Both the position numbers and the translations under genes were made by a program. A stretch of 64,000 nucleotides of DNA from Apiospora phragmitis (taxonomy: Eukaryota; Ascomycota; Sordariomycetes; Amphisphaeriales; Apiosporaceae), in assembly GCA_038363925.1 (NCBI GenBank), contig JAQQWL010000018.1, forward strand, positions 806,001 to 870,000, written 5' to 3'. How positions within the stretch are numbered: position 1 is the first letter of the stretch; the number at the start of each line of letters is the position of its first letter. The notes beneath the pieces were generated by a model, which worked only from the letters and a program-made list of their open reading frames with translations, did not search any database and was not told the DNA's origin. Positions 1-64,000 of this stretch are shown here, piece by piece.

Positions 1-1798
1 AAAAGCAGCACCACCATCGTCATCGTTGAACGAATCGTATGGATACGAATCAAACTCATCATCCATTTTCGCGGCTATGCACTAGGGAAGACAGCGCCAG
101 ACTTGACGAAGACGGTGGCGAAATCAATTTGGCGGGGGCAGGGAGGTCCATTGTCGGACTCGAACGAAATGAGTCACAGATGCCCCAAAAGTATCAAACC
201 GCCAAATATGGCGGGCATCAGGAACTGCATCCAGTATTGGACTTGGATTGTATCGTTGTTGGTTTGGAGCAGACAGAAGAGCCAGGGACGATGTTGAACG
301 CTAAGCTACATTCGGCTTTGGCCCTGTGCTACGCTGCCATTTGGCGGGCAACCGCCAGCGCTTGTCTCACTTATTCGGCGGTCGTATCGCCGAGGGATCT
401 CCAGTAACCAGGAGCTTCTCTCTTGCATGAAATCGTAGAGTAGAAGAGGTATTGCATAGACATGATTTTGTAGGATTTCTTGAATAGCAGGATCGATGAC
501 ACGCTGGAACCTTGTTTACCACCGTAAGCCCAGTATGCAGCACTATCATTGTTGATAGCGGGTCTGCTTATCGTCTGTTGTTTGTTGGAGCTACATCTGA
601 GTTACTTGAAGTGGGGTACATAATTGGATGACAGGTCCAGTACTTATTGATATACCTGCGGAGACAGTTGGTGAGCTAAGATCCCGCACTGTGCGCCTTC
701 CTAAAGCGGAAGTGGTCTGAGCGGAGAACTCGTTTCGTTGTCATCGAAGAGGAAGCCGATTTCGTTACCTGCTGTATACGGATCTGACATGAAAGCGGTT
801 CAGGGAGAAAAGCCTACATGGCTCACTAGGGGCGACCCTGAAGAAGCGTCCTCAGATGAGCTGCTGATGTATCACGTGAAACATCAAGTATTGCCCACAG
901 TTACGTACATACAGTAACGAGCCTTTTCACTGACACATTCCATATTTGGCCGCCGCCCGGCCCTTACATACACATCGGCTGATGTAATTGTGTTATGTAC
1001 TACCGTAAACTACAGTAAAGTTGCGCGGCTACTACTACTTCTATTATGCCCATCCTAGCGCTAGTAGCTTCATAAACCTTTAAGCTGGGACTGATCGTGC
1101 TAGCGAGAACTTCATTAAGTGTACGAGAGGCCCCGGCGCTTGTTCGGGTACAGTGCTCCTTTAACCTGTTCCTTGCCGTCGAATCAGTTCTTATTGGCTT
1201 TTGTTTTATCGCGCAGAGAATCATGCCAACCGAAAGCCACTCTGGAGGCATGTCTAACGGTCAACAGAAACACATGGAAGGAGAACTGCCTGCGTCACCA
1301 CAACTCCATGGCGGTGGCCGCGACGGGCAGGCTAGGGTGGAAAACATCTACCCTGGATGGTGGGCCTTGGAATGGACGCACACGGTACAGGCGCCAAAGA
1401 ACAGTCGAATTACTCTCGATCGTTTGACAGCCGCCATGAAGGCCAAGAAATAAAGTGGGAAAGGAAACCATAATGCGTCGGTTAATTGACTCACGACCGT
1501 GGAGCCAGGAACAGCCTCGATACGGGAGCTGGAACAATGTGTCGTGTGGAAGTGACGGTATGGAAGAGGGCTATGTTTGGAGCAAGTCCCTCATGAGAGC
1601 ATACCCATTACTGAAGAGGTTATGGCGGATGATGACGCAAGGTCAGAGGAACACATAAACGGGGAAGGGAACGAGAAAATACGACGAAACCTCCTTGGCA
1701 TCATTGGTATTCGGGTCAACAATTTTTGGCCATGGGAGGCTACGGTTGTGGTTTGGAAGCTTCTCGATATTTTCATATTCTATGGACATCGGCCCCTT
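1..1798. other. No supported gene
   Basis: Several short open frames exist (for example 39-407 and 1224-1453, both plus strand), but none shows a domain, signal peptide, convincing splice pattern or paralogous copy in the window. The frame ending at 1453 has a plausible ATG at 1224, but its composition is unremarkable. I cannot tell whether this stretch is intergenic or holds eroded exons. Confidence 0.4.
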
Positions 1799-1897
1799 TC
1801 TACCATTCTATTATTCATAATTTCTGGGTGGGAATAGGAGGGATCCCAGAGTGCCTCTTGTGAGCCAGCAAGGGCTCCACGACCAATAATGGACACA
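1799..1897 (+). repeat. 99-bp inverted repeat, left copy
   Basis: The reverse complement of this stretch matches 9492-9590 over its full 99 bp with only a few differences. Read on the minus strand it begins TGTGTCCATTATTGG and ends AGAATGGTAGA, the same limits as the right copy. No transposase or obvious target duplication is seen beside either copy. Confidence 0.85.
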
Positions 1898-2181
1898 TAT
1901 ATCGGCGTATGCTTGGGGTCCCCGTCTCATCCCCCTACATAAAACAATATTTGCTGTATTGTGTCCAAAAGAACCCAGTAAGCTGGCGGCTTGTTCATTC
2001 TCGATAACTTGATCAGAGGTCCCAACGTCTAGGACAGCCCTATTCAACGAGAAGTGCAGCATACTCCATCTACGGTACCTCAACTTTTCAACAAAGCATC
2101 TAGAGCATCCCTGCACCCTAAGTGCCTATAATCTGTCGTTTGTCGTCCCAGAAATTCCCAGTGGTCTTGCTGCCCCTAACC

Positions 2182-2598
2182 ATGAATTCGGACAGCGAGT
2201 GGTTGACTCCAATTTCGCGGTTCGTCCAGTCTGATCACCCCGTATTGGACGAATCCTCCCACAGCTCAAAGCCGATGCTCAGTAACTCGACCGCGTCGGT
2301 GTCTCTACCAAGGCGTGTGAGCAACAACCTAGGTCCCATCCCCAGTGTCTTGGCCCTTGACACTGGGCCGACTCCCACCGTAGCCCCGTCCATGACCGCC
2401 GTGCCGCCAGCAACGAACTATATCATCCCTGAAACTATTATTACAGCCACGACAGGAGCAATATCCACAGCAGCTAAGGTCGGCATTGGGGTCGGAGCTG
2501 GGGTCGGGGGCCTGGCGCTGGTTACCCTGGGCGTATTGTTGACCTTTAGGTGGCATAAGAAGAAAGCCAATTCCAGACGGATGAGCCCACCGAGGTAG
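2182..2598 (+). CDS. Single-pass membrane protein, Ser/Thr/Pro-rich ectodomain
   Basis: The frame gives 138 aa from the ATG at 2182; the open frame extends slightly upstream without another ATG. Residues about 1-90 are rich in Ser, Thr and Pro, as in heavily O-glycosylated fungal cell-surface stalks. A glycine-rich membrane segment (VGIGVGAGVGGLALVTLGVL) near residues 99-118 is followed at once by a basic stop-transfer run (RWHKKK). This layout is common in WSC/Mid2-like fungal surface proteins, but there is no signal peptide or cysteine domain here. It is therefore probably the last exon or a truncated remnant. Function cannot be assigned. Confidence 0.5.
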   Translation: MNSDSEWLTPISRFVQSDHPVLDESSHSSKPMLSNSTASVSLPRRVSNNLGPIPSVLALDTGPTPTVAPSMTAVPPATNYIIPETIITATTGAISTAAKVGIGVGAGVGGLALVTLGVLLTFRWHKKKANSRRMSPPR

Positions 2599-2958
2599 AT
2601 ACCTTCTGTCTTTAGGGTACATGGTTAGGTCGTGCGGTTTGGGAGAGATGAATAAAATTGTCCACCTGCCCACCTTGTGATAAATACTGAATAAAGTGCG
2701 GTCGCCTTGGGGTGTACAGAAGGAGCTATATGATAAAAAACAAACCCAGTACCTCCGTCTAAGCGAATGTCGTAATTAAGCCCTACTCCAGTCGTTCGTC
2801 ATGGCGGCCTAGTCGGATCGAACTTGGTAGAGTCGCCATGACCGATTGCAGCAAGGCAGATGCGATTTCCCACCTACCAATGTGCTTCCAAGCACCATGG
2901 CTAATCCATAGCGCATGCGTCAACCTAACTGGCCGTCAGGATGTTAAGTCTGGTCCAA

Positions 2959-2964
2959 TATAAG
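2959..2964 (+). promoter_or_regulatory. Putative TATA box
   Basis: TATAAG lies 93 bp upstream of the ATG at 3057, in the range expected for a fungal core promoter. It is assigned by position and motif only. Confidence 0.35.
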
Positions 2965-3056
2965 TACGGCAGCCCGAATCTCTTATCCATTCTTTTACTT
3001 CCTTCCTGTATCGCCTCTTCAAGAACTGGCCAGCTATAAACAGCTCCCAGGCTACG

Positions 3057-3865
3057 ATGAGCCTACTCTACGACCTGCGCTTCGTTCCTGCCGGACTGAG
3101 TGTGCTGGCCACGCTGCTTCATGCGTTCGGTGTACTTTATAACCATCGACGAGTAGCACAGCCGCTGAAGGCTTGCCAGCTGCTCCGTGTCAAGTTCCGC
3201 CTCGAGCTTTAATTACTTTCAGTCAGCCAGATCGTTCTGTCATTCGCGGTCGTGGTTGTGTTTGCTACGCTCAAAGTCTTTGTCGAAACCAACATTTGGA
3301 CGGTATACTGCTTGGTTCCATCGTAGCAGTAAGCATGATAAGTCAGGTACATTGGCCGACGGGTAGAGACTACCATCGATGCTGACGTTTCTAGTGCCTC
3401 TGGATGAGCAGGATGTGGCCATCAGTACATGGGTCATTACACTTGCTCCGGCTCGCTGTGGGTTTGCCGATAGCCCTGGGTTCCTTTTTGGGGGGCATCA
3501 TTATCGCAGATGTCTATGCCTACCACGGAAGCACCGTCATGCTTGTGTCCGCAGCCGCATTTCGGTTATGGGTAGCGTGGGAATGGATGGTTTATTCTCA
3601 GAAAAAACACCGGACGAAGGGCTGCGTCTTCATGGAGGCGTTTCTTCTTTCGTTGATGGTCGTAGCCGGTGCTATGGGTATCACGTGTGTCAAAGATTGG
3701 CGTCTTCTTCCTGTACTTAGACTCTACATGCTACTGGTGAGTGGTGCTCTATCCCATATGAAAATGGATAATCTGACAAATTAGGTCATCTCTGTTGGCT
3801 ATGGACTAGAAGACCTCTTGGTCGCGATTTGGACAATCCGGTATCAGAATGGCAGCGATGAATAA
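3057..3865 (+). CDS. Polytopic membrane protein, four-exon model
   Basis: Start ATG at 3057 (MSLLYDLRFVPAG). The later exons are well supported: exon 2 is about 3223-3302; an intron at 3303-3394 has a GTATAC donor, a CTGAC branch site and a CTAG end; exon 3 is 3395-3736; an intron at 3737-3784 has a GTGAGT donor and a TCTGAC branch site; exon 4 is 3785-3865, ending YQNGSDE. Phases match across the last two introns. The exon 1/exon 2 junction is unresolved: a stop at the end of exon 1 must lie in an intron, and candidate donors are weak. The product has roughly five hydrophobic helices (for example VGLPIALGSFLGGIIIADVY) and a hydrophilic tail. I do not recognise the family. It resembles in kind, not clearly in sequence, the membrane gene at 43530-44345. 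Confidence 0.6.
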
Positions 3866-4039
3866 TCGGACAATCTGGGACCTAATTGATCCCTGGTCCC
3901 CGGTGACGGATTGAGATACTCTATTGGGAGAGGAGCCGTGGAGCTTTGGAAGTTCATCAAGATACTCTGTTCTCCAGACCCAGTTATCGATCGTAGTTTC
4001 CGTGCCTCTACTGCTGCATTCTAAAATATATAACGCTAC

Positions 4040-4631
4040 TTAAGCAACAGCCGTCATTTGATATGGCCTGAGGAGCACGGCCACAGATGTACACTTGGTC
4101 TCCCGGCTAGAATCGAGCTCATCCATCTTCCAATCGTTGGTAACTTTATCTGTACAGTCCAATGTCAAGTTGATAGCACCGTAAGCGTGGAATCGTACAC
4201 TGTGCCAACGTAAGAATGGAGCTTCATCGATATTCGAAGGTCACTTACGGCCACTGGGGGTCCTCATCTCTACAGACCCACGTTTGGTTGATATTGAGCG
4301 TACGACTGAGACTGTTGAAGTCGAAGGTCGTCTGCGTGGTAGTACCCTCTGTTCCATCGGCGCACTTATAGGGAATGGTACCATAGAAGCCGCCAAACGG
4401 CTGGCTATCCGATGCGCTACATTGAGATGCGTGCAACAACACGGGATTCGACAGGTCGAAGCTGAGATGTCCCCGTGCATTCAACACCTGGTGGTAGAAG
4501 TTCCTGATCTCCCAAGAATAGTTGCCGAGGGTCGCAGCCTGGCAGCCTGTCGCATTCGTCCGGCTGCGCATTGGCGAAGCAGCTGCCGATAGTGTAGTCA
4601 AGACGGCGATGGCGTGCTGCATGGTGGTCAA
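4040..4631 (-). CDS. Small secreted protein, AA1-like domain
   Basis: Two exons: 4249-4631 and 4040-4199, separated by a 49-bp intron (donor GTAAGTGA, acceptor CACAG). The spliced product is 180 aa. The first 20 or so residues form a signal peptide (MQHAIAVLTTLSAAAS after an upstream Met-Thr-Thr). The body has the pattern of the Alt a 1-like/AA1-like family: an early segment around NYSWEIRNFYHQ, then cysteine pairs, and in exon 2 the typical VRFHAYGAINLTLDCTD motif followed by ETKCTSVAV near the C-terminus. Members are secreted by plant- and insect-associated fungi and many act as effectors or allergens; the role of this one is not known. The gene appears intact. It sits next to the chromodomain gene, with a strand-independent spacer of about 230 bp. 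Confidence 0.8.
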
Positions 4632-4865
4632 GTGACCGGGTCAAGCAAAGTTTGGGCGAATGTCCGCAGCTGAAGCACAGCTTGAGAATCACGTCGCGGA
4701 GGGCTAAGGCTACCGCTCCCTAAATATCCAGCCAGCCAGCCGCGTTTACGCGAATCAATATCAGAAGATCATACATTTGATTGGCTAGATGTGCGGGTAC
4801 ATTGGTGTCCTTAGAACACTTTATGGACCAAAGCTGGTTGCAGCTAGAAGTACCGCTCAATCGAA

Positions 4866-5294
4866 TCAGTTTTGATGCTGCAAAGTAGCCCAGTAGTGGT
4901 CCAGGAAAGCAGCATACTGGTCTAGATCCTGCTCCGACTCCCAAGTTGGGCATTCGTACCCAATCCACTTTACAGAGTAGTATAGGACTCCACTTCTGGT
5001 GTCATAGTGCCCTATCACCGCATCCATATTATGATCTGATTGGCCCTCCCTGATTGCGGGCCGCTGCTGGCCCTCCAGCCATACGGCCACAGAACCATCT
5101 CGTTCGCATACCCAGAGCAAGTCCACGTTCGGCCCGTCCTCCAGCAAACGCTCCTTGTTCTCGGCTACCACGCCATGGAATACAGCATTAGGCGTTTGTA
5201 GAGTGTAGAGAACCTGCACTACGACTAGATTCAATGACCAATGTGTTCGGATCCCCAAGCCTTTCAAAGCTGATGTAAGATCTTGCGTTGCCAT
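4866..5294 (-). CDS. Small chromodomain protein, copy 1
   Basis: The product is 142 aa from a single exon. The N-terminal 85 residues are unique to this family. The C-terminal third is a chromodomain with the pattern AVIGHYDTRSG, YSVKWIGYECPTWES and a final helix around FLDHYWATL. The aromatic positions (Y in GHY, W in VKW, W in PTW) fit the methyl-lysine cage. It could be a free-standing chromatin reader or a captured integrase-tail chromodomain from a chromovirus-type retroelement; nothing else of such an element is present. A near-identical 145-aa paralogue lies at 51749-52186 in inverted orientation. The gene is divergent from the cyclin gene at 5928 and shares its upstream region, now interrupted by a solo LTR. 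Confidence 0.8.
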   Translation of the reverse strand: MATQDLTSALKGLGIRTHWSLNLVVVQVLYTLQTPNAVFHGVVAENKERLLEDGPNVDLLWVCERDGSVAVWLEGQQRPAIREGQSDHNMDAVIGHYDTRSGVLYYSVKWIGYECPTWESEQDLDQYAAFLDHYWATLQHQN

Positions 5295-5570
5295 GGTTTA
5301 TGCTTCCTTTCGTCATATATACTCTATCCTGACGAAAAGCTGCGATGTGCGACCATAGTTCTGTACGGTATGTACTAGTGGGAAGCTTGTGTAGAACCGT
5401 GTCTGGAAGGCGCTTTTATGTAGATTCCGCTCCCCTGGTCCTGTTATAGCATAACAGCACCAGCTGTGTAGCGACATTATTGACGACGTATGCCTGAATA
5501 GGCTTTTGCCGTGTATACTATAACTATCCGATTCGGGTCACAGTAGGCACATCTAGCACTAAAAGTCGAC

Positions 5571-5779
5571 TGTAAGGGTTCAAGGGGTTTATTCAACGGA
5601 CTTGATCCTGCTACATACGAGTATTCTAAACCTAAGGAAAGAAAGGAAAAGAAGCCCGTTCCGGGCTGGGGTTGTGCTTGAGTAGAAATAGCTTCGCGAT
5701 GGTCAGGGCGTCTTGGCTTGTGCGTATCGATAGTTGGCCGAGGATGCCGAGGCCCTCACCCGGGCCATAGCCCGTGACA
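5571..5779. mobile_element. Solo LTR, 209 bp, with 5-bp target duplication
   Basis: The element starts TGTAAGGG and ends CCCGTGACA, so it has TG...CA termini. It is flanked by perfect direct repeats TCGAC at 5566-5570 and 5780-5784. The inverted paralogous block near 51470 carries the uninterrupted sequence (AAAAGTCGA then TCTAGG on the minus strand, one substitution from the expected empty site). No internal retrotransposon sequence remains, so this is a solo LTR left by recombination. Orientation and superfamily cannot be decided from the LTR alone. Confidence 0.9.
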
Positions 5780-5927
5780 TCGACCTAGGTAAAAGTTGGC
5801 TCCTTTCTCAAAATTGCCAAAAAGCGCCATAGTATAGTTGCAGTTTTCCAACTCATATAGATGGGCATCTCGTCAGATCTGCGTCCTTAGGGCTTAGGTG
5901 AGTGAGGAAAGTCGCAGTGTAAGAATC

Positions 5928-6587
5928 ATGGCAACTGGGTTGGATCCCTCATGTCAATCAGGTACCAAACGAGCCATGAATACGACCGCGCTTGCACGAC
6001 TAAGCCTAGACGCTATAACCGAAGACGTGACGTCCATTTTAGCACGTACTACCCACGACCTCCTCTCCCACGTAACATTGCCGGATGCAGTTGGCATTCA
6101 TCAAGCCTCCAGGTGTTGCCGAGGATGGTCTGGAGACCCCTCCAATAGTTCAGTGGATAGTGAAACATTATTGCTTCAACGATTCATTTCCCATCTGGTG
6201 AAGGCCTCCAACACCAATCCGCTAACATTGCTGGCTACCTTGGAGTATTTACACCGCTTGAAAGGCAAGCTCAGGTTGGCGACACGCAAATTCAAATGTA
6301 CAACGTACCGTATCTTCCTAGCTGCGCTGATAGTAGCGAATAAGTATCTATACGATTGGTCGCCGAAGAACAAGACGTGGGCCAGATACAATCGTTGGTC
6401 TTGTGGAACGGTCCGCTTCCGGTTCACTCTACCGGATGTCAACTTGATGGAGGCCGAGATGTTGTCCTTGCTCGAATGGCGGCTAGTCGTCACTGCAGAT
6501 GACTTCTTCCGCGTTCAGATGACATCCTTGAGCCCAGGTGAGAACAAACTACCAGATTTGGTACATCAGTGTTCACAGCTGGGCTGA
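5928..6587 (+). CDS. PCL/Pho80-type cyclin
   Basis: The product is 219 aa from the ATG at 5928, a start also conserved in the truncated paralogue at 51333. The cyclin box spans about residues 80-205: LLLQRFISHLVKAS, then TLLATLEYLHRLKGKL, a TTYRIFLAALIVANKYL helix, SPKNKTWARYN, and VNLMEAEMLSLLEWRL before VTADDFF. This is the layout of Pcl1/PclA-like cyclins that partner the Pho85 kinase and control cell cycle and nutrient responses. The WSCGTVRFRF segment is unusual and may be a poorly spliced stretch. A GTGAGA donor-like site at 6538 suggests that a further 3' exon may be missed. Intactness of the box argues for function, but expression is not shown by the sequence. Confidence 0.75.
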   Translation: MATGLDPSCQSGTKRAMNTTALARLSLDAITEDVTSILARTTHDLLSHVTLPDAVGIHQASRCCRGWSGDPSNSSVDSETLLLQRFISHLVKASNTNPLTLLATLEYLHRLKGKLRLATRKFKCTTYRIFLAALIVANKYLYDWSPKNKTWARYNRWSCGTVRFRFTLPDVNLMEAEMLSLLEWRLVVTADDFFRVQMTSLSPGENKLPDLVHQCSQLG

Positions 6588-7428
6588 TATTCATAGCTAG
6601 TGGCATAGCTGAAACACGAGAAAGAATGATGGACCCAGTAGAACTGCGAGTACGCCGATACTCGGCTTGGGAACAGAAGGAATCAAGACCAATATGAGGC
6701 TGAGGTGAGCGTGCCTCAAGAGCATAATCTAGCATCATCCTCTTTGACTGTGTTCAATAGAATGACTCTCTTCTATTTGACTAGCCTGGCTTGCACCCAG
6801 TCATGCCATTTCTCCTGTGTGTCTGTATAATTTGATACCCCGAAGATCTATACGAAGCGGCCTCCCTCAGGTAGCCCACGCCCAAGTCCCTGCGCCCATG
6901 CATATGGACTAAGGGGACACTACCTCCATGGCTGACTTCTGTCCTGGAGAGCCGAATGAAGCCGCTATTGGGACCACAAACTCACACACGTAGCGTGATC
7001 TGGCTCGATCATATTGAGGTGGTGTGTTTTATCCGGCGCAAATGCCTGCTCGATTGATAGACAGCTCTTGAAGATCGATTCGACGAGCAATTATGGGTAC
7101 ACGACGGGAGATAAAGTTTAGCCGTAGAGCCCTAATGGGAGCGGCGAGTCTTGGGAAACAAAATAGGAGGCGATCCGGCTCGAGAAACCGAACAGCTACG
7201 GTACTGTAGCAACTCTTATTCAAAGGTACCCCTTCGTAGTATCGGTTCTGAGCTGGCTCTGGCGGCAGGCGTTCAAAACAGGCGCTTTTCAACTGTCTCC
7301 AACCTGACAGGACGAAGCTGCACCGTATATAGGATGCATTGCAGCTCTCATCGAAATCATGTATTTTACGGCTACAATTATTCGAGACTGTAGAGATTGA
7401 CCCCATTTCGTTCACTGCCTCCAGAGAG
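6588..7428. other. No supported gene
   Basis: The stretch contains short frames on both strands without domain signatures or convincing splice sites. The end of the upstream cyclin transcript may extend into its first 200 bp. Confidence 0.4.
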
Positions 7429-7788
7429 ATGGTAGAAAGACCCCATAAACATCAGTCACAGAAGCCTCCATACTCCCCGACCCTAGTCGACATTGAGATC
7501 CACAGACTTGGGGGCATGACAACGGCTTTCGACATGCACCCCGACCACCTGCAGAGCTTGAAGACACCTACGACCGAACATGACCGCCTGGTGGAGCTAT
7601 CACGGGAGAACGGGAGACTACGGCAAGAGGCATTGTACTTCCGAGGGCTGAGCAGAGACGTCACTCCGCTGCTAGCCGTACTGCGGTATCATATCGACGG
7701 GCTGTCAACGACTGTGCGGAAATGCAATGAGAAGATTGAAAAGGCCAATGCGCAGTGGGAGGCAGAGGATAGTAGCAGAGTGGAATGA
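7429..7788 (+). CDS. Small coiled-coil hypothetical protein
   Basis: The product is 119 aa from the ATG at 7429, ending AEDSSRVE. The frame is open for about 90 bp upstream of the ATG. Residues about 45-115 are heptad-rich: EHDRLVELSRENGRLRQEAL, then a segment LLAVLRYHIDGLSTTVRKCN and NEKIEKANAQWE, so two coiled-coil helices are likely. The N-terminal part is polar and Pro-rich. I recognise no family. It could be the last exon of a longer gene, since no TATA-like site is obvious close upstream. Confidence 0.4.
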   Translation: MVERPHKHQSQKPPYSPTLVDIEIHRLGGMTTAFDMHPDHLQSLKTPTTEHDRLVELSRENGRLRQEALYFRGLSRDVTPLLAVLRYHIDGLSTTVRKCNEKIEKANAQWEAEDSSRVE

Positions 7789-8409
7789 CGAGTGGAGTAC
7801 TACATGGACGTCGTACAACAACGTTAGGTAGGCTCGGGTTTGGCTTTCAGGGTCTAGTAGAATGGGTTCAACGATGTCTAGTGCAGTATTTTCTGAATAG
7901 ACTGTAGCCATGATTTGGAGCTTACCAAGAAATAAGGCGAGTTACGAAAGAGGAGTATCTCAGGTCAATGGCCTTTTCTTGTACTGTACTATCGCGGCAG
8001 TGGCGACGCATTCGTGGGCATCATTCGTCACCTCACGTGATGGGTATTTTATCAATTTCTCCAGACCGACGTCACGGCCCTTATGTCAGATCTTTCTTGC
8101 TCCAAATCTCCAAACGCACGACAAGTGTCTATAGAGAGCTATCGTTCTCCTGGGAGGCCGAAGCGGCCATGTCCGCCACAGCAACCTCTTTTGAATAGCC
8201 TTCATCAAGGCACGCCATCCATCCATCCATCCATCCACTGGAAGGCTTAAATGGATGGGTGGATTAGTAATAAAGCTACACATAAGTGGATGTACATGCA
8301 CTGAGCCATTCTACCAGTGGATGTACACGTGGGTGTGTATAGCATGTAAGGAAGTCAATAGTCATCCTCGAGAGGCGAGGATATCGTTCAAAAGCGGTTT
8401 GGTGACATG
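7789..8409. other. No supported gene; short (CCAT)n tract
   Basis: A (CCAT)n microsatellite lies at about 8206-8240, followed by a degenerate inverted echo (ATGGATGGGTGG). No coding signal was found. Confidence 0.5.
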
Positions 8410-8624
8410 AAGAGATGGCTCATCGTTAGTAAAATTATACCCTTGGCGCGGGTGAAGACATCTAATACTGCAGTGGTTCGTCTCGCTCTGACTCCCACAA
8501 ATGGATGGCTGTGAACTAGCCAGTGATATCATGCCACGCCCCATCGTAGTTAAGCCAAGTATGAAGAAGCGAGCTCGTATACAACCCCAAGCTCCAACCC
8601 CAGAGATCCGAGAGTCCGCGAGAG

Positions 8625-8632
8625 TATATAAG
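8625..8632 (+). promoter_or_regulatory. TATA box (TATATAAG), copy 1
   Basis: TATATAAG is followed by a pyrimidine-rich leader and the ATG at 8809. The same motif is conserved at 44943 in the paralogous block. Confidence 0.6.
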
Positions 8633-8808
8633 CCAGTGATTCCTTCCTGGACAAATCTTGATTTTTTTTTCTTTCGTTCTTCTTTCATCTTTTTAGCCAC
8701 GCGCACAATAAATTGAACACGAACAGGTTTGCAACTCACAACGCCACTGCTGCAGTGCAAGGGACTGGTCTATTTTCGAGTCAGCCTAGAAACCAATAAT
8801 CCTCCGAA

Positions 8809-9067
8809 ATGTCATCCCATAGTGCGTTAGTTGCCTGAACATGGGTGTATAGTAGTTGGCTTTTTACAAGGCATCCCCGACGTCCTAACAAAGTTCGAAG
8901 CACTACTATGCCAGTTTGAGGATGAAGACATACAGCACGAGGACACGGCTATGGAGTTCAGCGATTTGTACCTAATGGCACAGGAGCACTACAGCTTTCT
9001 CGATTATCCACAACAGCTGAATTTGATGGATATGTTCGTGAGGAGTTGTTGCTTTATCAGGTTCTAG
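8809..9067 (+). CDS. Unknown duplicated acidic protein, copy 1
   Basis: A two-exon model gives 69 aa: exon 1 8809-8821, intron 8822-8870 (donor GTGCGT, acceptor ACAAG), exon 2 8871-9067. The product begins MSSHSIPDVLTKFEALL and carries an acidic stretch FEDEDIQHEDTAMEF followed by an amphipathic segment. The same structure with a better donor (GTGAGT) occurs in copy 2 at 45117. The stop after CFIRF is shared by both copies, but a second open frame continues downstream in both (GKPKWLVTRTRG here), so the true protein may be longer and joined by an unrecognised intron or an ancestral frameshift. The family is not recognised. Confidence 0.45.
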
Positions 9068-9399
9068 CTACAACGCTACGGGCAAGCCGAAGTGGCTAGT
9101 CACCAGAACCAGGGGTTGTCTGCTCGAACATGGCTCTGGACACTGGGTTACACTCCGGATAGCTAAAGGCGCCACAGCGGGTGGCGGTCCTACTGAACAC
9201 ACCGCCATGCTTCTGGCCCCGGAGCGATCACTCCATGTTGGGAGTCACCATGAAAACCTACCTAACACCAATACAAGCGGAAATTGTCATAAGCAGCGGT
9301 TGTAAGCAGCAGATACTTGTTACTGATCCCGCCCAAACAGTCAACGAGCAAGTGAGAAAGGAGGGACGTCAAATAGATGGGGCTTTTGCAGATCAGTAG
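9068..9399 (+). pseudogene. Downstream coding half of duplicated gene, copy 1, decayed
   Basis: The frame GKPKWLVTRTRG to about 9185 corresponds to the first part of the open frame in copy 2 (45376-45973). After a 1-bp loss near 9188 the homology moves to another frame (CFWPRSDHSMLGVTM, then IQAEIVISSGCKQQI). That frame stops at 9397, where copy 2 reads on for about 90 residues. Copy 1 is therefore broken. No family is recognised. Confidence 0.55.
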
Positions 9400-9491
9400 T
9401 CGGGGGGATCTCCGCCAAACCGGGTTCGGGTTTCCGACCGTATATCTACATTTGATACGTCAATAACTTGGCCTCCCCCTATTGTAACAGT

Positions 9492-9590
9492 TGTGTCCAT
9501 TATTGGTCGTGGAGCCCTTGCTGGCTCGCAAGAGGCACTCTGGGATCCCGCCTATTCCCACCCAGAAATTATTAATAATAGAATGGTAGA
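9492..9590 (+). repeat. 99-bp inverted repeat, right copy
   Basis: This is the inverted partner of 1799-1897. It begins TGTGTCCATTATTGG and ends AGAATGGTAGA, and interrupts the region just after the duplicated block 8410-9488. Confidence 0.85.
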
Positions 9591-9865
9591 CCCGACGGTC
9601 TTGAATCCGATGACGCGAGCACAATCATCGCGGCAACTGCTGGAACGGCAGGCGATGAATGCGAGGACGAAGTGGCGAATCTAAGCCAACTTGGCGACAG
9701 AGGCCTTCAGGCAAGAGGGGGCAAGGGTTGGAGGGCCTACAAATAGAGCTGCCACCTCCCAACTGATTTGGAGGACCTTCCTCTCCTCAAACACTTTTTG
9801 ACATCACACAGCCTCTAATCGATTCCTGAACCTTCGCTCTCTTGTACCACCCACCGCTTGCTACC

Positions 9866-11437
9866 ATGGGGAATGAATCAGGCCCTGTCGCGAGGGGCGA
9901 CGGTCTGGACGGAGTGATTCGATCCCTCACGCTGCTCCTCTCAGACATGAAGAGCCCGGGTCTTCCTCTAGTATGTCGGGATTTTGCCATTCGGAACATA
10001 TGCTGACTGTAGCAAAGTGCATAGATGCAATGCGCAACCTTTGCACCAGGGCCCCCGAGGGGGGCGCGCTGGCTTTCCACGCAGATAACGCGTGAGCTGG
10101 CGCGGGTCGATGCGAGGCCCACGGATCAAGCCTCGGATCATGTGTTGCCGAAGACACTGAAACGAACAAGAGCCTCGGATCAATCGTATCAACCGTCTAA
10201 GCGGATGCATAGGGCCGAGGAGCCTTCCCAGACGCCTGCTGATGTGCCTCACAACGATAACAGACCGTCATTCGAACAGGATTCTCAAGTGAGAGAGCGC
10301 CAGATCAAGCGATTGCGTCGCGAGAACATTACGCTAGTTGGCCGTCTCCACGAAGCTCTCCAGAAAGTGGATGAGCTACATCATTGCGCGAGAGCGGCAT
10401 ACCCGACACACACGCGCATCCTCAATCACGAGAACGTCGTCCTCAGGAAACAGCTGCTTGCTATCGAGACTGCTCGCGAGGATTCTGGTCTTATCAGAAC
10501 CGGCAGTCTCGGCCCTAGCAAGAAGGACATCAACGCCAATCTCGAAGTGATCGAGGATTTGATTGCTGACGAGTGCGCCTCGCTTAGCTTGTTTGGTCGG
10601 GTGCTGGACCAGCCAAAGGAAATTACGAATTCAGTGCTGTCCCAGTTGACCAGCACTCTCTGTGGCTTGGATTTCGAATCCTTCGTGGCATACTGCAAAA
10701 AATATCGCATTGATATGGCCATCGTCCTCAGGTCACTTGTGGCCGCAGCACTTTGGGTTCTTGTATGGAGACATCCTCTTGAAGAGATAATAGCTGAAGA
10801 ATCCCCGATTCTACGTCATTACAAAATCCAGGTATCAGCAATATGTAGGTCCTGGCTCGAACTCCAATGCGATAGTTACTAGGCTGACAATCCAGATGGG
10901 CCCCATGCTCTCCACAAAGTTGAGCTCCTTGCCTACAATTCCTTGGTATCAGAACCTCATTTCGATACCCAATTCGTTGCCGGCCATACAGAGAGCGTAT
11001 TGGGTTACATGTGCCATATCCTTGAGCCTCTATTAGACTCCGAATCCAACCAACTAGGCAGCAATGAACTAAAAACTTCAGACTCAGCACTACTAGATCT
11101 TTTCTTAGATGTCACGACGCGCACCATTGAACTAGCAGCGAAGCTTTGCCTGACCGATAGGCGCTGCATTTGGAGATTCTTCCAGCCTGGGAGCATCTTC
11201 GATCCGCAGACGATGAAGCTTGTGGAGTGGACAACATCCGGGACAAGTCATCGGGAAAGGGAATCCCCCAGCGGAGACGTTAAGACGGTCCAGTTGTGTA
11301 TTTTTCCTACCTTCTATATGAGCAAAATCCCGGGAAGTCGGGCCAGTCCAGGTGGGAATGGACACACCGCCACGAGCGCTTCAGATGACCTGGGTGAATT
11401 ACAACTCGTTGCCAAAGGTTTAGTACTTATTCAATAA
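9866..11437 (+). CDS. Three-exon coiled-coil protein of unknown function
   Basis: Exons 9866-9970, 10025-10844 and 10896-11437 give 488 aa. Intron 1 (54 bp) has a GTATGT donor; intron 2 (51 bp) has a GTAGGT donor and a CTGAC branch site just before its acceptor. The start ATG at 9866 sits in a good context (CTACCATGG). Phases match at both junctions, and the joined frame has no stop. Residues about 125-195 are heptad-rich and basic (RERQIKRLRRENITLVGRL, later ENVVLRKQLLAIETA). The middle is helical, and the tail (from about 420) is Ser/Gly/Thr-rich and probably disordered. It resembles a coiled-coil nuclear or cytoskeletal protein in composition only; no domain is recognised. The gene appears intact, which stands out in a decayed neighbourhood. 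Confidence 0.7.
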
Positions 11438-11948
11438 ATATTTGTGGCCTTCGAGGCAGGAAAGCGGGAGAAAGAGGGGCAAAGGGGGGAGGGGCAAAAT
11501 ATTCTGTGTTGTTCATATTCATATACAGAGTCGGCCGTTTTCTTTGCATATCGGTGCTGAAGGCGCTCGGACGTGGTAGAATTTCTAGGTTAGTCAACAA
11601 ATCTTCGTCCACAGCATATGACCCAACTGATCAGCTCTGATTGCTGGCAGGTGCATCATAATCGCGAACTGGGTTTGGGGGACGAAGCAGTACGTTCCAG
11701 CCCCTCGCCGGTGCCAGCATATCGTCCCTTTTCGTCGCCAGCACCCTCACCGCTAGCACACACGTCGACGTGCCCTTGTTGGTGCCAGCTCCCTCGTCGT
11801 TGACAGTACTATTACTGCAAGCATCATTTAGGCCGTGATCGATAATACTGTGAAAACACTGAACTTTGCAACTGGCCAATACACAATATATCCCTGTCAG
11901 CCAAGCCACTAGCAGAGGTATCTCGCTACGCTGAGGCTGGTTAGATCG
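11438..11948. other. No supported gene
   Basis: This is the spacer between two plus-strand frames. A Ser/Pro-rich frame at 11618-11803 could be a 5' exon of the next gene, but no matching donor was found. Confidence 0.4.
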
Positions 11949-12703
11949 GTGGCAAAAAGAGTAAAGAAATACTTCCTGGAGGGGCGATCTCCGTATCAGA
12001 ATCCTATATCTTGTCTGGAGCAAACATGCCTTTCAAAAAGAGTCACGACGTCTGCACCTGACGACGTTGGCAGCGTTGAGCTAATTCGAGACCTCATTAT
12101 CGTCAATACGCAGTCCACGCAATCTAGCCAGTCGAACGACGTCGATTCTAGGCCTACATCGCCATGGCCAACGCAGTCAGTTGAGCCAATTGAGCTGGTT
12201 GCTACTCCGGAGAGCGCCGATTCCCTTGAACCTGTCATACAGCCATCGCCGCCGTCGCAACAGCGGAATCGCAAGCAATATTCGACGCGGCGCGGTCGCG
12301 CTACTGCTCCTCCTCGTTTCAAGTTTACCTCCAAAATCCGTGAGCTGTTTATGGGAAGAGTACTAGATGCTAAGCGGGACTCGATGTTAACCATTGCCAG
12401 GGCTGGGGAAATGAAAAAGGCGTTGGAACATGTCGCGGATCGGATGAAGGCTGGTTTCAATCCACCAAATAGAATATTGATGGATGTGGATGGATGAGCA
12501 ACCCTGCAGACAGATAGCCCAAGGCCACCCAAACGTGCAAGTGGCCGCACGGCTGGATCTATTTGGCACAATAACGAGTCTGTGCGCCTAGTCGAGGTCG
12601 TCTCCAGGATTACGCCGGATGCCCAAAACTTCTGTGGAATCGACGACGTGCATTGTGGCGTAACCCTGGATGGAGAGGACAAACGGCAGAGATATGCATG
12701 ACC
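11949..12703 (+). pseudogene. Unknown polar protein, frame broken near 12490
   Basis: An open frame runs 11949-12497 without a proper ATG near its start (it opens at a GTG), so an upstream exon or a lost start is implied. It is rich in Ser, Gln and Thr (TQSTQSSQSNDVDS), has a basic patch (QQRNRKQYSTRRGRA) and ends in a helical segment (MLTIARAGEMKKALEHVADR). From 12510 a second frame reads SPRPPKRASGRTAGSIWHN and ends LDGEDKRQRYA at 12703, which needs a 1-nt shift. The last dozen codons resemble the sequence just after the bZIP frame at 47480 (GDDKRWRCAW), where a repeat unit starts. The family is unknown. Confidence 0.4.
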
Positions 12704-15480
12704 ACTGCAGCACTTGGAGATCTCGACAAGCTACCAGTGCTAGCCTAGCACGGACGTTCTACATTGGTATGGGGAGAAACTGTGGGACCTGCCGCAGAAT
12801 TGTCGGTAGAATATCGAAAATAAAAGTATACTGCCTGCATTGACGGTTGATCTTCATAATTGTGACCAGAAGCTATTTGGCTCAGGTGCCAAAAGGGCAT
12901 GAATGCTAGACGTTGGAAGAAGCGAGTTAAGGGGGTGGCTCCTACGTCAGCCCCAGGGAGAAAGTGGCTGTGCTACATGGGGCCGGGCTTCTAGTTCAAT
13001 TACAGGCAGAGCGGCACATGCTTTGGCTAGAAAATGACGCGTGTAGCATACGCTTGGTGATTGACAACATGACCGCCATCCGATACAGCATGGCAGCAAG
13101 CACAACTGGTGCGGGGACAAGCTCATGACAACTGTTACCAAGAATACCGGTTGAGGTGACCGTCGCTTATGTGTGCAAGAGAGACGACAGCATAGCGACA
13201 CGGTTAGCGACACGATTGTTATTCACTGTTTTGAATGCTCAAAGAACCCCGAAGCACGCCGGCACACAATGACTCCTTAGGCCAGCGAGACCCAGTCCCC
13301 ACGGGACCAGCGTGATAGACATTGCCAGACCGACCTGCATGCATCGTGCGATAGACGCATCCCACCGACGATTCTCCAACCCACAGCCGAGCAGCGTTGC
13401 ATGATCCATAGCGAAAAGAGTCGGCGAGGCTACAAAAGGCCAGTGCATTGGCAGAGGCAGAGGAATGGAGCACCGGCGGTCAGCGCATACTATGCCAGGG
13501 GAGGCAACGCGATTCCGCGCCATGGGCCATCGTGTCTGCGAATGGCCTAACCCACTCCGACATCCAATATCCTCTTGCGAAGCCTTACACCTGATCGAAA
13601 AAGGTGTCGCCCAAGGGATCGGCGTCGGCCACGGGGACGAATCGCTCAAACAGGGCTTTCACCTGCGACAACCACCCCGTGAGCCTTTGCGTTTGCTGCA
13701 GGAACCTGTACTTATGTCAGTTGACAATTTGCGTCAGACTGAATACGCGGTGACTTACAGCTGTTCGACCTTCTGTGTGCTGTTCGGGTGCCTGTGGTTA
13801 GATGTATACCTCGGTGCGACGGCGGTGGAGACCTACAAAGTCGTGAAGCTGGCAAGACGTGGGCGTGCGTGAGTAGGAGAACTCTGCTGTACGAGGGCGG
13901 GGATAGACTTACTTTTCGTTGTGGTGGGCCAGCTGAGACTGGACGGTGTTGACCTTGTCCAGCAGCTCACCCACCTTGTCCAGCAGTCCTTGGGTGTCGC
14001 CCGACGTTCTTCGTTCTCAGTACAACGCGCTGACTGGATGTGGAGGGACCTACGGTAGCGGCGAGCTGAAAGGGCTCGACTCGAGGCCTTCTTGGTCGAA
14101 GAAGTTAGGAACGTCTGGAAAGGACAGTGGTTGTTGGCTCGGAGGCTGGAGCTGCGTGGCAGAAGGAGCGACAGTCTTGGGCGCAGACGCAGGTGCGGGT
14201 GCAGATGCGCGCGCGGTGGTGGCGTGGCCTGCTGATGGTCGGCCCTGCCGTGGCTGGCGCGGACGCTGCGCACCGTATCGCTGTGAAGGGAGCATGTCGG
14301 CGTGGATGGAAGTGACAGATAAATAGAGGAAGTTACAGGTGAAGGAAAGCAAGGTGGACGAAGGATGATGGAATATGCAACTCACTGAGAGCCTTGACCC
14401 CAAAACTGGTATTTCTGTGGCCCAATTCGTGCGGTGCTGTAATGAAGCAGCAAGCATGGATGCGAGCCCTGCACAGTTTGGTGGCTAGGCTGGCAGGCGC
14501 GGAGTTGGGCCTTCCAGTTGGGAAGTACTGATCCATAGCCTGCACTTATGGGCAGAGCGAATTCCTGGACGGAACACGACTTGTGAAGCATAACCATGCG
14601 AGAGCCGATTGGCAGCATTCAACCCAGCAGACGTGGCGAGGGTCGAAGTGAGTTGCACCGAAAGCGGCCGACAGCATGTGATTTCGGATCCTTGGCCTAT
14701 TCGTGAGCAAGCAGCTCATCTGCAGCTGCCGTCAGTCCGGACTCTACGTGTGGAATGTACCACCGTGTTTTGGCGTGGATTCTGGCTCAGGGCAATTCGG
14801 CGTCCTACGGTCCTCCATTCGACAGCCAGATCAGCAGAACGAGGTCGGCCAGGGCTAGGATCAAGTTCTGGATTGGCTGCTCCCCACCCCTGAACTGCTC
14901 TAGCAGCGCATCCGCCCCCGCGCGTGAACAGCCCTTTCGGTGCTGCTTCTGGCCCGCCCATTCAGACGCTGGATGGTTTCGGCGCGCCACTGACAGTCCC
15001 GTTCCTGAGCCAGTCTAGATGCCTGCAGAATTGCATGGGCGACATTGTGACCAAGGACCGGAAAGGGCGCGTGAGGATGTCCATGGAGAGGCGACGCAGT
15101 AAGGTCTCGCATCGTCGTGGACCAGTTCTGGGGTGCGTCCATTCTGGCGAACGTCCATTCTGGTGGACTTCCATTCTGGTGTGCGTCAATACGACTTTTC
15201 GGCCTGCTCAGAGCCAACCGCAGTCGTTTCGACCCCAGATGAACACAGGCAGACATTGCACTGGCGAACGAGCACGAGCGGTTTTGGCGGCGGCATGTCC
15301 ACCGCAGTACGCCTTGACGAGTACGTGTTGCCAAACCACATGGATCTATGCAGTCCGTGCTACAATACGAGAGCGAGTGACCGCCCGGGTTTCTTTCAGC
15401 AGTCGACCTCGGAGCACTCGGTAAAGATAGGGCACGAACTCGGCCAACAAACAGGCTAGGTCCGTCCATTTGAATGTGCA
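12665..15480 (-). repeat. Microexon-family unit, copy A (long)
   Basis: Read on the minus strand, 13200-15480 aligns with the plus-strand unit at 61080-63215, and its 5' part (about 14050-15240) aligns with 58620-59756. The 3' flank 12665-13240 aligns with 47481-48265 as well. The unit holds one complete microexon-family gene plus about 1 kb of conserved upstream DNA with an ATTCTGG-containing short repeat. No terminal repeats or target duplication were found. Confidence 0.8.
13585..14295 (-). CDS. Microexon-family protein, copy A (167 aa)
   Basis: There are five exons on the minus strand: 14054-14295, 13913-14008, 13837-13848 (12 nt), 13759-13791 and 13585-13705. The introns are 45, 64, 45 and 53 bp, with donors GTAGGT, GTAAGT, GTAGGT and GTAAGT. 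All junctions keep phase 2, and the joined frame is open to TAA. Exon 1 encodes a basic, Pro/Ala/Gln-rich low-complexity region, then LSFPDVPNFFDQEGLESS. Exon 2 is heptad-rich (LLDKVGELLDKVNTVQSQLA). Exon 5 encodes LTGWLSQVKALFERFVPVAD and ends FFDQV. A short coiled-coil protein with a disordered N-terminus is implied; the family and function are unknown to me. Copies at 15588-16210 and 61888-62581 share the same five-exon design, and 59599 holds a truncated one. Confidence 0.8.
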
Positions 15481-15587
15481 TGATATCTATCCTGAACCCA
15501 ATCCCTAAATCACCAGCACACAGCCATCTCTGGCAAGCTAAATGGTAACACCGTATGAACCTAGTCCTTGTGTAGTATAATTTATTG

Positions 15588-16210
15588 TTACACCTCGTCT
15601 GAGACGTCGTGTGCGCCGCCCGGTGCGATAACTTCCAGGATCATCCTCTTCGTTTGCGACAGGCAGCCCATGAACCTACGTGTCTGCTGTTGGACTCTAG
15701 ATGCCGGTCAGACTTCCGTTTCCCTAGGCCTACGCGCTCATGACTTACAGTTCCTGGTATGTTTTCTTGCTGCCGAAGGCCAACGTCAGACCCGTTCATC
15801 AATATCAACAAGTCCAGAAAACTTACAAGTGTTCTATCCTAGTTAGCTGTCAGTCGTTGTCGCTGCTTCTTGTGGAATCGTGAGTTTAGGTCCACTTACT
15901 CTCCAGTATGGCTCCTAAGCTCTGACAAAATGTCATCTAACTTTCGGTTCAGCACCTCAAGTTTGCATTCCAGCATCTCCAGCTGGCCTGCTCTGGACTA
16001 GCGTTAATGTACTTGATCGGCTCAAAACGGGCGAAGAGCTCACGCGGACGGCAGACTCGATCCGAGTATGCCTTGGTTTGGGTGGAAACCCGCATGTGGT
16101 GGAGCATGAGTTGGAGGGAAGGTGTGACCTGGCGTAGTGGTGTGTACCGCAGCTCCCCAAAGCGGCAGTAGCCCAGGCTGATTCGACATCTCGTACGAAG
16201 AGGAAAACAT
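15588..16210 (-). CDS. Microexon-family protein, divergent copy D (133 aa)
   Basis: Exons on the minus strand: 16044-16210, 15900-15992, 15827-15838 (12 nt), 15749-15769 and 15588-15696. The introns are 51, 61, 57 and 52 bp, with donors GTGAGC, GTAAGT, GTAAGT and GTAAGT. Splice phases are identical to copies A and C, and the joined frame is open. Exon 1 (MFSSSYEMSNQPGLLPLWG) does not obviously align with the other copies. Exon 2 keeps the heptads (LEVLNRKLDDILSELRSHT), and exon 5 keeps the motif as VQQQTRRFMGCLSQTK and ends SDEV where the others end FDQV. It lies head-to-tail upstream of copy A on the same strand. The ATG at 16210 is preferred over the in-frame ATG at 16378 because a TATAAAAG lies between them. 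Confidence 0.75.
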
Positions 16211-16328
16211 GTCGCTGCCTCGAATGGAATCGCTGTGCGGATGTGAAACGATCGGGAGAGTATCGATGGTCTTAGGATTGCGTAGAGTCAATGATTGTAC
16301 GTAGCAGTTCGCTGAACCCCTATGTGGG

Positions 16329-16336
16329 CTTTTATA
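16329..16336 (-). promoter_or_regulatory. TATA box of microexon gene copy D
   Basis: TATAAAAG on the minus strand, 119 bp upstream of the ATG at 16210. TATA-like motifs sit at similar distances before copies B and C. Confidence 0.55.
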
Positions 16337-18296
16337 CCTATAAATATTGTGGCAACAAGTGTATAGAAGGGGGCGCAAGTCGTAGAGTAACTGCTAGACT
16401 ACATACCACCTCTGCGGCCGTTCCCCAAATCGAGCAAATCCATGTTCCAAGGACGTGATTGCCCTACCGATTCGGCATGCCGAGCATGCTTGAACTCATA
16501 TCTTGAGTAGCGGTCCTGTGTTTGTTTGTTTGTTTGTCACTCCAAGCCTCCCGGGGGCAGGAGGGCATGCTTGGCTAAACTAACTATTCTATCTCTAAGT
16601 ATAGAACAAGGGAGGATCATCCGGCAGAATCGGTTAGGCTTTCACCATTTTTATGGCAGCTTTCTCCTGAGTAGCAGTCCTGCGTGATGGCTGGCGGCCA
16701 AAGCCGGGTGGGAGGTTACGGTTCAACGTTCGGGTCAAGGAACGAGTTTTAACCATCGATCGGTGAGATTCTCTGCAGAAAAACACCTAATCTCCTAGCT
16801 GGGCTGGCCCTACGACGTAGGCGACTTGCGGCGCAGGAGTGAAGTCCATCTAACCAGCTAGCTTGATGGGCACCACATGGAACTCCCTCTTGCGAAACAA
16901 GTAACCGGGTGGGCATCGGATTGACCTACAACTGTTGCCCAGCATCCTCCCCGGCTACTATCGCCAGCTACTGACCTTTCCTGCCGCATGAAATTATGTT
17001 CACCTGATCGCACCCAATGTGGGAGCATTCAATGTGGGATCGTTCATGCGCATCCCAAGGGTTCCAATGGATGCCAAGGTTGCGGAGAGCTTCCCCGCTC
17101 ATAGTTCAGGTATGTGACTGGCACGCCCTGGTGACGCATGCAAGGCGGATCCAGCGTCCAAGGGACAACCAACAAGGCCTAGCCCTTGCTTGGAACAACA
17201 GTGCAAGCGAATGCAGACCAAGAAGGCTACACCTCTCGATCTCTCAGAGGCGCCGAATCACGGGCAAAGACACAGATAAGTGGGCAAAATATACAATTGA
17301 ATTTCTGCAACGCGCCTACGCCTCGAAAAGTCCCGACGCACCGCGCGTCTCGTCAGCACTCCTAGAGCACATCTGCCGTACCGTGGTAAAGCACCCTGGG
17401 CAAGACCGGATATGAGCCCGCTATGAAGGCCGGACATCACCAGCGACCTACTGATTGTTGTACATCTTATCCTTGATTTCGCGAACCAACTTCCTAAAAT
17501 CTTCTCCAAATAAGCGTAATATCTGCTAGCGCAGCATAAGCGCTGACACACCATTAAAAATCGCACCACATTCGGCAGGAAGAGGGGTAACCCAACCCCC
17601 CCGAACACGCCTTCGTTCGGACCGAGCAGGAGCTGGATCGCCGCTCACCCGTGGCCAGCAGTTCGCAACAGCAACCCTTGTCCATCCGCCTTGCTAGCGT
17701 TGGCAATCGGCGCGAGGTTCCGTACCAGAATGAGGACTGGGAGCGCGCAGGCCTGTGAAAGGAGGTTGGAAGAGTTGCGACAGACATGTCCACCATGGGC
17801 CACCACTTCGTCACACTGAACTGTTTCGATAATGTAGTCCTTTCGATATGACCATCAGCTCCATGAACCGTGTCACAATCCGCAGCCGTCGGATGGAGTG
17901 GATTGGCCAAGCCGCTGCATCTCGTCTCGGTGATGCATGTTGTTACTGCTCGATTGTCGGTGATTGTCGGTTGCTCGGCATTCCGAAGGGAGGGATGTGT
18001 CCCGACAGATTGGGTCACCAGAGAAAGGGACGCAAGGGGGGCAAGTGGTCTTTATAACAGCAGGACAGGTCCAACCAAATGGGCGGAGCATGGCGCTAAT
18101 TCGAGGTCAGCTGGTGCTAACCCCACCCGACGGGCCAATGGGTGTTGGCCTGTACCCGCCAAGCAGTCGAGCTGTTTAGGTCGTTTAGGTCGTAGCTGCT
18201 TTGGGCATCGTGCCAGTGCGCGAGACCGCCTTTTGATTGTCTGTCACCCAATAGACATTGGATTTTGCTAATGATGCGCCTGGATGACATGTCGGC

Positions 18297-18470
18297 TTTT
18301 TTCCTGCTTTCGTGTTTACCATAATCAAGTTGATTGACTGGCACTGTCAGGCCGTCACACTCGAAGTCGTCCGGAAGAAGTCCATCTGAATCTAATGACC
18401 TTGGCGGAGGTCATTGGGAGACGACAGTTGTCTCTGTAGCCTGTAGTCTCTGTAGTCGCTTGGTGGCTCA
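18297..18470 (+). repeat. Dispersed repeat, about 170 bp
   Basis: This stretch aligns with 47890-48050 in the same orientation. Shared blocks include CTGCTTTCGTGTTTACC, TTGATTGACTG, GCCGTCACACTCGAAGTC and CTAATGACCTTGGCGGAGGT. At the second site it lies inside the 3' flank of a microexon-family unit, as an insertion relative to copy A. Confidence 0.8.
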
Positions 18471-18853
18471 TAGCCGTGACCGAGCCACCATGAACAAAGA
18501 CGCAAGCCGCTTCAAGATGATTGTACCGTGCCCGACCTGTGCTACTCACTGCTTCGCACCATCTCAGCGTCGGGGTCGTCTCTACCTGCCATTCCAGGAA
18601 TAGCGGGCCTTCCTGGAAGTCGGTGTCTACCGTGGCAGCTAGGAGCGACCTATGTCGCGAAGAGCCTGAGGGTTGAATCCGCCCACTCGGCCAGACAAGC
18701 TGAACGGGAGCCGACAGTCGCAAGAGTTTGACAAAGGATTTTTCTGGTGTAAGCTAGTTCAGTCCTTACGACATACCCAGCGTTCGAGGGCAGCCGAAAT
18801 GCATCTGGCCGTACTGGGGCGAGTACGCCTGTTATTTCCGCGTTCCATCTATC

Positions 18854-21800
18854 ATGCGGTGTATTCAAGAGCGATTTCGCTCATGGAAAATAAACGGGCT
18901 TTTGGATTCATATTTGTTGGAGGTCATCGATGTTACTGCTGGTCTGCCTCTGAACTCGGTTTCGGGCCCCTCTCTTCAGATGCCTGCTACATTGCCACCC
19001 TTATCCAAGACCAACCTTGAGCGGCCGTTCTTGACGAGCGACGAGCTTTTCCAACAAGCAGCCCCCTCGTTTTCGTGTAAAGAGGCGGAACAGTTCCAAG
19101 ATTTGTTTCGCCAGGAGATAGGGCAGAGATCCGATGCTCATGACGATACCATGGGGGTCAGCAAGTCTGTCGATGCGTTGGTGGCTGCATTACGGTCTCG
19201 AGCGATGCGGCGTTACGAAACAGACTACGTACATGAGCTCGAGACGAGCTTTTCCAGCTATCTAGCTGCGTGTACTGCAGAGAGCAATGCCAAACTCGTC
19301 CATGATCGCCCAGAGCTCGAGGCGAAGCTCCGCGAACACGCCCGCGCTTGCGCGGCCCAGGTCGATGAGATGCAGCGCTCGATATATAGTCATCTCCGCG
19401 GCACTTTCATCGCTGAATTCCCGGGTTCAGCCCATTGCCTTCCCAGGCTCAGCCCAATCTTCATTGTGCAGCAGCTGAACAGGCACAATTGGTCATCGAT
19501 CCCCGAGGCCTGGAAAACCTGCATCGAACAATACGCACTCTCGATAAGCCACTATCAACGCGCTGGGAGGTTGTTGAGCGCGATAGACAACCCTATCGAG
19601 TTCGCGAAGGAAGTCGAAAACGTAGGCCACGCTTGGAAGCTCCGCGAGTATCCCGAGTCATTGCTTTTGGAGGTCGAGAGTGGTCTCATCATCCGGGATG
19701 TCCAAGAGGAGGTGGCTTCCTCGATGCGCGGATGCTCCGAAAATCGGGTGATGCAGCTCAATATGGGCGAGGGAAAGTCCTCGGTCATCGTACAAATTGT
19801 CGCTGCCTACCTTGCTAACGGGGATCGGCTGGTACGCGTCATTGTCGCGAAGCCCCAATCAAAGCAAATGCGGCACATGCTGGTGACGAAGATAGGCGGC
19901 CTTCTGGACCGTCGCGTCTTCTTTCCTTCCATTTTCTCGCTCTTTCGTGATGGACTCGGAGAAACTCCAGCAAATCCAGAACCATATTGAGGCTTGCAAA
20001 CAGTCCGGTGGAATACTCCTAGTGCAGCCCGAACAGTTGCTATCTTTCAAGCTCATGGGGCTCGAATATGTCGGTTCCCCGGCCTTTTTGCCGAACTCGA
20101 CAAACCTTGGAATTGGTCGGGGATTGATACAATCCCAGAAGTATCTAGAGACTCATTCGCGAGATATCATCGATGAGAGCGACGAGAACTTCAGCGTCAA
20201 GTTTGAGTTGATCTATACAATCGGACTTCAACGTCCCGTGGAGATGAGCCCCGACCGGTGGATTGTTATACAGCAGGTTCTTGAAATGATCTGGAGACTC
20301 GCCCCTGACTTTGCCAAGGAACATCCCGAGGGCTTTGAGCTGCATTCCAAAGGCTCATGTCACTTCCCAAGGCTCAGATTTCTGAATGACGGCCCCGGGA
20401 GCTTGCTGTTAAAGTCTGTTGCTCGTTATATATGCGACAAGGGACTGTATAGATTTCCCATCGCTCATCAAAACCCAGAGACACGGCAACGGGTATATGA
20501 GTACATTACCGAACCAGACTTGACCGGAGACCCGGTCGGATTTGTTGAAGAAAACAAGGGTGGCTTCTTCTGCGACACGACGGCAGACATCCTGTTGCTT
20601 CTTAGAGGCTTGTTCTCCTGCGGTGTCCTTGCCTTCGTCTTTGGCCAGAAGCGTTGGCGAGTCAATTACGGTCGGGCGGAGCGCGCACCCCCCACGCAAC
20701 TGGCAGTGCCCTATCGCGCGAAAGATTCGCCAGCACCTCGGTCGGAGTTCAGCCACCCCGATGTGGTTATCATTTTGACGCAGCTTTCATACTACTACCA
20801 AGGGTTATCAGACGAAGAGATGCTCACAGCTTTCCAGCAGCTTGAACGTCTGGATCAAAAGTCGACGGTATACGGAGAGTGGGTGGACAGGTCACCCAAA
20901 CTTCCTTCATCGTATCGACAGTTTTCCGCCGTGAACTTGAAGGACTGGAGTCAATGTACCCGCCAACTGTTCCCAGCTCTACGGTACACCAAATCCGTCA
21001 TCGATTTCTATCTTGGGAAAGTGGTATTTCCCCATGAAATGGTTGAGTTTCCTCAAAAGCTCTCTGCGTCAGGCTGGGACCTAGCCAAGCCCCGGGCCCA
21101 AGCCGTGACTGGTTTTAGTGGCACATGCGATTCCAAGTATGTGCTCCCTACGGACATACCGCATAATGACCTACCGAGTCAACTGCACACGAATGCAAAG
21201 GTTTTAGACTACATACTACGGTCTGAGAACCTTGTGGTGGAGCTAGGTCCCAGTATCGATGGGGATCTACTACTCAGAAGTGTGGCTAGCGCTCAGCCGC
21301 CGATAGATGTCGTACTCGACGTGGGTGCATTGATCATAGATATGGACAATCGCCAATTTGCCCAGAGATGGCTTGAGCTGAGCACGGGAAGCTTGGAGAA
21401 GAAGCAGGCCGTGATTTTTGTGACTGAAGACGATGAAATCATGGTTATAGATCGGACTGGTTTCGCGGAGCCTTTCCTCACATCTTCATTTGTGGACAAC
21501 ACAGAATCCTGTCTGGTCTATCTCGACGAAGCACATACACGCGGCATCGACTTGAAATTGCCAGACCACTATAGGGCCTGCACGACACTAGGACCTAAGC
21601 TCACGAAGGACCGGCTCGTACAAGGTAAGCTTGATCAGATATACGCCTAGGAGGACCTCTTTCCGGATTTGCCGCAGCTCTTGGCTAATTAATTATACTT
21701 TGCAGCCTGTATGAGAATGAGGAAACTGGGAAAGGGCCAGTCAATCACCTTCTTCGTTCCCAGAGAGATCCAAGAGAAGATCAGGTTGAGTAGAACTGCG

Positions 21801-23004
21801 GGCGGAGATGGGCGGCCTATCACTGTTTTGGACGTCCTACTATGGTCAATCTCCGATACGTGGTCCGATACCTACAAGAGCATACCACTCTGGGCGACAC
21901 AGGGCCTGCGACACCAGCGTCAGGAGGCCATTTGGGCGGAAATGACCAAAACCGGTGGTAGGGACCTTTGTAGTGGTGATATCGCAGACTACTTCGAGGA
22001 CGAAGCCATAAGCTTGAAAGAACGATACGGCCCGAGGTCTTGTACTACAAGCCAGGCCCTCCTTGCTAGCCACTCCACTCATCCACCACCCGCAGGGCGA
22101 CAGAAGCAAATCGATTTGATTCGAACGAAGTGCGAGCAGTTCGGTATCGAAACGTTTGGCTCTGCGATATTGCAGGAAGAACAAGAGCGCGAGCTCGCTC
22201 CCGAGATCGAGCAAGAACGCCAGGTTCAGCACCCCCAGCCTCTCAACCCAGCGAAACACCAGCTGCATCCCGATTTACGCAGGCTGGTCAGAACTGGCTC
22301 GCCGAACCTCTCGGGCGCCGCATTCGCGTCGGCTTTTACCGCTTTCAAAAAAAAACTGCAGCGCGGCTTCATTGGTGAACCTCGACGAATTTCACGGCAA
22401 ACTCTTAGTCACCAGCGATTTCGCCCGAACATTGAGCCCTGCGGAGACATCCAAGTCAGACGCGTTTCAAAGACCGGTGCAGTGGATTCTGACCACTAAA
22501 GAGTTGCCAAGGGGGGTCTACTTGATCGTCCTCAGCCCTTTCGAGGCCAACCTGCTTCTACCTATCATCAAGGACAGCCCCCACGTCAGGTTGCATGTGT
22601 ACGCCCCTCGCACCAATCTGTCGTTCCCTTGCCTGCAAAATCTCAAACTGTACATGACCCCTGCGCTTCCCACCAGCTGGAGTGTTCCCTACACAGTGAT
22701 TCAGCAACTAAACCTTTTCTCCGGGCAGCTCTACTTTCAGGACCTGCAGGAGTACCAGGAGTTGTGCGCATACCTGGGCCTGTCGTGCACCGGTAACGAT
22801 GGAACCACCGCAGTAGCAGTGGATGGCTTTATCGGCAAGTGCGCCCGGTATCCTCTATGCCAGTTTACTCGAAGTCCCAATGCTTTTCTTCAATTCATCA
22901 TGGCGAATGTGCGACGCGACCGCCAAGATATCAGTCGCACGCATATCGGACGGATGTTGACGGGTGAGATCCTGGTAGAGGATGATTTCTCGTCTTCGGT
23001 ATAG
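18854..23004 (+). pseudogene. DUF3638/DUF3645 giant-protein gene, C-terminal part, frameshifted
   Basis: The homologues are fungal proteins of roughly 3,000 residues with DUF3638 and DUF3645 and a nucleotide-binding-like loop. Here only the C-terminal 1,350 or so codons are present. Landmarks in order: MQLNMGEGKSSVIVQIVAAY (Walker-A-like), ILLVQPEQLLSFKLMGLE, YRQFSAVNLKDWSQC, LSASGWDLAKP, TGFSGTCDSKYVLP and LVYLDEAHTRGIDLKLP. An intron at 21625-21705 (GTAAGC donor, TTTGCAG acceptor) correctly joins LVQ to ACMRMRKLGKGQS. Two single-base lesions break the frame: one extra C near 19925, and a shift in a run of nine A at 22347-22355. The C-terminus is otherwise complete to 23004. The N-terminal half is missing. 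Nonsense changes are absent, so decay is recent or the lesions are assembly errors. Confidence 0.85.
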
Positions 23005-24478
23005 TTCTCTTGCGGCGGCGCTTCCGCATTCTCATGAGCTGGTCGTACGCTTGATTGCGGTAATTGCGTTTGAAATTATGAGGTATGCTCAGCAAATCTC
23101 TTGGATCAAAATGCGTTGGCCTGCGTCGCTCAGATGCTGCTGCAGTCAAGGTTCATATACGGCACAGAACGCACCACGCTATCAACAGTCTACTCTTTTG
23201 GTTTCCATAGATGAAAATGCTCTGTTAAAATCGCAGTTGCCTTTATGTGATTATGGATTAATAGACGATGGATGTTTTAGCTAGTTCAGCTGCCCCAAGC
23301 CACCCCGTTAATTTGTAGAAGCCTTTGACGTGTATAGCTATAGTTCTACCGCAATCCGCTGGGCAGCCATTGGCAGATATCAATCCGTGACTAAGGGCTC
23401 GCTTCGCACACCATGTCTCATTAGGCCCGCACCCCCCAGAGGCCCGGTAGTTGCACGCTCGTCAGGGAAGCTGGTTTACCTCTTGTAACTGACGTACAAC
23501 ACTACGGTGGGCGCGACAGTGAGCTGTGCCACCCTATGGCTGGACTTCGCCGACAGCTCGCATTCCACCGCTCCCAATGTGTATGGGCCCTTCGTAGCTG
23601 CCGAAGTGCTTCTGTGGCCCTTTGCTTTGGGCTAGTTCTGTCCCGTTCACGACAGGCAGCCGAAACGCATCTGATTGTTCTCCGAGTATCCAAATAGTAA
23701 CATGTGCTCAGTGTCCGTCATTTGTCGTTTTCCCCAGCTCATACTCCATGACTCTGGTGCCAACAACGACATCACACAAGCACTGTACCTCTAGTCTTCG
23801 TCTTTTACATACTAATTCTTACTCCGCTGCCAAACAAATATTGGACGATAAGCAGAGCTGTCATCAGCGACTACAGGGTTGGTCGAGGTTGCAGATTGGT
23901 ACCTGTCAACATGTGCTGGGAAGACGACACTGACCGGATTTGTATCAAAAGCTCTGTTTGCGGACGCTGACAGGAACGATTGCATTGTTAAGGATAGCAC
24001 AAACTGTCAGCAGCTTTTAGCTCTTGGTTTCGTAGAGCATAAAGTACAGTACATAAAATCCAAGTTCAGCGTCCGCCTTTCTAATATTAAAACAAAGAGC
24101 TCGAAGTACTATGGAGCGCCTGAGCCCGTACGTAACCGATATGGAAAAAGTACCGGTCATCGCCAAGGAAGACTTTAGTAGGGTTGCATATTTGGCGCTG
24201 ACAGGTACCGCTACCACTCAGCCCAGTACCCTAGCTGACTCAAAGCCAACAGTGGATTAGTGGATTGATAGTGCGGCTTAGAGAGGAAGGACAAGGATGA
24301 GACGAACGTATGGAGCGATCCACGAGGGGCAGAAATCGAGAAGCTCTTACTGAAGTATGCGGAACTCGGCCTTTGAGGAGAATGTAGCAGTGTCCATTTT
24401 ATATGTTAGAGCTTGCATATTCACGAAATGAGAGCTGGATACCTACTCCTTCTTTTCTTCCAGTAGCCTACTCGAGTT
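23005..24478. other. No supported gene
   Basis: Short frames on both strands; none shows domains. A stretch near 23640-23700 faintly resembles 18780-18830 (a CAGCCGAAAYGCATCTG block), too short to class. Confidence 0.4.
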
Positions 24479-25020
24479 ATGTTTGAAGATATCATTATGC
24501 GCTGTCCAAACTTCGGGTCACGAGGTACCATGCAAGGTACCATGCGAAGAGCCCCTGTCCCGTATCTGAAATTGAGTGGGATCCAAGTGAGCACCAGCAG
24601 TTTCCACGTCCGATGCGACAACGCGCAGGTCGGGCGGCAGACCCCGAGACAGCAAGCCGCGCCGCGGCCTGATGCATTATCCCTGGGAGAGCACCTCGCG
24701 TCCAAGCAGCAGGAGCTGGCCCGCCACAGGGAGGAGCTCACGTCCTATGAGGAGGCCATGCAAGCAGGAGAGCAGCTGAAGAAAGACAAAGACATCCAAT
24801 ACCAGGGCAGTTGGTCCACTTTGCCTTCTGCAACTTCCGCAAAGGTGAGCGAGAGATCGAACGGGCGAGACTCGAGAACCAGCATCCTGTACTCCACCGC
24901 GGCTGTCGCGTGTCTAGCGGGCACCACCCACTGGCACCCTTTCAGAATTTGGATCCCCAAGGACCCCTGCAATTGAGTCAGATCAGGGAGATTGCCCCAG
25001 ATCGTCAGGGAAAGCTCCAA
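24479..25020 (+). pseudogene. Unknown coiled-coil protein, frameshifted near 24810
   Basis: The first frame (from an ATG at 24479) contains a helical stretch ASKQQELARHREELTSYEEA and runs to about 24810. The more protein-like continuation is in the next frame: QLVHFAFCNFRKGEREIERA, then RVSSGHHPLAPFQNLDPQG, ending at 25020. Joining them needs one indel. I recognise no family; the two halves are linked only by adjacency and composition. Confidence 0.35.
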
Positions 25021-25806
25021 TGAGCCAAAGCTAAAGAAGCCTGCTAAATCTTCAACCTACAATGCCGTACAAGACTTGCACGAAGACTGGCACGCTTGTG
25101 CATATGCCCCGTCCTAACCACCCAATACCCAGAACATGAGTTTGACTGCCCCATGAACAGCTTGCAAGAGCGGGCATCCACCATATCTGCCTGTCCAATC
25201 TAGTACAACCCGTGCTGCTGTGTCATGCCAAAAAGAGTGCGCAATATTCGCCGTGATAGGAGTGTCCTTGCTAACCACAGAATCCGCGATAACGAGCAAA
25301 CCGCTCAACATCGGCGCCGCTGTCGGATTGTACGCTGGCTAAGGAATTACAAGAAGGGAATAGTCGATTGGCGGTTTCTGCGAGCGGAAACTCATCATCG
25401 AAGCAACCCCAGGAGGCGTCCTTACTTTCACTAAAAATGCTGTCCAACTTAGCGCTACGCCAGGTTTCAAAACCCCCCGTAGAAACAAACGATCCACCAA
25501 CGCCTGAAGGCGCGACGTGGCACTGGACACGGACACAGTGAGCCGGCGGAAAATGGTTGGTTGGGGCAACTGTCGAGCACAATGACAAACCACACATTAG
25601 CAGATAACCAACATCGCAAAGTAGCTTATACACAACGCTGGGTCTTTCTGGGCCATGTCAATGGCCTTGGAACTCGACCATTTATACCACCCATCACGTC
25701 GATATCCTGGGCTCAAGCTCATTCCGGGCTCCTTCTTCGCGCGTGCACTTCGGTGCTGGACTTGATAGTAACATCCTCATGAGCGCGAGTTGCTGCTCCG
25801 GACCGC
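25021..25806. other. Intergenic, with one dispersed repeat
   Basis: No gene is supported. Positions about 25438-25560 match 32695-32830 in inverted orientation. Confidence 0.45.
25438..25560 (-). repeat. Dispersed inverted repeat, copy 1
   Basis: The reverse complement shares CTCACTGTGTCC and GAAACCTGGCGTAGCGCTA with 32695-32830 at matching spacing. Confidence 0.65.
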
Positions 25807-28054
25807 ATGCGCTCGATGACAAACACCAGTTACACATTACTGACGTCGATTGACGTTGACCCGACGACAGACCGACCAAACAAACAGCAAATTGGGGCCG
25901 CCCGGGCATCGAGAAGTTGTGTGAGTGTGTGTACCTACGGACGGTATGGCACACCCACCTATTTGAGATTTGCACCAAAAAAACAGGCTAGGTTAAATCC
26001 CACAGGCCTTTGCTTTACTTACAATGATGACCTGCAGTATTTCGTTTTACCCTTACGGCCCCCGCATCCACGGTATCCAACTAGGCAAAGCATGACTCAG
26101 TATTATCGTCTTGCCGAGGAGGCAAAAGCCCTGTCGTCCATTTCTAGTAGAATTACTTGCAAACCCTACGGAAATACACCGTCAACCCCAATTTCTAAAA
26201 GACGCTTAGAGGGTACCCCACACTCCTTCCCATCAGACTCCCACCACAACCAAATCCGAGGACTGCTTGCTGCAAAAACATCATCAAGAGCCGTGGTGAG
26301 CCCGTCTGATCGTACACTTGGATTAGCAAATCGATCTTTCATATGTGCACCGGGAAGCCTCCGTGCGCAAACTGAAGAAACTTGCGATGGCGGTCAAGAA
26401 AGCCCCATTCCCAATTGTGGTAAAGACCCGCCCCCAGCTTCTCCCGAGAACGGGCTTGGTAGCCGCGCTGTGGAGAAAGCCTTGGTTAAACGTCTGCCTT
26501 TACTTCGGTCTCCATCACCGGAGCCGGTCCTTTGTCCTGAGCAGGCCGCTTTGGTGGACCTTATCTGCGCTGGATATAATGTCTTCTATACAGGATCTGC
26601 TGGATGCGGGAAATCTACGGTTCTAAAGGCCTTCACCAAGCGCCTAAAAGAGATGGGAAAGAAGGTGCATGTTCTCGCCCCAACTGGCCGTGCTGCTTTG
26701 CAGGTCAACGGAACTACCACATAGACATATGCAGGGTGGACGCCAGATTCTCATAAGAAACCCCTAGAAGAACTTCAGAAAAGGCGCATGGCAAGTTCGT
26801 GTGGAAGCGATTCAGCAAAACCGATGTACTGGTTATTGATGAGATCAGCATGGTCGAAAACTTACATTTTGAAAGGCTGAATAAAGTGATGCAGGACGCA
26901 CTTTATGATCCGAGCTTGACTGCTTAGAAGGCATTCGGAGGCGTTCAAATCGTTGTGACTGGAGACTTCTGCCAGCTACCACCAGTTCGACCCTTCCAAT
27001 ACTGTATGGAATGCGGTAAAGAGCTCGTTCAAAGTTATTATAGGGGGGAACTGTCCTATTCATACCCGATCCCTCACCACCCCATCTGGCACGACGAGGA
27101 CAAGTGGGCGTTCGCTAACGTAGCATAGAAGCAGTGCGATTTTGTTCATGTTAACCTCAAGACCATCCACCGTCAAAACGATCCTACGTTTATCCGTATA
27201 TTAAACAAATGTCGAATCGGTGAAGCGCTTACTGAGAGCGATAAGCGGTTCTTAATGGATTACCCTGCGAAACACGCCACGCGACCAAACTCTTCGCCAC
27301 TCGTGATGAGGTTGCATTGGTGAATCAACAGCAGTTCGAAAAGCTCAAAGCCGTCAAGCATACCTACTGGGCTCGCGATACGTTCAGGTGGCAGAAGAAG
27401 AGGCATCCACTCTTGAGTCACAAAGCCATTCGAAAAGCCGTTAGGCCCGATAGCCATCAGCCCCTCTCGGCTCTGAATGATCACCGGTTCTACCAATGTG
27501 TTGAGCTCAAGAAGGGCATGCTGGTGGTGCTCCTAACAAATCTCGACTTGCGTCTCGGACTCTGCAACGGCAGCCAGGGCATCATCTGTGGCTTTGTAAC
27601 GTATGAGAAAGACAAATTGCCCGCCGTATACGGTGAATACGTCCACGTGAAGGAAAGCGGGATCAAATCTTACATTGAAGGGCCCGGCGCCGAATCCAAA
27701 GTGTGGCCCGTTGTCAGGTTCCACAACGGTATCCGACGGGTCATCCACGCTGAGTGCTCCATCAACGAGCTGGGTGATGAAAAGCCGTATTCGCTGTTAT
27801 CGCGGACACAGATTCCCCTGGCGCCGGCATGGGCCATGACGATTCACAAGAGCCAGGGCCTAACCCTGAATCGCGTCATCGTCAACCTATCAAAGGCTTT
27901 CGAGGTTGGTCAGGTCTATGTGGCGCTGTCTCGAGTCACCGAGCTCGAGGGACTTAAGGTCGAGGGAGACGTTGCAGGGCTAGAGGCAGGAATAGAAGGG
28001 GATAGGAGGGTCCAGCGGTTCCTGAGGGAGCGTTTTGGCTCCTCGACTGGGTGA
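25807..28054 (+). pseudogene. PIF1-like DNA helicase, inactivated
   Basis: The polar N-terminal region runs from the ATG at 25807. The helicase core then follows: the Walker A loop FYTGSAGCGKSTVLKAFTKR, HVLAPTGRAALQVNG, then VLVIDEISMVENLHF, VVTGDFCQLPPV, VNLKTIHRQNDPTFI, and near the C-terminus AWAMTIHKSQGLTLNRV and VYVALSRVTELEGLKVEG. These are PIF1 family motifs (5'-3' helicase, telomere and replication maintenance; also the helicase half of Helitrons). Lesions: stop codons at 26722 (W to stop), 26925 (Q to stop) and 27126 (W to stop), and frameshifts near 26780 and 27285. All three stops are explained by single C-to-T or G-to-A transitions in a CpA context, as in RIP. No HUH/Rep domain is seen, so there is no direct evidence for a Helitron. 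Confidence 0.85.
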
Positions 28055-28321
28055 GTAGGCTGGTTTCTTTTTTGTTTCTTTTTTTGGTACAAAGACACAC
28101 ACACACGATTCAGGGGGCTCGCGCGGCGAAGCCGAAAAGATCACTAACCCTGATCCAAGGTCCATTCCTGAATCGCTTTCTTGCCCAAAAGCCTTACATT
28201 ATGCAGAATGGGAATGATTGTCAGCTCGCGCGAGGACCAATTATGGATTTTAGCACTATTATTAATTCTTACTTTATGTAGCTCAGCATGTTCCTGAAAC
28301 GTCCTTCTACCTCGATACTAG

Positions 28322-30559
28322 TTATACAGACTGCAGGCGACTCAGTAGATGACGCTTCAGAGGATGACTCTTATCATCCACACGTTTCCTCTTCGTCCCG
28401 GATACCGTAAAAAGCTGCCAATGTTTAGGGGCCGGCCGGAGGACAGCGCGGTCAAAATCAATAAGCATGACACGTTGGCGTTCGACGTTCCAAAGCAGGT
28501 TAACATCGCGCTCGTCGTTGTGGTCGACACCCACAGCGCAGACATCCCGCGACGAGCGATGACACTGCGCCTTCAAGTCCGCTGCCTGTATGCCTGCGTC
28601 CGCCGCTCTCTCGCCGCCCCAAGACATAAGCATCATGTGAACCGCCCTCTTCCCGCCCGGTAGAACGTAGCCCTTATCCAGCTGCACCAGGCCCAGGTGG
28701 ACAGGCACCACGTAGCCCTGGAGCGTATCCAACCGCGTGTAAACGCGACACTCGTGCTGCAGATGCTCGAGATTATCTGATAGTGTCCCCTTGCCGACAA
28801 ATGTGTAGCCGTATGGCGTAAGTTCCAGTCTGAACAACACGCCTATCGCTCCCCTTTTACCCCATCCGTCTAGCGCAGAGCAGTCTTGGTACGGATTTTG
28901 GCGCAGCCTCTCACCGACTAGGTGGGTGAACTGGTCGGCAGTAATAGGGTGCCGCCTACCGCCTCCGCCCGCATCACGATGTAAGAGCACATTAGGGCAG
29001 CTGTCGTCGAGGTCACAGCCCCTCTTGAGGCCTAACAGGCACGCCTGCGAACAGTATTGTCTTGTAGGCGCTGAATTGTGCGTCTCGACAACTTCGGAGC
29101 TGCTATCCGACAGACCCCTCTTCCGATTGCCACAATCGCCCATCGGCCTTGACCATGATGGAGGTAAGCCACCTTCTGGCTCGTCCTCTTCATCGCTCTC
29201 ATTATCCCGGCGAGGCAACGTGGGGGTCGCACATGATGATTTGGACCGCAAGGGAATGTCCCGGCCGGTTCGGACGGCTTTGGATGTAAAGTCTTGATCT
29301 GCTCCTTGCATCGGTGATGATGATGGCGCCAGTGACGATCCCGTGTCTTCTGCCGAGAAGAAATGCACAACATCTTCATAAGATTCTGCCCACTTCTTCA
29401 AGGTCGCGCCCGCGCTCTCTAGAGATGCTTCGAGCAAAGCTCCTTGAAGCGCATCAGATCGGAGACTTAATAAGAAGAAGCTTGCCAGCTGGGCCACTGC
29501 TGTATAGATCATCCTCTCGGCCCAGTCCTCGCCTGATACTTCACCTACGTCTTCATTCGGCACACACGGATGGCAAAAGAGCGTTTGAGGATCGGCTCGG
29601 TCGATATGGAGCAGTAGCAGGGACTCGCCTGCTGCAACATAGCCGTAAGCGACCCCGTAGTTGACCATGTAGTCAAAGACTTGTGTGAGCGCCATGGCAA
29701 TCCGTGCTTCGGCTCTGAATTGATCTAGCTCAGTGCCCGTCTTCGATTTGTTGCTATTGATCTGTTCGACGACTTCTATGAACAATGTTTCCTTGGCGAC
29801 GGCCAGCTTGACATGCTCAACTGAAACTTTATGGGCTGCCTTGTAGTCGTAGACAAAAGCTACACTTTCATCTCCGCCAGGTCGTGTTCGGAGCCCAGCT
29901 CCGTCGGGGTTTGTTGGTCGGGGCTTAACTCTCTGCTCAGATGCCGCTCGCTTGTTCGGTCCGGTCCTTGACCGCCGCTCCGGCATTTCGTTATTCGGTC
30001 CCTCATCTTCCGCTAGTGGAATCCCACCACTCGCTTGTGTGATTTCGCGGCTATTATCGCTGAAGCGTAGGTCGCTGAATTTGTATCTCGTACGTACTGC
30101 CGATAGGCCAGTCAGATGTTGGAAGATGGCATAGGTAGGATCTTCGACTGCGACTTTTTCGAAATGAGTGACGGCGCTTTCGTTGCCCGCCAGTCTATGG
30201 AAGATGGACCTTCCTATGTCTCGGGTAGTGCTCTCTTGGTTGAAGAGTCGCTCGTCTTCACAGGCCTCCATGATCACGTTGAATTGCTGTTGGCGTAGTG
30301 ATTCTGCAAACTCGGTCCATGGACGAAGCCATTTTGGGTAGAACTTCCCATCGACTCGTGTAAACCCTGTTGAAGAGATAGACTTGTCGGCAAGCCTGAA
30401 GTTCTTGTAAAGGTGTGTGTGGCAGTCCCGTAGGTATTCACCTAGTGTAGTCGGTTGGTTTTCGCGTAGGAGTTGTTTTTCTCGTGCTTCTGCCGCCTCT
30501 TTCTCGCGTGTGAGCTTTTCGATCTCGCGTTGGAGCCGTACAACCTCCGGATCATGCAT
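28322..30559 (-). CDS. Kinase-like (aminoglycoside-phosphotransferase-like) protein, 745 aa
   Basis: Single exon. Residues 1-45 form a coiled coil (EVVRLQREIEKLTREKEAAE). The middle part is helical with a disordered acidic linker. The conserved C-terminal part (from about 500) begins with a cysteine segment RQYCSQACLLGLKRGCDLDD, then a kinase-like fold: GYTFVGKGT, an alpha-C-like glutamate in HECRVYTRL, a hinge region ending LMSWGGERA, a catalytic-loop-like VDHNDERDVNLLWN (H-N-D-x4-N) and LIDFDRA in place of DFG. This is a common ascomycete family whose substrate is unknown. The catalytic Asp and Asn are kept, so phosphotransfer is possible. The gene is intact over 2.2 kb in a decayed region. 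Confidence 0.75.
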   Translation of the reverse strand: MHDPEVVRLQREIEKLTREKEAAEAREKQLLRENQPTTLGEYLRDCHTHLYKNFRLADKSISSTGFTRVDGKFYPKWLRPWTEFAESLRQQQFNVIMEACEDERLFNQESTTRDIGRSIFHRLAGNESAVTHFEKVAVEDPTYAIFQHLTGLSAVRTRYKFSDLRFSDNSREITQASGGIPLAEDEGPNNEMPERRSRTGPNKRAASEQRVKPRPTNPDGAGLRTRPGGDESVAFVYDYKAAHKVSVEHVKLAVAKETLFIEVVEQINSNKSKTGTELDQFRAEARIAMALTQVFDYMVNYGVAYGYVAAGESLLLLHIDRADPQTLFCHPCVPNEDVGEVSGEDWAERMIYTAVAQLASFFLLSLRSDALQGALLEASLESAGATLKKWAESYEDVVHFFSAEDTGSSLAPSSSPMQGADQDFTSKAVRTGRDIPLRSKSSCATPTLPRRDNESDEEDEPEGGLPPSWSRPMGDCGNRKRGLSDSSSEVVETHNSAPTRQYCSQACLLGLKRGCDLDDSCPNVLLHRDAGGGGRRHPITADQFTHLVGERLRQNPYQDCSALDGWGKRGAIGVLFRLELTPYGYTFVGKGTLSDNLEHLQHECRVYTRLDTLQGYVVPVHLGLVQLDKGYVLPGGKRAVHMMLMSWGGERAADAGIQAADLKAQCHRSSRDVCAVGVDHNDERDVNLLWNVERQRVMLIDFDRAVLRPAPKHWQLFTVSGTKRKRVDDKSHPLKRHLLSRLQSV

Positions 30560-31262
30560 TGCGTATGAGATAGTATAACTATGGGAATTGATGGTAAGCC
30601 CACGCTGTTAATGGCGATCGTTGTGGCGCGTAGGTATGGGTTTAGAAACGTAGTATAGCTTGCCCGGCTGTTGAATGATCAATGCTTAATCTTCTAGAAG
30701 GTTAGAGAGCAGAAGAAAGACGCTGACTTCCTGAACACATACCTGCACACATTTGCCAGAACGCGTCAAGAGGCGAGACCATTAAAATCCTCGGGGACAA
30801 CGGCATATGGAGAATTCTGGCATGGGCTGCAGCATGCGATGGTTGGTCCGCGAGACATAGTTTGGCAGAAGCGATAGGAAATGACGAAGGAAATGAGAGA
30901 TGTAAGAAGGTGACGGAGAAGGGGGGGATCTAGGTTGGTCAGAGCGCTAGCATTTGCATTTCAACCCCACAATGAGGCCTCACATCGCTAGCGCAACAGT
31001 CCTGCGGGCACCAGCTGCCTGCTACCAGCTGCATTAGTTGTCGCTTATCTAGGCTAATAATATTATTCCGGATGGCAAGCTCTATGATACTGTCTGGTTT
31101 TACGGTACTGTAGTAATATGAACTTTTGAGTTTGTAAATCAGTATGTACTCTATGTACTGATACGATGGGAACGTTGTGGAGTACCCACTGTGGCTTTCG
31201 ATTCGCGAAACTTTGGAGTTCGGAAGTAGATGCAGTTTACCCTTTCTGTCCGTTCGCATTGC
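30560..31262. other. Promoter side of the kinase-like gene; no gene
   Basis: This lies upstream of the minus-strand gene. No TATA motif is convincing and no other coding signal was found. Confidence 0.45.
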
Positions 31263-31592
31263 TCAGCCTACGTTGTAATCTCTACCTTGATGAAGCTCGC
31301 GAACAGCGGCGCCAACAAAACTAGAGTACCGTACAGCGAACCGCAGGTGCTCGTGGATCTGCACGCTTTCCGCGTCCGCCCGGTCATGCAGGATCGAATG
31401 CAGCGAGTACGCCCGCGCGCCCACGACAAGCTGCGACGTAAAGAAGTGGTGGCCCTGCGCTTCGTACAGCCGCGCAGCGCTGCCGTGGGTCTTCTCAGCC
31501 TCGGTCACAACGGGGTACTTGCTTGACGTTGCGCGTGATCCCGTAGCCTGCTGATCTTGAGAGTATTGGCTTGTCCCAAACACCGAGCGCAT
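31263..31592 (-). pseudogene. O-methyltransferase fragment
   Basis: The frame contains the SAM-dependent O-methyltransferase motif VGARAYSLHSILHDRADAES, which in functional fungal enzymes reads with a Trp-Pro/Ser-Asp after His-Asp. Here Trp-Pro is replaced by Arg-Ala. Upstream, SSKYPVVTEAEKTHGSAARL and HHFFTSQLV lack the expected SAM-binding loop, and no dimerisation domain or further C-terminal exons are present. It is a scrap of a secondary-metabolism-type enzyme. Confidence 0.6.
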
Positions 31593-33166
31593 CTTTTTGC
31601 GGTCATGGCACTGCTATCAAAGATATAAATGACATGCTGATCTTGGAGTAGATTCTGCAAAGTCTATGCAGTCATCTCGCCACTACGCTCTTTCCTCCTT
31701 CCTCCAACAACCTCGCCCTGATCCTCACCTTGAGCCACGCCCGATCCAGTGTCGAACTTTGCTCACCCTTGCTGCCTTTGCTGCCGATGCCCACTGCTGC
31801 GCTTGGCGCAAAGACAAACGCTTCGCCCGTCTTCAGGCCGACAATTCCCCGAACAACTCCTCACCGTTCGAGAGCCCCTCGTCAAGAGATGACCCGTCGC
31901 GGTAATGAGTTGTTGCTTGATTCGGAACGGGGAGTGCAACATGCGCTTGGAGGGCGCGCAACCTAGGACAAAGACAGGACGACTACATTAACAAATATGG
32001 CCTTGTGTCAGGATATCACACCGCATCCTTTCGGTACACCCACCCTAGTTAAGTGGCTGCCCGCAATCTTAGCCATGGCCCAACCTTAGATAAGGACGTC
32101 AAATGTGGTGGGAGGAAACCAGGCACAGCTGCGCAATAACAGCCGCGAAAATGAAGTCTGCCAATATCCAAACTGATTAGCTCGTCCCATCGAGACTGCG
32201 TGTCTATGTTCAAGCTCATTTTGTAAATACCTGGTGCTCGCGCCACCATTTCGTCTGCCCCCGAAGCAAGACGCCAGTGAATTATCGGGCCGTAGCTACG
32301 GAATGAGCATAGTAAGGTTTCCTTCCATGGTTGGAGATACCGCCCAAGCGGACACTGGTTAACGTATGCGGTAGCTCGTATCGAGGCGCCGTGCCGGGCC
32401 TCTGTGTTGCAGCAGGCGGAGCCTATGCGGTATCGACGTTGGCGGGATGCGGTTCGGGATTTATCGAGCGACGCGGCCACGAGCCGCGACTTGCGTTCTC
32501 GTGGATGGTACTACAGGCCCAGCACTGAAGTGCACGCGCGAACGATGCGTCTAGGATGGGCCTGGGCCCGGTACGTCGACATGATGGGCAGTACAAATGG
32601 ATGAATACCCAGGCCATTCATGCGATCCACAACGACATGGCCGGGGAAGAACCCCAGCGTTGTGTGAGATCTACTTTTGGACGGTTGGCATCTGCTGGTG
32701 GCCCATCATTTTACGTCGACTCACTGTGTCCCCGTGGTACTTCGCACCTCTAGGTGCAGGCCAATCATTTCCCCGGGGGTCTGAAACCTGGCGTAGCGCT
32801 ACTAGGTCCGCGTTCGTGGAGAAGTAGGGAGGACCGGAACGCATGCGGGGCACGCATGGCTCGAGCAACTCGTCGCAAACCGGCCAGCCCTCGCCCGTAC
32901 GAAGGAAAGGTGATTTACAGGATCGCATCAATCGTGTTGAGAAACCCGTGTAGCTCAACAGAGAACGGTTCGGATCAACAGCCCACTCGTGTGAAGGACG
33001 AACACACACCGTAACCGCTATTCTTATACGATCTAAAAAATGTGCTTACTCTAAGTTTGGCTCCGAAGATAAGACATCAGGCAAAGCATTCCACACTTTG
33101 ACGGGCAACCATCCAAACATAGATTCAATCTAGTTTCAATAACCATACAGAAGGCTAGTAGGTGTT
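31593..33166. other. No supported gene; one dispersed repeat
   Basis: Several frames are open on opposite strands but lack domains. Positions 32695-32830 hold the partner of the repeat at 25438-25560. Confidence 0.45.
32695..32830 (+). repeat. Dispersed inverted repeat, copy 2
   Basis: Inverted relative to 25438-25560. Shared anchors are CTCACTGTGTCC and GAAACCTGGCGTAGCGCTA. Confidence 0.65.
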
Positions 33167-33412
33167 CTATTTATCCAATTGATGATTCCATCGTAGTTCC
33201 TCGGGTGACCAATCTTGAAATTTCGACTGCACGCAGATGTGCTGATACCGATTCACCTCAACTGCTTCTTGTATATCAAGATATTGCTCTGCCTCCGTAG
33301 TGGAGGGAATCTCGTCCACTTCTCCAGAAACATCCGCACTATCCGGTCTCGTCCGAAGGGAAAGTTGCTCTTTCAGCCTATCGTTAGCCATTTGCTGCCT
33401 CGCATAATACAT
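33167..33412 (-). CDS. Small protein or 3' exon with EELRW tail motif
   Basis: The product is 81 aa, starting 6 bp after the BTB stop codon on the same strand. The C-terminal part (NRYQHICVQSKFQDWSPEEL followed by RWNHQ) resembles the short Y-Q-x-I...EELR tail found in many fungal nucleoporin-like and associated proteins. The N-terminal half is polar and acidic. It may be a separate small gene or the last exon of a BTB transcript read past the stop; no splice pair linking them was found. Confidence 0.4.
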   Translation of the reverse strand: MYYARQQMANDRLKEQLSLRTRPDSADVSGEVDEIPSTTEAEQYLDIQEAVEVNRYQHICVQSKFQDWSPEELRWNHQLDK

Positions 33413-33418
33413 GAGAAG

Positions 33419-34890
33419 CTATGAAAGCCCTGCGGTCGGCGTGAAAGTAAAAGAACCAGGAATGGGCGTACGTAGAATGGCCTTTTTCTCCGGGAAGCTA
33501 TCCAACGTGATGCCGTCTATCAGGCTCTCTGATACGCCGACTTTCCATACAATAAGAGAACGAAGGTTGCAGGAATGTTTCGACGGCGTTCCAAAAGCAC
33601 TATGCGGCGGTATAGGTGACCACCGAGGCGACCGAAAGTCAAGCTTGGCTTTTGCTGTCGCCTCCAAAGAGAAACCTAAAAGAGGCGACCCCGGTGTGGC
33701 ATCAAGGAGTTGCTTTCGGCCCATCTCTTTCGTAAGTGCCCCGAGTAATATTGACGAACATTCGAATGAGCATCCTTCTCGATCCTCACGGAGGTCTGAT
33801 AGCAGGTTTTGAAGATCGATGATGATTCGGTCGATGGATGTACGTCTTTTGCGATCGATGGCGTCTAAATAAGGTTAGCTTCTTGACAAGCGTCACATGT
33901 GAAGCACTGACCAACAAGCATTTCTGGGATTGGGAGGTCCAGCGTCGGAAGCGGCCCTTGGCACTTGTTCACAGCGATTTGGGTTGCAGCCTGGAACAGA
34001 TCGGCTTGAGAAAATACCCACGAAATGAGACACCATAAAACGAGGTCTCTGCAGTATTCCTGGGGCAGACGCCCTTTGAGTTGGTCAATCCACATCGATG
34101 TCACGATTTCCACCACTTCGTGACATTCGTAGTACTCCACCAGAACGGCGATCTTAGCAAGTGTTTCCAGGTCTACAGATCTAGGAACACTTCGAGTGCG
34201 ACCGTGAATGATATGCATCAGGATGCGTAATGCATCATCATCCCAACCTTCTGCATCTATAAGGTGGCCAGAGCCTGACACACAGGTACTCTCTCGCCCC
34301 GACCCCAGCAGCATCTTCTTGAAGATAGGAGAGGCCAAGCTCAAATGGCTAGAGGAGAGCCGCATGCGTATGCCTGCTTGGTTCCACGGTTGATCCGCCC
34401 GAGGCAGAGGTGTGGAGCATGGCATGCTGGCTAGGCTGGCTGGTTCCGAAGCAGTAGGTGTGTCTTCGGCAGCGGATTCGGGCGGGGTGGATATATCGGC
34501 AATGGATTCGATCTCAGGACCAGATTCAGCGGGTACTTCTACAAAAGGTTCGGTCTCCGGCGCTCGGGTTGGTTCCATCATGGGCTCAGCGGCTGTAGTC
34601 GCGGGAAGCATGTTAGTTCCTAGATGGTATATTAGCTTATGCTTGATTCGTTGCCTAAGAAGTTCTATCTAACCTTCCGTCCGTTTGTTCTTCTTGATCT
34701 TTGGTTCCCTGCCACCAGTGATCATCCTCGGTTTGGTTGATTCCGTGATATTCTGGGCTGTAACTTCCGCCGACGGGTGAGAAGTGTTTTGGGCTTCAAC
34801 TTCATTCCAGACCGCAAATGGTGCATTCGGGTTGTGAAGGGTGAGAACAACGTCTCCGCTGGGGTCAAACTCGTAACATTCTCCCTCCAT
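33419..34890 (-). CDS. BTB/POZ-domain protein (456 aa)
   Basis: Three exons: 34674-34890, 33912-34619 and 33419-33864, with introns of 54 bp (GTTAGA donor, CATCTAG acceptor) and 47 bp (GTCAGT donor, TTTAG acceptor). Both junctions are phase 1, and the joined frame is open. The start MEGECYEFDPSGDVVLTLHN is typical of fungal BTB proteins, followed by a nuclear-type basic patch (KIKKNKR), an acidic low-complexity linker, and the BTB core: MRLSSSHLSLASPIFKKMLL, then DDDALRILMHIIHGRTRSVP and LAKIAVLVEYYECHEVV. The C-terminal part has the family motif IDLQNLLSDLREDREGCSFE. BTB proteins mediate protein-protein contacts, often as cullin adaptors. The gene is intact and lies next to the NLR gene, with the tandem repeats between. 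Confidence 0.85.
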
Positions 34891-35061
34891 GGTAAGGATG
34901 TATGGGGGGCATGCACCTCTTCAAACCGATGCTTCGTATTTACTACGCTTCGACTTTGCGTAGACGAACAGGAAGGAAATCTTGCCAGGTAAGTTTTCAA
35001 AACTGTAAGGGAAGGCCAGTTCTGGAAGAGCAGACTCCCCGTGGCGGCTCCCGACCCTTAT

Positions 35062-35392
35062 ACAGTCACTAGCGAAACCAGCGTCCTCTTTTTACTCTTT
35101 GATAGTTATCGTTTTGGTCCCACTTTACAGGGGTAGCTGCTGACACCATGTACCCCGCCATGCTCACAAGTACCCAGTCCATTTCTGGCTTTACTTATTC
35201 TTTCCTTGTGCATCCATAAATCGATTACAGTCGCTAGCGAAACCAGCGTCCTCTCTTTACTCTTTAACAGTTTCCGTTCTGGACCCACTCTACAGGGGTA
35301 GCTGCTGACAGCATGTACTCCTCCATTCTCACAAGTACCGAGCCAATTCTGGCTTCGCTTACTCTTCCCTTATGCATTCATAACTCGATCAA
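35062..35392 (+). repeat. Tandem 165-bp repeat, two copies
   Basis: Copy 1 is 35062-35226 and copy 2 is 35227-35392. Each begins with ACAGTCRCTAGCGAAACCAG, contains ACAGGGGTAGCTGCTGACA, and ends with a CATWCATAAMTCGAT block. A third copy at 56520-56696 lies directly upstream of the membrane-protein gene at 56739. Confidence 0.9.
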
Positions 35393-35694
35393 AAAAAAAC
35401 TCATGAATTACTTTTTGCTCGATAAGAGAGCCAGAAGCTGCTGACAGTTATACATGCTCTCCTTGGCACTACAATCGTTACATACTATAAGCGTCTACAA
35501 GCAGATCTTTTGACACAAATTCGGTCATCGCTATCTTCGGCGCACATTTCATCTTCTATTATTATAATATAAGGGAGTTCCCATCTCGAAATTATCGCAT
35601 CTTTCATTCGTTTGATCTTATATTTTTCTTTAGGGCCTCGACCACCATCGGTATCCCAAGATACAGAATCCCAACGCGATTGACTATTCCATAC

Positions 35695-38600
35695 TCAACT
35701 GGCACCGGCGCCGGTATGCTTCAGCTCCCAAGCACGCAATGTTTCCAGCGAAGATAGATAATGAGGATGTTGAGCGCCCAAGACAGTTCGCGCAACCCGT
35801 ACACATTCCCGCATTAATCCAAGAGCTTCTGGTAGTCGGCCTTGACCCTCCCACGTATAGGCAAGATTGTTCATGCTGGCTAGCGTGTCTGGATGATCCG
35901 GCCCGAGTTTCTGCTTGCTCGTCTCCATCACTTCCACAAACAGCTTCTCCGCTGCCTCCCATCGGCCTTGGTTCCTGTACGTCGACGCCAGGTTGCCCAT
36001 GCTGGCTAGCGTGTCTGGATGATCCGGCCCGAGTTTCTGCTTGCGAGTCTCCATCACTTCCACGTCCAGCTTCTCCGCTGCCTCCCATCGGCCTTGGTTC
36101 CAAAACGTCGACGCCAGGTTGCCCATGCTGGTCAGCGTGGAAGGATGATCCGGCCCGAGTTTCTGCTTGCGAGTCTCCATCACTTCCACAAACAGCTTCT
36201 CCGCTGCCTCCCAATGACCCTGTAGGTTATATGCAAGGCCTAACATCTCTATAGCGTACTGACTTTCTTCTTGCGCCCGCCCAAATATCTTAATTCTGAG
36301 CTTCTTCGCATCCTCGGCCATCTTCTGCGCCTCATGCCCTCGCCCCATGAGCCAAAGATACCATGCGGCTTTATAAAGGATCGAAGCCAGTCCTTTTAAA
36401 GACGCTTCATCTTTTGGCCGCTGTGCTGCTGCCGCTACCGTGTGTGGAAGAAATGCCCGGCATGCTGCCCAGTTCTCATACGCTCCAGTAGGGAGCTGGA
36501 CGTCAAGACGACGGATAAACTCAGATATCCACTTTTCCTGCTGTCCCTCGGCTTCAAGCCATCGTTTCGTAGCCAGCTGAACCAAGCTGTGCATCTCAAA
36601 CGTCTTTCCGTCCTCAACTGCAGAGATAAACGAGTAATCGCGCAAACTCGAGAGATCCGTTTCGAACTCATCCTCTATGCTAGAATCCGATTCGACGTCT
36701 TCATCGCTTGATTCTTGGCCGCTGTCTGAACCGTCCAAAGCAGGACTCCGTCGGTATTGATCTGGTCTACTAGTAGCGCCTTCCTTCTTACCTGAAGTCC
36801 GCAGGAGACTCTCAGGGATACCTTGGCGGTCGCAGAAACTCATAAGCGAAAGCAGGTCAGCTGCCGATGGTCTGGTATGACGGATGTGGTCGAAGGAGAT
36901 TTGCCATGTGATGATAATTGAGTTTTTGGCCTCTCCATCCCGCCGTAATTGCCCGCCTTCGTAATCGAGAAGACTCGCTTTCTTTCGGTCGCTCTGTATA
37001 AGCTTCTCGAGATATTGTTGCACGGAACAACGTGGAGCTCTCTGCGAAATATAGGCTGTCGCTTGGACAATTGCCAACGGCATGTATTCCAGCGTCTTGA
37101 CGAGGGATTGAATCGTCACAATATCTTCCTGCTTCTCCGTCTTTCCTAGCTTTTTCTGTGCGAGGGCTATCGCTTCCGCCTGATGCATAGGATCGACCGC
37201 AATGGTGTCATGTTCCTCGGCCAGTGACAACGCTGCATGCTTGCTTCGGGTGGTGATGAGGATGGATCCATGCTGGCATCTAGGAAGGTAGGACACTAGT
37301 GGCTGACCCTGGCTGTCTGAGCCATCCTGTTGCCCGCCATGCTCGGCAGGGTTGTGGAGCAGAAAGCCGGCTGCATCAACGTTATCGAGTATAAGAACCC
37401 ATTTCCCACTCTTCTCGCCGCGTAGCCAGTTGTAGAGCAGCTGGAAGATGTTGCTTTGGGGATTCTTCCGTTCGGGTAGTTCCAGATAGTCGGCAATGTC
37501 TCGGAAGCTCTGCTCGTATCGAGCTGGGCTACTGGCGTGGACCCAGAAAACCCACGTCTCGGGCGATTGTTCTCGGACTCGGTAGGCGTACTCGATAGCG
37601 AGCTGCGACTTGCCGACTCCGCCCAAGCCGACTAGTGCAGTTCGCGAGGCCGGCTCGCTGCATAAGTGGTGGACCTGGTCGAGGATTGTCTCCCGTTGGA
37701 CGAAGTCTCTGTCGCGATTGAAAGGAATGACGGCTGTCGGCTTCGGTGGGGTTTCTGGCCGTCCAGTGTTGGACCTAGCGTTAGCGCCACCTGGTTGATA
37801 GGCTATTAGAGCAGTAACCTACCTGAATTGACGGACCCGGTCTGGCTCTTACGACGTCGTGTATTGCCTTTTTACCAGATATATATTAACGACTTGCTCT
37901 TAACTAGGCTATTCGGAGATATATTGTAGTAGCTACTGAAGTATGGTAAAATCAAGGGTAGAAATAGACTTCTATGATTCGTTTCTTTGTAGTCGAGCAA
38001 ATCGTTCTTGCAGATCGCCCGTAATAGAACTCTCCTCTTGAACATTTAATGACGGAGCAAGCAACTCACGTTTCTTAAGCGCATTTCGGTACACGTCTCC
38101 GACATTTGCCCGCACAAGCTTTAGATTATCTTGATCCGTCTGACCAGGTCCGAACTTGCATATACCTCCGTGGTCCGCGTTTAGCTTGACGACGTTCTTT
38201 CGGTCGCCCGGCATTCCGAGCCGTGCGCTTTCTCGTGGTACAATCTTTATACAGCAATGGTTAGTAAACCAGCTCTTGTCTTGCATTAGAGATAACTTAG
38301 CTTACGTTGTCTAGGCCGCCCCAGAACGACACAATATCGTACTCGAGTAGCTGATGGCGCCAATGCTCCTGCATAATGTCCAAGAATATGCTGCCGCTCT
38401 TTAATACCTCGAGCACGTCGTCACCCTTCTGGAATCCTGTCGTTGTCGCAATCTTCGATGCTATCTTTCCCAGGTTAACAAGTTTCCAGTCTCCACCTAA
38501 ATACGGCGTCGCAAAGAAGACTAGTCCGGAGGTCATAGCTTTAATAGGTGTATATTTCGGGTTGTTATGTGCGTTGATTAACGCCTGCTTCACCAAAAGG

Positions 38601-38997
38601 CCACCCATGCTGTGGGATAGGAATACTATCGGTCGCGATTCGTCCTCATCCCTCTCGATCCGGATCGCTTCGAGTAGTTCATTCGCTTTTCCTACGAACG
38701 TGTCTCGGTCTCTTCCATAGGCCGCCGTCGCGTTGTATTCGTACAGGAAGACACGCGAGTCGGTCACATACTGCGGAAGGTCGTCACGGAGCCATAGACG
38801 GCCTTCGGGTCCCGGGGGAGTTCGCCATGTATCCCAGGCATAGTCGATGTCGTCCTTGCTTCGCGGATTGAGGCCGTGGACGGCGATGATGCTAGGTAAA
38901 TCAGTTAACATTCGTTAAATAATCAATGGGAGCCTTCTTACTCGACTCCGGCCCCCTCACTAGGCCCGCCTAACTCTGGGAACAATTGGTGTAGTGG
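35695..38997 (-). CDS. NOD-like receptor: esterase-like, NB-ARC, TPR
   Basis: Minus strand. Exons inferred: 38942-38997, 38306-38891, 38070-38244, 37823-37847 and 35695-37774, all in matching phase (about 970 aa); at least one further 5' exon is likely near 39040. The esterase part has IIAVHGLNPRSKDD and the nucleophile loop IVFLSHSMGGLLVKQA (SesB/DUF676 type). NB-ARC: P-loop GGVGKSQLAIEYAY, Walker B WVLILDNVD, SILITTRSKHA, EYMPLAIVQATAYI and TFEMHSLVQLATKRW. TPR: three near-identical 42-residue units beginning WEAAEKLFVEVMET. Such fungal STAND proteins mediate non-self recognition and regulated cell death. The link between the esterase and NB-ARC parts relies on a 222-bp intron (donor GTGAGT at 38069). 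If it is not spliced, a stop at 37972 makes a separate esterase-like protein. Confidence 0.8.
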
Positions 38998-39959
38998 CTA
39001 GCTTTTAGTTAGTTGATGCCTATAAGATAGAATAGACACGTACTATTTCTAACGCTCGCTGCTTATACCAGAGTTGGAGCGCTTAGGTTATAAGGTGTGG
39101 TCTTTCTTAATTAAGGCTTGGGCTATAACCTCAGACGTTATTTCAAAATTAAGGAGTAAGATAAAGACTCCAAGATAGTAATAGCGGTAAGAGATAAGTA
39201 GCTTGATCCTATAAGCCTTCCTTAAAGAGATATTACGAACGATTCCGGTCGCGATCTTCGATATAATGTAAGGAATGGTAAATATAATAGGGAGAAGAGG
39301 AGAGGAAAAGGGGGAAAGGGAAATGCCTAAGGATAGGGCATAGCGGAAAACCTCAGCTGAGCACTACCATCGGTAGTGGCGTCCAGTTAGATAGTATCCC
39401 GATACGCCGATAGAATCGTCCAGAATTTAAGTCGCATAATCAGAAGGCCGACTTAATTGGAGCTTGAATAACTATCAATAGACCAATAACGTGTTATTCA
39501 TTATATAGTGGCAACGCAACTTCACAGCCAGGACGCTCGCGGAGATCAAGATAATCGGCAACGAGGAGGACGTGACCGGATCTTCATTTATTAAGGACAC
39601 GATTCCAAATAGGAAGTAATATAGTCCGATTTAGTATAAGGGTTATCTAAGAAATTAACTACTTTAGAAGGCTGTATGCTATATAGTATGAAATAAGGTA
39701 AATAGTAGCAAGCTAGCATTCAATAAAGTGCGGTACGGCAAAAGATTACAAAGCAACTACACTACCGCTCAAGTAAAGCCAGCCAGTCAGACATTCGATG
39801 ACATGGAGGAAGTACAGTCGAGAGCAAATATGTGCTAAAAAGGTTGATGACCCCTTCGCCGACGACCAGGATCAGTGTGTTTGGCATCATTTTCGAAGCA
39901 TCCTTGGCCGCTACTGCTGCGTCCACTAATCGATATAGAATCTAGGTGTAACTAAATGC
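38998..39959. other. AT-rich, TpA-rich decayed DNA
   Basis: About 1 kb with frequent TATA, TTAA and TAG and no open frame of note on either strand. Scattered GC-containing words suggest a former coding or repeat sequence changed by C-to-T and G-to-A transitions. The 5' end of the NLR gene must lie at its edge (an exon ending AGAAATA before a GTACGT donor near 39043 is plausible). Confidence 0.55.
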
Positions 39960-40307
39960 ATGGTGATTGTCACGAGTATCTTTACTACCCCCATGGCTGA
40001 TACGTTTCCCATCCTTGTGCTTGCAGTGAGTTACATATTCGACGACAAATTGTGGCAAATCTTGGTTGACTGGCAAAGAATCTCAGCAAGATGGTCCAAT
40101 ATATCAGTGGCGACAAAGAGTCTCAGCGCCAAGGAGTTTGTCGTTATAGGCACTTTGATCAAGAATGCCGCAGCAAGCCTTTATGAGCTGTGTATATATA
40201 TGGAAGACAGGGAAAGGCGCTGGTGGTGCGTTATTTGTGGATCTTTGAGCTTCTTGTCACATCAGATAAAAACACTCAAGAGGGGGTCGGTGGTAGAAAT
40301 TGTATAG
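39960..40307 (+). CDS. Hypothetical protein, weak support
   Basis: The product is 115 aa from an ATG at 39960. It contains a helical, hydrophobic N-terminal part (FPILVLAVSYIF) and a segment IGTLIKNAAASLYELCIYME. No domain or paralogue is seen. Kept as a low-confidence frame because codon use looks unlike the AT-rich DNA on its left. Confidence 0.2.
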   Translation: MVIVTSIFTTPMADTFPILVLAVSYIFDDKLWQILVDWQRISARWSNISVATKSLSAKEFVVIGTLIKNAAASLYELCIYMEDRERRWWCVICGSLSFLSHQIKTLKRGSVVEIV

Positions 40308-41218
40308 TAATAATTGCTGATCTAGGTCAACCACCAAACGGCAAAAGTAGTTGATCTGCTTCGTTTTCTTCATGTCTGCCTCTGGGTGTACTTGCGATAC
40401 CAGAATCGACGGGTTGCACCAGATAAGCCGTAAGTATGTTTTGCGTCTCCCAGTCCACTTTCTAAAGACCCTGGGCCTGTATAGTCTCCCCATCCGCCCC
40501 TGTACTGTTGCTGCCACTAACTTTCGTTGTTTTGAGCGGCTGTTCAGCAACTATGTACGCCCCAATATCTACTTCTGTAGGTTAGTTAGAGTTAGTCAAA
40601 ATGGATGCTAAGGCTTTAATGCTGACTGACCACGCTATTATAGCGAGCACTTCGTAAAGTTGGCGACAGGCCCGGTGCTTTTAGAGTACAGTGTACCTCT
40701 AAATAATTGTCAGCATGCCAAGTTCATTGTGCTCATATTTATTATCAGATCTTTATAGCATTATGGAGTGACATGGTATGCAATCGTGTTATTATACATA
40801 GCTCGCATAGACGAGATATAGAACTTACGCGCAGGTGTTAATCCTGAGCTGTCGAGGCCTACCTGAGACCTTCCTGCATCGTAAGGGCTTTTTTGACATG
40901 GCAGCCGGTGCTTCTCACCTGCTCAGCCCAGATACCCTACGGTGGCAAATAATAGGGGCTGGGGGGCTTGGGGAATTTATGTACGCCGCTTTCGCTTGGT
41001 AGAGAGACTACCTGGCTTTGCTTTATTCTAGTCCTTTTTTGGCCTAACTTTGATTTCTTGTTCTCCTTGCGAAATTTGCCTAGGTCAACTTTCAGAACAC
41101 TTCTTCCGCAAACTTCGCTTTTATACCCTGAGGCTGGTTAACTATTTTTATTTATTCTGTTGATTATCCGTTCCCTGCAAAACTTAGCAAAACAAGGGAC
41201 CAAATTATTGGTAACAGG
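40308..41218. other. No supported gene; upstream region of the TCP11-like gene
   Basis: AT-leaning DNA without coding signatures; a pyrimidine-rich stretch precedes the ATG at 41219. Confidence 0.45.
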
Positions 41219-43096
41219 ATGGGAGGAAAGAAACCACAACAACGCCCGGAATCTAGTCTAGATACACGTGAGACCTGGGGTCTAGAGCCGAGAGCAGAGC
41301 CATCGTGCCTGGAAGCAAAGAAGCTGAGCCAGTCTTGCCAAAACAACCACCACCCTGGAATGGCTTCAGGGAACCCGTTGACAGACTTGTACAGATCGCA
41401 CAATGCAAGTCCCCCGGTAACGAAAGCCAAATTGAGCGAGTTGGACATTGACAGGATCCCCAACAACCATAGACTACGCCATGACCTCAATTTCGACCGG
41501 GACCTGCAATTCCGACCGAACTGGGATGGCGAGAAGGGCAGGAAGAAGCAGGCCAAGGCGGATGAATTCTGGGCCAATCTTGGTGATCAATTGCACGAGT
41601 TCATTACAGCTCCGGCATCATCCCAGCAACGCCTCGGAATGGACCGCGACTGGTGTCTTCCAGTCTTGTTGAAGGAAGTGAAGGAGATTCTCCCCACTCT
41701 TGTTCCCTCTCAGGATCGAGCCTACCTTGATGAGGGGTTCAATGTGGATCTGATCATGCAGCAGTTCTACAAAGGGACCGTTGACTTGGAGAAACTAGCA
41801 TCGTGGCTTTCAAGCGTGCTCAAAACCTACTGTGCTCCTGGGAGGGATATGTTGGTGGACGAAATGTACAACAAGCTGGCAAACGGTAACCGAAGGAAAG
41901 ACATGGGAGATTTGGTTCAGGGACTGCGTAGTCTCTTGAGCCTATTGGAAGGGATGAAGCTCGACCTTGCAAATCATTCTATTCGCTGTTGGAAATTCGC
42001 TCTAATCGAGGACACTGTAAATTTCGAAAGGCGTTTCTTCTATAAGAAGATCCAGAGCGGCAGGCTCGACCCTCATCCAGCAAATCAATGGTACGTCACA
42101 GCTACCAGGGATATTGTCCTCTGTCCCGGGTCCGCGTCTGCTTTCGGCGATATGGCAGTGCTTTTCGAGGCTTTATCCAGGTTGATCCTTCCTTCAAGCT
42201 CCCAGCAACTCCCGAATACGTTCGCCTTTGACGAGAAGCAAATAACAAAGCTGCGCAGCGACGTACTCAATGGCATCCACCTGGAAATATGCATGCGCCT
42301 GTCCAGCAAGCTCGAGAGTATGTACCGAGGTTCGAGAGGAGCAAGTACCCTCATCCCTACCTCTGTCCCTGCCCCAACCCTAATCACATCGAGTCCAGTC
42401 ACTCCTGGCTCCATCTACGCTAGGAGCCACGGGCAAGCTACTGGTTTCGCCTCCATTACGAGTTCATCGGGTTCACTCTCCGTGGCGGCACCCGAGACGA
42501 TAAGGTCGCCTTGCCGCTCATCAAACCATATGTTACGCCAAGATAAGTTATACGCGCAAGACACGGAAAGGAGCTACTATAACCTCTACAACGCCCTCAC
42601 AGACCTGCTGCCGACAGCCCCAGCTAGCGCCGGGTCTGCTAGCGAAAGGAAGCTGATGAGGGAGTCTTTCGCAGTTGAGATCTTCCGCTCCACGAATGCG
42701 CCTACAGAGGCGCTTCGTCAAGTCGAGGAAGAGCTTGGCCAACATCTCTACCAGCCTAATTCGCAGCTCTTCCAAGACGTTGAATCGCACTTCTGGATCC
42801 GTCTCATCGCGGAGCTTCAAGAACGTGTCGGGATGCTCAAACCCCTTGGCAGTCTCGGTCTCTTCTCGGCAGCTGTAGGTCGCCGTAACCATGGACGATG
42901 GGGAGGGCCAAGCGCTCATCCTATGTCCAGTAATGCAATAGGTATCTCAACCCAAGAAACCCGCGAGAAAAGAGGAATAGAAGACATAGCCGCCAGGCTG
43001 GCGCATCTTGGCCTTATTCACTGGAGAGTGTGGTCGCCGCTGATCTATCTTGGCGGTTACAATGGCATGGAGTTGAGCCACGTTTTGGGTATCTGA
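41219..43096 (+). CDS. SOK1/TCP11-family protein (625 aa)
   Basis: Single exon, intact. After a polar N-terminus the TCP11/SOK1 signature appears: NNHRLRHDLNFDRDLQFRPN, then KEVKEILPTLVPSQDRAYLD, CAPGRDMLVDEMYNKLANG and LLEGMKLDLANHSIRCWKF, with a C-terminal helical part (RLMRESF-like segment through EELGQHLYQPNSQLF). In yeast SOK1 suppresses loss of protein kinase A signalling; family members act in cAMP-linked regulation. A Ser/Thr/Pro-rich insertion at about residues 375-430 interrupts the fold, as is common in fungi. The usual genome has one copy, so this is either the conserved gene in an accessory context or a paralogue; the sequence alone cannot tell. Confidence 0.85.
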   Translation: MGGKKPQQRPESSLDTRETWGLEPRAEPSCLEAKKLSQSCQNNHHPGMASGNPLTDLYRSHNASPPVTKAKLSELDIDRIPNNHRLRHDLNFDRDLQFRPNWDGEKGRKKQAKADEFWANLGDQLHEFITAPASSQQRLGMDRDWCLPVLLKEVKEILPTLVPSQDRAYLDEGFNVDLIMQQFYKGTVDLEKLASWLSSVLKTYCAPGRDMLVDEMYNKLANGNRRKDMGDLVQGLRSLLSLLEGMKLDLANHSIRCWKFALIEDTVNFERRFFYKKIQSGRLDPHPANQWYVTATRDIVLCPGSASAFGDMAVLFEALSRLILPSSSQQLPNTFAFDEKQITKLRSDVLNGIHLEICMRLSSKLESMYRGSRGASTLIPTSVPAPTLITSSPVTPGSIYARSHGQATGFASITSSSGSLSVAAPETIRSPCRSSNHMLRQDKLYAQDTERSYYNLYNALTDLLPTAPASAGSASERKLMRESFAVEIFRSTNAPTEALRQVEEELGQHLYQPNSQLFQDVESHFWIRLIAELQERVGMLKPLGSLGLFSAAVGRRNHGRWGGPSAHPMSSNAIGISTQETREKRGIEDIAARLAHLGLIHWRVWSPLIYLGGYNGMELSHVLGI

Positions 43097-43529
43097 GGCG
43101 TGCACAGCTTTTTACTGGGACAAAGTAAAGAGCCCGTCCAGACATTGAAGGCTTCGGGGGTAAAATGCTCGCGGAGGCTGGCCTTATGAGTCAACAGAGG
43201 CGAAGCCGTTCACGCCGTCCTGCACACAGGATGAAGCGCGATCAGCTTCGCCTCTGAATATTCGTGGCTCTTTACTAGTTCCGATATCAAGCTTCATTCA
43301 CTATTTATCAGAAAGAACAACTGGGCGTTACTGGATAAAATTTCCTTTTTCGTACAAGTATTAATTATCCTTGGAAGAATTAGTTGGAATTAGTCCTAGT
43401 GTACATTCTTGTCCTCGTTCGGATTATTCTCACCCAAAAACGTCTCCCATTATGTATGCCTGACTTTTTACTGCCATATAAATCCTGAATCTGCCATGAT
43501 GTTGTCCAAACGCCAAGAGCGGCTCTCCT
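43097..43529. other. Spacer between convergent genes
   Basis: Nothing coding was seen. It holds the 3' ends of the TCP11-like gene (plus) and the membrane gene (minus). Confidence 0.5.
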
Positions 43530-44345
43530 TCACTGAAGTTCTATGAACTCAAGATCTTCTTGCGTCCCCGTACGGACTAGTTTGCCCACCAACGGGCTCA
43601 TGCAAGCAAGGATCTCAGTGATGGTGTACGTGCCTGAGAGAATCTTATCGGTCAGTGTGTAGATTCGTGAAGGGGATTGCTGGAAGAAAGTACGTGGAGC
43701 TGTGCCCATCTCGAACTTGACTGGTACCCCAGTATACAAACTCCAAACGCTGCCACGCGGATAAGGAGATTCCAAATAATAGGTTGTCGGATTGGTTCCT
43801 GAATAGTGCCACGAAGAATCCCAGCCCATTCCCGGACCAACCAGAATCGGTAGAGGAGCGCCCCTGAAGTCGACAGCACGCGGCCCTCGAGCGGATACCA
43901 GCTGCCCAAGATGGCCCCTACGATATGGCATAGTGAAGCGGCCAAGAACAAGGGCAGCAGAATCTTGGGGAAAAAGGCAGGTATCCCCGTAGCGGAATAT
44001 TTGATTGCGTATAGCACCTGACGGTGGTCAGTCATTGCTCATGTACCCATGCCTTGGTATTACCTCTTGTAACATCGTGCAGATAACAATGAATACCAGC
44101 AGATAGATCCCCCAGAGCCCTCTGTACATCATGTAGAGGACAAGAAAGACTGTCGAAACACCTATCGATAGGACACATTGGACTATGATCACTACGACCA
44201 AGAGCTTTCCGCGTCCTAAAACATGGGACCGCAAGACTGTGGGATACTGTCCTAGTATAATGAACGACACGATCCTGTATAAGCTCACGGCGATGAAAAG
44301 CGAAAAAATGGTCGCAGTTATGACAGTCTGCTCGTTGCTTTCCAT
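43530..44345 (-). CDS. Polytopic membrane protein (235 aa)
   Basis: Three exons on the minus strand: 44064-44345, 43742-44017 and 43530-43679. Intron 1 (46 bp) has donor GTAATA with a CTGAC branch; intron 2 (62 bp) has donor GTTTGT and acceptor TTCCAG. Both are phase 0, and the joined frame is open. At least five hydrophobic helices are visible: ITATIFSLFIAVSLYRIVSF, LLVVVIIVQCVLSIGVSTVF, WGIYLLVFIVICTMLQ, ILLPLFLAASLCHIVGAILG and IIWNLLIRVAAFG. The C-terminal exon encodes a cytosolic tail (SRIYTLTDKILSGTYTITEI). The family is not recognised; an additional N-terminal exon is possible. Confidence 0.6.
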
Positions 44346-44728
44346 GTTGCTCGAAGAGGGCTTGATCAGCGTGGCGATGCGGGCTTTCCCACAGGGGGTC
44401 TGAGTGTTGTTGGCCTAGCAGGGCAATGGAAAGAAGGGAGCTCCCAACGCAGAACATCCAAAGCTGCTTCGGAGTCAGCTGATTTATACTAGTCCGGAGG
44501 GCCTACGTGAAACAATGATGTCTTCCGGGTGCAGCGCAACACGCCACAGCAAGCTACGCCATGACCATGGTACACATACCCACGCTGCACCAGGGCCATC
44601 CTTCGTACTCCGAGAATACACTACGCGTAAGGCTTCGATGTGTTAAATAAGAGCCACATCATGTTTCGTCTGTTACTTCCAGTATCGAATGCATTCGCCG
44701 TGACACCTCGGATCTATAACTCTACGAG
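44346..44728. other. No supported gene
   Basis: This is the upstream region of the membrane gene (minus strand) and the edge of the duplicated block that follows. Confidence 0.45.
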
Positions 44729-44942
44729 ACAAGGCTCATCGTTAGTAAAACCATAACCTTGGCGCGGGTGAAGACATCTAATACTACAGTGGTTCGTCTC
44801 GCTCTGACTCTCATAAATGCGCGGCTGTGAACTAGCGAGTGATATCATGCCACGCCCCATTGTAGCAAAGCCAAGTACGAAGAAGCAAGCTCGTATATAA
44901 CGCCAAGCTCCAATCCCAGAGGTTCCGAGAAATTCGCGAGAA

Positions 44943-44950
44943 TATATAAG
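44943..44950 (+). promoter_or_regulatory. TATA box (TATATAAG), copy 2
   Basis: Conserved with 8625-8632 at a matching distance from the start codon. Confidence 0.6.
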
Positions 44951-45116
44951 CCAGTGATTTCTTCCTGGACAAATCTTGATTCTTTTTTTCTTTCGTTCTT
45001 TCATCATTTTATCCACTGGCACAATAAATTGAACACGAACAGCTTTTCACCTCACAACGCCACTGCGCTGCAGTGTCAAGGAACTGGTCTATTAGCCTAG
45101 AAAGCAATCATCCGAA

Positions 45117-45375
45117 ATGTCATCCCACAGTGAGTTACTTGCCTGATCATGGGTGTATAGTGGTTGACTTTTTACAAGGCATCTTCGACGTCCTAACAAA
45201 GTTCGAAGCACTATTACGCCAGTTTGAGGATGAAGACCTACAGCACGAGGACACGGCTATGGAGTTCAGCGATTTGTACCTAATGGCACAGGAGTACTAC
45301 AGCTCTCTTGATTATCCGCACCAGCTGAATTTGATGGACATGTTCGCGAGGAGTTCTTGCTTTATCAGGTTCTAG
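45117..45375 (+). CDS. Unknown duplicated acidic protein, copy 2
   Basis: Exons 45117-45129 and 45179-45375 give 69 aa. The 49-bp intron has a consensus GTGAGT donor and an ACAAG acceptor. The protein starts MSSHSIFDVLTKFEALLRQF and has the acidic run FEDEDLQHEDTAMEF. It differs from copy 1 by about nine residues. The start codon, TATA box and donor are all conserved, which supports a real gene. It is followed at once by a long frame in another phase (45376-45973), probably part of the same ancestral protein. Confidence 0.5.
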
Positions 45376-45973
45376 TCACAACACTACGGGCAAGCCGAAG
45401 CGGCTAGTCACCAGAACCAGGGGTTATCTGCCCGAACATGGCTCTGGACACTGGGTTACGCTCTGGATAACTGAAGGCGGCACCGCGGGTGGCAGTCCAC
45501 TGAACACATTGGCATGCTTCTGGCCCCGGAGCGATCACTTCATCTTAGGAGTCACCATGGTAGCCTACCTAGCACCAATACAAGCGGAAATTGTCATAAG
45601 CAGCGGTTGTAAGCAGCAGATATATGTTACTGATCCCGCCCAAATAGTCAATGAGCAAGTGAGAAAGGAAGGACGTCAAATAGATGGGGCTTTTGCAGAT
45701 CAGTTGCTCCACAATCGGGGGGATCTCTGCCAAACCGGGTTTGGGTTTCCGACCGTATATCCACATTTGACATGGTCAAAGATTTGGACTCCCCCTATTA
45801 TAACCAGAGCAAAACGAAAGAGGCCCAGGAAGATACTCCGGGCACTGCAAGGATACGAGAAGACACGGAGCCCAGATAATTTGTCTACCCCTAGAGTGGA
45901 TACCGAGGACGGGCCGAGCCGTCCTCGGAGTCGAGGTGCGCCGCTTTCGAATGGAACCAGAATTATCCAGTAA
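45376..45973 (+). CDS. Downstream open frame of duplicated gene, copy 2
   Basis: The frame is open from about 45345 through a stop near 45973, with no ATG near its start. It reads TTGKPKRLVTRTRGYLPEHG, then CFWPRSDHFILGVTM, IQAEIVISSGCKQQIYVTD and a basic tail RAKRKRPRKIL. Copy 1 is broken in the same region, so this copy is nearer to the ancestral state. How it joins to 45117-45375 is unclear: a 1-nt shift or an unseen intron is needed. Family not recognised. The 3' end runs into the decayed MADS-like copy. Confidence 0.4.
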
Positions 45974-46530
45974 CATACAGTGGTGCCTTTTGCTGCTTAA
46001 GCTTGAACACTCTCGTGGGCGGTTTCCGGTCCTGGCTTCCATAGTTGCCCGCAGAGTCGGAAGAGCAGCAATGGCGCACTAGCGCGACTAGCGGGCCAGG
46101 TCCCCTGGAAAGCAGCGTGGTGACCCCGCGTCATTCGGGTCAACTGCCCAATCTCGAGAACTTCTCCTCTGTAAGAGAAGCTGGGCCAGAAATCTTTTTC
46201 GAATCCTTTTCGCCAACATGGCTCCTGGGACCAGACCAGCAAGTGCCCTGGCGAGATCACTTCCACCCAACTCGAGCTCATCATGTCAGCTACATTTCAC
46301 ACCCGCAAGCTAGCACTTGCTATATCTACCGTTCCGCGAGACGCTATTGTAGCTCAATGGACATTCAGAAACACGCCTCAAGAAGGCCCAGAAATTTGAC
46401 GGAGCCGCTTTGAATAGCTAGATGTCCATGGCCGACGCGCGACCTCGGGCGGTACTGCGACATCTTCAGCGCGCTCGCGTACTAGAACCCGACGCACGAG
46501 CGGTGGGACACGGCCGCGAGGCGGGATCGA
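45950..46530 (+). pseudogene. Decayed copy of the MADS-like gene, promoter and first exon
   Basis: This stretch matches the reverse complement of about 49175-49835: promoter blocks (GCAATGGCGCACTAGCGC, AACTCRAGCTCATCATGTCA, CACTTGCTATATCTACG) and then the coding segment for DLGRYCDIFSALAY. A TGG codon of the intact gene is TAG here, a G-to-A transition, and the segment around the start codon is rearranged. The rest of the gene is missing. Confidence 0.8.
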
Positions 46531-46979
46531 GCTGCAAGTTGTTTTACAAGCACCGTGCGAAAAGTGCGACTGTGAAAGCAGAACTAGGATCTCGTATTGT
46601 TTGGAGTAGAGATAGGAACACTGAAGGGGGTAGTGTCGGAGTAGCAGCACAGTAGTAGCTCCTTGTCTCGTGGTTTCTGCTCTAATGCAGGTGTGGGAAG
46701 TATGCGACGGAATAGGATGGCACATACGCCTGCTGGTATTGTACATATAGCCTCACATTGTACCGACGAAGGAAGCTGGAGGGCTTTGTCAGTATTACGA
46801 ACCGCAGACAACTATTATAAAGAGGGAACATAATTAAAGAAATATCTTGGCCATACTGAATAAGCCTTAGCCTATACATCTTTGAGTAATTGATGTTCTT
46901 CCCTTTTCTCTTCACCTTCCTCTACTAACCAGTAAACCTCGAAACCCTGTTCTTCGTAACTTCAAGGACGGCCAAGACG

Positions 46980-47480
46980 ATGGAAGACCAGCTGCTTCCC
47001 AGCACTGTGCCCGCTGCACAGTCCACAGGTCCCGAAAGAAGACGCCAGACGAATCGCGATGCAGCTAGGGCTACTCGTGCACGAAAGGCAGAAGATATTT
47101 CACAGATGAAGGCGACAATAGAGGTACTGCGTGATGAGATACGGAAGATGAGAACGGAAATCAGCGATCTGACTCTGCTCATCATCAAGACCCCTAATCT
47201 GCATTTCGCTGGTTCGGGGTCGATTGACCCTGCTTTACTTGCGCCTGCAGGATTTCCAAATACGTACAATATGGGCGACCTATCCGACCTCTGTCCGCCA
47301 TGGCCCCGTACGATGAATTCAGCACTTTTCGGAGATGGCGCGGAGTGTAGTGTACGATGGCCTGAGGAGATCATCAGCGATAGAGCGAACTCTGCGGACA
47401 GTAATGCTGTGGCCTCTATGAAACAGTCGGTTGACACGCCATCTTTGCTGCCCGACAGCAGTGTCGAGAGGCTGGCCTAG
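46980..47480 (+). CDS. bZIP-like transcription factor (166 aa)
   Basis: Single exon from the ATG at 46980. The basic region is at residues about 18-36 (RRRQTNRDAARATRARKAED), matching the N-x-x-A-A-x-x-x-R bZIP signature, followed by a leucine/isoleucine heptad run (ISQMKATIEVLRDEIRKMRT). The spacing between the conserved Arg and the first zipper position is about normal. The C-terminal half is acidic and polar and could be an activation region. The frame stops at 47480, and homology to the repeat block at 12665 begins immediately after; thus the original 3' end may have been replaced. It is a short protein compared with typical fungal bZIPs. Confidence 0.65.
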   Translation: MEDQLLPSTVPAAQSTGPERRRQTNRDAARATRARKAEDISQMKATIEVLRDEIRKMRTEISDLTLLIIKTPNLHFAGSGSIDPALLAPAGFPNTYNMGDLSDLCPPWPRTMNSALFGDGAECSVRWPEEIISDRANSADSNAVASMKQSVDTPSLLPDSSVERLA

Positions 47481-48265
47481 CCTTGTATGGAGATGACAAA
47501 CGGTGGAGGTGCGCATGGCAATGCTTCCGTGTTGTAAAGTTGCATGCAACACTGCAGTAGATGGAGGTTTCGGCAAGCTGGCACTGAGACATCCTACAGA
47601 GTACGGGAAAGAAACCTTACGGCCTCGGCGGCAAAATAGCTGTTAGAATATAGAAATGAAGGTCTACTACCTGTATTGAAGGTTGATTGTTGTGACTGTA
47701 ACCATTGTATGAAAGCTATTGTTGTTCGGCTCACGTGCCAAAAGAGCATGAATATTGAACGGTGGAAGAAGCGAGTTAAGGGGGTGGCTCCTACGTCAGC
47801 CACAGGAGAAAGTGGCTGTGCTACATGGGCCGGGCTTCTAGTTCAATTGCAGGCAGAGCTCCAAACCGCCTGGACGACAAATCGACTTTTCCCCTGCTTT
47901 CGTGTTTACCCATAATCAGTTGATTGACTGCCACTGTCAGAGGGCCGTCACACTCGAAGTCATCCGGAACGGTCTATCTGAGTCTAATGACCTTGGCGGA
48001 GGTCAGACGACAACTGTCTCTGTAGTCAGTCTCTGTAATCTATAGTCGCTTGGCTTCTCGTTCAATTGTAAGCAGAGAACAAATGTAATGGCTAAGTTCT
48101 AAGTATCCGATTATATGAAACTGCCACAAAAAGGACGGTTCTTCCTAACGCGCCGGCATCGCTTGACGACCGATACCATGAGCCGAAGCTCCGACAGCAT
48201 GGAAGAAGCGAGCACAGCAGTTGCGGGGATAAGCTCTCGATTTAGTCATGGCAGGATGAAGACCT
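47481..48265 (+). repeat. Microexon-family unit, 3' flank only (copy E)
   Basis: Aligns with 12665-13240 and, inverted, with about 63000-63215. Shared anchors include GAAGCGAGTTAAGGGGGTGG, TTCTAGTTCAATTRCAGGCA and the GACCGATACCATGAG block. It carries an insertion (47877-48082) corresponding to the dispersed repeat of 18297-18470, bounded by near-repeats of the TTCAATTG...GCAGAG block. Confidence 0.75.
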
Positions 48266-48294
48266 ATTCCGAGAACTGTACAAGTGCTACTTCT

Positions 48295-49333
48295 TCAGCC
48301 GAACTGCATGCCGCCAAGACTCGTTCGAAGGTCCTCCAGCATTCCCACCATCTTCTTCGCCAGGGTGTCCCGCTGTAACTTGCGCCTGTAGTCCTTGTAG
48401 TAGTCTGGCGCGCGCCCGCCGCATTCTGCACAGACCCTCTTGGACGGCCTCCCTGTGACAGCTTTGCGCACTGCCGTGGTTGGGTCGACATGGTCGACGC
48501 CAAGGCCTTCTAGCCGCCACCTGGCTATCCCAACGTGCAGCTCTCTGCAACGACGCACCCATCGCACTGTGGTCGGCGTATCTTGTGGGTGCTGGCCGAG
48601 CTCCTGCATTCGTCGCGGCGGTCGGCGCGGTGTTCGTAATAAAGCTGGGCTCGGTGCGGGCGGGCTGCCGCTCTACTGTCGGTTGGGAACCTGGAGTGCC
48701 TGCTGTATGATGAGCGTCAACAGTCAGTCGACTATGTAGTCAATAGACGAGAATCATGCTTACCTTGCGGCCTTCGCGGCGAAGGCTGCTGCCTCGGACC
48801 TTTCTGTCTCGTGGGACGGTTGGGAATGACAGTCCCGCCGTCCTCGTCGGGGATGATGTCGTAGACAGACAGAGGCTCTGCCGCGGCAGCGGGAACTGCT
48901 GCAACATACTCGGGATCGGTTTCGTACTCGGCATCCGCGTCGCTGCCTATGCCAGCAACGGCATTCGCGTCGTCGCTGGCGTCCGCCTGGGCCTCGAAAT
49001 TGATGGCTTCGACTTGGCCGCTCGATCGTGTCGCTCGGCCGTTGCTCGGCCTCGCATGGCAGGCGACTGATTGATGAAACTGCGGCTGTCAGCAACGGAG
49101 TGGGATAAACTCGACGGAACGGTAACCGGGACATGGGGACGGACAATCCTGTTGAGGTCCGGCACGCGCTGCCCGCGTGGGACGTGCATCGCCGTCTCCA
49201 TCCGCTCGTGCGTCGGGTTCCAGTACGCAAGCGCGCTGAAGACATCGCAGTACCGCCCGAGGTCTTTTGTCTTGTTCTGTAGCGACAAGCCGCTCTTGCG
49301 AACCTTGTCTTTCTGCGCCTTGGTGTGGGCCAT
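48295..49333 (-). CDS. MADS-box-like protein, multi-exon
   Basis: Minus strand, ATG at 49333. Exon 1 encodes KVRKSGLSLQNKTKDLGRYC and then DVFSALAYWNPTHERMETAM, which follows the spacing of SRF/MADS-type DNA-binding helices and beta strands (K..L..K...L...CDV..AL). An intron of about 47 bp (about 49080-49126) leads to exon 2 (to 48764), an acidic region ending near VYDIIPDEDGGTVIPNRP. Intron 2 has donor GTAAGC at 48763 and acceptor CATACAG near 48705. The last exon most likely uses the frame with VRWVRRCRELHVGIARWRLE and CAECGGRAPDYYKDYRRKL, ending at 48295, which may need one more intron (donor GTAGAG). A MADS assignment is tentative; the overall frame is coding-like. Confidence 0.5.
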
Positions 49334-50225
49334 GACGGAGGCCTAGCTACTAATACGGTTCGGGTAACTTGCTGGACTCTCTTGGAGCATATTCCTGGTG
49401 TCCATGGAGCTTCAATAGCGTCCCGCGTAACGTAGATATAGCAAGTGCTGGTTTGCGGGTGCGAAACGTTGATGACATGATGAGCTTGAGTTGGGCGAGC
49501 GTCGCCAGGGGAGCTGCCAATCCGATTCCGAACCCATGTTGGCGAGAGGTTGAGGAGAAGTTCTTTCGCAGTTCAGGAGGATTGGGCAGTTGGCCCTAAA
49601 ATGACGCGGGGTCGCGAACCAACTCTACACTAATAACGGTGAGTTCTAGACCTGGCCCACTGGTTGTGCTAGTGCGCTAGTGCGCCATTGCTACTCTTCC
49701 CACGCTGCACTCCAACATCTGCAGGGCAACTATAAAGTCAAGACCGGAAATAGCGCGCGAGGATCTTCGAGCTCTCGACGGATGCGGCGAAAGGAGAATA
49801 CGCTGCTGGATGATTCAGGTCCGAGGCAACCGGCCTCTAGGTCGGAATGGTACAAGCGGAGCGGGGGAAACATCAGGCTCTCTCCTGCGCACCAGAACAT
49901 GGGTTGCATCACAAGCCGTCCGTTGAGCATAAAATAATTCAATAGACCTGTGATCAAGTTATGGATGCATAAGAAAAAGATAACAAAGCTAAAAATCGGC
50001 TCTGATACATGCGAGCATGGCGGGGTACATGGTATCAGCAGCTACAATTCAACATAGTGCTCGCTTCAATTGTGACCTGCGTTATTAGCTGCCAATCATT
50101 CCGGTTCTATTCATCTTGCGGGGTAACTACAAGTAACTCTACCAGCCAGTGTCATTCTGTCACTCACAGCCATTCACCTTCGCTAATTCTCTCGTGATTT
50201 CCCACGTCAATCACAAGTAATAAAC
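49334..50225. other. Promoter of the MADS-like gene and spacer
   Basis: Positions 49334-49835 form the inverted partner of 45950-46390 and so contain a duplicated promoter region. The rest (49836-50225) shows no coding signal. Confidence 0.55.
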
Positions 50226-50945
50226 ATGCCTATCGAACCCATCGTCGGCCCCGCCGTCGGCTTTCGGGTTGAAGTCCACGACGACAGACATCAATGCAAC
50301 AACAATACGTTTCGTAGAAATCGCAGCATGACACCCCGAGACCCCCAGCGTCCGCTGGACCCCGGTGCGTTTTGGGATCATCTGACCCTGGAACACCGAG
50401 AGGGTCCTTTGATATCTTTCACTCGCTCTTGGCGACGGGCGATGAAACGAAGAGAGGAATTTATAGGCAAAGGCGCAAGAGACGTCGTTGTCATCGCAGT
50501 CTGGCTTCGAGAATTGACATTATACGACGCTTTCGATGTCGCACAGGCTGTTGAGATTCCGCATGAAAAGCGGGGGATCTACCTAGACGAGATCCTTCTT
50601 CATGGCGAGGTGTCCAGCGATGATTACCGCATCTTGGCAACTTTTCATGGAACTAATCCAGCGGTAAATATGGATTTGACCTTGTCATTCGACAGTTCAA
50701 TGACATCTGGCGCGCTGGCTAAGCAACAACTACCCAGCAAGATAAGCTCTTGCTTGGAGATTCCACCAGACCCAGTCTTTGAAGACGGTGTTGATACAGA
50801 TGAGGCACTTCGGCGCAAGATGATCGATTCTACTGGTGTGATGGACGTCGTCAAATACACTCATCTCGGTCTGTCTATGATTGATCAACCATACATTATG
50901 AGAGAAGAAGGCTCTACAACAAACTTTTACCTGAGATTCCCCTGA
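50226..50945 (+). CDS. DUF7587-like protein (239 aa)
   Basis: Single intact exon. The core (residues about 45-160) has the pattern of fungal DUF7587-type domains: a short strand with PLISFTRSWRRAMKRREEFI, a second strand VVVIAVWLREL, then a helix and YLDEILLHGEVSSDDYRILA. Such domains resemble compact enzyme-like folds, possibly related to ADP-ribosyltransferases, but no catalytic triad can be pointed to here. The C-terminal part is acidic and ends NFYLRFP. It is a member of an expanded, lineage-specific fungal family. No signal peptide is present. Confidence 0.5.
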   Translation: MPIEPIVGPAVGFRVEVHDDRHQCNNNTFRRNRSMTPRDPQRPLDPGAFWDHLTLEHREGPLISFTRSWRRAMKRREEFIGKGARDVVVIAVWLRELTLYDAFDVAQAVEIPHEKRGIYLDEILLHGEVSSDDYRILATFHGTNPAVNMDLTLSFDSSMTSGALAKQQLPSKISSCLEIPPDPVFEDGVDTDEALRRKMIDSTGVMDVVKYTHLGLSMIDQPYIMREEGSTTNFYLRFP

Positions 50946-51174
50946 GACTTGGCCCATGGATGCTTACGTATCTTTATGGTATGATAGGGACAGAGAGTGT
51001 CGACATGCAGAACTGGCAGAGGCGGGATCCGGACAAATGATATTTGACGGGAGTTCTCCATTATGATCAACTCATGTATGTCTGATGCTCGAGATGCGAC
51101 TTGTGCCTGGCGAATTCCGCTATGGAACAACCATTTGTTTAACTCCAATTCCATATTTCTTTACTTAGAGGGCA

Positions 51175-51333
51175 GGGCAATGATGTTATGTGTGAGAGGA
51201 GATCATTGGTAGTACGTGCTAAAAGGGACGTCATGGCTTCGCTCATAGGGTCTAGGCTTAGTCGTGCAAGCGCGGTCGTATCCATGGCTCGTTTGGTACC
51301 TGACTCACATGAGGGATCCAACCCAGTTGCCAT
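51175..51333 (-). pseudogene. Truncated cyclin gene copy
   Basis: The frame starts MATGLDPSCESGTKRAMDTT, matching the cyclin at 5928, with substitutions. Homology ends about residue 50 (around DLLSHIT), before the cyclin box. The remainder is unrelated DNA. Duplication breakpoint truncation is the simplest reading. Confidence 0.85.
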
Positions 51334-51748
51334 GCTTCTTACACTGCGACTTTCCTCACTCGCCTAAGCCCTAAGGACACAGATCTGACGAGATGCCCAT
51401 CTATATGAGTTGGAAAACTGCAACTATACTATGGCGCTTTTTGGCAATTTTGAGACAGGAGCCAACTTTTACCTAGATCGACTTTTAGTGCTAGATGTGC
51501 CTACTGTGACCCGAATCGGATATAGTGTAAACGGCAAAAGCCTATTCAGGGCTACGTCGTCAATAATGCCGCTACCCAGCCGGTGCTGTTACGCCATAAC
51601 CGGAATAGGGGAGCGGAATCCACATAAAAGCGCCTTCCAGACACGGTTCTACACAAGCTTCCCACTAGTACATACCGTACAGAACTATGGTCGCACATCG
51701 CAGCTTTTCGTCAGGATAGATTATATATGACGAAAGGAAACATAAAAT

Positions 51749-52186
51749 ATGGCAACGCAAGATCTTACATCAGCTTTGAAAGGCTTGGGGATCCGAACAC
51801 ATTGGTCATTGAATCTAGTCGTAGTGCAGGTTCTCTACACTCTACAAACGCCTAATGCTGTATTCCATGGCGTGTTAGCCGAGAACAAGGAGCGTTTGCT
51901 GGAGGACGGGCCGAACGTGGACTTGCTCTGGGTATGCGAACGAGATGGTTCTGTGGCCGTATGGCTGGAGAGCCAGCAGCGGCCCGCAATCAGGGAGGGC
52001 CAATCAGATCATAATATGGATGCGGTGATAGGGCACTACGACAGCAGAAGTGGATTCCTAGACTACTCTGTAAAGTGGATTGGGTACGAATGCCCAACCT
52101 GGGAGTCGGAGCAGGATCTAGACGCGTATACTACTTTTCTAGACCAATACTGGGCTACTTTACAGCATCGAAACTTGGTCGATTGA
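51749..52186 (+). CDS. Small chromodomain protein, copy 2
   Basis: The product is 145 aa, nearly identical to copy 1 (4866-5294), with a three-residue longer tail (LVD). The chromodomain keeps AVIGHYDSRSG, YSVKWIGYECPTWES and FLDQYWATL, so the aromatic cage is preserved. The coding frame is intact. Its divergent partner cyclin is truncated, and the shared 415-bp upstream region lacks the LTR present in copy 1. Confidence 0.8.
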   Translation: MATQDLTSALKGLGIRTHWSLNLVVVQVLYTLQTPNAVFHGVLAENKERLLEDGPNVDLLWVCERDGSVAVWLESQQRPAIREGQSDHNMDAVIGHYDSRSGFLDYSVKWIGYECPTWESEQDLDAYTTFLDQYWATLQHRNLVD

Positions 52187-52319
52187 GCGGTTTTGGGTCT
52201 GGGACAGGGGATGGAGTACTCAGAGGCGGAAGCACTGCAGGACGCCTAATATCGACAGAAGCTACAAGCTAGCTGAAAGACAATGTACATAGTATAGGGG
52301 AAGTCGTACAATCTGTGGT

Positions 52320-52375
52320 AAGATTGTCAGTAGTATCGAAATTGAAGGTTTACTACCTGTATTGAAGGTTGATTA
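52320..52375 (+). repeat. Short dispersed block, third copy
   Basis: AAGGTTTACTACCTGTATTG followed by AAGGTTGAT is shared with 47665-47690 and, more loosely, with 12820-12853. It marks the start of the 3' flank of the microexon units, so an eroded unit fragment may lie here. Confidence 0.6.
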
Positions 52376-52544
52376 CTCATTGGCACTGTCTTGCTGGGAC
52401 TTGGACAAACTTTCTGGTTCCTCCTTGTAAGTTGTTCCAAGCGCCATGAAATACAGCTGACTCACTAGAACTTTAGGTTTTATTATGTTCTTTGGTGATC
52501 GTAGTCGCGATCGAACAGTGGGAGTCTGCTCATGACGGATCCCT

Positions 52545-53103
52545 ACAGGAGGTGGGCGCGTCCTACAAAGTTGTCATGATAGGTAAGCACCGGGGTGGGC
52601 AAATCAGTCGCCATCCAACACGCGAAGGGCCCTGATTTCATCGCAGTAAGTGTTCAATCCTAGATCTTCTGGGAAGGCACACCCGATTAATGTGCTATGT
52701 TATTCAGTATAATCCAAGCTACAGCTATAGCCCTATGATACTGTCAACACACTGGGTTGCATGCAATAGCGATTTGCTGCATGTTACGGACACTGGAGAT
52801 TGCGAAGAAGATAAAGTGTCCCTGAGTGGATTCGACGGCGGTATTGTCGTCATCGACGTCCGGCGGAGATCATCATTGACGCATATTATCAAATGGGCAG
52901 CAAATCACAGACTAGACTCGAAGCCAGTACTCTTACTTGGAATGGGGAAGCGGGCAGTGTCGGGTAGTGAAGTGACAAAACGAGAGGTGACGAACTTTGC
53001 TCGTAAACAGAAGTGGAAATGCATGGAGGAAAAGAAAGACGGTAAAGCACCGTTCGACTGTTTAGCTAAGATGATTCAGTATTCGCGGAGGTTCGAGATC
53101 TAG
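52545..53103 (+). pseudogene. Ras-like small GTPase, disrupted
   Basis: Exon 1 reads ASYKVVMIG, then after a 1-nt shift TGVGKSVAIQHAKGPDFIA, which together are strand 1 and the P-loop of a Ras-type GTPase. A GTAAGT donor at 52649 and an acceptor before YNPSYSYSPMI (switch I region) join exon 2. Exon 2 has DTGDCEED in the place of DTAGQEE and LLLGMGKRAV in the place of the NKxD loop. The G1 frame is broken and the G3 and G4 motifs are degenerate, so a working GTPase is unlikely. It ends at 53103, with no CAAX box, right before the LINE. Confidence 0.7.
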
Positions 53104-53212
53104 GACCTAGCAAAAATCGGTGGAACTTTTTAATTTATCTTTGCTCAATTATTTATTATTCCATTACTGAGAGGGGAGTTGGATAAAAAGGCGGCGGGTG
53201 CCCAACGAGACA

Positions 53213-54431
53213 ATGGAGGACCGTGCAGAGATGGAGATCGTGGTGGACGCGCCAAACTCTATCGCGACGTCGGTCAAACGAGCAAAGCGGGCGAAGCCCA
53301 GCGCCAAAGCACGAGAGGCGCTACTCTCGAATGAAGGCGACAATGGAGCAGAGACAAGCTCGAGCAACAATGGAGTCATCGGACCGGAGATGCTGCAGCG
53401 CATCTACGAGCTTGTGGCCAGCTCCCAGAACGAGATCCACGATTCCCGCACCGAGATCCGAGACCTGAAAGAGATCATCAACAACCAGCAGGCAATCATC
53501 CAGCGGCTCACCGCCGAGCTTCAAAATGTCACCCAGCAATTGGAAGAACTCAAGAACGGCGCAGCCCTCGCCGGCAGCGCCCAGACGAGCCCTCAGGCCT
53601 CCTACGCGCAAGTCGCACGCACGCCCCCGACGAGCCAGCCGAGCAACGTACGCACGCTTACCTCGATGAACACGACACCCTCCACGTTTACCGATACCTT
53701 GTACTGCACCATCGACACATCCAGAATGGAGGACGACAAACGGGCGGCTGTGACCGCCGGAACGGTTCGAGCCGCTGTCGAGAAGGAGATGCGAGCGACG
53801 GGAGAACAGAAGGACTGGCGATGCCGCGCCGTGACCATGGACCCCAGGAAGCCCCAACGCATCAAGATTGTCTGCCGAGATGAGACTGAGCACCGACTAG
53901 TCAAGCAAGCCGCCGAGAAGACGAACGCGTCAGGAGCTCGCGTCCTGCGAGACGAACTATACCCGATCAAGGTGGACAGCGTCAGGCGCACAGCAGTCCT
54001 CAACGAAAACGACGAGGTCCGAGACGGAGCGGCCGAGGCATTCGGACAAGAGAACGAGACGACAGTCGCCAAGGTGGCATGGCTGAGCCGGAAAGACAAC
54101 GGGAAGGCATACGGTTCCATGGTCGTCTACCTGACGAAGGCGGCCGAGGCGCGGAAGTTCCTCGAGGAAGGTTTCTTTCACGCCGGAGGCGAGTCAGGCT
54201 ACACGAGGGTCTTCGAGCGACGAGAGCGGCCGGAGACAGTGCTACAACTGCCAGCAGGTGGGACACAAGGCATTCCAGTGCAAAAATGCCCGGACCTGCG
54301 GGCGATGCGCGAAGCAGGGACACAGCCACCACGGCTGCGAGGCAACCGTTCTAAAGTGCGTCCCGTGCGGAGGACCACACGAGTCGTTTAGCCGACACTG
54401 TCCGAAGCTATACCCATCGAACCATGACTAG
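53213..54431 (+). pseudogene. LINE ORF1 (Gag-like, zinc knuckles)
   Basis: From the ATG at 53213: a basic start, a coiled coil (EIRDLKEIINNQQAIIQRLT), an RRM-like middle and then CCHC zinc knuckles. The knuckles CYNCQQVGHKAFQC, CGRCAKQGHSHHGC and CVPCGGPHESFSRHC are in a different frame from the first 340 codons, so one frameshift lies near 54235. In the zinc-knuckle frame the ORF ends with TAG at 54429-54431, overlapping the ORF2 start ATG at 54424 within ATGACTAG. That overlap suits stop-restart translation as used by several LINEs. Confidence 0.8.
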
Positions 54432-56109
54432 ACCGTTCCGCATTATTCAAAACAATGTGAGGAAGCAAGGACCCGTACACGACGGCCTCCTCAACGATGA
54501 AGATGTACAGCACGCGACAGTAATTTCGATTCAAGAGCCTCACGCGAGGATGGCTCAGGGGCGGCTCCTGACGACACCGATGGGACACCATAGGTGGGTC
54601 AAGATGGTTCCGCCAGTTCGGAGAGAAGGGAGGTGGCCGATCCGGAGCATGCTCTGGGTCAGCAAGGAGGTGGAAGCGGAACAGGTCCCGGTCGAGTCCC
54701 CAGACATCACCGCAGCAGTCGTGCGGCTGCCGGAACATGCGGTCTTTGTGGCGTCCGTTTACGTCCCTGTGGAGGATCCCCCCGCGCTCCAAGAAGCGTG
54801 CAGAAAGCTGCGCATTGCTCTTGAGGCAGTGAGAAGGAAGACGGGGGCAGCAGTAGAGGTGGTTATCACGGGGGACTTCAACCGGCATGACCAGCTCTGG
54901 GGCGGAGAGGAGGTACGGCTGGAAAAGCAAGGAGAGGCGGATCCGATTATTCATTTCATGGCCGAATTCGGCCTCAACAGTCTGCTCCCGGGGTACGAAA
55001 ACGTGGAGTGGAGGAGCCTATAGCACGACCATGGACCTCGTCCTCGCATCGGAAGAGATGAAAGATTCGTTAGTCAAGTGCAGGGTGCTCGACACGGAAC
55101 ATGGGTCGGACCACCGGACCATCGAGACAGTCTTCGAGACGCCCATACCCCCCCAAGGGGCCAAGAACGACTCCTCTTCAAAAACGCCCCGTGGAAGGAC
55201 ATCAACACCCGGATCGCAGCGGCATTGGCTACGACGCCCACGGGCGGCACGGTCCAACAACAGACTGACCGGCTGATGGGAGTCGTCCTGGAAGCAGTGC
55301 ACGCACTGACGCCCAAAGCCAAGCCATCGCCGTACGCGAAACGATGGTGGACAACGGACCTAACACAACTCCGGCGCTTTCACACGTACTGGAGAAACCG
55401 AGCCCGGGCCGAGAGGAGGGCAGGATGCACCAGGAGCGACCTAGATGTAACGGCGAAAGGTCCCGCAAAACAGTACCACGATGCCATCCGGCAGCAAAAG
55501 AAGAAGCACTGGAACGAGTTCCTCGCCGACAACGACAACATCTGGAAGGCAGCAAAATACCTCAAAGCGGGCGACGACACGGCATTTGGAAAAGTCCCCC
55601 AACTCGTGCGGGCAGGTGGGACGAGCACCTCCAACCATACGGAGCAGGCGGAAGAACTGCTTACCAAGTTCTTTCCTCCGCTTCCGGGCGAGATTGCCGA
55701 CGAAGGGGACCGCCCGCAGAGGGCGCCCATCGAGATGCGCGCTATCACGATGGAAGAGATAGAACGACAGCTGTTCGCAGCCAAGTCCTGGAAAGCACCC
55801 GGGGAGGACGGCCTGCCGGTAGCTGTCTGGAAGGAAGTGTGGCCGGTGGTCAAGCAACGGGTGTTAACGCTGTTTCGTACGTCGTTGGAGGAAGGAAAGC
55901 TACCAACCCAATGGCGCCATGCGAAGATCATACCGCTCAAAAAGCCGGGTAAAGAAGACTATACTATAGCGAAAGCCTGGCGGCCGATCTCGCTACTGTT
56001 TACACTCGGAAAGGTGATGGAGTCCGTCATTGCGGAAAGGATTTTTTATTTAGTTGAGACGTTCGGGCTCCTTCCAACCAACCACTTCGGCGCCCGGAAA
56101 CGGAGGTGA
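54424..56109 (+). pseudogene. LINE ORF2 (endonuclease, truncated RT)
   Basis: The endonuclease domain has IIQNNVRKQG, ISIQEPHARM, VVITGDFNRHDQLWGG and, in a second frame, [13 protein letters not shown], so the metal-binding Glu, Asp-x-Asn and Ser-Asp-His are present. Frame changes lie near 55010 and 55170. Then follow [20 protein letters not shown] and the RT start [59 protein letters not shown] and [13 protein letters not shown]. The frame stops there. Palm motifs (including YADD), and any RNase H, are missing, so the copy is dead. Confidence 0.85.
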
Positions 56110-56519
56110 GCAGAACATGCGGATGGCGCCATAATGCGAAATAACCGTACTCAGTCAGGTTTGGGCTAAGGAGCTTGTTTAGAAGGAAGCATGCTTCCGT
56201 ACGGAGGCGACAATTTGGCCAGAGCTAAGACTTAGAAGACGCTATATTAGGCAGCTCAATTAACGGCTTATTAGATCCCGATAAGTTAGCTACATGACAT
56301 TTTAGTGTCGCATTGGGGCTGATGTGTCTACTAGTGAATGCAGTAGGACTCATAGCACCGAAAGTGTCGCCCGGCCTGAGTTTCTGGCTAATTATACTGT
56401 ACTCACACACACACACGCACACTTTTATTACGCCCGGGCTAAGCCCTAAAGGGCAACTATCGCTTGTAATTACATGAACTTTTCCACGCTTCTGTCAGCA
56501 CTCCTTAAGGCCCTTACTC
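56110..56519. other. No gene; short (CA)n tract
   Basis: A (CA)n run lies at about 56402-56420. The sequence right after the LINE is unrelated to LINE 3' regions known to me. Confidence 0.5.
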
Positions 56520-56696
56520 AGACTGTCGCTAGCGAAACCAGCGTCCTCTTTCCACTCTTTGATAGTTTCCGTGTTAGACCCTTTTGCAGGGGTAGCTGCT
56601 GACGCCATGTAATTACCCCGCCATGTTTGCAAGTACAGAGCTAATTTCTGCCTTTGATTCCCCTTCTCTGGTACATCCATAAATCGATTATTATCC
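56520..56696 (+). repeat. Third copy of the 165-bp repeat
   Basis: This matches both tandem units at 35062-35392 (GTCGCTAGCGAAACCAGCGT, AGGGGTAGCTGCTGACG, CATCCATAAATCGATTA). It ends about 40 bp before the ATG at 56739, so it may be the promoter or leader of that gene family. Confidence 0.85.
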
Positions 56697-56738
56697 GAAA
56701 TATTCCTGTTAAATTTCACTTGATCTCTGTACATCGTT

Positions 56739-58078
56739 ATGGAGGCTATTGAAATCCCTGCTGAAGTGTTTAACAGGCGGCTTCGTATTGATGATCTCGA
56801 GAGACAGCTGCACTTAGTGGACCCGCACATGCAGACCTCATCATCACAGCCTAAAGGACCACTGCCCCTTGAATTGCGACATACCCAACCCATTAAACAT
56901 ACCAACAAGGATTCGCCCATGCAAACACAGAATTTAGAGGAGAGACGGAACAGTCCCGAATCAAAACCCCCTTCAAGCTTGCGCGAACGCAGAAAGAAAC
57001 CCATCGGAAACTTTCCTTTCACCACAGGAGCTGATTATCTGGGTAGTCAGGAACAACAAGGCCAGGGAGCGAGTGGGGAAATCAGTCCCTCGCTATCGGC
57101 ACATGGTCTCCGCAAAAGTGAACTTGTGGAGGTATTGAAGTCTTTAACGGACACCGATGCTTCAATACTCCTGCTTTGCTGGGGTGAAGCGAGTTACTGC
57201 CAAATCCTCCCTGTCCACATTCGCGACTCGAAAGACGCGTCAGCCCAGTGGGGCGACGTTCAAAGAGCTTGGCAGAAACACAAAACAAGCTGGAGATCGT
57301 GGCTACCATTGTACGGAGTGAAGATGGTGACAGTCGTCAAGGTTGCTTTGAGTTTGCTGAAACCGAATCATAACCCTTTGCTAACCACCAGCCTAGGTCA
57401 CAATAGCCAGCCAAATGCCAGGGCCGAGGCATAACAGCCCGGATCTGCCAACTTTCGTTGGGATGTACAGACCCGAAAACGTGGAGACCGAGATTTCTCA
57501 CCTGGAAGGACTGGGTCAGTACTACAAGAATGAAAACTACGAGTGCGACCTAGACAGATCAAACGGCGTATGGAATCATGACAATGCCTGCCCCTCAACC
57601 GCTGGTGAGAGCGGGCCTGGCTGGACTTGTGGGTACGAAGATCACCTGAAAGGCTGGCGGCATTTATTGCGCCTCCAGAGACGCCCGTTTCTCAAAACCA
57701 TGTTCTGCAATCCAGAGCTTGCGGCGTGGTACGAAACAATGGAGGAGCAAGACTTTCTCCTAAATCACTGGTGGGTAAAAACGCTATATACAGGGCTTCG
57801 TGGGATCAGTCACTAACACAACCAAGGAACTTATTTTCCCAGTTGGAGAAATTTCATCGCCCAAACCTCGGGGATCTGTCGTTCCTGGTCTTATCCAAGA
57901 AGGCTGGCTATTCGCCCGGCCCATGCTGACCTTGGTACTCTTGGCCAGTGCGGTCTTGTGTCTTTCTGTTCTCGCAGCTTGGTTGGTCTATAATGATTGG
58001 GCAGTCGCTTGGCAGGTTGGAGGATGCTTCCTCGCGGTTGTCACTTTTGTCTGTGGGTGCATCGATCGAGCTGTGTAG
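56739..58078 (+). pseudogene. Membrane-protein family gene, frameshifted
   Basis: The frame from 56739 (MEAIEIPAEVFNRRLRIDD) has a low-complexity region and then a conserved domain: ASILLLCWGEASYCQILPVH, AWQKHKTSWRSWLPLYGVK. An intron at about 57391-57431 leads to PDLPTFVGMYRPENVETEIS and later CGYEDHLKGWRHLLRLQRRP. Near 57775 the reading must change (a putative intron would be only about 20 bp) to FVGSVTNTTKELIFPVGEIS and PGLIQEGWLFARPMLTLVLL. Two membrane helices close the protein (LLASAVLCLSVLAAWLV and WQVGGCFLAVVTFVCGCI), ending at 58078. This family is widespread in ascomycetes with unknown function. The frame change means the copy is either decayed or mis-sequenced. Confidence 0.55.
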
Positions 58079-58619
58079 TTGAAGACCCATGCATATTGGC
58101 TCGCTGCAGGAGGTCTTGTACTTATCGCCTGGCGACTGATCTTCGCATAGTATGACCTCTCTTGCTTACTATATGGCCGTGATTCTTCATCCTTGCAAAA
58201 AGATGAAGCAGCAGGGATGACCTTTGGGCCCCGCTTCCATGTTGCCAGACCGATCAATGAAAGGATAGTCTTAACAAAAGGCTACGCAAGTTCTGGCAAG
58301 CAGACTACGCTAACCGGTGCGTCCATGCCATGGCAATGTGAAAGCATAGCTGATTTTATTATTAACAGGGATTTACCGCAAGAGGAGACTACTGCAGACG
58401 GCTTCGGCCTCGAAGAGCTCGACTTTGTAAGCCGGAGAATTGCATACTCTCAGAAAAGGGTCATCCATGAGGTGGAACCCGACCAAGCATCAAGTTCTAG
58501 CGGTGTGAAACGGCCTTGTCGTCGTCCGAATGGGAAAATAACACGAAAGTTACCCCCTGTGGAAGATGAGTTGTCTCGGTATCTAGCCGAACCACCATGC
58601 CTAATCTACCGGCGTGCAT
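58079..58619. other. No supported gene
   Basis: An open frame at 58193-58622 (plus) lacks domains and runs straight into the repeat unit, so it is probably fortuitous. Confidence 0.4.
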
Positions 58620-58722
58620 CTGGGGTCGAAATGACTGCGGTTGGTGTTGAGCAGGCCAAAAAGTCGTATTGGCAACACCGGAATTGGCGACACCAGAATG
58701 GACGCACGCCAAGATGGGCGTA

Positions 58723-58785
58723 CGCCAGAATGAAGTCCGCCAGAATGGAGTCCGCCAGAATGGAGTTCGCCAGAATGGACGTTCA
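58723..58785 (+). repeat. 15-bp minisatellite
   Basis: About four units of GCCAGAATGGAGTCC and close variants in tandem. The same word occurs as spaced single units in the inverted copy A (ATTCTGG near 15137, 15157 and 15174), so the array expanded in copy B. Confidence 0.75.
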
Positions 58786-59478
58786 CCTGGACGGAGTTCA
58801 TCAAACTGGACGCACCCGGAACTGGCCCACGAGCATGCACGGCCTTGCTGCTTCGTCTCTCCTTCAAGGTCTTGAACACCTCACGAGCTGTTCCCGGCCC
58901 TTGGTCACAATGTCGCCCATGCAATCCTGCAGGCATCTAGACAGGCTCAGGAACGGGACTGTCAGTGGCGCGCCGAAACCGTCCGGCGTCTAAATGGGCG
59001 GCCCAGAAGCAGCACCGAAAGGGCTGTTCACGCGCGAGGGCGGAAGCGGTGCTGGAGCAGTTCGGGGGTGGGGAGCAGCCAACCCAGAACTGGATCCCCC
59101 GGTCGACTCGTTCTGCTGATCTGCTTCTCGAGTGCAGGACCGTAGGACGGATAACGCCTGTGAGTCAGAATCCACGCCAGAACACGGTGCTACGTCCCAC
59201 ACGTAGAGTCCGGAACTGACGGCAGCGGCAGATGAGCCGCTTGCTCACGAGTAGGCCAAAATCCGTTACTCCTGGCCACTTTCGGTGCAGGTTCACTTCG
59301 GCCCTCCGCCACGTCTGCTCGGCGTCGGATGCTGCCAACTCGGCTCTCGCATGGTTATGCTTCACAAGTCGTGCTTCGTCCAGAACTTCGCCTCCGCACC
59401 TGACAGCCCAACCTACCAATCGTGCTGGGCTGGCATCCATGTTTGCTGCTTCATTACAGCACCGCACGAATTTGGCCA

Positions 59479-59487
59479 CATAAATAC
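59479..59487 (+). promoter_or_regulatory. TATA-like box of copy B
   Basis: ACATAAATA at the position matching CATATAAATA in copy C and the degraded ACAGAAATA in copy A. Confidence 0.4.
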
Positions 59488-59598
59488 CACTTATGGGGTC
59501 GAGGCTCCGTCAGTGAGTTGCAGATTCCATTATCGTTCGTCGCCTTGCTCCTATCCACCTGTAACTTCCTGTATTCACCGGCGCTTCCATCTACCGGC

Positions 59599-59765
59599 AT
59601 GTTCCCTTCACAGCGACACGGTATGCAGCGTCCGCGCCAGCCACGGCAGGGCCGACCATCAGCAGGCCACGCCACCACTGCGCCCGCGACTGCACCCGCA
59701 ACTGCGTCTGCGCCCAAGACCGTCGCTCCTTCTGCAACGCAGCTCCAGCCTCCAGATCTGTATTG
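59599..59765 (+). pseudogene. Microexon-family copy B, truncated exon 1
   Basis: Starts MFPSQRHGMQRPRQPRQGRP and continues in the Pro/Ala/Thr-rich region to ATQLQPP, then meets a stop after LY. Exons 2-5 are missing. The truncation coincides with the end of unit homology. Confidence 0.75.
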
Positions 59766-61079
59766 ACTCAGTCTCTCCTTCAGCCCATCGTCGATCAAGT
59801 GCTGGACTAAGCCACGATGCGGCAGAAAGGGGACCACATCTCACCCTACGTGGCCATTAGCGTCACGGTGTGGGCTACGTCGGGGGCGGTGAAGGTCATG
59901 ATGGGGTTACCTGTGTGATCGGCAATTTTCTGGTCGAGGCAGACGATGATTTAAACCGGCGGCGCCATTAGCAGCTCTACATCCTAAGGTCTACATCTAC
60001 CTTACCGCAGATTAGCCAGCCAACACTCTGTACGTCAGACAGGACACATCAGAAAGAGTACATAAGATGCCCCTGATCCGAATGCAGAGCTTGCCGAGGT
60101 ACCCTAGAACGGCTACGAAGAAGCGCTTCCTGCTCGAAAGTCTAGTACATATCGCAGGATGGACTGCATATACTGTATAACCCCGCTGCTTTGGCTTGTT
60201 GCCATGGAATGTGGTGAGCTCAAGTCTAGTGAATGTGACCTCGTTAGGGGAGCGGCTGATCTGGTTCTCAACTCCATCTAGGCCGGAGAGATGCCTTCTG
60301 TAGCTTGTGCATCTTGCTGACCTGCATGCCAAAAAGGATGTGTACAGTCCAGCACCCACGACTGCGAAGAAACACTCCCTGGCCGAGAAATCTCTAGCTT
60401 CGCAAAATGACCTACTGTTCTGTACCGCTCTCTTTGACGTGTGTACCACGACGCGAAGCCAGGCGTGTCCGAGGTCACGTCAGGTAGCATGGGTATGAAA
60501 CAGTCGTAGGAAGTACGCTTTAGAGCTGAAGGATACGTGTAGGTACGGACCGGAAGGGCACAACTGGAGCTATGAGGTATGGTGAGCGAATATTACTTTG
60601 AGTACTCCAGAGGAGCCACTTTACTAGGTCATGGCTCGAATTTTAGCCGTGCATTTCTCAGGAGATTGTACCAGGGCCAAAAGGGTGAATAGTGACCCAA
60701 GCTGCCAGGAGGCACTCCTCGCTTCAAAGTGCCAAGCAATTAACAATCACCAAAACTAGAAGAGTAATCACCAGTTGCTTGGTTGCCACTTAGAAGCGGA
60801 ATAGTCCTTGCATGCGTGACCAGGACATGCCCCAGTCACGTATCCCTTGAGAGGGAACCTTTCCGGCCATACGAGCCAACAACCAACTAGAGACGAGCTT
60901 CGTCTGAATGCTTCAATTCGGGTCCATCGCGCCAAGGTCAGTTGGAATGCTACCACGCCGACCCTGGTCGGAACAAGAGTGGCATGCTGGTGCTGGACGC
61001 GAGATTGAGATCCAGGTGGTCGGAATCCAATCAGCGGCCGTCACGGCCATGCCTGCATCCGGCAACGGTCACTCTACGT
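59757..61079. other. No supported gene
   Basis: Frames around 60012-60490 are open on the minus strand but have no domain or splice support. No repeat shared with the rest of the window was noticed. Confidence 0.4.
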
Positions 61080-61783
61080 GCTGCGGGGTATGGCTCTGCA
61101 CTGTAAGAGAAAACCAGCAAAGCAACCTCAAAGCGTCATCCCCCCTGCTCAATTGTTCATCATCCTAGTCTGCTGTTGTCGTGCTTCCACATTCTTGGTG
61201 AGGCCGGGGAATGGAAGTCGCATTCTAGTCAACTGGACTAGCTCCTACCCTGTCGAAAGGGGCTGTTCACGCGCTGGGGGCGGAAGCGGTGCTGGGACGG
61301 ATCGGGTTCGGGGGAGCAGTAGTGCCAATCCAGAACCTGACCCTAGCCTCGGTCGACCTCGTTTTGCTGATCTGGCTCTCGAACGGAGGACCGTAGGACG
61401 GATAGTGCCTTCGATTCAAAATTCACGCATGCGGTGGTACCTCCAACGCATAGAGAGTCCGGAGCTGACGGCAGCTATACATGAGCTGCTTGCTCAAGAG
61501 AAGCGTCAAAGATCCGGAATGATGTACTTCTGGGCGCATGGTGCAGACACACTTCAGCGCCTCCGCTCAACGTCTGCTCTCAGTCCGATGCTGCCAACTC
61601 GACTCTTCCACCACATGGCTATGGCTGTAAGCCGTGCTTCATCCAGAGCTTCGCCTCTAGCCACAAGTGTAAGTTGATGATCAGTATCCCAACTGGAAAT
61701 CTCAGTCACTCGCCTGAAAGCCTAGCCTACAAAGGAGTCGTGCTAGCATCTATCCCTGCTGCTTCATGACAGGACTTTGGCCA

Positions 61784-61790
61784 TATAAAT
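61784..61790 (+). promoter_or_regulatory. TATA box of microexon gene copy C
   Basis: TATAAAT, 98 bp upstream of the ATG at 61888. Confidence 0.5.
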
Positions 61791-61887
61791 ACCAGCTGTG
61801 GAGCCAAGGCCTGTTCCATTACCCTCTGTCCGCGTTACCTTCATCCGCTACTTCTTCCATTCACCTGTCGCTTCCATCCACGCCGGC

Positions 61888-62581
61888 ATGCTCCCTTCGC
61901 AGCAACACGGTGCGCAGCGCCTGCGCCGGCGACCGCAAGGCCGAACTCCAGCAGGCCAAGCCGCCACTGCGCCTGCGCCCAGGACTATCGCTCCTGCGGC
62001 AGCGCAGCACCAGCCTCCGAACCAACCCCCACTGTCCTTTCCAGAAGTTCCCAACTTCTTCGGTGACCAAGAAGGCCTCGACTCGGGCTCTTTCAGCTCG
62101 CCACCACCGTAGGTCCCTCCCCACCGCCCCCGTTCATCCAGCTGAGAACGTAGGGCGTCGAGCGATACCCAAGAACTGCTGCGCGAGGTGGATGGGCTGA
62201 TGGACAAGTTCGACGCCATCTTGTCCGAGCTGACCCGCCACAACCAAGAGTGAGTCTACCCTCGCCCTCGTACTTCAGAGAACTCCGACTCACGCAATCC
62301 CACACGTTTCGCCAGATTCACGACTTTGTAGGTCTTCCACCCCATTGTAATGACGCCTTTATCTAACTCCAGGTGCCCGAACAGCAGACAGAAGGTCGAA
62401 CAGCTGTAAGTCACCGTATGATCAGTCAGGCGTAGATTGCTCTACTGATATCGACAACAGGCTCCTGCAGCAAACCCAAAAGCTCACGGGCTGGCTGTCG
62501 CAGGTGAAAGCCCTGTTTGAACAGTTCGTCCCTGTTGTCGACGCCGATCCCTTGGACGACGCGTTTTTCGATCAGGTGTAA
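61888..62581 (+). CDS. Microexon-family protein, copy C (160 aa)
   Basis: Exons 61888-62108, 62154-62249, 62316-62327 (12 nt), 62373-62405 and 62461-62581. The introns are 45, 66, 45 and 55 bp, with donors GTAGGT, GTGAGT, GTAGGT and GTAAGT. Every junction is phase 2, and the joined frame is open to TAA. Exon 1 is basic and Pro/Ala/Gln-rich, ending near LSFPEVPNFFGDQEGLDSGS. Exon 2 is a heptad helix (ELLREVDGLMDKFDAILSEL). Exon 5 reads LTGWLSQVKALFEQFVPVVD and ends FFDQV. Exon lengths 2-5 (96, 12, 33, 121 nt) are identical to copy A, although exon 1 differs in length by 21 nt (seven codons). The function is unknown. Confidence 0.8.
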
Positions 62582-63137
62582 GGCTTTCGCGAGAAGACGA
62601 TAAATCGGAATGGATTGGGCCATTCGCCAAGCATGAGGGCTTGGCTGCGGAGTCATGTTGCCTGCCCTGGCCCACACGTACCGGCCGTCGGTGCCTCGCT
62701 TCTCAACCAATGGGCTAGCCTTTGTACTCTCGTCGGTTCTTTTCTCTATGAACCACGTATTGGTGCTCGATTTTCGGGCGGAGAATCGTTGGTGGGATGC
62801 TTCTATCGCGTGCCTGCCATGCTGGTCTTGGAAGGACTTGGTAGCCTCGTTGGCCTCAAGGAATCAGTGTATGCCAGCGTGCTTCGGGTTTCGTTGGCCA
62901 TTCGAAATAGTAGATAACAACCGTGGTCGCTATGATGTCGTTTCTCTTGCTACCGAGAAGTGACGGTTTGGTAGCAATTGTCTTCATGCTGCCATAGCCA
63001 AATCGGGGCTTGTGCCTGCAGCTATTGTGTTTACTGCCATGCCGTGTCGAATTTCGGTTCATGTTGTCGGTCGTCAGGCGTGCGCTCTGCGGCGTGTCGT
63101 CGGCGCGTTTCGAAAGAGTCGTCCTTTTCCTGGCTGC
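62582..63137. other. 3' flank of unit C; no gene
   Basis: Homologous to 13000-13580 inverted. Frames are open on both strands but are shared only as DNA, with indels that are not multiples of three, so they are unlikely to code. Confidence 0.5.
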
Positions 63138-64000
63138 TCAATTATGCCAGATAAGTAGTTTACTATTGTACGTGTTGCTATTTTGTTCCCTGCCCACAAT
63201 TGAACTGTAAGCACGCCCCATAGCACGGCCGCGTTCCCCTGTGGCTAACGAGATTATGCATATATTGCGTTCCAAACTGAAAGAAGGCGTCAACCCACTC
63301 CTCCTCGGAAGTAGGGCAACAGTAGGTGAAAAGTTCATAAGTGCCTGGAATGTGTAGCCGTTTCCGAAGCACTCTTGAGAGTTTCCTAGGGGGCACTGAA
63401 TCCATGGCAAAGTTGAGGTAGGATGCTGTCTCACAGCAAAGAATATGGGTCGGGACGATGGAACTATATATAGGGTTCATTATTACCGAACGCGCGTAGG
63501 AGCGTGACCAGTACACTCAGCCCGGAATGACTGACAAAAGGTTCGAGCTGCCGTATTTATATTGGACCGGCTCTACGGACCACGCTGGCGGCTAGCTAGG
63601 AATAGGCCTGCAATGTGGACTGGGCATGGTGCTGGGGAAGCAAATTAATACATGGATACATTGATAGATAAGAAACTGTTTCTGCCTTGCTGCGGCCGTG
63701 GCGATTCCGGCAGAGAAAGCGTCGAATAGCTTGTCGCTGCCACCAAAGGTATCCACGAACCAACCTGGAACAGCATACGAGAGCAAAACCGGGCACCAAG
63801 AGAGTCCATAGCGTATAACGCATTGGAAGGTAAAAAGTATGATACAGCCTGTGGACTGTGGGTTGCCGAGTGTGAGATAGTTCTTCATAGTCGCGTGCTG
63901 TATGATTTGCTATGTGGTAACTGCGGCGGTTATAGATGAACTCTTTAGGTGAACTAGCAGGGATGCTTTTAGGCTCCCTAATGGCGTCCAGCAGCTTTGA
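63138..64000. other. Window end; weak minus-strand frames only
   Basis: A minus-strand frame at 63178-63516 (SEEEWVDAFFQFGTQYMHNL) runs into the end of unit C. Another at 63592-63888 (minus) is hydrophobic (GCIILFTFQCVIRYGLSW). Either could be exons of genes extending beyond the window. No domain is recognised. Confidence 0.35.

Follow-up and report, generated by a model that had tools for sequence, protein, structure and literature searches.

In this work we describe a gene family whose open copies all carry a 12-nt third exon. The window, that is the whole 64,000-nt stretch of DNA analysed here, lies on an 888-kb contig (C17) of the Apiospora phragmitis genome. We hold with moderate confidence that this is a real protein-coding family, so far known only from Apiospora, whose small proteins have a disordered N-terminal part followed by a helical rod at the C-terminus. 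Three genes with five exons, phase-2 junctions, a 12-nt third exon and open frames, together with a truncated fourth copy, had been proposed in the initial annotation, and all four were recovered as follows:

13585..14295, minus strand: copy A (A-type, locus L001), 167 aa, with consistent splice sites, phase and open frame; exons 14295-14054, 14008-13913, 13848-13837 (12 nt), 13791-13759 and 13705-13585
15588..16210, minus strand: copy D (D-type, L009), 133 aa; exons 16210-16044, 15992-15900, 15838-15827 (12 nt), 15769-15749 and 15696-15588
61888..62581, plus strand: copy C (A-type, L007), 160 aa, coordinates derived from exon and intron lengths; exons 61888-62108, 62154-62249, 62316-62327 (12 nt), 62373-62405 and 62461-62581
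59599..59753, plus strand: truncated A-type copy, initial 155 nt of exon 1 only, which also retains about 1 kb of upstream sequence

The spliced frames of copies A, C and D are all open and every intron is in phase 2, with exon lengths of 242/96/12/33/121 nt in copy A, 221/96/12/33/121 in copy C and 167/93/12/21/109 in copy D. The frame of copy D is open solely with a CAG acceptor located 5 nt past the first TAG, and the corresponding acceptor opens all three D-type loci; the frameshift that exon 2 of copy D appears to contain when the TAG is used was consequently discarded. The acceptor of A-type intron 1 is AAG in five of the six open copies and TAG in copy C; AAG is unusual, and it counts against reading these loci as a gene family.

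The family has two old branches, A-type and D-type, both with five exons, phase-2 introns and a 12-nt exon 3. Nine A-type loci are full or nearly full, six of them open and all six on C17; two others, on C3, are RIP-mutated, and the last, on C6, is a pseudogene devoid of the microexon. All full-length D-type loci (3/3) are open, one of them on C6, and C17 thus carries 8 of the 9 open copies. The predicted proteins are 160-168 aa long for the A-type and 131-133 aa for the D-type. Of 18 A-D pairs, 6 have a synonymous distance of 2.0-3.1 and the other 12 are saturated, with no defined value; the A-type and D-type profiles match with an E-value of 6.3e-12. All named homologues (15/15) come from Apiospora, and the family as seen in deposited sequences would be restricted to this genus.

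The third exons of the three genes are:

13837..13848, minus strand: third exon of copy A, CTTCACGACTTT, 12 nt
15827..15838, minus strand: third exon of copy D, GATAGAACACTT, 12 nt
62316..62327, plus strand: third exon of copy C, ATTCACGACTTT, 12 nt

They are preceded by CAG or TAG and followed by GTAGGT or GTAAGT, and all nine open copies have a 12-nt exon with a YAG acceptor and a GTAGGT, GTAAGT or GTAGGG donor. It is a very short internal exon between splice sites, within the 3-30 nt given for microexons (PMC11121469). The bare pattern YAG-N12-GTRRG occurs 10 times in the 64-kb window, twice with CTRAY upstream, and a single copy therefore carries little weight. The argument comes from comparison: among the open A-type copies (six), invariant columns make up 11 of 12 in the microexon, compared with 35 of 55 in the interior of intron 2 and 15 of 33 in that of intron 3, and none of the 61 12-nt windows in these introns is as invariant. 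The D-type exon lies at the same place as the A-type one despite near-saturated synonymous divergence, and the microexon residues are present in D-type proteins of four species (A. kogelbergensis, A. aurea, A. marii and A. phragmitis), the conservation being at the protein level and the DNA that of A. phragmitis only. These observations suggest that the microexon is normally spliced in.

An alternative that we regard as unlikely is that the genes are real but most transcripts leave the microexon out, with exon 2 spliced to exon 4 or to exon 5 in the main product. Skipping would keep the frame, since the lengths of exons 2, 3 and 4 are each divisible by three, and some deposited models are built in this way: P0001 joins exon 2 directly to exon 5, P0017 is devoid of exons 3 and 4, and P0002 lacks the microexon residues. 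However, the 12 nt and their splice sites are conserved above the level of the flanking introns and kept in both branches, and four D-type models (P0013, P0014, P0015 and P0016) include the residues, P0015 being the match of copy L011, microexon included. These four models also indicate that gene finders sometimes catch the microexon, so that the proposal that they miss it and call exon 1 alone is not supported for the D-type. It is nearer the truth for the A-type, in which the microexon residues are absent from P0001, P0002 and P0003, and models P0004 and P0005 stop at exon 2, but even there all five models contain the exon 1-exon 2 junction. RNA-seq went into one A. arundinis annotation, from which P0002 may come, and the absence of the microexon residues from P0001, P0002 and P0003 nevertheless counts against the gene-family reading.

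Microexons, like RIP-free supernumerary chromosomes, are already known in fungi. The Xlr2 microexon of Trichoderma virens is 20 nt long, lies in a zinc-cluster transcription factor gene and is backed by RNA-seq, with glucose-dependent inclusion; it resembles the Apiospora exon in its very small size, its internal position in the coding sequence of a filamentous ascomycete, its conservation across species and its absence from many models, and differs from it in that the latter is 12 nt long, in frame, part of a multicopy orphan family and read from sequence alone (PMC11121469). The nine open copies with the same 12-nt exon, together with the matching residues in proteins deposited for other species, offer a test bed for short-exon recognition and annotation gaps in fungi; to our knowledge, hardly any very short coding exons with conservation have been documented in filamentous fungi.

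The proteins are small and probably form coiled coils. The proposed disordered N-terminus and helical C-terminus are borne out for the D-type by the AlphaFold2 model of P0013, in which a 65-residue helix (58-122) contains the microexon residues, with a block pLDDT of 86-96 across residues 61-120. As regards a secreted effector family with a signal peptide, the N-termini, judged by eye from the copy sequences, are hydrophilic or proline-rich. The folded A-type model, P0001, which is devoid of exons 3 and 4, gives two helices of low confidence (55.5). Profile matches in the PDB are to GCN4 fusions and trimeric adhesin stalks (best E-value 2.4e-5), a compositional likeness to helical rods in which common descent finds no support. 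A known domain was rejected for the five family proteins scanned, as all their Pfam matches are coiled-coil-like and below the cut-off, the best being Laminin_I (E 0.0074, P0014) and SKA1 (E 0.017, P0013). The family is undescribed in the sense that its proteins carry the labels hypothetical or uncharacterised in the sequence records and that no paper on it appears in the literature listings covered.

Helical-moment analysis with the microexon included places the two helix halves at an offset of 103-123 degrees in the D-type (3/3) and 131-135 degrees in the A-type (four of the six open copies examined), and the offset is smaller when the microexon is removed. These results led us to drop the idea of the microexon as a keeper of heptad register, and only an effect on the offset is therefore proposed: the four residues may determine how far apart two amphipathic halves lie and by what angle they are rotated, and the proteins might oligomerise via the C-terminal rod and act as a small scaffold or regulator.

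Purifying selection acts on A-type exons 3-5 (omega 0.24, p=9e-6; the RIP-mutated L006 and L008 and the pseudogene L021 were omitted from all omega tests). The selection put forward in the initial annotation thus holds for these C-terminal exons, and is not shown for A-type exon 1, which looks neutral (omega 1.18, p=0.55), or for the D-type alone, in which omega is not significantly below 1 (0.69, p=0.079). The exon 1 and D-type values count against the gene-family reading, and would be expected if these were young, mostly non-functional duplicates whose frames survive only because the copies are recent and the contig, on which RIP is scarce, was spared. We consider this quite unlikely, since intron difference among open copies reaches about 0.30, yet they contain no frameshift, exons 3-5 are constrained, and the C6 pseudogene exemplifies decay. 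Exon indels are all multiples of three (3, 9 and 24 nt), and intron indels mostly are not.

Copying concerned whole loci with about 1 kb of upstream sequence, as had been proposed, and two segments of the window illustrate it:

12664..15384, minus strand: stretch around copy A (upstream, gene and downstream) common to other A-type loci, 83% with L014
56477..63998, plus strand: segment duplicated on C3 (C3:215500-223023), which holds copy C and the truncated copy

The match between copy A and L014 starts 1,089 bp before the ATG and extends 921 bp beyond the stop. A non-autonomous transposable element, or cargo of one, seems a very improbable identity for the repeat unit: dispersed copies do carry upstream and downstream sequence, and certain end points (15379-15384 and 12664-12670) recur in several of the matches to copy A, but L014 aligns with L016 and with L020 beyond both. 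The shared ends therefore look like breakpoints of copy A, not ends of an element, and a transposon with constant ends was rejected.

In the 7.5-kb pair, 610 of the 613 differing sites are in the RIP direction, the C3 copy being mutated and the window copy untouched, which makes this fresh duplication a clean natural case in which to ask how supernumerary chromosomes escape RIP. The description of the genes as lying amid decayed DNA is wrong for the window, which has a composite RIP index of -0.40, with 34 of 255 500-bp windows positive. The index is negative at all family loci of C17 (12/12), C6 (2/2) and C16 (1/1), and positive at those of C3 (4/4); low RIP is therefore not unique to C17, and within C17 itself L023 has 16 of 39 windows RIP-positive, both of which weigh against the main reading. 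Stop-free reverse-transcriptase rows amount to 4/4 on C17 versus 4/139 elsewhere, seven rows from C19, possibly a mitochondrial contig in view of its TGA stops, being excluded. RIP is thus scarce on C17, and the A-type copies on C3 and C6 have undergone RIP or decay. We infer that C17 is probably an accessory chromosome that RIP has passed over, which would explain why whole loci could duplicate there and stay intact.

Fusarium poae offers a similar case: RIP acts on the core and not on the supernumerary genome, which keeps intact transposable elements and gene duplications, and from which blocks have moved to the core (PMC4994206). Apiospora shares the RIP contrast, between C17 and C3, and the duplications kept intact, and differs in belonging to another fungal order and in that its C6 and C16 family loci are not RIP-mutated either.

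There is also a very small chance that the family is selfish, a drive or chromosome-retention factor of the accessory chromosome. The concentration of open copies on C17, the confinement of named homologues to Apiospora and the neutral exon 1 next to constrained exons 3-5 are in keeping with it. However, no drive phenotype is known, low RIP can by itself explain the concentration on C17, and C6 holds one of the open D-type copies. The wtf meiotic drivers of fission yeast are also a multicopy, fast-diversifying fungal family, but their proteins are membrane proteins, unlike the Apiospora proteins, which look hydrophilic and helical, and the five proteins scanned gave no Pfam match to the WTF family at E<=5. 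That such a genus-specific family of coiled-coil proteins maintains a RIP-exempt accessory chromosome in the population, by drive or by helping it segregate, with partner choice switched by inclusion or skipping of the four-residue microexon in mid-rod, is a highly doubtful extension.

The genes described here form an orphan multicopy family, probably of the accessory-chromosome kind, with an unusually neat microexon. Re-splicing of the DNA reproduced the five exons, phase-2 junctions, 12-nt third exon and open frames that the initial annotation had assigned to copies A (L001, A-type, 13585-14295, minus strand), C (L007, A-type, 61888-62581, plus strand) and D (L009, D-type, 15588-16210, minus strand). 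Across the open copies of both branches the introns measure 45-66 nt and are in phase 2 throughout, and the spliced frames are uninterrupted until the stop that closes exon 5. A-type exon lengths are 242/96/12/33/121 (exon 1 is 245 in two copies and 221 in copy C), and the D-type exons, spliced from DNA, measure 167/93/12/21/109 in copy D, 158/96/12/21/109 in L010 and 164/96/12/21/109 in L011, two further D-type loci. Exons 2, 3 and 4 are each a multiple of three, and the frame is therefore kept whichever one is skipped. Donors in the open copies are usually GTAAGT, GTAGGT or GTGAGT, the exceptions being GTAGGG and GCAAGT in the open A-type copy L003, GTGAGC in intron 1 of copy D and L010, GTAAGC in intron 2 of L010 and L011, and GTACGT in intron 4 of L011. 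YAG is the acceptor everywhere save in A-type intron 1, where five of the six open copies have AAG. The six open A-type copies have a strict YTRAY branch motif in introns 3 and 4, and the same search found none in their introns 1 and 2. By eye, a TATA-like ATAAATA (AGAAATA in copy A and L003) precedes the A-type ATG at about 100-125 nt, and a TATTTATA/TATAAAA-like sequence lies about 120-140 nt upstream in the D-type.

By pattern alone, the window holds 10 splice-like intervals of 12 nt, and the case for the microexon therefore depends on conservation. Among the six open A-type copies the microexon is invariant at 11 of its 12 columns, a level reached by none of the 61 12-column windows of the flanking introns; in the three D-type copies, 9 of 12 columns are invariant, against 36/62 and 30/62 in the flanking introns. 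Exon alignment gaps are of 3 and 24 nt (A-type) or 3 and 9 nt (D-type), and intron gaps of 1-2 nt (A-type) or 1-6 nt (D-type), mostly non-multiples of three. The 12-nt exon occupies the same place in both branches despite their synonymous divergence (2.0-3.1 in 6 of 18 A-D pairs, undefined in the other 12), and the A-type profile matches the D-type profile with an E value of 6.3e-12.

Selection on the protein, as initially proposed, is borne out for only part of it. A codon model, fitted to the six open A-type and three open D-type copies only, puts omega (dN/dS) at 0.64 over the A-type gene as a whole (p=0.015). Exon 1 taken singly stands at 1.18 (p=0.55), exons 2-5 together at 0.46 (p=0.0023), and exons 3-5 at 0.24 (p=9e-6). 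These values show constraint in the A-type C-terminal part; they show none in the N-terminus, and no significant level of it in the D-type by itself (omega 0.69, p=0.079; exons 2-5, omega 0.61, p=0.084). The proposed disordered N-terminus, and with it a helical C-terminal part, is seen in the AlphaFold2 model of the deposited D-type protein P0013 (11-sequence alignment, mean pLDDT 70.7, pTM 0.32), which has a single helix at residues 58-122 (block means 86-96 across 61-120) that includes the microexon residues IEHF (89-92). The model of the A-type P0001, a protein without exons 3-4, has two helices and a low confidence (55.5). The hydrophobic-face offset across the microexon is 103-123 degrees in all three D-type copies and 131-135 degrees in four of the six open A-type copies. 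The microexon may set this offset in a putative oligomeric rod; a helix break is possible in the A-type.

Genome match counts are minima where families are large. With the A-type DNA as query there were at least 18 matches, 8 about full-length and 10 partial; two partial ones on contig C6 (233422-233850 and 233863-234078) are a single nearly full locus within the pseudogene L021. Six of the nine full or nearly full A-type loci are open, every one on C17, the 888,166-bp contig that carries the window at 806001-870000; the genome has 19 contigs and 52.67 Mb. L006 and L008, on C3, have 7 internal stops apiece and RIP composition (RIP being repeat-induced C>T/G>A mutation), and the locus on C6 (5,690,558 bp) is interrupted by a stop in its first exon, has lost 7 nt of exon 2 and carries a further deletion removing the microexon. 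The D-type query gave at least 5 matches, namely 2 fragments and 3 full or nearly full loci (2 on C17, 1 on C6), all three open. Beyond known loci, the translated searches, with 12 and 25 rows, yielded only a single weak match, on C5 (E 0.75). Duplication took in whole loci, including about 1 kb of upstream DNA as first described: the alignment of copy A with the locus L014 spans 2,838 columns and reaches from 1,089 bp 5' of the ATG to 921 bp beyond the stop. Several copy A matches share end points, yet other copies align mutually past those points. At 13585-16210 a D-type gene lies upstream of an A-type gene on one strand, and in L026, on C6, only the upstream region of an A-type gene, not the gene itself, comes after the D-type gene; these arrangements hint at an ancestral D-A gene pair. 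Minisatellites of 15/16 bp lie 5' of A-type copies (15126-15187 and 58723-58779), and L026 has similar repeats.

The idea that the family persists amid decayed DNA is contradicted by the composite RIP index of the window, -0.40. The index is negative in 12 of 12 C17 loci fetched (weakest in L023, -0.07, with 16 of its 39 windows positive), in two C6 loci and in one C16 locus, and positive in four of four C3 loci (0.47 to 1.11). Part of the window has a duplicate on C3:

56477-63998: 7.5-kb segment, duplicated at C3:215500-223023 (L019)

From window to C3, the 613 differences over 7,516 aligned bases comprise 362 G>A, 248 C>T and 3 others (610/613 in the RIP direction): the duplication is recent, and the C3 copy alone is mutated. 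A reverse-transcriptase search (150 of 264 candidates scored, 150 of 153 matches listed, 7 C19 rows set aside) had stops in 0 of 4 listed rows on C17 against 135 of 139 elsewhere (our own count, Fisher p=4e-6). C17 therefore seems spared by RIP, as its four rows are stop-free, compared with 4/139 elsewhere. A weak control, mitochondrial carriers, had none of 113 listed matches on C17, about 2 being expected by length. The same contrast is seen in Fusarium poae, there of the core with the supernumerary genome (PMC4994206).

Among the openly licensed literature matches listed, none concerns this family, in line with its being undescribed, nor RIP or accessory chromosomes in Apiospora. Two protein searches (E<=10; the second scored only the 7,994 candidates with most words in common) found 12 and 19 proteins, making 20 different ones in all. 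All 15 named homologues are from Apiospora (A. aurea, A. arundinis, A. saccharicola, A. marii, A. kogelbergensis, A. phragmitis); the other five (P0006, P0007, P0010, P0019, P0020) come from JGI or ENA. Outside A. phragmitis, whose deposited homologues PG994_015218 and PG994_006956 lie on C17 and C6, respectively, the comparison was of proteins, not DNA. The prediction that gene finders miss the microexon comes closer to the truth for the A-type, as P0001, P0002 and P0003 lack its residues and P0004 and P0005 terminate at exon 2, but not for the D-type P0013, P0014, P0015 and P0016, which include them. P0015 agrees with spliced L011 from GLLPLWGAA on, P0017 lacks exons 3 and 4, and P0018, a model of L010, gets as far as the microexon and stops inside intron 3. 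The models P0011 (A. arundinis) and P0012 (A. aurea) carry A-type exon-5 residues behind unrelated N-termini, and are either real fusions or annotation errors.

Other features of the window are:

5898-6587: cyclin-domain gene
18758-22499: DUF3638/DUF3645 gene, over several frames
25783-28054: PIF1-like helicase
28322-30607, minus strand: 761-codon open frame
35695-38914, minus strand: NB-ARC/TPR protein
41132-43093: Tcp11-domain gene
53171-56109: ORFs resembling a broken LINE

The last looks like a broken LINE from its ORFs, the single one tested having no Pfam match. The NB-ARC/TPR protein contains tandem repeats that are nearly identical (126-bp unit, 92% matches) and adjoins a DUF676-like hydrolase ORF, the two probably being one NLR-like gene. 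The 761-codon frame has no Pfam match at 1e-3, and its N-terminal region is, by eye, similar to that of P0012.
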